DNA of 64,000 bases, from contig NC_135261.1 of assembly GCF_964204865.1 (NCBI RefSeq), positions 11,346,001 to 11,410,000 on the forward strand. The letters are read 5' to 3'. The stretch comes from Styela clava. Taxonomy: Eukaryota; Chordata; Ascidiacea; Stolidobranchia; Styelidae. How positions within the stretch are numbered: the first letter of the stretch is position 1; each line of letters starts with the position of its first letter. Under the pieces are notes generated by a model, which ran no database searches, had not been told where the DNA came from, and saw only the letters and a list, made by a program, of their open reading frames with translations. A program made the position numbers and the translations under genes. Positions 1-64,000 of the stretch are shown in pieces.

Positions 1-535
1 TTCTTGCAATAACATCATTGCATTATATGCATAAAGAATCTCCAGCGCAAATACATAATGGGAGGATAAGTACTAAGTAGTTAGTCTCACTTAAATTATA
101 GTATAGTAAAACTAATTACCAAATTTTCAACAAATTATAAGCGCATTGTCAATAAATAGATCGATCCATTTTTGAGTAAAAAAGGATATAAAGTGCATCT
201 TATGGTCTGTAAAATTTGGTAGTAACAAAAACATTTCATGTAGACTTAGCTTAAATCGCGTCATGATAATGAAATTTGATTCTGTAAAAGTTTAATGTAT
301 TTATCATGAAATTGTTCGTTATAAAAGTCCTTTTTATTTCAATCCAAGTATTTAGTTTCATCAATATTAAATTCACTTATGAATGATGTTCAATGATTTT
401 CGAATATATGAATTGCTGCTTTTCTTTGTAAGATGCGGTATCTATAACATATATGGCAGGCAAAAGTAACTAGGAACTACACAGAACTACACTAGACAGA
501 AGAAAATAACAATATCCATTTTTTTAATTCTCAAG
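1..535. other. Intron of the myosin XVIII gene, no exon seen
   Basis: AT-rich sequence leading up to the first exon I can recognise, whose acceptor AG is at 534-535. No open frame here resembles the myosin rod and no repeat was recognised. It is most likely the end of an intron, because the first visible exon begins in mid-codon and earlier exons must lie before the window. Confidence 0.6.
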
Positions 536-3500
536 AACTACAACAACATAACCACACTTTGAGGCAAAGATGTGAGTCCGTTGAAGTCGAGCTTGCCGAA
601 CAGAGACTACTGCATGCAACGGACCATGACCGATTATCTGACAGCGACGATGATGCAGATGGTAAGTTAATAAATTCTGTTTATAAAGATTCAGATCCAG
701 ATATTTATTTTTCGACGGGCAAAAACATTGTACATTCAAACAAATAGTAAAAACTAAATATATTCATTGAAAGAAAATCGTACAATATTTGAACTGCAAT
801 AGACGAGGGATCGCGGAAAGACTATCAAAAGTCATCATGTCAGCGACACCATTATAGAAGAAGATTAAGTCAAACAGTACAGAAGTAAATCAGCAAGTAA
901 ATTAGACCCAAATGTGTCTGAATCACAGTCGCAGTTTACACATCTCTATTTCAAAGTTCATGACTCCATCTCACCCAGAGTGTAATAAAATGAGTAGGCA
1001 ATGCCGAACCAAAAACAGCTTAGACTCCGTTATCATAATGAATGTCAACTCTGTCTCAAACTCGAGAGTCGTACTAACCAATGTGTATTATTTTATTTTT
1101 TCTTAGTGGCAGAATACAAGATGAGATTTGATAGATTGCGGAGGGAAGCGGAATTCAAGCATAAAAAAGAAGTCCAGGAATATGAAGAAAAAGTGGAACA
1201 AGCTGAAGCTGACAAGAAACATGCAGAAAAGAAGGTGAATTGACTTCAACTCAATTTTTTTGTTATGTTAAAAAAAAGATAATTGACAAAGTGAATTTGT
1301 GGGTCGTTTTGTTAATTGTTGTTAAGAAGAAACTGCCGCTCTCTGTAACTAATGAACAAATGAATTTGAAATTTCCAGTACTTTGAAGTAGAAGACGTCT
1401 CTAGAAGACTTTATTTTTCCCTTTTTTCCTGATATTTCACCCCAGATTTTTCTGTTTTTTAAAATTCATGGGCACATGTTCATGTGACATTTAGTACAAT
1501 TCTTTTCGCATTGACTTATTTGGACAGGAAAAGATAAGACGGCTCAATCATATGGCGAACCACCGCCTTTTGTCCTGTTACCAGTCCATGTTAGGCATGG
1601 GATCAGTTAGCCAGTTATTTATTTCTGATGCATGGACTTGATGGTGGAGGATGCCGTAACCGATCAACGTTTGAGTAAACCACCCCTGCGGCAGTGATGA
1701 GTCCAGCAATCCTATCCCATATAATTTTATCTTACGATATTCAGACCTGCGAACACACGCAGGATAATCAGGGTGTGATGACGAGCGTATTCCTAACGCT
1801 GACACTTATGAAGCCTTCTTTGTATTGAAGTTGCCAGACGCCTCATAGCTTAAACTTAACCCATTACATTATTCCTATAGCTTCATCAAATCCAAGAAGA
1901 CTTGGAAGAGCAAGAGAGACTCGTAAATCAACATAAACGTAAAGCACAGAGAACATTGGCTGAACTTAATGATGCAAGGATGCATCTTGAAGAAACTAAC
2001 ACTAAACATCACGAATTGGAAAAAAAGCAACGAAAGTATGTGAAACGTTGTGACACTTTTCTCTAGACAATTTAGTATTCAATCATGCGTCGGTGAAAAT
2101 CTATACACTGCTCTGACCAGAAATTTTGTCTTTGACTCGGCTCCTAATTTTAGATTGAAGAAATTTTGAATAATACAACACTTCCCAAGTCTGTGGAAAT
2201 CAAATTTTGACCACAGAAACTTTGAGTTATGCTAGCTTTTTTGAATCATCAGTTAAGATTGTATAGTCAAATACGTGCTTTTTTAACTTTGTTATATGTT
2301 TTTTAGATTCGACAGCGAATTATACGCAGTTCAAGCTGAATTAACAGAAATGAAAACAGCAAAAGATAGATTGCAACGGGAAAAAGATCAACTTTCAGTC
2401 GAAGTTTATACAAAGAAAAATATGCTAGATGTAATAATTTTATATCCTTCCTTATACGGGCCAACGATGCTCCTCAATTATTTTACCACCTATTTCCAAG
2501 AAGAAATTTTGTCAATAACATTTTATTTTAGATTGTTTACAAATATCACTTTCTATGTTGATAACTCGAGACAGTTTTTTCTGAAACTTCTTATTGAAAA
2601 ACATTTTGATTTTTATATGCAGTCAATTATGGGGCATACATGGAGCAGGATTGCTACCTGTACATGATCATGTATGCACCATACTAGGAGCAAATTCTGA
2701 ATTAGTTCCACTTCTTTGAAGCTGACCGCTTTTTGTGTAGCAAAATTTTCCGATATTCTCAAATTCTTTCATCTTGTCTTCATTCATTACAGATCAATAA
2801 TTTAGAGCTCAAAAGTATTTTGGTTGTGAACAGTCCTCTTTGTTTTCAGGAAAACACTGGCGATATTGAAGTATTGCAACACAAAATTGAAAGACTTGAA
2901 CAAGAGTTGGAAGAAACAACAGCTAAGGATTCAGAAGATGGTCAAATGGTGCGTTCAACTTTTAGTAAAATACAATTTGGGACATTTTTCATACAAAATT
3001 GTAATTGGATTGTGTCATATTTGCGAAGGATAAAAGCGAATAAAGTACTTTTCGAAATACATTATATGAAGGTTATTCATGCCTTTGCTCAGAATAAGGC
3101 ACTCCATAAGCAGTCAATATTAAGCATATGTAAGGTGCTGCTTTTTCAAAGGACTGGAATCTCTTTGGTTTCAAAAATTTAATATAGGCCATTTTGGTCA
3201 TACCTAAAGTGGACTAAAGGACTATTCTAAATTATATCCTGAATTTGAAAATTCAATTATCACATAATTAAATAAATAATTTTTATTTGATTTGAATATT
3301 TAAAATTGTGTTGTTCTTGTGGTACAATACTTGGTTTAGTTTTTCATAATGTTTCTAAGTGCAAAACTGGCAATCAGATATTTAGTTGGGTATTTGGTCA
3401 GAATCGAAATTATAATTTTATTTATCCATGCAAGACTTATTTATAATTCAACTATTCAACCATGCGTGATATTTTATTTCACAGTTGAACAGCTTGAAAA

Positions 3501-6500
3501 AGCAGAGAAGAGAATTAGAAGCAAAATTGAAGGATCAAGAAGAGGAATTAGATGAACAAGCAGGTCTGTATTTAAACGAAAAATTCACTCCACTGTACCC
3601 CCACACTAATTTTAGGTGTAAATTATTAATCCCTCGCAATCCGTTTTGCATAGTGCCATGTCTCTCTGTATTGGATTACCCAAGCATTAGGGCTGTCCAG
3701 ACGAATATTTGAAATCGAATCGAATCCCAAATTATTCGAATCGTTTTTCGGCTAATTTTCGAATCACTAAAATTGGGTACATAAAGCAGAGAAGGCTAAA
3801 AACCACCTTTGCAGGACGTTTTTCATGGACAAGCGGCGGCGCTTCGAGCTTCGACCACTCTTGCTCCTGGCTTAATTGGTTTCCCGATATTTCTCTCGCC
3901 TTCATTTTGCGATAAACATGTCATCCCTAATTTCATGCATGGTCAGCATAACTTAAAAAGTTATAATCGGTAATGACGTTTTTAAGAGAGAACAGGGAGA
4001 AAAGGGCAATTTAGAAAACGATAGTTCTATAAATAGAATCGATTTGAAGCTATTGAGTTAGTTATCATAGGAACATGGTACAGGCAAATTGAGACTGAAA
4101 CAGGTATTGTGGGATCCTTATGATGGTAATACTGTATTATTCATCTATTTACCAAGACGTATAATTGCACTCTTGCATTTTAATGGCTGTTGTACACTAA
4201 CAATATTATAGTCATCAAATAATATTGTCATCAAAATAGCTTCGAATTTGTTAAATGTAATTTTGAATTTGAGCAACAGTTTTATCTATATTAATGGCTG
4301 TTATCTAGTTTGCTGAAAATTACACAAAAAACAGAGTAGTAATAATTAAAATAGCATCTACAGGCTTTACATTATGCTCTATTAAGACTGAATCCATTAG
4401 AATTGCAAGAGAGTTAGAGTGCAATTTTTGAATTGTGCAATCTTCACTCTCAACACTCAGCAGTTTTCAAAACCCTGATTTTGGAGTCCTCCAATTTTTT
4501 TGACCAGTTCATATAAGAGTGCGATCTCCTTTCATAAATCTGAAAACATTGTATTCCAAAATACCATCATTAAGTCAGATGTAACTGCACATACGTTACC
4601 ACAACATCGAAGGACAGGCGTTTATTGTATGATAGAGACAGATTTAGGATTACACAATAATATTCAGTTATTCGGTTCGATTCGGCGAAAATATTCGATT
4701 CGAATAAAAAAATTATTCAATTTTAGACAGCCCTACCAAGCATGAAATATTTTCGACAATTGCCAATATTTTTATTTGTATATTATTTATTTAAGCAAGG
4801 ACGTGGATTCCAAAATGACGTCATCCTATTATACAAAGGAAGTGGGGGTGTGTGTTCTTAATACTAATTAGATGGTGATCATATAGATTGCTCTGTAGTA
4901 GTGCAATGGTTAAGCAATTTATTTGTAGTTTGTTTGTGGATTCTGCTCTGTGTTACTTAGATCGTTTGATATGCAGGTCAAATACAAATGTTACAACAAG
5001 CTAAAGAAAGATTGGAAATGACCACTGAACGAACTCGTCAACAACATTCTCGAGAAATGGATGGAAAAGAAGAGGAATTAGAAGAAATGAGAGTTTCATA
5101 CCAGAAAAAGGTGAATAATTTTTTGGTGTTTTTTTTTAGATTTTTGGGGCTAACGCACTATTTAAAAAAAAAAGATGTGAGCATATTAGGGGTGTGCTGA
5201 AACTGTTTGTTTTGGCCTTTTAGTTTGACAAGCAAGAATATAATAAAACTTCATCCTGGTAAAGAGAGAAATACTATAAAAACATATTTATAAGCCTAAT
5301 TTGATTAGTTTGTAATGAAAAGCTTGCTTACCAGTATGATGGAAGTAATAAACTATCTGTCTGTGACAATGCTAGTATGTACAAATCATTCTCCTTTGGT
5401 TTCTGACCGAGAACCTCAACAGCATAGTGTACGCAACTGACTATCTCCCGCAGCTGTAAGAGTTTTTACATTGTCATCCACCACTGGTTTTGAACCTGTA
5501 ATTTCTGAGTAACGATCATGGTTTTAATGCAGTGGTTCTCAAACTTTTTGTTCATGTGGTGTCGAATCATCAGGGAAAAACTCACGCTGCACCTACACAA
5601 AAAAAATTGCTGCCTTCAAATAAAACTAAATTTTGTGATCTCAATGTCTACTTTTCTTCTTCATCTCTGCTCGATTTTGGGAGCCGCTGTTCTGATGGTT
5701 CAATTGCGTTAACCAGTTATTTGACTAACCTTTATGAACCTCACGGAACCCGGTAACGAAAAATGTGTGCAATGAAGCATAGAAAGGAGATTATTAAGTT
5801 CTAATTAATTTTCTAGATCAAGCATCTAGAAAACCAATTAGAAGAGGAAGAAGAAGAAAGATCTGCTGCTATGAAAGGCAGAAGAGAATTGGAACAACAA
5901 CTCGCTGAGTTTAAAAACAAACAACCTTTTGCAAAACGAGATGCAGAAGCTGAGAAAAGGTTTAATCAACTCAAGATTTTCACAATCCTAAATATTACCT
6001 CATAATAATATGTCTCATCTGAGCTGTCCCCAATAATCCAAGAGTAGTGTTTAACTGTGTTACGATGTAATAATTTGTTGTTTCATTTTCAAATTTTTCT
6101 TCCTGAAGGTTGAGAAAAGATTTGAAACGATACAAAGCATTGCTGGACGATGCACAAACAATGATCGATCATTTGAAGACAGATGCCGTCAATAAACAAC
6201 AATTAAAACAAATGAGAGCTCAGGTATGTAGTTTGACAAAACTGACATAGTCTTTATAGTCCCTGTGTAGTTATTTTGGGGATAATTAGACTGAAACCAT
6301 ATTATGATTTTACGTTTTGTTACACTGCACACAGAACTGTACCAATTGCTAGGAAATTTTCAGTGGTTAAAGATCGTATTTTTCTCCAAAAGGCTATTAC
6401 TTTTATTTATTCGAAATTTTTCTGTTTTTCCTTCTGTTTAGTTGGAAGAGTCGCAATATACTTGTTCAAATGCAGTCAAAGCAAGAAAAGCAATTGAACT

Positions 6501-9500
6501 TGAGCTTGAAGATGTGCAGGCACAATTGGAAGAAATATCAAAAGCAAAACAAGAGGTAAAAACTACTCTCTTTTATATTTATAACATAGGATTCTTTTGC
6601 TTTTCATTCACCTACAATTCAAGCTACAATCCATGAAATACCTGTTTGTTCCACAAGCACTGTAGATAGTATCGTGATTAGAAATGTCCAAGAGAAGTTT
6701 TAATTTAATATGAAAATAGTGTGTCCGAGATCTAAAAAGTTCCAAAACTTGGCATATGACATCATTAGTCAGCTAAATATAATTAGGAATCAATGTTAAT
6801 AGCAAACTAGAATTCTAAGATACCGTACCACTTACAATTGACTCCCTTCATAAGAATGTTCTTCTATTATCTGTGGTCGCCTTCATTTATCTTTTTTCTT
6901 AGATGTATAGTTCAAAGTTTTTCTTTTATCGATTTAATAACTTCTGTTAGAATATTCTGCGTGTCATCGCTCCCTAACCATTACTGGAATTTTTGTATCT
7001 CCTTTTTCCTGAGGTGCTGTTTTTTAGTTCATTTCTGAACTCTGTATGAACGTTTTGCATTTTTCATGTGGCGGAGTTTTTTTTTTGCATCTCACTACAA
7101 ACTGAAATACCATTTCTGCTTCATTTTTTATATTTCTTTGTGTACATCATATATTTTCAGTATGATGAAACAAATAAAATAATATTTACTCATTCTCAAA
7201 TTTTATTCAGGCCGAAGCAAAGATCAGCGTTTTGCAACGAGAAAAGAACGAACTTAATTCTCGAATAGAGGAAGATGACGATGATGCAAAAGAACTTGCA
7301 AGAAAATATAAAAATCTTGTCAACCAACAATGTGAAGATAGGAAAGAAATTGTTGAACTTAATTCACAAATGGATGATCATAAAAGAGAAAAAGAAATGC
7401 TCAATGAAAAGGTATATTATAATCTTTTTCAATGAAATATGGAAAACAGAAGTCTACCTTTTTTTCTGGTATTTTAGGATTTATCACTGTAAAAATAAAT
7501 TTATTTTGACTTCATAATCAGCATAAAAGACGTTAAAATAATTGATAAAAACAAAATAAATAAAACTGAGTACAGAATCACGAAAGCAAACAAAACCTTA
7601 AGTAAGATTTGAAACATACAGCATTTAGATTGAAAGGTGACGTTAAAAGTATTGGCACTTGTTCGCTCACCCAAAAGTATTAAGTTAATTAGAACATGCA
7701 CACACACATACATTCAATCAATCACGAAGACAAAATAAAATTAGACATGATATATTACGGTACTTAAAAAAAATATACAAACAAAATAAAAAACAGAAAA
7801 TAAAATTTTGCCACAGCATATTGATAATTTTACAAGGATTGCCAAATTGGATACCGATTAGTTAACAGGAGTGAAATGAATATTTTTAATACACTTCTAA
7901 AAGGGTCTTACAGTTCCAGCAAATCATATTCTACGAAGTAAATTTTTATATTTTTTTTCTTAGATTTTAACTCTTCAAAGTCAGCTGGAATACTTGCAAG
8001 ATAATACGACAGATAAATCGAATGTTATGAGACTCGAATCTAAAGTACGAGATTTGGACACAAAATTAGATTTTGAGAAAACGTCATCAAGAAGATTAGA
8101 GGTAGGTTAAAGTTTTTCCCAAAATATTCTCAGTTCTACACTTTTAATGTAGGAGTAATTATTGTTAGATTTTGATGAAGTGTATATTTTAGTGTATATT
8201 ATTTGAAGATTTATCGAATGAAATGTGTAAAATTTGTTGTCAGATTATAATTTGGATGTTTTTGAGATCTAAAAATATGACATTTTTGATCTGTCTTATT
8301 GGCTTTGCTCTCACCATAATAAATATGCGACTCCTATTCTACCCTTTTTTCTCTTGACGGACTTTGATAATAATCTTTTTTGATTAAGTATGATCAGCAA
8401 ATTTCGTATTAGTGTTGACTGGAAGCAACTCTTAATTATTCAGAAAAATGGCCTAATGCATTTTTATCATCATTCTTATCCTTCTCTAAGGTGCAACTTG
8501 AAAGATCTAAAGATCAAGTAGACAAACTACAGAGTGAGAGGGATTCACAGGCTGCAAGTGAACATAGAGAGAAAGAACAATGTAAAAGACTTCAGAAACA
8601 ATTACGAGATGCTAAAGATGAACAATCTGATATTCTGAAACGGGAGCAAGAGGCTTTGCAGAAACAACATGAATTGGTGAGTGGGGTCAAAATCGTTTTT
8701 TTGTCATTTTTGAATCTTAGAATCAGAGACTGTAACCTCTGCTCTTTTTTTCTTTTACTTGCAACAAACTGTTTAAATTTTTCGACAATTTTTATTCACG
8801 AAAATTTAAAACAGACACAAACAGATTGGCAATCAATACCGCTAAATATGTTACTGCGTCTTTATGATTTCAATTGTATTTTGTAGGTAATATGCAAAAC
8901 TTTCATTATGATTTAGAAAAGTTAGGCTCAAACGATTAGGGCAAATTTTCAGTGATTCTAGTTAAAACATAACTTTTCTATATCTCTCCGTTTTACGCTC
9001 TCTTGATTACTTGATCACTTTTGGCGGGCTAAAAAAATCGTTGTACAACATAAGATTTACGCATTATGCTAAGAGTTAGGAGTACGCATGTCAACACATC
9101 CTCTGGTTACCCTGCGTGGGACATAGACTCGAGGCCGTGGTTTGCCATATGATTGAGCCATCTTATCTATTTCCTCTCCACTGGGATAAAATTGTTAATC
9201 CAATTCTATCCTAAGTAAACTCTAATTAATTAAAATATATTATTGTAATTCTGAATTCATCAATCTGATTCATCTTAATCAAGAAAATTTATTTAAAATT
9301 TTGTTGATAATTTTAGTTTTATTTCAATTTTAGGAACTTGAAGTCATGGAATACGTGAATCAAAATGAAAGTTTACAAGCTGATTTGAAACTTGCATTCA
9401 AGAGGATATCAGATTTACAGGTACAGGATATCATTATTTGTGAGAAAAGAGTATAGAGTATTGTTATACTATTGATTTTACTTTAATACAGTAATGTAAA

Positions 9501-12500
9501 AATTCAAAGATACGTATCCTATATCCGACATGGACTGGTAACCGGACAATAGGCAGTGGTTCGCCATTTGATTGAGCCTTCTTATCCTTTTTTCACTTTT
9601 CCGAGATAATTATGTAAATCCTAGTACTGGCAGTACTCAGTACGAATGTTTGAAATGACTGCAATCTTTCTGATTCAATATGTTCTACCTGATTGGGTGG
9701 GTGGGGTAACCACTTTGGATAAACTTGGAACTTGATACCTTTAACTTGCAAACATAGTAAACACCTGTAACTTGCCACACATGACAACACATATTCTACA
9801 ACTTTGCAGATTGCGTTCGAAGACTTAGAAGATTCTGACATGGAGGGATTCTCGGGATCTGACAATTCAGACTCTGATTCAGATGATGGTGGGGGAAGTA
9901 GAATATCCTCTTCCTGGAAAAAAAATAGAGTACCAAGATCCAGAGTCGCGGGAGGATCAGTGTCAACATCATCCGTATTATCCAGTAAACATAGCATCGC
10001 TTCAGAGGATGATTTTGCATACAGGTAAATATCCTATAACTTCAACATATTCTTAGCTATATGGATTATTGCCTCTTGCAAGGGTATGCAAGCAAGATTT
10101 ACAACAGTTAGGTAGAATTTTTTCTTGGCAATGCCTTTCTTTCTCATATTCGCACAATTTTATCCATGGCTGTTTTGACATTTTTAAAATATTTGCACTG
10201 AGTGCTCATATGCTCTAATTTGAGAGTATATGACCTTGTTCAGAAGTGGCATTGTTGTAAATTACTGCTTAAAGAAAAAAGCTTTTTATGAAAAGATGGA
10301 ACATCTACTTATGCTTCAACTTGGTGTTTAATTTAAAATGAGATATCATACAAAGTATTTAGATACTCGTCTCCCTAATTCCAAGATAACGATATACTAA
10401 GTGGAATAAAATAGAATTGCTGTATGCAGGTAGCTGCCTTTGGTTGAAGTAGGGATCTTCTTCTTTTTTATATCTGTATAATATTTGCTTCTTTGCACTA
10501 ATCTTCCTGAAACCATTTTCCTTCTCTTTCATGTCTTTCTTTTTCCACCTCTTCGACTCTCTCCTTTCTCCATCTGGATTTCACCTTCAACTAGAAGAAG
10601 AAAACGAGCTCCTTCACCAGATGAAAGTAAGTTTTCTGACAGCAGCACGTCCACCGTTCGAAGTTTCGAAAAAGAAACAGAAAAGGAGAGAAAAGAAAGA
10701 GCTAGAAAGACAAGGAAAAAGCTTTTGAAGGAGTTGAAATACGTTAAAACGAATGGTGAATCGCCCAAAGATTTTTCAGACATTTTATCACACCGAACAG
10801 CTTCTGTAGTTGGCGGAGCTGTCAGTATTGCAGAAGACTTCGCAAAAGAGTCAGATATGAGCGGGCGTTCCACTGTCATGAGCAAAATGAGTTTCGGCTT
10901 CACTGCTGGTGTAAAAGACACCATGTCACTCTGTGGGGATTTAGCTAATGACGACATAGACTTTGATTCTGTCAGCATGCCTGATATGTCTGCAAGACCA
11001 AGTTCTGCAATGGGAACTGGAGGAAAATATGAATCAGGAACGAAAAGCAGAATATTGTCCAGAGTTGGTAAAGCCGGAGGCAGGAATGCAATTAAATTAG
11101 AGTTGGATAGAATGAGTAAAACATTAGCTGATGAAGATCCATCTGTCTTATTGTATTCAAGCCCCGCAGATATTTCAGGCAAATTGGGCCTTGGAAAAAC
11201 AAGATCATTTCGAGCTCTGAATGAAAATATAATGGCGGTGAAATCAAGACAAAATCTTCCAGAAAAACAGAAAAAGAAATTAGCGATTGTTGATAAAGTC
11301 AACAGTGACATCTCAACAATGAAAGAAGATCTCACATTAGAAAAAATATCTGGCCGAAGAAGCATTGATTTCGCTAAACGCCGTGAATCGAGGGAGTCAT
11401 TTGGAAGCAGCGGCGAGCAAGATGACGCTTGTTCATTATTCAGCACTTCAAGCGGATCGTCTAAAATTTCTGCAGAATCCTTATCAACCCGAAATCGGAA
11501 TTTCAGTGTGCAGTCAGAAGCAGCTATGGGCAGAGTTTCAATGGGCAATTCATATATGGATTATGCTGGCGATAATCAACTCGATGATTATAATAGCGTT
11601 GACACACTTACAAGAGGTCGTCCATCCTCTAGAAACTTCTCAAGAACTGATGCCGATTTGTCTGAAATTCAGGTTCCTCGGAGAAGCAGATTTTTGAAAG
11701 ATTTTAATTTTGGCACAAGCAGTCAAGTAGATATGAGATCTGCAAATTCAAAAATAAGACAGAAGTCGAGGAATTTTAATAATGATGAAGATTCTTACTA
11801 TACGGATGGGGAATATACCATCCCTACTCGCATTGATCGACGAAGAACAACCTCGGCATCACATGGATTCGATCAAAACGATTTCTCTGGATCAATTTCA
11901 AATTTAAGGCTGTCTCGAAAAACAGGAAACTTCGATTTTGATTCATGGTCTGATTTAGACGAAGATTATAGCAAAAGTTCTCCGATTCGGACCTCTTCAA
12001 GAATGTCTGGTAGAAATCCACAATCTGCGAAACGAATCTCTCCACGTGATGTGTCAAAATACCTTGGGTCTGTCATAGGTAGCCGCTCATCAGGATCTTG
12101 GGAAAGCGACAATCGCTCAAATAATAGTTTCGATGACGACGATGTTAGTTTGTCACAATATGGTATTGACGATAACAATTTTGATCATTCAGATATCCAG
12201 CCTACACGACAAACTAGCAGACGATCATTTAGTCAACAGAAGATAGTTGGTACCAGAAGCAACCATGGCATGAATATGATGCCACGCATGCTAAATGTCA
12301 GACCAAACAGTAAATCTGGTCAACGATTTGATTATGAAGATGTTGGATCCCCTCACGAACGAGGTCGCTCAGTTTCTCGCACAGGCAGAGATAATTTTCG
12401 GTCCGCATCAGCTGCTTCATTTCAACAACGTGGCATGTCAGTAGATGCTCGCTCACAACAATCAGCTGCTGTTAGAACAAGAAGTTCGTCAAGGTCTGGA

Positions 12501-13174
12501 ACTCGAACTCGCATGCAAGAGCGCACGGCACCTGACACTACAACTCTTGATGATAGTGACATCAGTATTGATAGCATCATCAGCAAATATCTATATAAAA
12601 CATGATGGCACTTTACATGGATGTGCATTTCTTTTTAGCAAAATCTCTATCTGTTGTACATATTACTTTCTTTCTTTCTTTGTCTTTCTGCAGCCTTTGT
12701 ATGTAAATTTCCAGTTTACTATCATGATCTTCTATCTCCTAACTTCTTATTTAACAAAAGGTGAATAGAATTTATTTTTTTATTTTAGTATCTAGATACG
12801 CATTGAGTATTTTTTCACCGTTAAGACTTTAGATAGAACTCTTGACTTTTAGTTGGCTATGCCAAGGACCTAGTAGAGGTCCATTGTTGTTAAATATTCT
12901 TGTTGAGTGTTTCATACCTTTGCTTTAGGACCCTGTTTTACAAAAGCGCATTTCAAGTAATAGAAGTATACAACCCAGCCCTTTTAATGTTTAGTTAATT
13001 GACTTAAGGAATAACATCTCTTTGCATAAAATAGCAAGTGTATTCATTTCAATTTGAATTTTATCTCATTTTTACAGATCAAGAAAATATTCTGACAGCT
13101 CGGATAAATCGTCAGAGCATTCCGCTGTTGTCGCACCTACTTTCACTAAGCATGATTCAGATGAAGATATTTAA
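536..13174 (+). CDS. MYO18A: Unconventional myosin XVIII heavy chain, C-terminal rod and tail (5' partial)
   Basis: Multi-exon gene entered mid-way; motor and PDZ regions would lie before the window. Exons: 536-661, 1107-1234, 1881-2035, 2307-2430, 2850-2948, 3485-3563, 4977-5110, 5817-5959, 6109-6223, 6442-6555, 7211-7411, 7964-8101, 8491-8676, 9334-9420, 9810-10024, then a terminal exon at 10595-12605 or 13078-13174. All junctions are GT-AG and phases agree throughout. The roughly 680 rod residues are heptad-like coiled coil. Blocks such as [39 protein letters not shown] and [17 protein letters not shown] match what I know of the myosin-18A tail. Myosin XVIII is known as a poorly active, actin-tethering myosin that co-assembles with non-muscle myosin II; that role is inferred by family. 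The rod ends in an acidic Ser/Asp segment in exon 9810-10024. Whether this is the 18A or 18B orthologue is not decidable, since invertebrates commonly have one gene. The exon 2307-2430 end is the least certain junction. Confidence 0.88.
1527..1802 (-). repeat. Decayed tRNA-derived SINE copy in intron
   Basis: Same order of blocks as the SINE at 28172-28510 (AAGACGGCT, ATATGGCGAACCAC, GGTTACCA-like, GCATGGACTTGATGGTGGAGG, CCTGCGAAC, GAGCGTATTCCTAACGC) with many substitutions. The tRNA-like head with its A box is missing or unreadable. It lies between exons 1107-1234 and 1881-2035. Confidence 0.75.
3688..4735. mobile_element. Non-autonomous hAT-type DNA transposon, 1,048 bp
   Basis: The left end TAGGGCTGTCCA and the right end, read on the other strand, TAGGGCTGTCTA form terminal inverted repeats. 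They are flanked by a perfect 8-bp duplication CCAAGCAT at 3680-3687 and 4736-4743. Eight-bp duplications and TAGGG ends are typical of the hAT superfamily. Sub-terminal runs rich in ATTCGATTCGAAT mirror each other at the two ends. No transposase frame is present, so it would need a helper. It sits in the intron between exons 3485-3563 and 4977-5110 and makes it the longest rod intron. Confidence 0.85.
5530..5689. mobile_element. hAT-like MITE, 160 bp
   Basis: The left end CAGTGGTTCTCAAACTTTTT resembles known hAT termini. The right end, read on the opposite strand, starts CAGCGGCTCCCAAA and pairs with it apart from transitions. Flanks TTTTAATG (5522-5529) and TTCTGATG (5690-5697) look like a decayed 8-bp target duplication (6 of 8 match). 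It lies in the intron before exon 5817-5959 and has no coding capacity. Confidence 0.6.
9068..9196 (+). repeat. SINE fragment, internally deleted
   Basis: Inverted relative to the SINE at 1527. It carries AGTTAGGAGTACGC, TCTGGTTACCCTGCGTGGGA, ACTCGAGGCCGTGGTTTGCCATATG and GATTGAGCCATCTTAT, all recognisable parts of the SINE body read on the plus strand. The middle of the element is missing. Located in the intron before exon 9334-9420. Confidence 0.65.
9515..9623 (+). repeat. SINE 3' body fragment
   Basis: The blocks CCGACATGGACTGGTAACCGGAC, GTGGTTCGCCAT and TTGAGCCTTCTTATCC match the 3' half of the SINE read on the plus strand. The tRNA head is absent, unlike the full copies in the array. 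Located in the intron before exon 9810-10024. Confidence 0.65.
10595..12605 (+). CDS. Long alternative terminal exon of myosin XVIII (about 670-residue Ser/Arg-rich tail)
   Basis: A 2,011-bp exon whose acceptor (AG 10593-10594) follows a strong pyrimidine tract. It enters in the phase left by exon 9810-10024, splitting an Arg codon, and stays open to TGA at 12603-12605. The product is low-complexity: a basic start ([11 protein letters not shown]), a Lys/Arg/Glu helix ([20 protein letters not shown]), then long Ser/Asp/Arg/Asn-rich stretches with many RS, SR and SF pairs and a C-terminus ending KYLYKT. It is probably a disordered, phosphorylatable tail. No catalytic domain was recognised. It competes with the short exon at 13078. 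Confidence 0.7.
13078..13174 (+). CDS. Short alternative terminal exon of myosin XVIII
   Basis: The acceptor TTTTTACAG ends at 13077. The first base completes the split Arg codon left by exon 9810-10024, and 31 further codons run to TAA at 13172-13174. The peptide is acidic and Ser-rich ([18 protein letters not shown], ending HDSDEDI), similar in style to the Ser/Asp-rich ends of vertebrate myosin-18A. Because it has the same entry phase as the long exon, the two look like mutually exclusive ends. It is short enough that chance cannot be excluded without transcripts. Confidence 0.55.
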
Positions 13175-13708
13175 CCATGAAAAACTATGAGCTTTTCAAT
13201 TATATTCCTTCTGTCAAGCATGAGTTTAGGGTATTTGATTGCGTAACCATGCTCAGCTGTGTATGTTCAAACGTATCAACCTGAATTTTCTTTTTTGCTC
13301 ATCTAAATATAAGCGTAACATCTTATTTTATCAAAAATCTTTCTAAAAATTTAATTGAAATTTATTCATATTATTATTACTTTCTAACGTCACCATTAGA
13401 TGATTTTAACATGATTTTCTCATGAATCTATTGTTTGTGTTTGCTAGAATTTTATACCAAAATATTTTGATTTTACTTTTTTGTCAGTGATATTATTTTT
13501 GTGCTTTGGCAATGAGTTTCTCGAAATTCGTATAACTGTTATTAAATAATTTTTCATAGTATAGATACGTGACTAAAATACAGCATCAATTTGGCTGGTA
13601 AAATGAATGCTTCTGCCTTAAAAACGTATTATCAGCTTCATGAAACAGTATCAACTATTCATAAATTAACTGTTTTTTGTTTAAACAAATCATTTGTGTA
13701 TATGCACG

Positions 13709-13849
13709 TACCGTAAATTTATTTTTTCATAGTTCGGGGTGAAAAAGTTCTCTGATTTTGGGCACACCGGCTTAGAAGACGCACAATCGATTTTAGATAA
13801 AATTGAATTTTGAAGCACACCTTATTTATGGTCCTTAAAATACGGTGCT
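13709..13849. repeat. Possible short inverted-repeat element (MITE-like)
   Basis: The left end TACCGTAAATTT and the right end, read on the other strand, CACCGTATTTTA form short imperfect inverted repeats. Between them is CACACCGGCTTAGAAGACGCACAA, reminiscent of widespread small DNA-transposon derivatives with a TACCGTA terminus. No target duplication is clear, so the assignment is tentative. Confidence 0.35.
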
Positions 13850-14065
13850 TTGATGACATTGTGTCCAATGCATTATACAATCACATAAACTTCATAGTGA
13901 TTTTATTTTAATAGGTTATTCTTGCCTTATTCTTTAAAATTTAGTGATGTGTGATCAGTCTACTTTGAATTTAGATGAAAATATTAAAATTGTGGTTTGG
14001 ATTGATTAGTAGTTTTTAAATTTTACAACATAATCATAATTTTTTGAACTTTGTCAAGATTTTTC

Positions 14066-14071
14066 AATAAA
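14066..14071 (+). promoter_or_regulatory. Candidate polyadenylation signal of myosin XVIII
   Basis: AATAAA about 890 bp after the short-exon stop codon and the first canonical hexamer I see that could end a 3' UTR. Placement is inferred from sequence only. Confidence 0.35.
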
Positions 14072-14597
14072 TCTACTCTATTGTATCATTGCATCTTGAT
14101 ATTGTTGCAGAACTTGTAATATCACTCCATGGTGACTATTGGTTTTTATTTGCTTCAATGAATTAAAACTTTACGTTAGCCCACTTGCCCAAGTATGTGA
14201 TGAGTGACAAAACTCTCTCCAGGTTGACTGCAATTCACAAAATATTGAGTTATCTAAAGCAGTGGGTATGGTGGTAGGCTGGTTGGCTCATTGTGAAGTG
14301 AGTTTCTCAAGGTGGTTTTACATTGTATGTCAGAATTTTTGGTTTCCTGCAAAGGATTTAAACAGGGTTCAATCATATTACCTGGTTCATACCGTAGATC
14401 ATGGAAAGGAAATGCTAGAATGACCCACAAGCAATACTTTAAGTTTAAAGCACTTTTGCACTGTGTAAGTAACACTACGTACGTAAATACATCTGTTTCC
14501 TATGACAGTGTTTACTTCGGGTAGATGTCATGTGTTTTAACTTCTGCCATGCAACATCTCTTTGACAAACTTTTTATGTGCGAGTACTCTTCTTGCT

Positions 14598-15343
14598 TTT
14601 AGATTCTAAACAATGACATGTTTTGTTTGATTGACGTTGTCAAGCAATATTTGACGCAATTCAAAAGTCGAGCTGCACATTAGCATGTTGAACTTTTCCA
14701 GAAATAGAAATATATATTTGGGCATGAGGAGAATCCGGAAAATATTGATGATATATAGAAATTTGTTCCGAATTACAAAAAAATATCTTAAAGTCCATAT
14801 TTTTAAAGGCGCCTAGTATGAAACTGTCCGCTAGATGCTGGATAAGTAGCTGAAATAATCTTTTGGGATTCAGTATTCTCGCAGAATGACAACGTCAATA
14901 AATCAATCTATTGGAAACATTAACGTTTTGCTTCCAAAGTTTGCATACGTGTATGAAAAATAAACTGTTTGTTCTAACACGAGGATATAAGTACTTCATA
15001 CAAAACAATGAATTATAGAATATCTGAATTTTGTAACTTTATCACGAAAAATCAATTTTTAAGACTTACGATGGTCATGCATCTGAAGCGCACTTTCAAT
15101 AGATTCGAAATCTTTTATTTGTGATATCATTTATACGGATATGACAGCTCTTGATTAAAAATATAATAATCTTTAAAATTGGTATTTAACTCAACATTTC
15201 GTGTTTTTGCCTTGAATGTGATGGAAATACACTCAAAATATTTAGTATTTTTAAATTTTACCATACTGAAGTAGGATTCAAATGTTTTGAGAATTCCAAA
15301 TTCGGAAATAAAATTTTCGACTCTGAGACCTATGACGAAACGT
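14598..15343 (+). repeat. Diverged copy of the R-repeat and gene-upstream sequence at the array's left edge
   Basis: Follows 28888-29527 from the ACATGTTTTGTTTGATTGACG block, through the GGCGCC and GCATACGTGTATG blocks, to CGAAACGTGATGA, at a divergence visibly larger than that between array units. It contains the inverted repeat GATTGACGTTGTCA (14629-14642) and its complement (14887-14899). It ends abruptly about 20 bp before unit 1 starts. It may be the eroded remnant of an older unit that lost its gene, or an independent copy of a dispersed repeat. Confidence 0.65.
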
Positions 15344-15791
15344 GATGATTATTAATACCCTAATTAGTCTTCTCTTCAACGATAAACTCAAATTTTTAGG
15401 TAAGGTTCGAAATAATTGATTATCTTATAAATGAATGCAAACTTCACCAAATTCCCAATATTCGACCAACAGAAAACTCGGAATATCGATGGATGTTACT
15501 ACAATTTTTATATTGCGATAAATGTTCCGTCCTCTAAATTCAAATTTAACGCGAATTCAAATTTTTACACTCGGAATTGGAAAAAAATCGATATAATGCG
15601 AACATATGTTGAATATATTTAATTTTTGCAAAGCTGACAACAATCAAATTTCAAAAAAATGGCTGGATATCACAAATATATTTTTTACCATAATACCTTC
15701 TGACATTGGTCCTCTCTCTATTTAACGCGAAATTCAGGGTCTTGAACTTGGAACCGGAATTCTTTAAATGATGCAATTATCTGATAAACAT

Positions 15792-16468
15792 GAGGGCCAT
15801 ACACAAATATATGGACACGAGAACCGAAACGAAACAATTCACCATCAATTCCCAGAAAACCATGCAATGTGCTTAACGAAGCTGTATTTTAAAACAGCTA
15901 ATGTACGATAACTTACCAGTATGTTTAAAATGTTCGTTCCAATTTGAAAATTTTGTCCGAAATCAGGCAATCCAATACACTGCGCTTTTTAGCCTAAATA
16001 TGTAGACTCTTTGACTAGTTTGAAGACAGGCAATGATATGCCAATTCATAAATTTTGTCCTAAGTTAGGCAATGTCATGCTGATTTAAAATTTTTGTCCG
16101 GAGTTTTGCAATTCCATTTTTTTGGTTAACGAAATTTATTCCACTACCAGACATTTGATATGCTCGACACTTACGTTATTAGAACTGAAATCTTCAATAT
16201 GTTTTCTGTTTATATTACAGTAATAGTTTGTAACGAAACTTTCCTTATGAAAAAGCCTGCGACTTGTTCTTCGCGACTTACCGTACCTCGATGAGCAACA
16301 CATCGCTTAAAAGGCGCGCTATTCCTAATTTTGATCAGGTCATCGTACACGGAAAAAAAATTCCATGAATCCCACAAAAACTTTGGAAAGGAATAAAAGT
16401 TATAGCCTTCTAGCGAACAATACAATCTTTGACAACTGGAAATTTCAAAGCAATTGTTCCAGTATTTA
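15792..16468. repeat. Old dispersed repeat, unit 1 copy
   Basis: Bounded by GAGGGCCATACACAAATATATGG and by a block containing AGCCTTCTAGCGAA and TTCAAAGCAATTGTTCCAG. Both blocks recur, diverged, at the ends of the 1,250-bp insertion in unit 2, which is why I treat them as parts of one family. No reading frame is supported; the class is unknown. Confidence 0.5.
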
Positions 16469-16822
16469 GAAAAAAAAATAAAAGATCAGAAGAAAATAAC
16501 AAGTACAACATAATAACAAAACAACATATCATCACCCTGATAAAACATTAGGTTCAATTTTTTCAAAATTCGGCAGGAATTTCGCTTGAATAGCGATGTT
16601 CTGGAAACATCAATGCACTTTCTTCACCAAAAAATTGTACGACATCTTAACGTCAAAAAACGACAACATAAGGAAAATCCATTTTCTAATCAATGTACAT
16701 GTATTGTTAATATATAAAATAAAACCAATGAGCAACGGTGAATAATCGAATCACAGTTGAAAATAAGTGAATAGAGAATTTCTGTTCACCAAATGGCGTA
16801 ATTCACAGACTCCGTGTTCTTT

Positions 16823-17134
16823 TCAGTTTTTTATAAAAAATGGCATTCTTGCATATTGTACTTTCTTGTTGTACCTTAATGGTTCATTATAGAGATGGAT
16901 ATTGGCATTAGATGTTAATTCCTTATATATGTACCAGGTACAAAGTGTATCCTTAATTGTTATAAAATGAAGATTTTTTATGAAACGAGAGTTATACCAT
17001 AAATTTCCTTTCAGTAAACAATGTATTTCTATATCACGTAAATAATAAAGTTCAATGGTTTTCCAAATACTCTCTTTTGACTCATCTATGAGGTGATACA
17101 ACCATTTCAGTTTTTAAAAAATAAAGGTACTTTC
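16823..17134 (-). pseudogene. LINE fragment, C-terminal end (split by the BEL/Pao element)
   Basis: Minus-strand remnant after the reverse-transcriptase domain. It has aromatic, Trp-containing sequence (KLKWLYHLID in unit 2) of the type that follows the RT thumb in L1/Tx1-like elements and ends ARMPFFIKN plus stop. The reading frame is interrupted exactly at 17134/25414 by the retrotransposon, so both parts belong to one fragment. Confidence 0.7.
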
Positions 17135-18255
17135 TGTTAGCGAGAATCATAACGTGTTTCTAATTTGATGACGTTTTACGTTGTTACGCAGACGTTGCAA
17201 ACGTATCGACGCAGCATTATTGCGACAGAGTCCTGTTTCTCGATTAATCCCGGGAATTCTAAATTATCGCCACGCTGCTTCGATGAGTTGGCACCTTCTG
17301 TCCTTGTATACAGTGTAATCTATTGCGCTAGGAGTTGTTTATCGTGTTTAATATTGGGTTTACTATTCGCGGTTAGGATAAACGATTCGAATTGAAGTTA
17401 ATAATTGGGTTTAAAATCAACGGTTCATACTGGAGTTGTAATGTAATGTAGGGATACAGTTTAGGGTTGTAATATAGTCCAAATAGAATGATAAATACTC
17501 TTTCTTGTATTTAGTCACATAAGTTAAGTTGTATTTACTTTGGATTATAAATTGTTGAATTGAGTTGCCTGGAGATCCTAAACATTCGGTATGTAAATAT
17601 TGTTTTATCTTGTATGATTTATTCTGTAATTTAGTATTGTGAATACTATTTTATCCTATGTGATTTAATCCGTACATAATTGTGACATATGGTTATCTGC
17701 TAATTGGTGTGAATTGTTATTGCTTGTAAAAATGGTAATGCTGTTATATTTGATTAATTGTGCCATATAAGCTATTTAGTTTTATCTATTATTTTGGCAG
17801 AAAACCGTTCCATTAACAACGTTCCTTTACGTTCCTCATACCCGGTATCAAGATTTACGTTACGTTCCATTAACAACGTTCCTTTACGTTCCTCATACCC
17901 GGTATCAAGATTTACGTTACGTTCCATTAACAACGTTCCGTTTCCGGTACCCAGCAAGTTCTATTTTCCTGATTCATGTTCGAGATTTGATTTGAAGTGT
18001 CTGTTGATTGTTATTAAAGATATTCACCGATTTCAAGTTGAATTATATTGGGGCAGCATTTGAAATGCACAGAAGAATCTGGCGGCACTTTAACCGCTGT
18101 TTACAGACTTTAATTGCTTGAAAGCACGGACTAGTTGTAACAATTAACCGATATAGGTTTGGGGTCAGGACTGGGGTATTGGGACGCGTTTTTGAAGTCT
18201 CCAATCTCTTAATGTGCGTGAGAAGTAACCAGGCTACATAGAATCGAGCGCAACA
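17135..18255 (+). repeat. 5' LTR of the BEL/Pao element, 1,121 bp
   Basis: Starts TGTTAGCGAGAATC and ends GAGCGCAACA. It differs from the 3' LTR by about five substitutions and by one extra copy of a 57-bp tandem repeat (full copies at 17811 and 17868, a partial third at 17925). The LTR should carry the promoter and the polyadenylation region, which I could not pinpoint. Confidence 0.95.
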
Positions 18256-18390
18256 TTAAAGTTTTCGAATGCAGGAAAACTGAAGTTTTCTATTTCGAAA
18301 TCAAACCAGAGTATTGTAAGCAGCAATTGAAAGATATCAAACTTTTCAATTGATCCTAGATTGAGTGAAGAAAGTTACTTAAAAGTCGAA

Positions 18391-19047
18391 ATGGCTGCAA
18401 AACCAGTTTCACAAGAAGAACTGGAACGTTTATTGGCTGATCTGAATGGTCAGTATAGATCAGCAGAAGAATTGATGTTGAATCCAAGAAATAAGGAGAT
18501 TCTACACTCCCAAGTAAAAGAAATAGATGCAATGTTTGTGGAGTATTCTAAAGCTTATGAAATACATGTTGCAGAACTGCCAGTAGATGAAGAGGCTCAA
18601 AGAGTAGCTAAAGAATCTTTCCAGAGAGAAAGTTATGGATATGAAGAGTTCAAAGCACATGTTGAAGAGTGGCTTTCCAGACAAGAAAGCACACAAATCG
18701 TTGAGAATCCTCCATGAAAACCACAATCTATAGCTAGTAGAAAATCATCTAATATGTCAAGACCTCGATCTGCAAGGACAGCATCGAGTTACAAAAGTAC
18801 AAGTTCCAGTTACAAGAGAACTGAGGCAATAGCTGTCAGAGAACTTGCAAAATTGAAAATGAAGCAACTGTCAGAGTTGGAACAGGCGGAACGAAATACT
18901 CAAGAAATAAAATCAGCATCAGAAAGAGAAATAGGGCGATTACAAGCTATACACGAATATCAAGCCGCATGTGTAGAGGCTGAAATGTGGGAAAGAAGCT
19001 CTAATCGCAATGAAAGGGTCCAGTTTCAAGAAATGGACCACCGATAG
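18391..19047 (+). pseudogene. gag: BEL/Pao gag, N-terminal part (broken)
   Basis: Starts at ATG 18391 (MAAKPVSQEELERLL). The frame holds a helical, Lys/Glu/Gln-rich segment (REIGRLQAIHEYQA) typical of the region ahead of the BEL Gag core. An in-frame TGA at 18715-18717 interrupts it, and the frame closes at TAG 19045-19047. The downstream Gag continues in another frame from about 19040, so there is also a frameshift near 19020-19050. In a working element this part would form the structural particle protein; here it cannot be made as one chain with the rest. Confidence 0.8.
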
Positions 19048-19052
19048 CACAA

Positions 19053-21749
19053 TTGGTAGAATGTGAAGCAGCACAGGCTGAAGTAAACACACCTCAAGTG
19101 GGTCAAACCAATTGTATTGTGCCTCCTAGAGAGCCACAAGTTAGATTATCCCTGGATCCGGTCCAGGAAGTGGTTGCGGAAGTGATGCATCCCGTTAATC
19201 AAGAATTTCGAACTAGACAAGGTGGAATGAGACAGGCTAATTTGGTGAGTCCTGTAGAAGTACCTAATATGCCATCACAAGATGTTGGCTCAATTCTTGC
19301 TACTATGACATCTACAATGCGTGACATGGTAGATTTACCTAAACCCGAATTACTTTCGTTTCATGGTTCACATGAAGAATATACAAGGTTCATGAATAGT
19401 TTCAAGATAAATATTGAGAACAAGATTTCAGATGACAATCTGAGATTGACTTACTTGCAACAGTTTTGCAAAGGTAAAGCAAGAGAATTGATTCGTCAAT
19501 GTTCTGTATATCCTCCTACAGAAGGATTGACTTTAGCAAAGAGACTTCTAAGAGAAGCTTACGGAAGACCATTGTTGATTGCCAGAACTTATATGAAAGA
19601 GTTAATACATGGTCCAATGTTGAAACCAGATGATCGAGATAGTCTTCTGGATCTTTCTCATAAAATGGAAGAATGTTACCTAACGCTGTCGCATTGGAAG
19701 CAATATTCAGATCTAAATAATTTTGACAATATTGCTCAACTTTCATGTAGATTACCCTTGAAGTACCATAATAAATGGGAAGAGGAGGCAGCAGATTATG
19801 AGAATAGAAACATTGAACTAAAATTTGAACATCTTTTAAAGTTTGTCAAGAAAGCAGCAATTACGGCACAATCATCGATGGGCAAAGCTATGAGAGCTCA
19901 TAAAGAGAGGGAAAAGGCTAAACACCCTCAAAAGAAGAGAATTTATGCAAATTCCACTTCAACAAGTGGTGATGGCAAACCTGAACAATCTACCGAGAGA
20001 AAAGGTACACTTGTGAGAAATAGATACAGATGTGTTATCTGTTCAAAAGATCATTTTCTTATTCATTGTCCAGAGTTTGAAAGAAAATCTGCAAGTGAAC
20101 GCGAGGCTACAATTCGTGAATTTCATATTTGCAGAAACTGTTTATACATTGGTCATATGGCACGGCAATGTCGTAAGAATCCTGCATGTACTGAGAGAGG
20201 AGGTGGTGGCAGACATCATAGAATGCTTCATCGAAATGTTGCAGATACTAAGCGAAAAGAGCAAAGTACAAGTTCCGCTACTCAAACTGCTACATCGGGA
20301 TCAACCTTAACGAACTATACCAGAAATTCAGCTGGAGTATACTTGAATATAGTTCCAGTGAAAGTATCCTCACCTCAAGGTAGAGAAATTGAAGTATACT
20401 GTTTCCTAGACGAGGGAAGCACCTCTTGTCTATGTGATAAAAGATTGATGGAACTTTTAGAGATGGATGGTGAACCAATGAGTTATTGCATTACTACTGT
20501 AAACACACCGAATCCACAGAAACAAGATGGATTCGCTCTTGACTTAACTGTTAAACCACTGAAAGGGGAAGGTTGTGTGACATTACATCGTGTGCTCACT
20601 GTGGATGAAATTCCGACAGTACCGAATAAATTACCTAAAAGGATTGAATTACAAAGACATGAATATCTCGAGGGTATTGAATTTCCAAAATTACCAGATG
20701 AAAGAGTGATGCTCATGATTGGCGTGAATGTACCTGAAGTATTCTGGGTAAAAGATGAAAGGCGTGGTACTACAACTGAACCAGTTGCAAAAAGAAGTAT
20801 TCTTGGTTGGTCACTGGTTGGGCCTGCTTTTAATAAAGCTTCTCGGAATGAAAGTTTTCATGTACAAGTAAATCTTGCTGAAGTGAAAAGTGAAGATCTT
20901 CAACGACAAATTAGAGAGATGTGGGAAACAGATTTCAAAGATATATCATTGACTCCCACACCAACATTGTCAAGAGAAGATAAGTATGCATTACAACTGA
21001 TGGAAGATAATATAAAGATGGTGGATGGACATTACCAATCTCCGTTACCATGGAAACCAGGATGTCCTGAATTTCCTAATAATCGTGATGCAGTTATGAG
21101 AAGAACCAACAATTTGGGAAAACGCTTGTTGAAGAATGATGTTTTAAGGGACAAATATTGCAGTACCATGGCTGAATTTATAAGGAAAAGACGGGCAAGG
21201 AAAATTCCTGCTGCTGAATTTGAAGCACCCATTCGTAAAGCGTGGTATCTTCCTCATCAACCCGTTACATCAGAACAGAAACCTGGTAAAGTACGCCTGG
21301 TATTTGATGCAGGTGCAAGATATTTGAACACATCACTGAATGATCAATTACTGCAAGGTCCAGATATGGCAAATGGATTGTTATCTGTTTTGCTACGTTT
21401 CAGAATGTACAAATATGGTATAACTGCAGATATAGAAGCTATGTTCTTACAAGCTCGTGTAACTCCTAGGGATGTTGATGCATTGAGATTCCTATTTTGG
21501 CCTGATGGAGATTTGACAAAAACTCCTGTCGATCATCAGATGTTAGTGCATTGTTTTGGAAATACATCAAGTCCATTTTGTGCAAATTACTGTTTAAGGA
21601 GAACTGCAGAGGATTTTGGAAAAGACTTTCCATCAGATATAAGTGACAATATCAAAGATAATTCATATATAGATAACTTCCTACTTGGAGCAGATAGTAT
21701 ATCTTACTTACTTACTGAACTTACTGAGCTTACTGAACTTACTTACTGA
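19053..21749 (+). pseudogene. BEL/Pao gag core, zinc knuckles, protease and 5' part of reverse transcriptase
   Basis: Long open stretch of about 898 codons. In order it holds a capsid-like segment (PKPELLSFHGSHEEYTRFMN), two zinc knuckles (a CX2CX3HX4C at CVICSKDHFLIHC, then CRNCLYIGHMARQC), an aspartic protease motif (FLDEGSTS) and reverse-transcriptase blocks (VRLVFDAGARY, ADIEAMFLQ, CFGNTSSPFCA). The catalytic tetrad reads YIDN (21666-21677) where YxDD is the family norm. The frame ends at TGA 21747-21749, inside a short array of TTACTGARC repeats, before the RT thumb. The start given is only where the frame opens after the upstream frameshift, not a true initiation codon. Confidence 0.85.
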
Positions 21750-22781
21750 GGTTTTCATTTAAACAAATGGAGGAGTAATTCAGAAGAAATTATTTCTTGT
21801 GTTCCAGAAAAGGATAGAGCACAAATTCAAACAAACGTAAATTTAGACTCAAATCGTTTTGAACGAGTTTTGGGAGTTGTGTGGTTCGTGATAGAAGATT
21901 GCTTTGGATTTAATACAAAGCTGAAGACAAAACCTGCTACGAAAAGAGGAGTTCTAGCAATTCTTAGTTCCGTATTTGATCCCATGGGTATTGTATCACC
22001 TGTGATATTGCAAGCAAGACCTATATTCCAAGAGTTATGTCGTCAACAATTGGGATGGAATGAAACTATTGGAGCAAATGAACAAATAGCATGGGAAAGC
22101 TGGACTAAAGCAATTCCAGAATTATCAGAAGTCAAATTACCAAGATACATTAAACCGAATTCATTTGGGGTTATTGTTTCACAAGAATTACATCATTTTG
22201 GCGATGCATCACAAGTTGCCTATGGAACAGTTTCATATTTGAGGTTATCCGATGAAAACGGTCAAATTCACTGTTCATTTTTACTTGGAAAATCAAGATT
22301 GTGTCCTATCAAGACAATATGTTCACTTCCACGGCTGGAAATTACAGCTGCTGCGCTTTGTGTGCGAGTGGATATGTTTTTAAGACGTCAATTAAAATTT
22401 GAGAAGAATGTTAAGTCTATATTCTGGAGTGATAGTACAGCTACTATCCAATCAATTTACAATTCGTCGAAAAGATTTCCTACTTTCATAGCTAACCGAT
22501 TAGCAAAAATTGAAGAAGGTTCAGAACCACATCAATGGCATTATGTTCCAAGTGAATTGAACCCAGCGGATTATGCATCCCGTGGAATGACAGCAAAGAA
22601 ATTGATTGCAAAGAAATCATGGTTACAAGGACCAGAATTTCTCTACCAGAATGAAGAGAACTGGCCACAAATGCCAGTTAAATTACCAGATTTACCATTG
22701 GAATTTATTCTGAAGAAGCCAATTAACGTTCTAGTGAATCTAGTGACAGAGAATAAACCTTTGGACAAGTTTATCAACTAA
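21750..22781 (+). pseudogene. BEL/Pao RT 3' part and RNase H region
   Basis: Same frame as the preceding block, resuming after the TGA. It opens with the Lys/Trp-Arg-Ser-Asn motif that follows the RT core in BEL elements, then LSSVFDPMGIVSPV and the RNase H region: HFGDASQVAYG, SLPRLEITAAAL and FWSDSTATI supply Asp, Glu and Asp, and LNPADYASRG closes it. An in-frame TAA at 22779-22781 separates it from the integrase block, which continues in the same frame. Confidence 0.85.
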
Positions 22782-24252
22782 TATTCTTCATGGTATAAGT
22801 TGAAGAAAGCTACCGCATGGATTATCAGATTCAAAATTTATTTACAAGCTAAACCAACAGTTCAAAAAGGTAAATTGCAAACAGAAGAGTTGAGAAGATC
22901 CGAAAATGAGCTGATAAAGTATTTACAAAATTGTGAGTTGAATAAAGTTATTGCAAAGTTACAAAATTCTGATGTACAAGGGAAAAGTGTGCTTAGAAAT
23001 TTGAAAATTGCACCTTCAATGCAAAAGTTGAATCCTGTTTTAATTGAAGGAATATTGAGAGTGGGTGGAAGATTGCAGAACGCACCCATAGAATTTGATT
23101 TGAAACATCCAATAATACTGCCAAGTAACCATCATATCACACAGTTGATTGTCAGAGAATACCATAAAAGTTCACATCATTGTGGAGCAAGTCATACATG
23201 GAATTTGCTGAGACAGAAGTTCTGGATTATCAATGGAGCTGTTGTTGTAAAGCGAAATATTCGTAACTGCATATTCTGCAAAAAGAGAAATGCAAAAAGA
23301 GAAAAGCAATTTATGGCTGACCTACCTAAAGAGCGTGTGACACCAGATCAACCACCATTCACATGTGTTGGAGTTGACAACTTCGGACCGTTGTTGGTGA
23401 AGCAAGGAAGAAGTTCTGTAAAGAGATGGGGCTTGATAATAACCTGTGCAACAACTAGAGCAGTGCATTTGGAAATTGTGCATAGTATGGATGTCAATTC
23501 ATTTATTAATGGGTTAAGAAGATTCATAGCCAGAAGAGGCAAGATTTCAACCATTATTTGTGATAATGGGAGCAATTTTACAGCTGGAAATAAAGTATTG
23601 AAGAAAGAAATTCAAATTTGGAATTCCAGTAAAATGGGAGAATTTTGCAGACAAAGTGATATCATATTCAAGTTCAATCCTCCCACAGCTTCACACTGGA
23701 GGTTTCTATGAAAGACTCATCAGATCAGCAAGAAAGATACTGACTGCTTTATTGCATGATCAATTGGTTACTGATGAAGCGTTGTCTACTATATTTTGTG
23801 AAGTTGAAAGTCAATTGAATTCAAGACCACTTACACCTATTAGTATGGATCCTTTGGATGAAGAACCACTTTCACCAAATCATTTATTGTTGCTGAAGCA
23901 TAAAGCAAATTTACCACCAGGAATATTTGACAAGAAAGATTGTTATGCGAGAAGAAGATGGCGTCAAATACAATATTTGGCTGACCAATTCTGGATAAGA
24001 TGGTCCAGAGAAGTACTCGTCAATCTACAAGCTCGACATAAATGGTTGAAGAAGGAAGACAATTTCAAAGTCGATGATCTTGTGTTACTGGTTGACAACA
24101 CAATACCAAGAGGGAAGTGGTTGACTGGCAGAATTATGGAAGTTATACCAGACAAATTTGGAGCTGTCAGACAAGTGACTGTCATAACTTCTCATGGGTT
24201 TTTAAGAAGACCAATAGCAAAACTTTGTATGATTCAGAGAGCTGATGAGTAA
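22782..24252 (+). pseudogene. BEL/Pao integrase (frameshifted)
   Basis: It carries an HHCC-type zinc-binding segment (a His pair near 23176-23181, then CIFCKKRNA) and the DDE core: Asp in VGVDNFGPLL, Asp in IICDNGSNF, and the Glu in FYERLIRSARK. A loss of one base near 23697-23702 moves the frame just before the catalytic Glu, so the first frame stops at 23711 and the C-terminal half continues in another frame to TAA 24250-24252. The C-terminal part (PRGKWLTGRI, FLRRPIAKLC) is the usual SH3-like end. Integrase would join element DNA to the host genome; this copy could not make a complete one. Confidence 0.85.
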
Positions 24253-24338
24253 TTCATTGTTAGTTGTATTACTTATTTGTGATGATTCTCACTTTTTCTT
24301 TTTGAATTGTAAGATGTATTCTCTTCGTTCCTACATCT

Positions 24339-24349
24339 GGGGCGGGGAA
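24339..24349 (+). other. Polypurine tract of the BEL/Pao element
   Basis: GGGGCGGGGAA immediately before the 3' LTR, the expected place for the plus-strand primer. It is an isolated G-rich run in otherwise AT-rich sequence. Confidence 0.8.
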
Positions 24350-25413
24350 TGTTAGCGAGAATCATAACGTGTTTCTAATTTGATGACGTTTTACGTTGTT
24401 ACGCAGACGTTGCAAACGTATCGACGCAGCATTATTGCGACAGAGTCCTGTTTCTCGATTAATCCCGGGAATTCTAAATTATCGCCACGCTGCTTCGATG
24501 AGTTGGCACCTTCTGTCCTTGTATACAGTGTAATCTATTGCGCTAGGAGTTGTTTATCGTGTTTAATATTGGGTTTACTATTCGCGGTTAGGATAAACGA
24601 TTCGAATTGAAGTTATTAATTGGGTTTAAAATCAACGGTTCATACTGGAGTTGTAATGTAATGTAGGGATACAGGTTAGGGTTGTAATATAGTCCAAATA
24701 GAATGATAAATACTATTTCTTGTATTTAGTCACATAAGTTAAGTTGTATTTACTTTGGATTATAAATTGTTGAATTGAGTTGCCTGGAGATCCTAAACAT
24801 TCGGTATGTAAATATTGTTTTATCTTTTATGATTTATTCTGTAATTTAGTATTGTGAATACTATTTTATCCTATGTGATTTAATCCGTACATAATTGTGA
24901 CATATGGTTATCTGCTAATTGATGTGAATTGTTATTGCTTGTAAAAATGGTAATGCTGTTATATTTGATTAATTGTGCCATATAAGCTATTTAGTTTTAT
25001 CTATTATTTTGGCAGAAAACCGTTCCATTAACAACGTTCCTTTACGTTCCTCATACCCGGTATCAAGATTTACGTTACGTTCCATTAACAACGTTCCGTT
25101 TCCGGTACCCAGCAAGTTCTATTTTCCTGATTCATGTTCGAGATTTGATTTGAAGTGTCTGTTGATTGTTATTAAAGATATTCACCGATTTCAAGTTGAA
25201 TTATATTGGGGCAGCATTTGAAATGCACAGAAGAATCTGGCGGCACTTTAACCGCTGTTTACAGACTTTAATTGCTTGAAAGCACGGACTAGTTGTAACA
25301 ATTAACCGATATAGGTTTGGGGTCAGGACTGGGGTATTGGGACGCGTTTTTGAAGTCTCCAATCTCTTAATGTGCGTGAGAAGTAACCAGGCTACATAGA
25401 ATCGAGCGCAACA
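24350..25413 (+). repeat. 3' LTR of the BEL/Pao element, 1,064 bp
   Basis: Nearly identical to the 5' LTR, but with one copy fewer of the 57-bp repeat (starts at 25026 and 25083). The length difference, 57 bp, is exactly one repeat. Confidence 0.95.
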
Positions 25414-25418
25414 CTTTC

Positions 25419-26463
25419 AACGTCTACCATTTCAATTCCACCTTTCATTTTTGGGTCAATCAATGTTTTACGTTTGATTCTTCCCCAATTTGAATTCCAT
25501 AAACGAAATATTAAAGAATTCAGTGATTTAACAAATTTTTTGGGAATAGTAACAGGTAAAAATGTAAATTGATATGTAAAGAGCGATAGAATTCATGATT
25601 TGATTACACATACTTTTCCTAGAATTGTTAAATTTCTCCTACGCCAAATTTGGATAATGTTTTGTACTTGCTGCAACATAAACGGTAAGTTAAGTTCATA
25701 TAGTTGTTTCAAATCAGCCGTAATTGTAATTCTCAATAATTTAAACTCATAAGTCCAGTTGAGATTGTGATGAATATTTTGTTCAATTATGCCACATTCA
25801 GTTTCAATATTCATTGCTTGTGATTTTCAGCATTTGTTTTGCATCCTGATATAGTTCAGCTGTTCGAAATAAGGTTTCAATGCTTTTAGATGAATCATCA
25901 GTGAAGACTATTGTATCATCTGCAGCTAGGGCTATTTTAATTTCGTTTTCTGCAATTTTATATCCAGTGATATCTTTATTATTACGAACCATCGTTGCGA
26001 AAATTTCTATTACTACAAGGAATAAATACGATGAGATTGGGTCGCCCTGATTAAGCCCGAATGCTATTAGCGACTGGAACAGGAAACGCCATACGACACT
26101 ATCAAATATCCAATCCAATAATTGTACCAGGTATTTCATTGTATGTTGTATGGTTTATTATATCGCAAAGTAATCGTATGTTTTCTCCCATTTGTCTGTT
26201 TTGAATAAAACCTCTTTGATCTTTGTGAATTATATTGTTCATTACTGTTTGGATTTGTGTCGTGAGAACTTTACTTAAAATTTTGTAATCCGTATTCAAT
26301 AGAGTAATGGGTAGATAGTTTTTTAAATTATCGGCGTCTTTTCCTTTCTTCAATATGAGGGTTATTATTCCATCACATTGAGTTTGGCTCATGTGACCAG
26401 TGATACACGCCTGGTTATAACATTTCAGCAGAGAGTCTTTCAAATCTTCGCAAAAGATTTTAG
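25419..26463 (-). pseudogene. LINE reverse-transcriptase fragment (L1/Tx1-like), unit 1
   Basis: The minus-strand RT remnant continues from 17134 across the retrotransposon. Blocks in order on the minus strand: LKNYLPITLLNTDYKILSKV, QRGFIQNRQMGENIRL, GLDI, then FDSVVWRFLFQSL after a frameshift, GLNQGDPISSYLFLVVIEI, AADDTIVF (the Asp pair of the catalytic motif), and the downstream WRRRNLTILGKVCVIKS. The region between FQSL and GLNQGDP is shorter than in working elements, and another piece is missing after the catalytic motif. The 5' end is truncated at about 26463. The same lesions occur in all units, so it was dead before the array formed. Confidence 0.85.
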
Positions 26464-26470
26464 GTTAATA

Positions 26471-27552
26471 ACGACCAACTCGACTTAATAGCGCAGACAT
26501 GCGGAGATAATATCATAACAACACAATTACACTTGGATATATAAAACAAGCCCATATTTGTCTGTGATGATAGATCGTCCGGAAAAAGAGCGTTGACAAT
26601 GTAGTCATTTTTTCCTAACTCAGGCTTTTTTGTCGTTGTTTAATTGACCCCCGTGTCCATAAAATTAGACATTGTCTTCCTTAATATATATACGAATCAT
26701 GGCAGAGCCCACAAACACTAAGACAGACACCTGGAAATTATACATTGTGAATAAAATAGTGTTTGCGTCCCAACGCCGCATCATCTCTTCTCCTTGTTTC
26801 GATGCAAGTTTCAATGACTTGCGCCATAAAATACATGCGTATAATGAAAAGAATTGTTCTATTCACAAAAGTCTAGTAATACTTTTTGGCGTTAGGATAT
26901 TATACTTGTTGAAGGAGCAACTGGAACGCGTATTTAATTGAAACATTCTACGCAAATTGTTGAAATTAACTTTGGTTTGAAGATGAATGGGGTGATTTCC
27001 GAGTGCAATTATGCCTGAACACAAGTTTTAACAAATTTTGATGATGGCTGATCTTCGGTTTTCAATTATCCACTTCTTACAGGATGTAATCACAAACATT
27101 GTTTTGCTTACAATTTTTGAGCATCTATTATCTAAACAATGACATGTTTGGTTTGATTGACGTTGTCAAACGATATTTGACGCGAGTCAAAAGTCGAGTT
27201 GCACATTGGCATATAAAACTTTTCCAGAAATAGAAATATTTATGCATGAGAAGAATCCGGGAAATATTGATGATATATAGAAATTTGTTTCGAATTACAA
27301 AAATATATCTCAAAATCCATATTTTTAAAGGCGCCCAATATGAAACTGTCCGCTAGTTGCAGGGGATGTAGTTGAATTATTTTTTGGAGATTCAGTATTC
27401 TCGGAGAATGACAACGTCAATCAATCAATCAATCAATCTATCGAAACATCAACATTTTGCTTCTAAAGTCTGCATACGTGTATGCAAAATAAACTGTTTG
27501 CTCTACAATAAAGATATAAGTGTTTCATCGAAAAACAAATGTTTTACTTGTG
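26471..27552. repeat. Repeat R1, unit 1
   Basis: Starts ACGACCAACTCGACTTAA and ends near TTTTACTTGTG. It is a diverged paralogue of R2 (27827-29306). Contains an inverted repeat: GATTGACGTTGTCA at 27155-27168 and its exact complement at 27409-27422, followed by a TCAA microsatellite. The class of element is unknown and no protein frame is supported. Confidence 0.7.
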
Positions 27553-27588
27553 TTTAATATGCATGTGTGATGTTCACACTCTTTGAGG

Positions 27589-27711
27589 CAGGGGTAGGCA
27601 ACCTAAGGCCTGCGGGGCGAGAATCCTGCCCGCGACGTTTCACTGAAATATAGTAACAAAACACCCGTTTCGACGATTATATTCTATACGTAACAGAATT
27701 TATTGTGAGAC
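27589..27711. mobile_element. hAT left-end remnant, unit 1
   Basis: Starts CAGGGGTAGGCAACCTAAGGCC, a hAT-type terminus, just after CTTTGAGG (27581-27588). It breaks off at GTGAGAC, where unit 4 continues for about 625 bp more to a matching right terminus (ends 60387). Confidence 0.65.
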
Positions 27712-27826
27712 GAGCAAATAAAGCAAATCATAACTATAGCGATTAAAAAAAAAACGTTACAAACTTGGCGCAAGACTCATTGCTGCTAAAAGGTCGCAAG
27801 TATGCAAGTATGCAATTATTTCGCTC

Positions 27827-29306
27827 ACGACCAACTCGACCTAAAAGCGGGGACAAGCGAAAATGATATTATGACAACACAATTACACTTTGATATATGA
27901 ATCAAATCCATATTTGCTTGTGATAATAGATCGTCCGTAAAAATGGCGTTGAAAATGTAGTTATTTCTTCTTAACTTGAACTTTTTTTCGTTGTGAATTG
28001 ACCCTCGTGTCCATAAAATTGGACATTGCTCTCTTATATATATACGAATCATTGAAAGGTCTACAATTATTAGAAAGACAACAGTAATTACACATAGTAA
28101 ATAAAATAACTGATGAAAACCCTTTTTCTTTGAAGGAGATCACAGGTCATGGAAGTTTAAGGACCGCTGTTAGGATAGGATAGGATTCACATATTTATCC
28201 CGGGGGAGAAGAAAGCCGATAAGACGGCTTATCCATATGGCGAACCACGGCCTCTCGTCCGGTTACCATTCCAAGTCCGGTATGTGATTAGTTATATTGT
28301 TTGTTTTTGAAAGCATGGACTTGGTGGTGGAGGAAGCTGTAACCGACCAGCCGTTACGTGAACCACCCAGCGACGGCGAGGAGTCCAGCAAGCCGCTCGC
28401 ACATAACCATCCCTGCATGGGATTCGAACCTGCGAACCTACGCAGAGTAATTAGAGGTGCGGTGGCGAGCGTATTTCTAACGCTTCACCCGTTGAGCCAC
28501 ACCGCCGCGCCTGTTCTAGTTGCTGACGCGCCAACGTCGCATCATCTCTTCTCCTTGCTTGGATGCAAGTTTCAATGACTTGCGTCAAGACATACGTGTG
28601 CATAATGACGAGAATTGTTTTATTCAAGAAAGTCTACAAATAGATTTCGACGATGAGATTTTATACTTGTAGATAGAGCAACTGCACCGCGTTTTTTATT
28701 AAACATTCTTCGCAAATTGTTGAAACTGACTTCGGTTTGAAGATGAATGAAGTGATGTTCGAGTGCAATTATGCCTGAACACGAGTTCTAACAAATTTTG
28801 ATGATGGCTGATTCTCGGTTTTCGATTATCCACTTCTTAAAGGGTGTAATCACAAACATTGTTTTGCTTACAATTTGTGAGCATCTATTATCTAAACAAA
28901 GACATGTTTGGTTTGATTGACGTTGTTAAACAATATTTGAAGCAATTCAAAAGTCGACACACATTAGCATGTTGAACTTCTCCAGAAATAGAAATATTTA
29001 TGCATGAGCAGAATCCGGAAAATATTGATGAAGTATGGAAATTTCGTTCGAATTACAAAAAAAATATCTCAAAGTCCATATTTTTGAAGGCGCCTAATAT
29101 GAAACTATCCGCTAGATGTTAGGTAAGCAGTTGAAATATTCTTTTCGGATTCAGTATTCTCGGAGAATGACAACGTCAATCAATCAATCAATCTATCGAA
29201 ATATCAACGTTTTGCTTCCAAAGTTTGCATACATGTATGCAAAATAAATTGTTTGTTCTAACATACGGATATAAGTGCTTCATCGAAAACAAACGTTTTA
29301 AATGTG
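27827..29306. repeat. Repeat R2 with embedded SINE, unit 1
   Basis: Starts ACGACCAACTCGACCTAA and runs parallel to R1 through ATAGATCGTCCG, TGTCCATAAAATTGGACATTG, CGCATCATCTCTTCTCC, ATTATGCCTGAACAC and the GATTGACGTTGTTA / TGACAACGTCAATC inverted repeat (28915-28928, 29168-29181). A 339-bp SINE interrupts it. R2 lies directly ahead of the gene's upstream region. Confidence 0.7.
28172..28510 (-). repeat. tRNA-derived SINE, unit 1
   Basis: Read on the minus strand it begins with a GGCGGTGTGGCTCAACGGG head. The A box TGGCTCAACGGG lies at 28488-28499 and the B box GGTTCGAATCC at 28420-28430, 58 bp from A-box edge to B-box edge, as expected of an RNA polymerase III promoter from a tRNA. The body ends in a short GATAG/TCCTA repeat tail. 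CTGTT at both edges may be the target duplication. The 93-codon plus-strand frame inside it is not a gene. Confidence 0.85.
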
Positions 29307-30384
29307 ATATCATTTATACGGATATGACAGCTCTTCATCAAAAATATAATAATCTTCAAAATTGGTATTTAACTCGACATTTTGTGTTTTTGCCTTGAAT
29401 GCGATGGAAATTCACTTAAATTATTTAGTACTTTTCAACTTTACCATGTTGAAGTAGGATTCAAATGTTTTGAGAATTCCAAATTCCAAAATAAAATTTT
29501 CGACTCCGAGACCTGTGACGAAACGTTATGAAACTGGATATTTCAACTTTATTGGTGTTGTCTCGACATTAATTCAATCGGTATCTTTTCATTTGGGGGT
29601 TGTGGTTGGCGTTAGATATATATAATATATGTTTAAATGCCAGCAATTGAACAGAACATAAAATTCGTTTTGAAATTAATTGGACTATTCTACACTAATT
29701 TCTGCTTTATCATTTTGAAGGTGAAAAAATAGTTCCAACTCCAATACCACTGACAACGAGTGAAATATTCTTCGTGTGCAAAATTCATGTTCAAATAACT
29801 CATATTACAGTGTTCAATCATTATGGCTATTTCAGATACAATGTTGATGCTCATATAATCAGGGAAAATTTTTGATTGATTGACGCTGTCAAGCATGAGA
29901 ACGTCAATCAATCTATGATTCAAAAGTCGTACATTTTGATTGTTAAAATAATTGTATGCGTATGCCAATAAGTAAATAATAAAAATAAAGTGTCGTTGAA
30001 AAACTGCTATGTTTTTAGTAATGCTCTTCAATTGGATGTAATACCTGTTGACTAACTATCTTCAATCCTGAAGTTATATTTATATAAACAATGCGCACTG
30101 ATGAAGTGAATAGCTATGCCGAGGTGGTATCCTATTAGTTGAAAAATAATGTACTTCACAATATAAAGATTAATTAACAATTACCATTTTACTAAATGCA
30201 CAATGATGGAAGATTTAAATGAAATAAACTGAACTTTCTGTTATAACTACGGCATAGCGATTCGAGGCAAACATTTGTTGCGCTTATGACAATTTCAATC
30301 ATTGTGGTCGAGACAAGAGATCACTAATGTAACATTAAAACCCAAATGAGCTGATACTTGAATTTGGAGGGAGGGGAGAAATCC
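29307..30384 (+). promoter_or_regulatory. Upstream region of gene copy 1
   Basis: Gene-free stretch before the TATA box, conserved in all four units. It includes a 12-bp hairpin at 29874-29913 (GATTGATTGACG, loop, CGTCAATCAATC). It also carries the last part of the sequence shared with 14598-15343. No binding site is assigned. The antisense 113-codon frame here is not supported as a gene. Confidence 0.4.
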
Positions 30385-30393
30385 TATATATAC
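30385..30393 (+). promoter_or_regulatory. TATA box of gene copy 1
   Basis: TATATATAC 57 bp before the start codon, after a G-rich GGAGGGAGGGGAGAAA stretch. This predicts transcription start near 30415 and a 5' leader of about 35 bases. Identical in all four units (42329, 52649, 63335). A strong TATA suggests a highly or tissue-specifically expressed gene; that is inference. Confidence 0.75.
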
Positions 30394-30449
30394 AAGCGCA
30401 CAACAGGGCTTTGACAAGTCGTTGTTCAACAACCTGAATAAAGACGATC

Positions 30450-33105
30450 ATGAAGATTCTATTGTTACTTCTAGGCTGTTTGGCCGTAAGTATTTGATAA
30501 ATAGTGCCCTTCATGTCTTTTTATCAATTTTGCCAAAATTATAATGTTTACAGGTTGCCAATGCCGCTTTATACCAACCAAGTCATTGCGGATATGTTAC
30601 TTACAATGTTGGGCAATTTTACCGAATCAATTACGGATGTTACAGTTTCCGAAGCTACTACTGTCCTGCTTGGTTCACAACGAAATATTACTCTAATGTT
30701 CTGAAGAGCTATCCAGGAGAGAAATGCACAGAGGATGGATTCGTAGGTAATTCAGAATTGTATCTTGATATGTTTTCCTGAATAATTTGAGAAACACACA
30801 TTTTGAGGGCATGAATTTTTGTATTATAGAGATGACGGTCGACGTTTTTGAAGCTGAAGTTAAAAAACAATTGAAAGAAGTGGCCGATAAAATATATCTT
30901 GATATGCAACAAAAATATGAAGATTGGGATGAAACTGCAACAAATCAAAATACCGAGGCAAAGAAAAAGCACGAAGACGCTATCGAGGAATATGCAAAGC
31001 AGTATTTGAGGTTTGTATTTCTTCTTACAATTTTTTCTTACGTATTCTTTTTTTACTCAAATTACTAACATCGTGAATTTTTAGAATTACGGGATTGCAG
31101 GAAGAGTCAGAAGAAATGAAGGAGACCAACAAGAAGGCTATTGAAAATTATAATACAAAACTAGATTCATTGTTGGAAGAGGCAAAAAAAAATTATAACG
31201 ATGACATGCAGAAAAGATACGCTTGTGTGCTGGAATATCACGAAAAACTTGTCGAGAGGTGGGTTACTGTAAGTTTAAATGTCCGTTTACAAGAGAACGA
31301 AAATTCGAACCTTTCTTATTTCAGGTCTGTTACATGCTTCACCAATCGTTTAGCTAAAATAGCAGAATACAAAGAAGCTCTCGAAAAGCGCGTGACAGAG
31401 TACGAGACAAAGTATAAATGTGTCATGGAAGCCATCGTGAAACAGAGATCTGAAGTGTTCCAAAAACTCATATACAGAGCCCATTGTAAGTTTTTTCTAT
31501 TCTTTCGAATTTTGCACATACTTTTATTCATAATGGAACTTTACATCTAGGTTCTGAGGATTGGAACGAAGCAGAGGTTAATGCAGTTTTGGAGGCTTTC
31601 AAAACTAAAGAAACTCAATCATATCAAACACAGTTGGATGAATACACTACGAAGCTAACTGCAGCTATCGCAGAACTTGTGAAAAGCTACGCATGCGCTT
31701 ATCAGTGCGCTTACGGCGGAACTCTCTGTTTTGGCAGAAGTCAATTTTACACCAATTGGTAATTATAAATAAATGGAAGGTACATAGTATATATCAATAT
31801 AATTCTACTCCTGGTTTTTTCTTTATAGTCGAAGTATCGGGAAATGGTGGACGTACAGAATTACCACCCAAAGAAGTTGCTTCCGTTTCTTGACCTACAA
31901 ATTCCAATACAGGACAATCCAATACAAGCAACTGAAAAAATGTGAAACCGGTTAGTGCAATTCCTAAAAATTTTCCACAATTGTCTTTATGTTTCACTGA
32001 ATTTAATATTTTTATTACACTTAAGATGAAGTTAATATCACCGAACAAAAATTCAAAGAAGACCTTGATACCAAAGCTAAGACAATAATTGAATCTATGA
32101 AGAAAACATATGCTGAATGGTTTGCACAAGCAGAAATAACTAATCAGAAGGCATTGGAGTCTTTCAAAAAGATTGTTGATGAGAGACACAAATGTTTAAT
32201 AACGTATTATAAAGCAAATTGCTTAGTAAAGTAAGTGTCACAGTGAATAAGTATATCATAAGATGACATTTGGCACAATTGCTCTTTATATTTCCAGAAA
32301 CAATTGCATCACAGCAGACAACTTGACTTCCCTAGAAGAATATCAGAAATCATTAGACGAACAAAAGAAAGAAGCGATTGCAGAGTATGAAAAAAAGCTT
32401 GAGGAGCGCCTTTCTCGCGCTTCCAAGGCATACACTGACATGATTGATTGCCACGAGCAAAGGATCAATGAGCGAATTGCCAAATATGTTGCACAATATG
32501 CATCATGCCTATCTACCAGAAAGACAAAGATCGAAAACTACGAAAAGTGCTTATCGGAACGGTTTGAAAGAAGACTGAAATGCATTACAGAAAGATTGGA
32601 AAAGGTTGGCAGTGTGAAATTTTGTTCAAAAAATATGTATATATATTTATATAATTCTTGCAAAAATGTTTAGATTTCCCAACTCAGAATGGAACAGTAT
32701 TTGAAACTGCTTGAATTTTATATGGGCAAACCACTCGGCAACGAAGCTCAAGCATTGTACGACGCCTACCAAGCAAAAACGGAGACGGAACTCGCCGATA
32801 TAGTGACCAAGATTAAAGGAGACTGGGAGAAACATCTAAGTGATCTGAAGGAGCATTACGCTTGTGGATTCAAATGCACATACTGTGTGCAACTTCGAGA
32901 ACTCAGGATCCATTATAATTATCGCTGCGTGTTACCCACGTCTTCATCTTATTGCTTTGCTTACAAGCAATTCTGGTAAGTCATAGATACGTAATTGAAT
33001 TGAATCAAATTTTTCCCTGTTTAACAAATTCCTATTTTTAGCACGTACAAATCCTACCGCATTGTCAAGTATGGCGGATGCTTCAGATATGTCAGATGTG
33101 TATAA
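30450..33105 (+). CDS. Secreted modular Cys/aromatic-rich helical protein, copy 1 (650 aa, unrecognised family)
   Basis: Eleven exons: 30450-30485, 30554-30746, 30830-31010, 31085-31258, 31325-31485, 31551-31758, 31829-31950, 32026-32230, 32298-32604, 32674-32975, 33042-33105. All introns are GT-AG and phases agree, giving 650 residues. Signal peptide MKILLLLLGCLAVANA (1-16). Residues 17-76 are a Cys/Tyr-rich domain with FYRINYGCYSF. Residues 77-300 are Lys/Glu/Tyr-rich helix with sparse Cys (KRYACV, KYKCV). Residues 301-358 are a second Cys/aromatic domain (YACAYQCAY, then TYRITTQRSCFRF). Residues 359-590 are a second helical block. The C-terminal domain holds YACGFKCTYC, SYCFAY and SYRIVKYGGCFRYVRC. 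No transmembrane segment is seen after the signal. It is probably an extracellular, disulfide-linked structural or adhesive protein; no family is recognised and function is not assigned. The start is fixed by the signal peptide and TATA spacing. Confidence 0.88.
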
Positions 33106-33217
33106 ACGCCGGCAACATCAACCGAACGACAAGCGATCATGAAAATATTATTCATTTTAGTTTTAGATTAGGCTGATGAATTTATGCCAATTGCATTTAC
33201 CATCTGATGATATTGAC

Positions 33218-33223
33218 AATAAA
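33218..33223 (+). promoter_or_regulatory. Polyadenylation signal, gene copy 1
   Basis: AATAAA about 112 bp after the stop codon, conserved in copies 2 (45162) and 3 (55482). Gives a short 3' UTR. Confidence 0.7.
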
Positions 33224-33266
33224 TTCTAAGCAAATGCAAATAGAAGTGTTAAAATGTGGTTAGAGG

Positions 33267-33542
33267 CAATGTTCCCTCTAATTTCTTGTAGTATGTGTGC
33301 GCAGAAATTTTGGTATGTGCGCACTTTTTTGGAAATGGCTAATATTTGTGCAAAAACCAATGAAGAAATTTTGGCGTTCTAACCGGGTAATGGGTGGGCC
33401 AACAACAAACTTTCTCAACCTACCAACCGAGAAAATTGTTACATTACATCGAAATACGTCTGTGCGCAGTAAATCTATGCGTGTGCGCAGCCTCTGAAAG
33501 CTGTGTGCGCGCGCACACGCGCACACCTTAGAGGGAACACTG
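33267..33542. mobile_element. hAT MITE, 276 bp, unit 1 only
   Basis: The ends CAATGTTCCCTCTAA and, on the other strand, CAGTGTTCCCTCTAA differ by one base. A perfect 8-bp duplication GTTAGAGG flanks it (33259-33266, 33543-33550). Units 2 and 3 keep a single GTTAGAGG at the same place. The right third is rich in GTGTGCGC/GCGCACAC alternation. No coding capacity. Confidence 0.92.
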
Positions 33543-33550
33543 GTTAGAGG

Positions 33551-34352
33551 CATCTGTAGTGACCGGGATTTGAAAGTACGTGTGGATTGAACACTATTTC
33601 TATACCTTTACATGTAAAATTGTATTATGTAATAACATCAGTTACATACTTCGCAAAGCACAAAGCGCATTATTTTTCGACATGCATGCTTCATACTCCG
33701 TGTAACCCCCTTTATTTGCGACCCGGTAACGCCAGGGTGCAAATAGTAGAAAAAGCTGTTGTGTGGAAAATGCATTTCCCAAATCCTTGTTCAAGCACAA
33801 CCGATTTTTTCAAACTTATCATGAAAATTGTACTTCTAAAAATTGATAACGCGAGATGAAACCTTGAGCGATGCACAAGAAAACATCAAAATGGGAAATA
33901 CAGGTCAACTTGTTACGTTCAGGAATGACAAATGTTGGATGAGAAATGGAATTATAATGAAAATAATGTCTCTGAACAATCATATTATTGCAAATTCCGC
34001 AATTACGAAATATTAATACCATAACGGTAATATTTATGCTCCGGAAAAGAAAGTTTAAGAATCCTCACGTAAACTTCACAATCTGGTAATAATGACAACA
34101 TTAAATACAAAAACACCAGTAAAATTCAAATCATGCAAATCTCAGTATTTTCCGGTAACCGGGGCTTAAATTTGAAATATTCGTTTAAATTCACATATTT
34201 GTCCAGATAGTTTTGCAATAATTCAAGCATCTTCCAGATAAATTCAATTTTTACAGACTTGACGACATTTTTTGTAGAGTTCAAAATTCTACAAATTTTC
34301 TTCGAAATATTCGAAAATTTGAGATGTCATCAAAATTATACAATTGCGATAT
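33551..34352. other. 3' spacer of unit 1
   Basis: Gene-free sequence between the MITE and unit 2, repeated after gene copies 2 and 3 with few changes. The short frames here are not coding by any sign I can see. Confidence 0.5.
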
Positions 34353-34766
34353 ATTAGTCTTCTCTTCAACGATACACTCAAATTTTTAGGTAAGGTTCGA
34401 AATAATTGATTATTTTATAAATGAATGCAAATTTCACAAAATTGCCAATATTCGACCAACAGAAAATTCGGAACATCGATGGATGTTACTACAATTTTCA
34501 TAGTGCGATGTTTTGTCTTCTATAAACCGCGAATTCTAATTTTTACACTCGGGATTGGAAAAAATCGATATAATGCGAATATCTTTTGAATATATTTAAT
34601 TTTTACAAAGTTGACAACACTCAAATCTCAAAAATTGCTGGATATCACAAATATATTTTTTACCATAATACCTTCTGACATTGGTCCTCTCTCTATTTAA
34701 CGCAAAATTCAGGGTCTTGAACTTGGAACCGGAATTCTTTAAATGATGCAATTATCTGATAAACAT

Positions 34767-35443
34767 GAGGGCCTTACACAAATATATGGACACGAGAACC
34801 GAAACGAAACAATTCACCATCAATTCCCAGAAAACCATGCAATGTGCTTAACGAAGCTGTATTTTAAAACAGCTAATGTACGATAACTTACCAGTATGTT
34901 TAAAATGTTCGTTCCAATTTGAAAATTTTGTCCGAAATCAGGCAATCCAATACACTGCGCTTTTTAGCCTAAATATGTGGACTCTTTGACTAGTTTGAAG
35001 ACAGGCAATGATATGCCAATTCATAAATTTTGTCCCAAGTTAGGCAATGTCATGCAAATTTAAAATTTTTGTCCGGAATTTTGCAATTCCATTTTTTTGG
35101 TTAATGAAATTTATTCCACTACCAGACATTTGATATGCTCGACACTTACGCTATTAGAACTGAAATCTTCAATATGTTTTCTGTTTATAATACAGTAATA
35201 GTTTGTAACGAAACTTTCTTTATGAAAAAGCCTGCGACTTGTTCTTCGCGACTTACCGTACCTCGATGAGCAACACATCGCTTAAAAGGCGTGCTATTCC
35301 TAATTTTGATCAGGTCATCGTACACGGAAAAAAAATTCCATGAATCCCACAAAAACTTTGGAAAGGAATAAAAGTTCTAGTCTTCTAGCGAACAATACAA
35401 TCTTTGACCACTGGAAATTTCAAAGCAATTGTTCCAGTATTTA
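34767..35443. repeat. Old dispersed repeat, unit 2 copy
   Basis: Counterpart of 15792-16468, nearly identical, in the same place within the unit. Confidence 0.5.
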
Positions 35444-35798
35444 GAAAGAAAAATAAAAGATCAGAAGAAAATAACAAGTACAACATAATAACAAAACAAC
35501 ATATTATCACCCTGATAAAACATTAGGTTCAATTTTTTCGAAATTTGGCAGGAATTTCACTTGAATAGCGATGGTTCTGGAAACATCAATGCACTTTCAT
35601 CACCAAAAAATTGTACGACATCTTAACGTCAAAAAACGACAACATAAGGAAAATCCAGTTTCTAATCAATGTACATGTATTGTTAATATAAAAAATAAAA
35701 CCAATGCGCAACGGTGAACAATCGAATCACAGTTGAAAATAAGTGAATAGAGAATTCCTGTTCACCAAATGGTGTAATCCACAGACTCCGTGTTCTTT

Positions 35799-37150
35799 TC
35801 AGTTTTTTATAAAAAATGGCATTCTTGCATATTGTACTTTCTTGTTGTACCATAATGGTTCATTATAGAGATGGATATTGGCATTAGATGTTAATTCCTT
35901 ATATAGGTACCAGGTACAAAGTGTATCCTTAATTGTTATAAAATGAAGATTTTTTATGAAACGAGAGTTATACCATAAATTTCCTTTCAGTAAACAATGT
36001 ATTTCTATATCACGTAAATAATAAAGTTCAATGGTTTTCCAAATACTCTCTTTTGACTCATCTATGAGGTGATACAACCATTTCAGTTTTTGAAAAATAA
36101 AGGTACTTTCAACGTCTACCATTTCAATTCCACCTTTCATTTTTGGGCCAATCAATGTTTTACGTTTGATTCTTTCCCAATTTGAATTCCATAAAAAACG
36201 AAATATTAAAGAATTCAGTGATTTAACAAATTTTTTGGGAATAGTAACAGGTAAAAATGTAAATTGATATGTAAAGAGCGATAGAATTCATGATTTGATT
36301 ACACATACTTTTCCTAGAATTGTTAAATTTCTCCTACGCCAAATTTGAATAATGTTTTGTACTTGCTGCAACATAAACGGTAAGTTAAGTTCATATAGTT
36401 GTTTCAAATCAGCCGTAATTGTAATTCTCAATAATTTAAACTCATAAGTCCAGTTGAGATTGTGATGAATATTTTGTTCAATTATGCCACATTCAGTTCC
36501 AATATTCATTGCTTGTGATTTTCAGCATTTGTTTTGCATCCTGATACAGTTCAGCTGTTCGAAATAAGGTTTCAATGCTTTTAGATGAATCATCAGTGAA
36601 GACTATTGTATCATCTGCAGCTAGGGCTATTTTAATTTCGTTTTCTGCAATTTTATATCCAGTGATATCTTTATTATTACGAACCATCGTTGCGAAAATT
36701 TCTATTACTACAAGGAATAAATACGATGAGATTGGGTCGCCCTGATTAAGCCCGAATGCTATTAGCGACTGGAACAGGAAACACCATACGACACTATCAA
36801 ATATCCAATCCAATAATTGTACCAGGTATTTCATTGTATGTTGTATGGTTTATTATATCGCAAAGTAATCGTATGTTTTCTCCCATTTGTCTGTTTTGAA
36901 TAAAACCTCTTTGCTCTTTGTGAATTATATTGTTCATTACTGTTTGGATTTGTGTCGTGAGAACTTTACTTAAAATTTTGTAATCCGTATTCAATAGCGT
37001 AATGGGTCGATAGTTTTTTAAATTATCGGCGTCTTTTCCTTTCTTCAATATGAGGGTTATTATTCCATCACATTGAGTTTGGCTCATGTGACCAGTGATA
37101 CACGCCTGGTTATAACATTTCAGCAGAGAGTCTTTCAAATCTTCCCAAAA
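35799..37150 (-). pseudogene. LINE reverse-transcriptase fragment, unit 2 (uninterrupted)
   Basis: The same fragment as in unit 1 without the retrotransposon. The empty target CTTTC is at 36106-36110 within GGTACTTTCAACGTC. Carries RPITLLNTDYKILSKVLT, GLNQGDPISSYLF, AADDTIVF and LTILGKVCVIKS with the same frameshift after GLDI. The RPIT form, against LPIT in units 1 and 3, is a useful marker shared with unit 4. Confidence 0.85.
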
Positions 37151-37165
37151 GATTTTATGTTAATA

Positions 37166-38246
37166 ACGACCAACTCGACTTAATAGCGCAGACATGCGGA
37201 GATAATATCATAACAACACAATTACACTTGGATATATAAAACAAGCCCATATTTGTCTGTGATGATAGATCGTCCGGAAAAAGAGCGTTGACAATGTAGT
37301 CATTTTTTCCTAACTCAGGCTTTTTGTCGTTGTTTAATTGACCCCCGTGTCCATAAAATTAGACATTGTCTTCCCTAATATATATACGAATCATGACAGA
37401 GCCCACAAACACTAAGACAGACACCTGGAAATTATACATTGTGAATAAAATAGTGTTTGCGTCCCAACGCCGCATCATCTCTTCTCCTTGTTTCGATGCA
37501 AGTTTCAATGACTTGCGCCATAAAATACATGCGTATAATGAAAAGAGTTGTTCTATTCACAAAAGTCTAGTAATACTTTTTGGCGTTAGGATATTATACT
37601 TGTTGAAGGAGCAACTGGAACGCGTATTTAATTGAAACATTCTACGCAAATTGTTGAAATTAACTTTGGTTTGAAGATGAATGGGGTGATTTCCGAGTGC
37701 AATTATGCCTGAACACAAGTTTTAACAAATTTTGATGATGGCTGATCTTCGGTTTTCAATTATCCACTTCTTACAGGATGTAATCACAAACATTGTTTTG
37801 CTTACAATTTTTGAGCATCTATTATCTAAACAATGACATGTTTGGTTTGATTGACGTTGTCAAACGATATTTGACGCGAGTCAAAAGTCGAGTTGCACAT
37901 TGGCATATAAAACTTTTCCAGAAATAGAAATATTTATGCATGAGAAGAATCCGGGAAATATTGATGATATATAGAAATTTGTTTCGAATTACAAAAATAT
38001 ATCTCAAAATCCATATTTTTAAAGGCGCCCAATATGAAACTGTCCGCTAGTTGCAGGGGATGTAGTTGAATTATTTTTTGGAGATTCAGTATTCTCGGAG
38101 AATGACAACGTCAATCAATCAATCAATCAATCTATCGAAACATCAACATTTTGCTTCTAAAGTCTGCATACGTGTATGCAAAATAAACTGTTTGCTCTAC
38201 AATAAAGATATAAGTGTTTCATCGAAAAACAAATGTTTTACTTGTG
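37166..38246. repeat. Repeat R1, unit 2
   Basis: Near-identical counterpart of 26471-27552, including the 14-bp inverted repeat and the TCAA run. Confidence 0.7.
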
Positions 38247-38282
38247 TTTAATATGCATGTGTGATGTTCACACTCTTTGAGG

Positions 38283-38405
38283 CAGGGGTAGGCAACCTAA
38301 GGCCTGCGGGGCGAGAATCCTGCCCGCGACGTTTCACTGAAATATAGTAACAAAACACCCGTTTCGACGATTATATTCTATACGTAACAGAATTTATTGT
38401 GAGAC
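38283..38405. mobile_element. hAT left-end remnant, unit 2
   Basis: Counterpart of 27589-27711 with the same internal break after GTGAGAC. Confidence 0.65.
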
Positions 38406-38775
38406 GAGCAAATAAAGCAAATCATAACTATAGCGATTAAAAAAAAAACGTTACAAACTTGGCGCAAGACTCATTGCTGCTAAAAGGTCGCAAGTATGCA
38501 AGTATGCAATTATTTCGCTCACGACCAACTCGACCTAAAAGCGGGGACAAGCGAAAATGATATTATGACAACACAATTACACTTTGATATATGAATCAAA
38601 TCCATATTTGCTTGTGATAATAGATCGTCCGTAAAAATGGCGTTGAAAATGTAGTTATTTCTTCTTAACTTGAACTTTTTTTCGTTGTGAATTGACCCTC
38701 GTGTCCATAAAATTGGACATTGCTCTCTTATATATATACGAATCATTGAAAGGTCTACAATTATTAGAAAGACAA

Positions 38776-40025
38776 GAGAGCTATGCTCAAATATATGGAC
38801 ACGTAGAGTCACATAATTTTGATGACGTCATAGCGAAAAAAAAGTAATAGCCTTCTGGAGAAAATTTTTATCTTTAACCACTAAAAATTTCAAAGCAATT
38901 GGTCCAGTATTCGAAGAGAAAAGCGACTTTTAAAAACGTGTCAAGCGGTACTGAGTTAGCAGTCAGGCAGCATCTTACCTGTACACTGTAGGCCCTATAC
39001 GGTAATTGATCACAGAACAGTTGTTCCCTTGCAAATTTTATGTTGTTTACACTTTAGGACAGATAATTGATCACAGAACAATTCTTCCCTTTCAAATTTT
39101 ATGTTGTTTCCAGTAGACTCTCATCAAAATAAACAAATATAGTAGGCTACAAGTGCTACAACGCTTGCATTACTGCACTGGTAGGACCGTGAAAGAATAA
39201 GTTACGGTAATTTCATTGTGGTAAGACACCGGTACCGGCACCAGTACCAGTATCGTACTTACGTACTGAGCTACCAGTACCGGTGAGCAGTCAGCCAGCA
39301 TCTTACCTGTACACTGTAGGCCATATACGGTACCGTAATTGATCACAGAACAGTTGTTCCCTTGCAAATTTTATGTTGTTTACACTTTAGGACAGATAAT
39401 TGATCACAGAACAATTCTTCCCTTTCAAATTTTATGTTGTTTCCAGTAGACTCTCGTCAAAATAAACAAATATAGTAGACTACAAGTGCTACAACCAGTA
39501 CCAGTTGTATCGTACTTACGTACTGAGCTACCAGTACCGGTACCGAACCTGTAGGTCTGATATTCCGTTCCGCATACGATAGGCTATAAAACTTGCATTG
39601 CAGCATTAGTAATACCGCGGAAGGAATAAGTCAATTTCACTGCGTTACGGTACCTGTAGGGCAACTTACCAGTACCGGTACCGACCTACAGTAGCTGTAG
39701 TACTGAGCAAGACAATCGATCGCGAAACCGCTTGAAATAAGTGTAAAACAGTGTTCCCATGAGTAAAAATAAATACCGCGAAATTTTGTATGAAATATCA
39801 TATCTCATAGGATTCATATAAAATTTAAGAATAAACAAAAGTAATAGCCTTCTAGCGAAAAAATTAATCTTTAACCACTGAAAATTTCAAAGCAATTGGT
39901 CCAGTATTCGAAGAGAAAAGCGACTTTTTAAAAACGTGTCAAAGAACAACAAGAACAAGAACAAGAACAAGAACAACAACAACATAATATTGAAACGATC
40001 GTTATGTCCACTACGTGTCCAACAA
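38776..40025. mobile_element. Unit 2-specific insertion of unknown class, 1,250 bp
   Basis: Absent from units 1, 3 and 4 at the same site. TGGACACGTAG at 38796-38806 and its exact complement at 40011-40021 form an inverted repeat near the ends. ACAA at both edges could be a 4-bp target duplication. Inside are a direct repeat of about 105 bp (near 38838 and 39838), a second direct repeat of about 165 bp (39000 and 39330, with ATTGATCACAGAACA), many copies of ACCAGTACCGGT, and a GAACAA microsatellite at 39946-39980. No protein frame is supported. Confidence 0.7.
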
Positions 40026-40115
40026 CAGTAATTACACATAGTAAATAAAATAACTGATGAAAAACCTTTTTCTTTGAAGGAGATCACAGGTCATGGAAGT
40101 TTAAGGACCGCTGTT

Positions 40116-40454
40116 AGGATAGGATAGGATTCACATATTTATCCCGGGGGAGAAGAAAGCCGATAAGACGGCTTATCCATATGGCGAACCACGGCCTCTC
40201 GTCCGGTTACCATTCCAAGTCCGGTATGTGATTAGTTATATTGTTTGTTTTTGAAAGCATGGACTTGGTGGTGGAGGAAGCTGTAACCGACCAGCCGTTA
40301 CGTGAACCACCCAGCGACGGCGAGGAGTCCAGCAATTCGCTCGCACATAACCATCCCTGCATGGGATTCGAACCTGCGAACCTACGCAGAGTAATTAGAG
40401 GTGCGGTGGCGAGCGTATTTCTAACGCTTCACCCGTTGAGCCACACCGCCGCGC
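40116..40454 (-). repeat. tRNA-derived SINE, unit 2
   Basis: Same length and position in R2 as the unit 1 SINE, with intact A and B boxes on the minus strand. Confidence 0.85.
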
Positions 40455-41250
40455 CTGTTCTAGTTGCTGACGCGCCAACGTCGCATCATCTCTTCTCCTT
40501 GCTTGGATGCAAGTTTCAATGACTTGCGTCAAGACATACGTATGCATAATGACGAGAATTGTTTTATTCAAGAAAGTCTACAAATAGATTTCGACGATGA
40601 GATTTTATACTTGTAGATAGAGCAACTGCACCGCGTTTTTTATTAAACATTCTTCGCAAATTGTTGAAACTGACTTCGGTTTGAAGATGAATGAAGTGAT
40701 GTTCGAGTGCAATTATGCCTGAACACGAGTTCTAACAAATTTTGATGATGGCTGATTCTCGGTTTTCGATTATCCACTTCTTAAAGGGTGTAATCACAAA
40801 CATTGTTTTGCTTACAATTTGTGAGCATCTATTATCTAAACAAAGACATGTTTGGTTTGATTGACGTTGTTAAACAATATTTGAAGCAATTCAAAAGTCG
40901 ACACACATTAGCATGTTGAACTTCTCCAGAAATAGAAATATTTATGCATGAGCAGAATCCGGAAAATATTGATGAAGTATGGAAATTTCGTTCGAATTAC
41001 AAAAAAAATATCTCAAAGTCCATATTTTTGAAGGCGCCTAATATGAAACTATCCGCTAGATGTTAGGTAAGCAGTTGAAATATTCTTTTCGGATTCAGTA
41101 TTCTCGGAGAATGACAACGTCAATCAATCAATCAATCTATCGAAATATCAACGTTTTGCTTCCAAAGTTTGCATACGTGTATGCAAAATAAATTGTTTGT
41201 TCTAACATACGGATATAAGTGCTTCATCGAAAACAAACGTTTTAAATGTG

Positions 41251-42328
41251 ATATCATTTATACGGATATGACAGCTCTTCATCAAAAATATAATAATCTT
41301 CAAAATTGGTATTTAACTCGACATTTTGTGTTTTTGCCTTGAATGCGATGGAAATTCACTTAAATTATTTAGTACTTTTCAACTTTACCATGTTGAAGTA
41401 GGATTCAAATGTTTTGAGAATTCCAAATTCCAAAATAAAATTTTCGACTCCGAGACCTGTGACGAAACGTTATGAAACTGGATATTTCAACTTTATTGGT
41501 GTTGTCTCGACATTAATTCAATCGTTATCTTTTCATTTGGGGGTTGTGGTTGGCGTTAGATATATATAATATATGTTTAAATGCCAGCAATTGAACAGAA
41601 CATAAAATTCGTTTTGAAATTAATTGGACTATTCTACACTAATTTCTGCTTTATCATTTTGAAGGTGAAAAAATAGTTCCAACTCCAATACCACTGACAG
41701 CGAGTGAAATATTCTTCGTGTGCAAAATTCATGTTCAAATAACTCATATTACAGTGTTCAATCATTATGGCTATTTCAGATACAATGTTGATGCTCATAT
41801 AATCAGGGAAAATTTTTGATTGATTGACGCTGTCAAGCATGAGAACGTCAATCAATCTATGATTCAAAAGTCGTACATTTTGATTGTTAAAATAATTGTA
41901 TGCGTATGCCAATAAGTAAATAATAAAAATAAAGTGTCGTTGAAAAACTGCTATGTTTTTAGTAATGCTCTTCAATTGGATGTAATACCTGTTGACTAAC
42001 TATCTTCAATCCTGAAGTTATATTTATATAAGCAATGCGCACTGATGAAGTGAATAGCTATGCCGAGGTGGTATCCTATTAGTTGAAAAATAATGTACTT
42101 CACAATATAAAGATTAATTAACAATTACCATTTTACTAAATGCACAATGATGGAAGATTTAAATGAAATAAACTGAACTTTCTGTTATAACTACGGCATA
42201 GCGATTCGAGGCAAACATTTGTTGCGCTTATGACAATTTCAATCATTGTGGTCGAGACAAGAGATCACTAATGTAACATTAAAACCCAAATGAGCTGGTA
42301 CTTGAATTTGGAGGGAGGGGAGAAATCC
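41251..42328 (+). promoter_or_regulatory. Upstream region of gene copy 2
   Basis: Counterpart of 29307-30384, with the GATTGATTGACG hairpin. Carries GAGCTGGTACTTG just before the TATA box, the form shared with unit 4 rather than unit 1. Confidence 0.4.
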
Positions 42329-42337
42329 TATATATAC
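42329..42337 (+). promoter_or_regulatory. TATA box of gene copy 2
   Basis: TATATATAC at the same distance from the start codon as in copy 1. Confidence 0.75.
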
Positions 42338-42393
42338 AAGCGCACAACAGGGATTTGACAAGTCGTTGTTCAACAACCTGAATAAAGACGATC

Positions 42394-45049
42394 ATGAAGA
42401 TTCTATTGTTACTTCTAGGCTGTTTGGCCGTAAGTATTTGATAAATAGTGCCCTTCATGTCTTTTTATCAATTTTGCCAAAATTATAATGTTTACAGGTT
42501 GCCAATGCCGCTTTATACCAACCAAGTCATTGCGGATATGTTACTTACAATGTCGGGCAATTTTACCGAATCAATTACGGATGTTACAGTTTCCGAAGCT
42601 ACTACTGTCCTGCTTGGTTCACAACGAAATATTACTCTAATGTTCTGAAGAGCTATCCAGGAGAGAAATGCACAGAGGATGGATTCGTAGGTAATTCAGA
42701 ATTGTATCTTGATATGTTTTCCTGAATAATTTGAGAAACACACATTTTGAGGGCATGAATTTTTGTATTATAGAGATGACGGTCGACGTTTTTGAAACTG
42801 AAGTTAAAAAACAATTGAAAGAAGTGGCCGATAAAATATATCTTGATATGCAACAAAAATATGAAGATTGGGATGAAACTGCAACAAATCAAAATACCGA
42901 GGCAAAGAAAAAGCACGAAGACGCTATCGAGGAATATGCAAAGCAGTATTTGAGGTTTGTATTTCTTCTTACAATTTTTTCTTACGTATTCTTTTTTTAC
43001 TCAAATTATTAACATCGTGAATTTTTAGAATTACGGGATTGCAGGAAGAGTCAGAAGAAATGAAGGAGACCAACAAGAAGGCTATTGAAAATTATAATAC
43101 AAAACTAGATTCATTGTTGGAAGAGGCAAAAAAAAATTATAACGATGACATGCAGAAAAGATACGCTTGTGTGCTGGAATATCACGAAAAACTTGTCGAG
43201 AGGTGGGTTACTGTAAGTTTAAATGTCCGTTTACAAGAGAACGAAAATTCGAACCTTTCTTATTTCAGGTCTGTTACATGCTTCACCACTCGTTTAGCTA
43301 AAATAGCAGAATACAAAGAAGCTCTCGAAAAGCGCGTGACAGAGTACGAGACAAAGTATAAATGTGTCATGGAAGCCATCGTGAAACAGAGATCTGAAGT
43401 GTTCCAAAAACTCATATACAGAGCCCATTGTAAGTTTTTTCTATTCTTTCGAATTTTGCACATACTTTTATTCATAATGGAACTTTACATCTAGGTTCTG
43501 AGGATTGGAACGAAGCAGAGGTTAATGCAGTTTTGGAGGCTTTCAAAACTAAAGAAACTCAATCATATCAAACACAGTTGGATGAATACACTACGAAGCT
43601 AACTGCAGCTATCGCAGAACTTGTGAAAAGCTACGCATGCGCTTATCAGTGCGCTTACGGCGGAACTCTCTGTTTTGGCAGAAGTCAATTTTACACCAAT
43701 TGGTAATTATAAATAAATGGAAGGTACATAGTATATATCAATATAATTCTACTCCTGGTTTTTTCTTTATAGTCGAAGTATCGGGAAATGGTGGACGTAC
43801 AGAATTACCACCCAAAGAAGTTGCTTCCGTTTCTTGACCTACAAATTCCAATACAGGACAATCCAATACAAGCAACTGAAAAAATGTGAAACCGGTTAGT
43901 GCAATTCCTAAAAATTTTCCACAATTGTCTTTATGTTTCACTGAATTTAATATTTTTATTACACTTAAGATGAAGTTAATATCACCGAACAAAAATTCAA
44001 AGAAGACCTTGATACCAAAGCTAAGACAATAATTGAATCTATGAAGAAAACATATGCTGAATGGTTTGCACAAGCAGAAATAACTAATCAGAAGGCATTG
44101 GAGTCTTTCAAAAAGATTGTTGATGAGAGACACGAATGTTTAATAACGTATTATAAAGCAAATTGCTTAGTAAAGTAAGTGTCACAGTGAATAAGTATAT
44201 CATAAGATGACATTTGGCACAATTGCTCTTTATATTTCCAGAAACAATTGCATCACAGCAGATAACTTGACTTCCCTAGAAGAATATCAGAAATCATTAG
44301 ACGAACAAAAGAAAGAAGCGATTGCAGAGTATGAAAAAAAGCTTGAGGAGCGCCTTTCTCGCGCTTCCAAGGCATACACTGACATGATTGATTGCCACGA
44401 GCAAAGGATCAATGAGCGAATTGCCAAATATGTTGCACAATATGCATCATGCCTATCTACCAGAAAGACAAAGATCGAAAACTACGAAAAGTGCTTATCG
44501 GAACGGTTTGAAAGAAGACTGAAATGCATTACAGAAAGATTGGAAAAGGTTGGCAGTGTGAAATTTTGTTCAAAAAATATGTATATATATTTATATAATT
44601 CTTGCAAAAATGTTTAGATTTCCCAACTCAGAATGGAACAGTATTTGAAACTGCTTGAATTTTATATGGGCAAACCACTCGGCAACGAAGCTCAAGCATT
44701 GTACGACGCCTACCAAGCAAAAACGGAGACGGAACTCGCCGATATAGTGACCAAGATTAAAGGAGACTGGGAGAAACATCTAAGTGATCTGAAGGAGCAT
44801 TACGCTTGTGGATTCAAATGCACATACTGTGTGCAACTTCGAGAACTCAGGATCCATTATAATTATCGCTGCGTGTTACCCACGTCTTCATCTTATTGCT
44901 TTGCTTACAAGCAATTCTGGTAAGTCATAGATACGTAATTGAATTGAATCAAATTTTTTCCTGTTTAACATATTCCTATTTTTAGCACGTACAAATCCTA
45001 CCGCATTGTCAAGTATGGCGGATGCTTCAGATATGTCAGATGTGTATAA
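42394..45049 (+). CDS. Secreted modular Cys/aromatic-rich helical protein, copy 2 (650 aa)
   Basis: Exons 42394-42429, 42498-42690, 42774-42954, 43029-43202, 43269-43429, 43495-43702, 43773-43894, 43970-44174, 44242-44548, 44618-44919, 44986-45049. Every boundary keeps the constant offset of 11,944 from copy 1, so there is no net length change in exons or introns. Protein differences noticed against copy 1 are A85T, N202T and K414E, with silent changes at V31 (GTC) and D434 (GAT). All cysteines and the three Y-R-I modules are retained, so it should be functional. Domain layout is as for copy 1; no known family. Confidence 0.88.
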
Positions 45050-45161
45050 ACGCCGGCAACATCAACCGAACGACAAGCGACCATGAAAATATTATTCATT
45101 TTAGTTTTAGATTAGGCTGATGAATTTATGCCAATTGCATTTACCATCTGATGATATTGAC

Positions 45162-45167
45162 AATAAA
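45162..45167 (+). promoter_or_regulatory. Polyadenylation signal, gene copy 2
   Basis: AATAAA at the position matching copy 1. The MITE found after copy 1 is absent and its target GTTAGAGG is single here (near 45203-45210). Confidence 0.7.
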
Positions 45168-45215
45168 TTCTAAGCAAATGCAAATAGAAGTGTTACAATG
45201 TGGTTAGAGGCATCT

Positions 45216-46012
45216 GTAGTGACCGTGATTTGAAAGTACGTGTGGATTGAACACTATTTCTATACCTTTACATGTAAAATTGTATCATGCAATAACATCA
45301 GTTACAAACTTCGCAAAGCACAAAGCGCTTTATTTTTAGACATGCATGCTTCATACTCCTTGTAACCCCCTTTATTTGCGACCCGGTAACGCCAGGGTGC
45401 AAATAGTAGAAAAAGCTGTTGTGTGGAAAATGCATTTCCCAAATCCTTGTTCAAGCACAACCGATTTTTTCAAACTTATCATGAAAATTGTACTTCTAAA
45501 AATTGATAACGCGAGATGAAACCTTGAGCGATGCACAAGAAAACATCAAAATGGGAAATACAGGTCAACTTGTTACGTTCAGGAATGACAAATGTTGGAT
45601 GAGAAATGGAATTATAATGAAAATAATGTCTCTGAACAATCATATTATTGCAAATTCCGCAATTACGAAATATTAATACCATAACGGTAATATTTATGCT
45701 CCGGAAAAGAAAGTTTAAGAATCCTCACGTAAACTTCACAATCTGTTAATAATGACAATATTAAATACAAAAACACCAGTAAAATTCAAATCATGCAAAT
45801 CTCAGTATTTTCCGGTAACCGGGGCTTAAATTTGAAATATTCGTTTAAATTCACATATTTGTCCAGAAAGTTTTGCAATAATTCAAGCATCTTCCAGATA
45901 AATTCAATTTTTACAGACTTGACGACATTTTTTGTAGAGTTCAAAATTCTACAAATTTTCTTCGAAATATTCGAAAATTTGAGATGTCATCAAAATTATA
46001 CAATTGCGATAT
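45216..46012. other. 3' spacer of unit 2
   Basis: Gene-free counterpart of 33551-34352, nearly identical to the spacer of unit 3. Confidence 0.5.
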
Positions 46013-46426
46013 ATTAGTCTTCTCTTCAACGATAAACTCAAATTTTTAGGTAAGGTTCGAAATAATTGATTATTTTATAAATGAATGCAAATTTCACAAA
46101 ATTGCCAATATTCGACCAACAGAAAATTCGGAACATCGATGGATGTTACTACAATTTTCATAGTGCGATGTTTTGTCTTCTATAAACCGCGAATTCTAAT
46201 TTTTACACTCGGGATTGGAAAAACTCGATATAATGCGAATATCTTTTGAATATATTTAATTTTTACAAAGTTGACAACACTCAAATCTCAAAAATTGCTG
46301 GATATCACAAATATATTTTTTACCATAATACCTTCTGACATTGGTCCTCTCTCTACTTAACGCAAAATTCAGGGTCTTGAACTTGGAACCGGAATTCTTT
46401 AAATGATGCAATTATCTGATAAACAT

Positions 46427-47103
46427 GAGGGCCATACACAAATATATGGACACGAGAACCGAAACGAAACAATTCACCATCAATTCCCAGAAAACCATGC
46501 AATGTGCTTAACGAAGCTGTATTTTAAAACAGGTAATGTACGATAACTTACCAGTTTTTTAAAATGTTCGTTCCAATTTGAAAATTTTGTCCGAAATCAG
46601 GCAATCCAATACACTGCGCTTTTTAGCCTAAATATGTGGACTCTTTGACTAGTTTGAAGACAGGCAATGATATGCCAATTCATAAATTTTGTCCCAAGTT
46701 AGGCAATGTCATGCAAATTTAAAATTTTTGTCCGGAATTTTGCAATTCCATTTTTTTGGTTAATGAAATTTATTCCACTACCAGACATTTGATATGCTCG
46801 ACACTTACGCTATTAGAACTGAAATCTTCAATATGTTTTCTGTTTATAATACAGTAATAGTTTGTAACGAAACTTTCTTTATGAAAAAGCCTGCGACTTG
46901 TTCTTGGCGACTTACCGTACCTCGATGAGCAACACATCGCTTAAAAGGCGCGCTATTCCTAATTTTTATCAGGTCATCGTACACGGAAAAAAAATTCCAT
47001 GAATCCCACAAAAACTTTGGAAAGGAATAAAAGTTATAGCCTTCTAGCGAACAATACAATCTTTGACCACTGGAAATTTCAAAGCAATTGTTCCAGTATT
47101 TAG
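46427..47103. repeat. Old dispersed repeat, unit 3 copy
   Basis: Counterpart of 15792-16468. Confidence 0.5.
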
Positions 47104-47420
47104 AAAGAAAAATAAAAGATCAGAAGAAAATAACAAGTACAACATAGTAACAAAACAACATATTATCACCCTGATAAAACATTAGGTTCAATTTTTTCGA
47201 AATTTGGCAGGAATTTCGCTTGAATAGCGATGGTTCTGGAAACATCAATGCACTTTCTTCACCAAAAAATTGTACGACATCTTAACGTCAAAAAACGACA
47301 ACATAAGGAAAATCCAGTTTCTAATCAATGTACATGTATTGTTAATATAAAAAATAAAACCAATGAGCAACGGTGAATAATCGAATCACAGTTGAAAATA
47401 AGTGAATAGAGAATACCTGT

Positions 47421-48719
47421 TCACCAAATGGCGTAATTCACAGACTCCGTGTTCTTTTCAGTTTTTTTAAAAAATGGCATTCTTGCATATTGTACTTTCT
47501 TGTTGTACCATAATGGTTCATTATAGAGATGGATATTGGCATTAGATGTTAATTCCTTATATATGTACCAGGTACAAAGTGTATCCTTAATTGTTATAAA
47601 ATGAAGATTTTTTATGAAACGAGAGTTATACCATAAATTTCCTTTCAGTAAACAATGTATTTCTATATCACGTAAATAATAAAGTTCAATGGTTTTCCAA
47701 ATAATCTCTTTTGACTCATCTATGAGGTGATACAACCATTTCAGTTTTTGAAAAATAAAGGTACTTTCAACGTCTACCATTGCAATTCCACCTTTCATTT
47801 TTGGGCCAATCAATGTTTTACGTTTGATTCTTTCCCAATTTGAATTCCATAAAAAACGAAATATAAAAGAATTCAGTGATTTAACAAATTTTTTGGGAAT
47901 AGTAACAGGTAAAAATGTAAATTGATATGTAAATAGCGATAGAATTCATGATTTGATTACACATACTTTTCCTAGAATTGTTAAATTTCTCCTACGCCAA
48001 ATTTGAATAATGTTTTGTACTTGCTGCAACATAAACGGTAAGTTAAGTTCATATAGTTGTTTCAAATCAGCCGTAATTGTAATTCTCAATACTTTAAACT
48101 CATAAGTCCAGTTGAGATTGTGATGAATATTTTGTTCAATTATGCCACATTCAGTTCCAATATTCATTGCTTGTGATTTTCAGCATTTGTTTTGCATCCT
48201 GACATAGTTCAGCTGTTCGAAATAAGGTTTCAATGCTTTCAGATGACTCATCAGTGAAGACTATTGTATCATCTGCAGCTAGGGCTATTTTAATTTGAGA
48301 TTGGATCGCCGTGATTAAGCCCGAATGCTTTTAGTGACTGGAACAGGAAACACCATTCGACACTATCAAATATCCAATCCAATAATTGTACCAGGTATTT
48401 TATTGTATGTTGTATGGTTTATTATATCGCAAAGTAATCGTATGTTTTCTCCCATTTGTCTGTTTTGAATAAAACCTCTTTGATCTTTGTGAATTATATT
48501 GTTCATTACTGTTTGGATTTGTGTCGTGAGAACTTTACTTAAAATTTTGTAATCCGTATTCAATAGCGTAATGGGTAGATAGTTTTTTAAATTATCGGCG
48601 TCTTTTCCTTTCTTCAATATGAGGGTTATTATTCCATCACATTGAGTTTGGCTCATGTGACCAGTGATACACGCCTGGTTATAACATTTCAGCAGAGAGT
48701 CTTTCAAATCTTCGCAAAA
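47421..48719 (-). pseudogene. LINE reverse-transcriptase fragment, unit 3 (extra 89-bp deletion)
   Basis: As in unit 2 but lacking 89 bp (junction near 48297), which removes sequence between the QGDP block and the catalytic AADD block. An A-run change near 47466 alters the C-terminal frame. The empty BEL target CTTTC is at 47764-47768. Confidence 0.85.
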
Positions 48720-48734
48720 GATTTTAGGTTAATA

Positions 48735-49816
48735 ACGACCAACTCGACTTAATAGCGCAGACATGCGGAGATAATATCATAACAACACAATTACACTTGG
48801 ATATATAAAACAAGCCCATATTTGTCTGTGATGATAGATCGTCCGGAAAAAGAGCGTTGACAATGTAGTCATTTTTTCCTAACTCAGGCTTTTTTGTCGT
48901 TGTTTAATTGACCCCCGTGTCCATAAAATTAGACATTGTCTTCCCTAATATATATACGAATCATGGCAGAGCCCACAAACACTAAGACAGACACCTGGAA
49001 ATTATACATTGTGAATAAAATAGTGTTTGCGTCCCAACGCCGCATCATCTCTTCTCCTTGTTTCGATGCAAGTTTCAATGACTTGCGCCATAAAATACAT
49101 GCGTATAATGAAAAGAATTGTTCTATTCACAAAAGTCTAGTAATACTTTTTGGCGTTAGGATATTATACTTGTTGAAGGAGCAACTGGAACGCGTATTTA
49201 ATTGAAACATTCTACGCAAATTGTTGAAATTAACTTTGGTTTGAAGATGAATGGGGTGATTTCCGAGTGCAATTATGCCTGAACACAAGTTTTAACAAAT
49301 TTTGATGATGGCTGATCTTCGGTTTTCAATTATCCACTTCTTACAGGATGTAATCACAAACATTGTTTTGCTTACAATTTTTGAGCATCTATTATCTAAA
49401 CAATGACATGTTTGGTTTGATTGACGTTGTCAAACGATATTTGACGCGAGTCAAAAGTCGAGTTGCACATTGGCATATAAAACTTTTCCAGAAATAGAAA
49501 TATTTATGCATGAGAAGAATCCGGGAAATATTGATGATATATAGAAATTTGTTTCGAATTACAAAAATATATCTCAAAATCCATATTTTTAAAGGCGCCC
49601 AATATGAAACTGTCCGCTAGTTGCAGGGGATGTAGTTGAATTATTTTTTGGAGATTCAGTATTCTCGGAGAATGACAACGTCAATCAATCAATCAATCAA
49701 TCTATCGAAACATCAACATTTTGCTTCTAAAGTCTGCATACGTGTATGCAAAATAAACTGTTTGCTCTACAATAAAGATATAAGTGTTTCATCGAAAAAC
49801 AAATGTTTTACTTGTG
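48735..49816. repeat. Repeat R1, unit 3
   Basis: Near-identical counterpart of 26471-27552. Confidence 0.7.
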
Positions 49817-49852
49817 TTTAATATGCATGTGTGATGTTCACACTCTTTGAGG

Positions 49853-49975
49853 CAGGGGTAGGCAACCTAAGGCCTGCGGGGCGAGAATCCTGCCCGCGAC
49901 GTTTCACTGAAATATAGTAACAAAACACCCGTTTCGACGATTATATTCTATACGTAACAGAATTTATTGTGAGAC
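49853..49975. mobile_element. hAT left-end remnant, unit 3
   Basis: Counterpart of 27589-27711, again ending after GTGAGAC. Confidence 0.65.
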
Positions 49976-50090
49976 GAGCAAATAAAGCAAATCATAACTA
50001 TAGCGATTAAAAAAAAAACGTTACAAACTTGGCGCAAGACTCATTGCTGCTAAAAGGTCGCAAGTATGCAAGTATGCAATTATTTCGCTC

Positions 50091-51570
50091 ACGACCAACT
50101 CGACCTAAAAGAGGGGACAAGCGAAAATGATATTATGACAACACAATTACACTTTGATATATGAATCAAATCCATATTTGCCTGTGATAATAGATCGTCC
50201 GTAAAAATGGCGTTGAAAATGTAGTTATTTCTTCTTAACTTGAACTTTATTTCGTTGTGAATTGACCCTCGTGTCCATAAAATTGGACATTGCTCTCTTA
50301 TATATATACGAATCATTGAAAGGTCTACAATTATTAGAAAGACAACAGTAATTACACATAGTAAATAAAATAACTGATGAAAACCCTTTTTCTTTGAAGG
50401 AGATCACAGGTCATGGAAGTTTAAGGACCGCTGTTAGGATAGGATAGGATTCACATATTTATCCCGGGGGAGAAGAAAGCCGATAAGACGGCTTATCCAT
50501 ATGGCGAACCACGGCCTCTCGTCCGGTTACCATTCCAAGTCCGGTATGTGATTAGTTATATTGTTTGTTTTTGAAAGCATGGACTTGATGGTGGAGGAAG
50601 CTGTAACCGACCAGCCGTTACGTGAACCACCCAGCGACGGCGAGGAGTCCAGCAATCCGCTCGCACATAACCATCCCTGCATGGGATTCGAACCTGCGAA
50701 CCTACGCAGAGTAATTAGAGGTGCGGTGGCGAGCGTATTTCTAACGCTTCACCCGTTGAGCCACACCGCCGCGCCTGTTCTAGTTGCTGACGCGCCAACG
50801 TCGCATCATCTCTTCTCCTTGCTTGGATGCAAGTTTCAATGACTTGCGTCAAGACATACGTGTGCATAATGACGAGAATTGTTTTATTCAAGAAAGTCTA
50901 CAAATAGATTTCGACGATGAGATTTTATACTTGTAGATAGAGCAACTGCACCGCGTTTTTTATTAAACATTCTTCGCAAATTGTTGAAACTGACTTCGGT
51001 TTGAAGATGAATGAAGTGATGTTCGAGTGCAATTATGCCTGAACACGAGTTCTAACAAATTTTGATGATGGCTGATTCTCGGTTTTCGATTATCCACTTC
51101 TTAAAGGGTGTAATCACAAACATTGTTTTGCTTACAATTTGTGAGCATCTATTATCTAAACAAAGACATGTTTGGTTTGATTGACGTTGTTAAACAATAT
51201 TTGAAGCAATTCAAAAGTCGACACACATTAGCATGTTGAACTTCTCCAGAAATAGAAATATTTATGCATGAGCAGAATCCGGAAAATATTGATGAAGTAT
51301 GGAAATTTCGTTCGAATTACAAAAAAAATATCTCAAAGTCCATATTTTTGAAGGCGCCTAATATGAAACTATCCGCTAGATGTTAGGTAAGCAGTTGAAA
51401 TATTCTTTTCGGATTCAGTATTCTCGGAGAATGACAACGTCAATCAATCAATCAATCTATCGAAATATCAACGTTTTGCTTCCAAAGTTTGCATACGTGT
51501 ATGCAAAATAAATTGTTTGTTCTAACATACGGATATAAGTGCTTCATCGAAAACAAACGTTTTAAATGTG
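50091..51570. repeat. Repeat R2 with embedded SINE, unit 3
   Basis: Counterpart of 27827-29306 without the unit 2 insertion. Confidence 0.7.
50436..50774 (-). repeat. tRNA-derived SINE, unit 3
   Basis: Same length and position as in unit 1; A and B boxes intact on the minus strand. Confidence 0.85.
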
Positions 51571-52648
51571 ATATCATTTATACGGATATGACAGCTCTTC
51601 ATCAAAAATATAATAATCTTCAAAATTGGTATTTAACTCGACATTTTGTGTTTTTGCCTTGAATGCGATGGAAATTCACTTAAATTATTTAGTACTTTTC
51701 AACTTTACCATGTTGAAGTAGGATTCAAATGTTTTGAGAATTCCAAATTCCAAAATAAAATTTTCGACTCCGAGACCTGTGACGAAACGTTATGAAACTG
51801 GATATTTCAACTTTATTGGTGTTGTCTCGACATTAATTCAATCGTTATCTTTTCATTTGGGGGTTGTGGTTGGCGTTAGATATATATAATATATGTTTAA
51901 ATGCCAGCAATTGAACAGAACATAAAATTCGTTTTGAAATTAATTGGACTATTCTACACTAATTTCTGCTTTATCATTTTGAAGGTGAAAAAATAGTTCC
52001 AACTCCAATACCACTGACAACGAGTGAAATATTCTTCGTGTGCAAAATTCATGTTCAAATAACTCATATTACAGTGTTCAATCATTATGGCTATTTCAGA
52101 TACAATGTTGATGCTCATATAATCAGGGAAAATTTTTGATTGATTGACGCTGTCAAGCATGAGAACGTCAATCAATCTATGATTCAAAAGTCGTACATTT
52201 TGATTGTTAAAATAATTGTATGCGTATGCCAATAAGTAAATAATAAAAATAAAGTGTCGTTGAAAAACTGCTATGTTTTTAGTAATGCTCTTCAATTGGA
52301 TGTAATACCTGTTGACTAACTATCTTCAATCCTGAAGTTATATTTATATAAACAATGCGCACTGATGAAGTGAATAGCTATGCCGAGGTGGTATCCTATT
52401 AGTTGAAAAATAATGTACTTCACAATATAAAGATTAATTAACAATTACCATTTTACTAAATGCACAATGATGGAAGATTTAAATGAAATAAACTGAACTT
52501 TCTGTTATAACTACGGCATAGCGATTCGAGGCAAACATTTGTTGCGCTTATGACAATTTCAATCATTGTGGTCGAGACAAGAGATCACTAATGTAACATT
52601 AAAACCCAAATGAGCTGATACTTGAATTTGGAGGGAGGGGAGAAATCC
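51571..52648 (+). promoter_or_regulatory. Upstream region of gene copy 3
   Basis: Counterpart of 29307-30384 with the same hairpin. Carries the unit 1 form GAGCTGATACTTG. Confidence 0.4.
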
Positions 52649-52657
52649 TATATATAC
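52649..52657 (+). promoter_or_regulatory. TATA box of gene copy 3
   Basis: TATATATAC, same spacing as in copy 1. Confidence 0.75.
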
Positions 52658-52713
52658 AAGCGCACAACAGGGCTTTGACAAGTCGTTGTTCAACAACCTG
52701 AATAAAGACGATC

Positions 52714-55369
52714 ATGAAGATTCTATTGTTACTTCTAGGCTGTTTGGCCGTAAGTATTTGATAAATAGTGCCCTTCATGTCTTTTTATCAATTTTGCCAA
52801 AATTGTAATGTTTACAGGTTGCCAATGCCGCTTTATACCAACCAAGTCATTGCGGATATGTTACTTACAATGTTGGGCAATTTTACCGAATCAATTACGG
52901 ATGTTACAGTTTCCGAAGCTACTACTGTCCTGCTTGGTTCACAACGAAATATTACTCTAATGTTCTGAAGAGCTATCCAGGAGAGAAATGCACAGAGGAT
53001 GGATTCGTAGGTAATTCAGAATTGTATCTTGATATGTTTTCCTGAATAATTTGAGAAACACACATTTTGAGGGCATGAATTTTTGTATTATAGAGATGAC
53101 GGTCGACGTTTTTGAAGCTGAAGTTAAAAAACAATTGAAAGAAGTGGCCGATAAAATATATCTTGATATGCAACAAAAATATGAAGATTGGGATGAAACT
53201 GCAACAAATCAAAATACCGAGGCAAAGAAAAAGCACGAAGACGCTATCGAGGAATATGCAAAGCAGTATTTGAGGTTTGTATTTCTTCTTACAATTTTTT
53301 CTTACGTATTCTTTTTTTACTCAAATTACTAACATCGTGAATTTTTAGAATTACGGGATTGCAGGAAGAGTCAGAAGAAATGAAGGAGACCAACAAGAAG
53401 GCTATTGAAAATTATAATACAAAACTAGATTCATTGTTGGAAGAGGCAAAAAAAAATTATAACGATGACATGCAGAAAAGATACGCTTGTGTGCTGGAAT
53501 ATCACGAAAAACTTGTCGAGAGGTGGGTTACTGTAAGTTTAAATGTCCGTTTACAAGAGAACGAAAATTCGAACCTTTCTTATTTCAGGTCTGTTACATG
53601 CTTCACCACTCGTTTAGCTAAAATAGCAGAATACAAAGAAGCTCTCGAAAAGCGCGTGACAGAGTACGAGACAAAGTATAAATGTGTCATGGAAGCCATC
53701 GTGAAACAGAGATCTGAAGTGTTCCAAAAACTCATATACAGAGCCCATTGTAAGTTTTTTCTATTCTTTCGAATTTTGCACATACTTTTATTCATAATGG
53801 AACTTTACATCTAGGTTCTGAGGATTGGAACGAAGCAGAGGTTAATGCAGTTTTGGAGGCTTTCAAAACTAAAGAAACTCAATCATATCAAACACAGTTG
53901 GATGAATACACTACGAAGCTAACTGCAGCTATCGCAGAACTTGTGAAAAGCTACGCATGCGCTTATCAGTGCGCTTACGGCGGAACTCTCTGTTTTGGCA
54001 GAAGTCAATTTTACACCAATTGGTAATTATAAATAAATGGAAGGTACATAGTATATATCAATATAATTCTACTCCTGGTTTTTTCTTTATAGTCGAAGTA
54101 TCGGGAAATGGTGGACGTACAGAATTACCACCCAAAGAAGTTGCTTCCGTTTCTTGACCTACAAATTCCAATACAGGACAATCCAATACAAGCAACTGAA
54201 AAAATGTGAAACCGGTTAGTGCAATTCCTAAAAATTTTCCACAATTGTCTTTATGTTTCACTGAATTTAATATTTTTATTACACTTAAGATGAAGTTAAT
54301 ATCACCGAACAAAAATTCAAAGAAGACCTTGATACCAAAGCTAAGACAATAATTGAATCTATGAAGAAAACATATGCTGAATGGTTTGCACAAGCAGAAA
54401 TAACTAATCAGAAGGCATTGGAGTCTTTCAAAAAGATTGTTGATGAGAGACACGAATGTTTAATAACGTATTATAAAGCAAATTGCTTAGTAAAGTAAGT
54501 GTCACAGTGAATAAGTATATCATAAGATGACATTTGGCACAATTGCTCTTTATATTTCCAGAAACAATTGCATCACAGCAGATAACTTGACTTCCCTAGA
54601 AGAATATCAGAAATCATTAGACGAACAAAAGAAAGAAGCGATTGCAGAGTATGAAAAAAAGCTTGAGGAGCGCCTTTCTCGCGCTTCCAAGGCATACACT
54701 GACATGATTGATTGCCACGAGCAAAGGATCAATGAGCGAATTGCCAAATATGTTGCACAATATGCATCATGCCTATCTACCAGAGAGACAAAGATCGAAA
54801 ACTACGAAAAGTGCTTATCGGAACGGTTTGAAAGAAGACTGAAATGCATTACAGAAAGATTGGAAAAGGTTGGCAGTGTGAAATTTTGTTCAAAAAATAT
54901 GTATATATATTTATATAATTCTTGCAAAAATGTTTAGATTTCCCAACTCAGAATGGAACAGTATTTGAAACTGCTTGAATTTTATATGGGCAAACCACTC
55001 GGCAACGAAGCTCAAGCATTGTACGACGCCTACCAAGCAAAAACGGAGACGGAACTCGCCGATATAGTGACCAAGATTAAAGGAGACTGGGAGAAACATC
55101 TAAGTGATCTGAAGGAGCATTACGCTTGTGGATTCAAATGCACATACTGTGTGCAACTTCGAGAACTCAGGATCCATTATAATTATCGCTGCGTGTTACC
55201 CACGTCTTCATCTTATTGCTTTGCTTACAAGCAATTCTGGTAAGTCATAGATACGTAATTGAATTGAATCAAATTTTTTCCTGTTTAACATATTCCTATT
55301 TTTAGCACGTACAAATCCTACCGCATTGTCAAGTATGGCGGATGCTTCAGATATGTCAGATGTGTATAA
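52714..55369 (+). CDS. Secreted modular Cys/aromatic-rich helical protein, copy 3 (650 aa)
   Basis: Exons 52714-52749, 52818-53010, 53094-53274, 53349-53522, 53589-53749, 53815-54022, 54093-54214, 54290-54494, 54562-54868, 54938-55239, 55306-55369, a constant offset of 22,264 from copy 1. Differences noticed: N202T and K414E shared with copy 2, K502E private, and V31 GTT and A85 as in copy 1. So its 5' half matches copy 1 and its 3' half matches copy 2, consistent with recombination between units. Structure and cysteines are intact. Confidence 0.88.
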
Positions 55370-55481
55370 ACGCCGGCAACATCAACCGAACGACAAGCGA
55401 CTATGAAAATATTATTCATTTTAGTTTTAGATTAGGCTGATGAATTTATGCCAATTGCATTTACCATCTGATGATATTGAC

Positions 55482-55487
55482 AATAAA
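55482..55487 (+). promoter_or_regulatory. Polyadenylation signal, gene copy 3
   Basis: AATAAA at the position matching copies 1 and 2. Confidence 0.7.
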
Positions 55488-55535
55488 TTCTAAGCAAATG
55501 CAAATAGAAGTGTTACAATGTGGTTAGAGGCATCT

Positions 55536-56332
55536 GTAGTGACCGTGATTTGAAAGTACGTGTGGATTGAACACTATTTCTATACCTTTACATGTAAAAT
55601 TGTATCATGCAATAACATCAGTTACAAACTTCGCAAAGCACAAAGCGCTTTATTTTTAGACATGCATGCTTCATACTCCTTGTAACCCCCTTTATTTGCG
55701 ACCCGGTAACGCCAGGGTGCAAATAGTAGAAAAAGCTGTTGTGTGGAAAATGCATTTCCCAAATCCTTGTTCAAGCACAACCGATTTTTTCAAACTTATC
55801 ATGAAAATTGTACTTCTAAAAATTGATAACGCGAGATGAAACCTTGAACGATGCACAAGAAAACATCAAAATGGGAAATACAGGTCAACTTGTTACGTTC
55901 AGGAATGACAAATGTTGGATGAGAAATGGAATTATAATGAAAATAATGTCTCTGAACAATCATATTATTGCAAATTCCGCAATTACGAAATATTAATACC
56001 ATAACGGTAATATTTATGCTCCGGAAAAGAAAGTTTAAGAATCCTCACGTAAACTTCACAATCTGTTAATAATGACAATATTAAATACAAAAACACCAGT
56101 AAAATTCAAATCATGCAAATCTCAGTATTTTCCGGTAACCGGGGCTTAAATTTGAAATATTCGTTTAAATTCACATATTTGTCCAGAAAGTTTTGCAATA
56201 ATTCAAGCATCTTCCAGATAAATTCAATTTTTACAGACTTGACGACATTTTTTGTAGAGTTCAAAATTCTACAAATTTTCTTCGAAATATTCGAAAATTT
56301 GAGATGTCATCAAAATTATACAATTGCGATAT
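55536..56332. other. 3' spacer of unit 3
   Basis: Gene-free counterpart of 45216-46012, nearly identical to it. Confidence 0.5.
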
Positions 56333-56746
56333 ATTAGTCTTCTCTTCAACGATAAACTCAAATTTTTAGGTAAGGTTCGAAATAATTGATTATTTTATAA
56401 ATGAATGCAAATTTCACAAAATTGCCAATATTCGACCAACAGAAAATTCGGAACATCGATGGATGTTACTACAATTTTCATAGTGCGATGTTTTGTCTTC
56501 TATAAACCGCGAATTCTAATTTTTACACTCGGGATTGGAAAAACTCGATATAATGCGAATATCTTTTGAATATATTTAATTTTTACAAAGTTGACAACAC
56601 TCAAATCTCAAAAATTGCTGGATATCACAAATATATTTTTTACCATAATACCTTCTGACATTGGTCCTCTCTCTATTTAACGCAAAATTCAGGGTCTTGA
56701 ACTTGGAACCGGAATTCTTTAAATGATGCAATTATCTGATAAACAT

Positions 56747-57423
56747 GAGGGCCATACACAAATATATGGACACGAGAACCGAAACGAAACAATTCACCAT
56801 CAATTCCCAGAAAACCATGCAATGTGCTTAACGAAGCTGTATTTTAAAACAGCTAATGTACGATAACTTACCAGTATGTTTAAAATGTTCGTTCCAATTT
56901 GAAAATTTTGTCCGAAATCAGGCAATCCAATACACTGCGCTTTTTAGCCTAAATATGTGGACTCTTTGACTAGTTTGAAGACAGGCAATGATATGCCAAT
57001 TCATAAATTTTGTTCTAAGTTAGGCAATGTCATGCAAATTTAAAATTTTTGTCCGGAATTTTGCAATTCCATTTTTTTGGTTAATGAAATTTATTCCACT
57101 ACCAGACATTTGATATGCTCGACACTTACGCTATTAGAACTGAAATCTTCAATATGTTTTCTGTTTATAATACAGTAATAGTTTGTAACGAAACTTTCTT
57201 TATGAAAAAGCCTGCGACTTGTTCTTCGCGACTTACTGTACCTCGATGAGCAACACATCGCTTAAAAGGCGCGCTATTCCTAATTTTGATCAGGTCATCG
57301 TACACGGAAAAAAAATTCCATGAATCCCACAAAAACTTTGGAAAGGAATAAAAGTTATAGCCTTCTAGCGAACAATACAATCTTTGACCACTGGAAATTT
57401 CAAAGCAATTGTTCCAGTATTTA
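56747..57423. repeat. Old dispersed repeat, unit 4 copy
   Basis: Counterpart of 15792-16468. Confidence 0.5.
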
Positions 57424-57741
57424 GAAAGAAAAATAAAAGATCAGAAGAAAATAACAAGTACAACATAGTAACAAAACAACATATTATCACCCTGATAAAA
57501 CATTAGGTTCAATTTTTTCGAAATTTGGCAGGAATTTCGCTTGAATAGCGATGGTTCTGGAAACATCAATGCACTTTCTTCACCAAAAAATTGTACGACA
57601 TCTTAACGTCAAAAAACGACAACATAAGGAAAATCCAGTTTCTAATCAATGTACATGTATTGTTAATATAAAAAATAAAACCAATGAGCAACGGTGAATA
57701 ATCGAATCACAGTTGAAAATAAGTGAATAGAGAATACCTAT

Positions 57742-59039
57742 TCACCAAATGGCGTAATTCACAGACTCCGTGTTCTTTTCAGTTTTTTTAAAAAATGGCA
57801 TTCTTGCATATTGTACTTTCTTGTTGTACCATAATGGTTCATTATAGAGATGGATATTGGCATTGGATGTTAATTCCTTATATATGTACCAGGTACAAAG
57901 TGTATCCTTAATTGTTATAAAATGAAGATTTTTTATGAAACGAGAGTTATACCATAAATTTCCTTTCAGTAAACAATGTATTTCTATATCACGTAAATAA
58001 TAAAGTTCAATGGTTTTCCAAATAATCTCTTTTGACTCATCTATGAGGTGATACAACCATTTCAGTTTTTGAAAAATAAAGGTACTTTCAACGTCTACCA
58101 TTTCAATTCCACCTTTCATTTTTGGGCCAATCAATGTTTTACGTTTGATTCTTTCCCAATTTGAATTCCATAAAAAACGAAATATAAAAGAATTCAGTGA
58201 TTTAACAAATTTTTTGGGAATAGTAACAGGTAAAAATGTAAATTGATATGTAAATAGCGATAGAATTCATGATTTGATTACACATACTTTTCCTAGAATT
58301 GTTAAATTTCTCCTACGCCAAATTTGAATAATGTTTGGTACTTGCTGCAACATAAACGGTAAGTTAAGTTCATATAGTTGTTTCAAATCAGCCGTAATTG
58401 TAATTCTCAATACTTTAAACTCATAAGTCCAGTTGAGATTGTGATGAATATTTTGTTCAATTATGCCACATTCAGTTCCAATATTCATTGCTTGTGATTT
58501 TCAGCATTTGTTTTGCATCCTGACATAGTTCAGCTGTTCGAAATAAGGTTTCAATGCTTTCAGATGACTCATCAGTGAAGACTATTGTATCATCTGCAGC
58601 TAGGGCTATTTTAATTTGAGATTGAATCGCCGTGATTAAGCCCGAATGCTTTTAGTGACTGGAACAGGAAACACCATTCGACACTATCAAATATCCAATC
58701 CAATAATTGTACCAGGTATTTTATTGTATGTTGTATGGTTTATTATATCGCAAAGTAATCGTATGTTTTCTCCCATTTGTCTGTTTTGAATAAAACCTCT
58801 TTGATCTTTGTGAATTATATTGTTCATTACTGTTTGGATTTGTGTCGTGAGAACTTTACTTAAAATTTTGTAATCCGTATTCAATAGCGTAATGGGTCGA
58901 TAGTTTTTTAAATTATCGGCGTCTTTTCCTTTCTTCAATATGAGGGTTATTATTCCATCACATTGAGTTTGGCTCGTGTGACCAGTGATACACGCCTGGT
59001 TATAACATTTCAGCAGAGAGTCTTTCAAATCTTCCCAAA
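57742..59039 (-). pseudogene. LINE reverse-transcriptase fragment, unit 4
   Basis: Shares the 89-bp deletion and the C-terminal frame change with unit 3, but has RPIT and the TCTTCCCAAAAGATTTTATG end of unit 2. Empty BEL target CTTTC at 58085-58089. Confidence 0.85.
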
Positions 59040-59055
59040 AGATTTTATGTTAATA

Positions 59056-59960
59056 ACGACCAACTCGACTTAATAGCGCAGACATGCGGAGATAATATCA
59101 TAACAACACAATTACACTTAGATATATAAAACAAGCCCATATTTGTCTGTGATGATAGATCGTCCGGAAAAAGAGCGTTCACAATGTAGTCATTTTTTCC
59201 TAACTCAGGCTTTTTTGTCGTTGTTTAATTGACCCTTGTGTCCATAAAATTAGACATTGTCTTCCCTAATATATATACGAATCCTGGCAGAGCCCACAAA
59301 CACTAAGACAGACACCTGGAAATTATACATTGTGAATAAAATAGTGTTTGCGTCCCAACGCCGCATCATCTCTTCTCCTTGTTTCGATGCAAGTTTCAAT
59401 GACTTGCGCCATAAAATACATGCGTATAATGAAAAGAATTGTTCTATTCACAAAAGCCTAGTAATACTTTTTGACGTTAAGATATTATACTTGTTGAAGG
59501 AGCAACTGGAACGCGTATTTAATTGAAACATTCTACGCAAATTGTTGAAATTAACTTTGGTTTGAAGATGAATGGGGTGATTTCCGAGTGCAATTATGCC
59601 TGAACACGAGTTTTAACAAATTTTGATGATGGCTGATCTTCGGTTTTCAATTATCCACTTCTTACAGGATGTAATCACAAACATTGTTTTGCTTACAATT
59701 TTTGAGCATCCATTATCTAAACAATGACATGTTTGGTTTGATTGACGTTGTCAAACGATATTTGACGCGAGTCAAAAGTCAAGTTGCACATTGGCATATA
59801 AAACTTTTCCAGAAATAGAAATATTTATGCATGAGAAGAATCCAGGAAATATTGATGATATATAGAAATTTGTTTCGAATTGCAAAAATATATCTCAAAA
59901 TCCATATTTTTAAAGGCGCCCAATATGAAACTGTCCGCTAGTTGCAGGGGATGTAGTTGA
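59056..59960. repeat. Repeat R1, unit 4 (3' end lost)
   Basis: Follows R1 to GTTGAATG, then about 245 bp present in units 1-3 are missing, including the right arm of the inverted repeat, and hAT sequence begins. Confidence 0.7.
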
Positions 59961-59967
59961 ATGTAGT

Positions 59968-60387
59968 AGAATCCCACCCGCGACGTTTCACTGAAATATA
60001 GTAACAAAACACCCGTTTCGACGATTATATTCTATACGTAACAAAATTTATTGTGAGACACGTGTAGACTAAATCATATTATAATCTAACAAGTAGAAAA
60101 TTAATGAGCCTATAATTTCATTATAATTAGACAAATGTCAACAAAACGCAGAAACGTTGATGCTAGGTGCAAAGGGTTCAATGGCGCCAAAAATCTTCAA
60201 ATGAAATTTTTTGATGCAATGTAATGAGGAAAGAAATCTATAGTCTATTCGAGAAATGTACCACTGCTTGATTTTTATTATAAAAAGTATCATCCGTTTG
60301 ATTTCAAACTTTCTAGAATTATGTGCGCCCGCCATTATTGCCACCCTTGATTTTGGCCCGCGAGCGACAAAAGGTTGCCGACCCTTG
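59968..60387. mobile_element. hAT right-end remnant, unit 4
   Basis: Overlaps the left-end remnant of units 1-3 from AGAATCC to GTGAGAC, then continues to GGCCCGCGAGCGACAAAAGG and the terminus TTGCCGACCCTTG. Read on the other strand this gives CAAGGGTCGGCAACCTTTTG, complementary in type to the CAGGGGTAGGCAACC left end of units 1-3. CTTTAGAG after it loosely matches CTTTGAGG before the left end. Confidence 0.7.
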
Positions 60388-60523
60388 CTTTAGAGATCGG
60401 GTGTGTAAGATCACTGTCTGTCAACAAATTATATGAAAAATTAAGACAAGATTTTCTAATTCAGATCTATTCATAACAGACACGCATTCATAAAACCTTC
60501 GGTACAAGTCTATTAAAATTTGA

Positions 60524-60696
60524 CTAGAATTTCCCTTGCATTGCGATGGCTCTGGAAACACCAGTGCACGTCACAGAAACAAATGTACGGCATCTTAACT
60601 CCAAAAAATGACAATATAAGAAAAATCCAGTTTCTAATTAATGTTCATGTCTGGCTAATACAAAAAAAAAAACGAATGGACAACGGTAATAAAGCA
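60524..60696. repeat. Diverged extra copy of an in-unit sequence
   Basis: Resembles 57537-57690 (TAGAATTTCCCTTGCATTGCGATGG, GTACGGCATCTTAACTCC, AAAAATCCAGTTTCTAAT) at clear divergence. It is present only in unit 4 because units 1-3 lost this segment. Confidence 0.6.
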
Positions 60697-60789
60697 AATC
60701 ATAACTATAGCGATTAAAAAAAAAACGTTACAAACTTGGCGCAAGACTCATTGCTGCTAAAAGGTCGCAAGTATGCAATTATTTCGCTC

Positions 60790-62256
60790 ACGACCAACTC
60801 GACCTAAAAGCGGGGACAAGCGGAAATGATATTATGACAACACAATTACACTTTGATATATGAATCAAATCCATATTTGCTTGTAATAATAGATCGTCCG
60901 TAAAAATGTAGGTATTTCTTCTTAACTTAAACTTTTTTTCGTTGTTAATTGACCCTCGTGTCCATAAAATTTGACATTGCTCTCTTATATATATACGAAT
61001 CATTGAAAGGTCTACAATTATTAGAAAGACAACAGTAATCACACATGGTTAATAAAATAACTGATGAAAACCCTTTTCTTTGAAGGAGATCACAGGTCAT
61101 GGAAGTTTGAGGACCGCTGTCAGGATAGGATGGGATTCACATATTTATCCCGGGGGAGAAGAAAGCCGATAAGACGGCTTATCCATATGGCGAACCACGG
61201 CCTCTCGTCCGGTTACCATTCCAAGTCCGGTATGTGATTAGTTATATTGTTTGTTTTTGAAAGCATGGACTTGGTGGTGGAGGAAGCTGTAACCGACCAG
61301 CCGTTACGTGAACCACCCAGCGACGGCGAGGAGTCCAGCAATCCGCTCGCACATAACCATCCCTGCATGGGATTCGAACCTGCGAACCTACGCAGAGTAA
61401 TTAGAGGTGCGGTGGCGAGCGTATTTCTAACGCTTCACCCGTTGAGCCACACCGCCGCGCCTGTTCTAGTTGCTGACGCGCCAACGTCGCATCATCTCTT
61501 CTCCTTGCTTGGATGCAAGTTTCAATGACTTGCGTCAAGACATACGTGTGCATAATGACGAGAATTGTTTTATTCAAGAAAGTCTACAAATAGATTTCGA
61601 CGATGAGATTTTATACTTGTAGATAGAGCAACTGCACCGCGTTTTTTATTAAACATTCTTCGCAAATTGTTGAAACTGACTTCGGTTTGAAGATGAATGA
61701 AGTGATGTTCGAGTGCAATTATGCCTGAACACGAGTTCTAACAAATTTTGATGATGGCTGATTCTCGGTTTTCGATTATCCACTTCTTAAAGGGTGTAAT
61801 CACAAACATTGTTTTGCTTACAATTTGTGAGCATCTATTATCTAAACAAAGACATGTTTGGTTTGATTGACGTTGTTAAACAATATTTGAAGCAATTCAA
61901 AAGTCGACACACATTAGCATGTTGAACTTCTCCAGAAATAGAAATATTTATGCATGAGCAGAATCCGGAAAATATTGATGAAGTATGGAAATTTCGTTCG
62001 AATTACAAAAAAAATATCTCAAAGTCCATATTTTTGAAGGCGCCTAATATGAAACTATCCGCTAGATGTTAGGTAAGCAGTTGAAATATTCTTTTCGGAT
62101 TCAGTATTCTCGGAGAATGACAACGTCAATCAATCAATCAATCTATCGAAATATCAACGTTTTGCTTCCAAAGTTTGCATACGTGTATGCAAAATAAATT
62201 GTTTGTTCTAACATACGGATATAAGTGCTTCATCGAAAACAAACGTTTTAAATGTG
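60790..62256. repeat. Repeat R2 with embedded SINE, unit 4
   Basis: Counterpart of 27827-29306. Its first 330 bp are more diverged than in the other units, while the part after the SINE is almost identical. Confidence 0.7.
61122..61460 (-). repeat. tRNA-derived SINE, unit 4
   Basis: Same length as in unit 1; A and B boxes intact. Confidence 0.85.
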
Positions 62257-63334
62257 ATATCATTTATACGGATATGACAGCTCTTCATCAAAAATATAAT
62301 AATCTTCAAAATTGGTATTTAACTCGACATTTTGTGTTTTTGCCTTGAATGCGATGGAAATTCACTTAAATTATTTAGTACTTTTCAACTTTACCATGTT
62401 GAAGTAGGATTCAAATGTTTTGAGAATTCCAAATTCCAAAATAAAATTTTCGACTCCGAGACCTGTGACGAAACGTTATGAAACTGGATATTTCAACTTT
62501 ATTGGTGTTGTCTCGACATTAATTCAATCGTTATCTTTTCATTTGGGGGTTGTGGTTGGCGTTAGATATATATAATATATGTTTAAATGCCAGCAATTGA
62601 ACAGAACATAAAATTCGTTTTGAAATTAATTGGACTATTCTACACTAATTTCTGCTTTATCATTTTGAAGGTGAAAAAATAGTTCCAACTCCAATACCAC
62701 TGACAACGAGTGAAATATTCTTCGTGTGCAAAATTCATGTTCAAATAACTCATATTACAGTGTTCAATCATTATGGCTATTTCAGATACAATGTTGATGC
62801 TCATATAATCAGGGAAAATTTTTGATTGATTGACGCTGTCAAGCATGAGAACGTCAATCAATCTATGATTCAAAAGTCGTACATTTTGATTGTTAAAATA
62901 ATTGTATGCGTATGCCAATAAGTAAATAATAAAAATAAAGTGTCGTTGAAAAACTGCTATGTTTTTAGTAATGCTCTTCAATTGGATGTAATACCTGTTG
63001 ACTAACTATCTTCAATCCTGAAGTTATATTTATATAAACAATGCGCACTGATGAAGTGAATAGCTATGCCGAGGTGGTATCCCATTAGTTGAAAAATAAT
63101 GTACTTCACAATATAAAGATTAATTAACAATTACCATTTTACTAAATGCACAATGATGGAAGATTTAAATGAAATAAACTGAACTTTCTGTTATAACTAC
63201 GGCATAGCGATTCGAGGCAAACATTTGTTGCGCTTATGACAATTTCAATCATTGTGGTCGAGACAAGAGATCACTAATGTAACATTAAAACCCAAATGAG
63301 CTGGTACTTGAATTTGGAGGGAGGGGAGAAATCC
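62257..63334 (+). promoter_or_regulatory. Upstream region of gene copy 4
   Basis: Counterpart of 29307-30384; carries the unit 2 form GAGCTGGTACTTG. Confidence 0.4.
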
Positions 63335-63343
63335 TATATATAC
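63335..63343 (+). promoter_or_regulatory. TATA box of gene copy 4
   Basis: TATATATAC, same spacing as in copy 1. Confidence 0.75.
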
Positions 63344-63399
63344 AAGCGCACAACAGGGATTTGACAAGTCGTTGTTCAACAACCTGAATAAAGACGATC

Positions 63400-63960
63400 A
63401 TGAAGATTCTATTGTTACTTCTAGGCTGTTTGGCCGTAAGTATTTGATAAATAGTGCCCTTCATGTCTTTTTATCAATTTTGCCAAAATTATAATGTTTA
63501 CAGGTTGCCAATGCCGCTTTATACCAACCAAGTCATTGCGGATATGTTACTTACAATGTCGGGCAATTTTACCGAATCAATTACGGATGTTACAGTTTCC
63601 GAAGCTACTACTGTCCTGCTTGGTTCACAACGAAATATTACTCTAATGTTCTGAAGAGCTATCCAGGAGAGAAATGCACAGAGGATGGATTCGTAGGTAA
63701 TTCAGAATTGTATCTTGATATGTTTTCCTGAATAATTTGAGAAACACACATTTTGAGGGCATGAATTTTTGTATTATAGAGATGACGGTCGACGTTTTTG
63801 AAGCTGAAGTTAAAAAACAATTGAAAGAAGTGGCCGATAAAATATATCTTGATATGCAACAAAAATATGAAGATTGGGATGAAACTGCAACAAATCAAAA
63901 TACCGAGGCAAAGAAAAAGCACGAAGACGCTATCGAGGAATATGCAAAGCAGTATTTGAG
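63400..63960 (+). CDS. Secreted modular Cys/aromatic-rich helical protein, copy 4 (exons 1-3 only)
   Basis: Exons 63400-63435, 63504-63696 and 63780-63960, offset 32,950 from copy 1; the remaining exons lie beyond the window. It encodes the same signal peptide, first Cys/aromatic module and the start of the first helical block. V31 is GTC as in copy 2, and residue 85 is Ala as in copies 1 and 3. No break is visible in the part present. Confidence 0.85.
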
Positions 63961-64000
63961 GTTTGTATTTCTTCTTACAATTTTTTCTTACGTATTCTTT

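Follow-up and report, generated by a model that had tools for sequence, protein, structure and literature searches.

Tunicates build large extracellular structures, and the available text of a study on the Oikopleura house (PMC3390340) reports that about half of its proteins have no known relative. For these appendicularian house proteins, the oikosins, the same text describes about half as dissimilar to any known protein and the duplication of genes as having been important. They are secreted tunicate matrix proteins, as the protein described below would be, which is a likeness of description, and they differ in that the term "coiled coil" is absent from the main text of PMC3390340. Alpha-helical coiled coils in an animal extracellular thread are known from the byssus proteins of Dreissena (Simmons et al. 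2023, as presented in the available part of PMC11754198, where these proteins are said to have come from bacteria via horizontal transfer). This likeness, too, is one of description, and for the Styela clava protein, which is encoded by a gene with ten introns, our searches found no bacterial relative. Long rods with an 11-residue period are likewise described for FilP and Scy of actinobacteria in the accessible text of PMC9858780. These are, however, bacterial cell-division proteins for which our searches found no sequence relation to the Styela protein, and the latter differs from them by its signal sequence and its many cysteines.

Our analysis covered a window of 64000 bases of Styela clava DNA (no N in the whole stretch) and revealed an array of genes that are nearly identical to each other and encode what may be a new structural protein of animals, for which our searches found no relative outside Styela clava so far. 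The most likely reading, of which we are about half convinced, is that of a secreted structural protein made at high dosage, with two hendecad rods and disulfide links through its Cys blocks. A styelid-specific extracellular fibre protein, in which near-straight hendecad rods would be locked end to end by Cys modules, bear load and be supplied by an array amplified for dosage, is a more specific and distinctly tentative proposal. If true, animals would have here an extracellular material of another type than collagen, heptad coiled-coil silks or mucins. With its clear gene model, defined repeat unit, non-heptad period and multi-copy locus, the Styela protein is in any case a concrete candidate for fibre study.

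Gene structure and tandem array

The first gene copy, as rebuilt from the window, lies on the plus strand at 30450-33105 (ATG to stop) and comprises eleven exons encoding 650 residues. All ten introns are of the GT-AG type with lengths of 65-83 bp and phases 0, 1, 2, 2, 1, 2, 1, 2, 0 and 2. Exon 1 (30450-30485) encodes the start of the signal peptide, and exon 2 (30554-30746) its end together with Cys module 1 (C24, C41, C49 and C70). The predicted first rod follows with helix A on exon 3 (30830-31010), the first and second part of the hendecad helix B on exons 4 (31085-31258) and 5 (31325-31485), and helix C on exon 6 (31551-31758), which also carries the start of Cys module 2 (YACAYQC to C308). 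Exon 7 (31829-31950) continues this module with C318, YRI, C335 and C356. In the second rod, helix A is encoded by exon 8 (32026-32230, counterpart of exon 3), most of the hendecad helix B by exon 9 (32298-32604, counterpart of exons 4 and 5), while exon 10 (32674-32975, counterpart of exon 6) completes helix B and also carries helix C and the larger part of Cys module 3. The end of this module (C630, YRI, C643 and C649) and the stop codon are found on exon 11 (33042-33105). A TATA-like box, TATATATA, is located at 30385-30392 on the same strand, 58-65 bases upstream of the ATG, and the box stands at this distance from the start codon in four of four copies. The likely polyadenylation signal, an AATAAA read in the sequence 3′ of the stop, is found at 33218-33223 (plus strand). 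The way in which the exons had been joined in a sequence-only reading of this DNA agrees with an independent prediction, since the product equals that of the NCBI record LOC120330333 at 648 of 650 residues; the splicing of copy 1 is thus supported by a separate record that is itself a prediction. The N-terminus of the product, read by eye, is a standard signal sequence with VANA/ALYQ at its end, from which we infer that the 650-residue protein is secreted.

Three intact copies lie in the window, followed by a fourth that is cut by its end, and the range 30450-63960 comprises copies 1, 2 and 3 as a whole and the start of copy 4. Copies 2 (42394-45049) and 3 (52714-55369) are on the plus strand with every splice site kept, while copy 4 (63400-64000, plus strand) is cut after exon 3. 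The copy starts at 30450, 42394, 52714 and 63400 are spaced by 11944, 10320 and 10686 bases (units of 10.3-11.9 kb), and the identity of long blocks common to the units is 98.7-99.6%, while that of shorter ones can be as low as 97.4%. In the coding sequence (1953 bases), copy 1 differs from copies 2 and 3 at 5 and 4 positions, respectively, and in the non-coding sequence (3207 bases) at 15 and 10. The units are not of equal length and also vary at single bases, which makes a simple assembly repeat less likely. The NCBI 90% cluster of the Styela clava protein has 25 member sequences.

In all three intact copies together there are six variable coding sites, four of which change the protein, and with copies this similar selection is not measurable from them. 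This bears on a different reading, in which the protein would be a fast-evolving egg-coat, sperm or haemocyte protein, restricted to one species because of divergence in reproduction or immunity and not because of a fibre role. The tandem copies are recent and no relative from outside Styela clava was found among the listed matches, as this reading would predict; the few copy differences nevertheless do not allow a test for excess replacements, which leaves fast evolution unsupported, and we consider this explanation rather unlikely. A bulk structural product appears to be the best fit to the Cys-rich two-rod layout in combination with the tandem array. Under the structural reading, tandem gene amplification would have followed an internal duplication and probably served dosage. 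As sites of such a product, the tunic, the egg coat or haemocytes are possible.

Relatives and known families

A search with the full-length protein returned at least two proteins at E≤1e-3 among 7989 scored candidates, both from Styela clava, and a profile built from the two halves, run on 5352 candidates with a limit of E 0.1, returned one protein, again from Styela clava. These protein searches need shared five-residue words, and fast-evolving relatives in other tunicates may be missed for this reason. So far, no relative outside Styela clava appears among the listed matches, from which a true absence in nature does not follow. The record LOC120330333 (NCBI, uncharacterized) differs from copy 1 at two of 650 residues and from copies 2 and 3 at three each. 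The second record, LOC144430467 (NCBI, Styela clava, uncharacterized), is a paralogue with 89% identity over the alignment that lacks nearly all sequence from residue 530. Its end, PTQNGTVFETA, is what the beginning of exon 10 encodes in another frame, which points to either a broken gene copy or an end that was wrongly predicted.

Pfam searches with the whole protein, the three modules and the two rods gave nothing above the curated cut-offs, in agreement with the absence of a known family noted from the sequence alone. ANG-1, DUF2277 and Apolipoprotein were the only Pfam matches listed for the whole protein, all below cut-off. Similarly, two NCBIfam families were matched at 16.3 and 8.5 bits against cut-offs of 50 and 350, and the best match in a sequence search of the PDB had an E value of 0.21. 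No Pfam match to the von Willebrand D or mucin domains by which a gel-forming mucin would be recognized was found up to E 1. A bacterial origin was considered and dropped, as of 13 pattern matches in a scan of genome contigs none was confirmed by tblastn. The description of the family as "unrecognised" is therefore right insofar as the protein is without a name or known family, but the protein itself was already present at NCBI as uncharacterized. In the literature searched there was no paper joining "Styela clava" with LOC120330333, and nothing on the protein in titles and abstract openings.

The protein might alternatively be the Styela counterpart of the endostyle-specific (Ends1 type) proteins that other ascidians secrete for their mucus food net, and would then belong to an obscure but already known family, whose genes we take to encode secreted mucus proteins. 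The qPCR primers for Ciona Ends1 (AB010895) given in Table 5 of PMC7347631 can be read in one consistent frame as EELDKKR, 56 residues and NYVACHM. A charged stretch followed by Y-x-x-C in this primer reading is reminiscent of QYASC497 and NYEKC511 in the Styela protein; the resemblance is nonetheless weak, with 14 known residues in all, and no Ciona protein was found among the listed matches of the full-length and half-profile searches. A look-up with the Ends1 peptides returned no protein, for a query consisting mostly of X in which word sampling may have missed the peptides. In the available main text of a transcriptome paper on the Styela endostyle (PMC9953650) the terms "uncharacterized" and "LOC1203" are absent. 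Taken as a whole we regard this relationship as quite unlikely, and the endostyle as a site of the protein as a weak lead.

Internal duplication

The two halves of the protein (residues 17-312 and 313-650) align over 279-283 columns with 25% identity, at E values of 4e-23 without and 2e-15 with composition correction. Shuffle controls were run because charged helical proteins may look alike by composition. The half-versus-half score of 215 (z 17.5) compares with a mean of 52.6 and a maximum of 95 in 1000 shuffles, with a mean of 67.9 and a maximum of 123 in 1000 shuffles within ten-residue blocks, and with 97 for the reversed half. The exon counterparts (3 and 8, 4-5 and 9, 6 and 10) occur in the same order in both halves, and scores above chance are seen for other exon pairs too, which similar helices would be expected to give. 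Judging from these alignments, the layout is that of an internal duplication in which each half consists of a Cys block and a rod. This duplication, which the sequence-only reading had not stated, accounts for the alternation of modules and rods that it had described. The two-rod protein would accordingly have originated from a one-rod unit that was doubled internally.

Rods and hendecad period

The stretches between the Cys blocks had been read as helical, and structure prediction of the 650-residue protein likewise places three helices in each rod, at residues 80-139, 146-247 and 255-303 in rod 1 and 365-428, 433-546 and 551-594 in rod 2. The predicted lengths are similar between rods (60, 102 and 49 versus 64, 114 and 44 residues). 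The model is weak, with two input sequences, a mean pLDDT of 49.5 and a pTM of 0.31; by ten-residue blocks, the pLDDT is 22-43 in the Cys modules and 41-47 in the second half of the second long helix. Because the model is poor, the helix ends are uncertain, and packing and disulfides are not established by it.

Within the long helices B, whose boundaries for the period analysis come from this weak model, hydrophobic power was 12.0 and 13.2 at a period of 11/3 versus 1.1 and 1.1 at 3.5. The period peaked at 3.66 in both, a peak reached by none of 3000 shuffles in either helix, and was steady at 3.65-3.67 across three residue sets. Both long helices thus have a period near the hendecad value of 3.667, and a canonical heptad, with a period near 3.5, was found in neither. 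Over the whole rods the hydrophobic peak lies at 3.64 and 3.71, with a power at 11/3 of 4.3 and 5.0, which confines the clean hendecad to the long helices. There is some heptad-like signal, with a z of 2.3 at lag 7 in rod 1 and a score reaching the 99th percentile of shuffled sequence in three of 63 listed 28-residue windows. The a, d and h sites are hydrophobic at 22 of 28 and 23 of 31 positions when ILMVAFYWC are counted, whereas other registers are best with ILMV alone; the exact hendecad register is not unique and depends on the residue set. Tyrosine in the hendecad core was considered and rejected, as the tally of 14 of 16 obtained with the Tyr-counting register fell to 3 of 8 and 3 of 8 with the ILMV-only register. 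Similarly, a 15-residue repeat in the long helices that was seen by eye had a power at 3.75 of 1.2 and 1.3, the spectrum peaking at 3.66.

The helices of exchangeable apolipoproteins also have an 11-residue period, and their repeats are punctuated by proline. A secreted amphipathic-helix carrier of this type, with helices binding lipid and the Cys blocks as accessories, would share this period with the Styela rods and could explain why they weakly match PF01442 (the two rods at 15.9 and 17 bits, the whole protein at 14.3 bits). These scores are, however, far under the cut-off of 90 bits, proline makes up 0.8% of the mature chain, and 29 cysteines would be unexpected in such a carrier, which makes it an improbable explanation. 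More generally, a globular helical role in lipid or ligand binding is possible as an alternative to a fibre. For a structural protein, each mature chain would have two rods after removal of the signal peptide, each with one amphipathic helix of about 100 residues and a near-straight hendecad period. According to the available text of PMC9858780, hendecads supercoil very slightly and carry their hydrophobics mostly at a, d and h. In each rod, the two shorter flanking helices could fold back along the long one.

Cysteine modules

Three occurrences of a YRI...C signature had been pointed out in the protein and are indeed present, starting at residues 35 (YRINYGCYSF), 327 (YRITTQRSCFRF) and 635 (YRIVKYGGCFRY), and the cysteines named along with them (24, 41, 318, 335, 630 and 643) are all in place. 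In shuffled mature sequence this signature, a pattern chosen post hoc, occurred once in 4 of 20000 shuffles and twice in none, compared with the three observed. Modules 2 and 3 look weakly related, as their alignment scores 50 (z 3.6) against a best of 53 in 1000 shuffles and 61 in 1000 block shuffles. Module 1 gave no alignment above chance with modules 2 and 3 (z 0.5 and -0.8). What recurs three times is hence the short motif, and the view that the same module is repeated does not extend to module 1 beyond it. The motif YRI...GC[FY]x[FY] might resemble that of beta/gamma-crystallins; this candidate was dropped, as none of the three modules had such a Pfam match up to E 10.

The full chain has 30 cysteines, of which 29 remain if it is cleaved behind residue 16, and with this odd number at least one has no partner within the chain. 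By the division into rods and modules used here, rod 1 contains four cysteines and rod 2 seven. Single rod cysteines had been assigned to Y-x-C contexts, which, read by eye, holds for C184 and C227 but not for the other nine of the eleven. Disulfides formed by the three Cys modules, which lie at both ends and in the middle of the protein, would link residues of one chain as well as different chains. The rods would in this way be joined, either end to end or laterally, to give a fibre or net outside the cell. A role as disulfide-linked extracellular filament, matrix or adhesive, as suggested before, is plausible from these features, and the endostyle mucus net, the tunic or the egg coat could each be the place of assembly.

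Of the 30 cysteines, 21 are also found in the paralogue LOC144430467, while three are replaced and six align with gaps; seven of these nine lie beyond residue 529, where aligning its aberrant end means little. Differences between the two Styela records, counted where both align, fall on 5 of 139 residues in the signal and Cys modules 1-2 and on 43 of 375 in the rods (Fisher p 0.006, with the regions picked after seeing the data). Three cysteines of the second long helix, C478, C511 and C522, are spaced by 33 and 11 residues and would therefore lie on one helix face.

Left edge of the array

Comparison of the window with itself revealed a stretch at 15363-17134, left of an LTR retrotransposon, that resembles the region downstream of the gene for the secreted rod protein and shares 96% identity with the sequence following gene copies 1-3 (34353, 46013 and 56333). 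Since the same self-comparison gave no gene match further to the left, this stretch appears to be an incomplete unit with which the tandem array begins on its left side. The retrotransposon inserted near this edge (17135-25413) is of the BEL/Pao type. It carries DUF1759 and an integrase zinc-binding domain, both above the Pfam cut-offs, and its terminal repeats are 99-100% alike. Its reading frame is interrupted, and a 5-base target duplication, CTTTC, emerges when its flanks are set against the unoccupied site of another unit.

Upstream of the array, charged helical frames occur within 2287-12605, together with a Ser/Arg-rich open frame of 707 residues (10482-12605). None of the four frames scanned in this region had a Pfam match above cut-off, CENP-Q being a weak match among them (16.7 bits vs a cut-off of 28.5). 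A likeness to the tail of class XVIII myosin is a guess.

Recurrent elements within the units

Each gene copy is preceded by two occurrences of a diverged repeat, about 86% identical, found at 26770-27546 and 28531-29300 before copy 1 and at 37464/40475, 49034/50795 and 59355/61481 in the later units. This repeat may have helped unequal crossing-over, although such a role is a guess. Broken pieces of LINE-type reverse transcriptase also recur in the units, all on the minus strand (25804-26464, 36493-37159, 48366-48728 and 58687-59049); the third, the only one of the four scanned, matched RVT_1.
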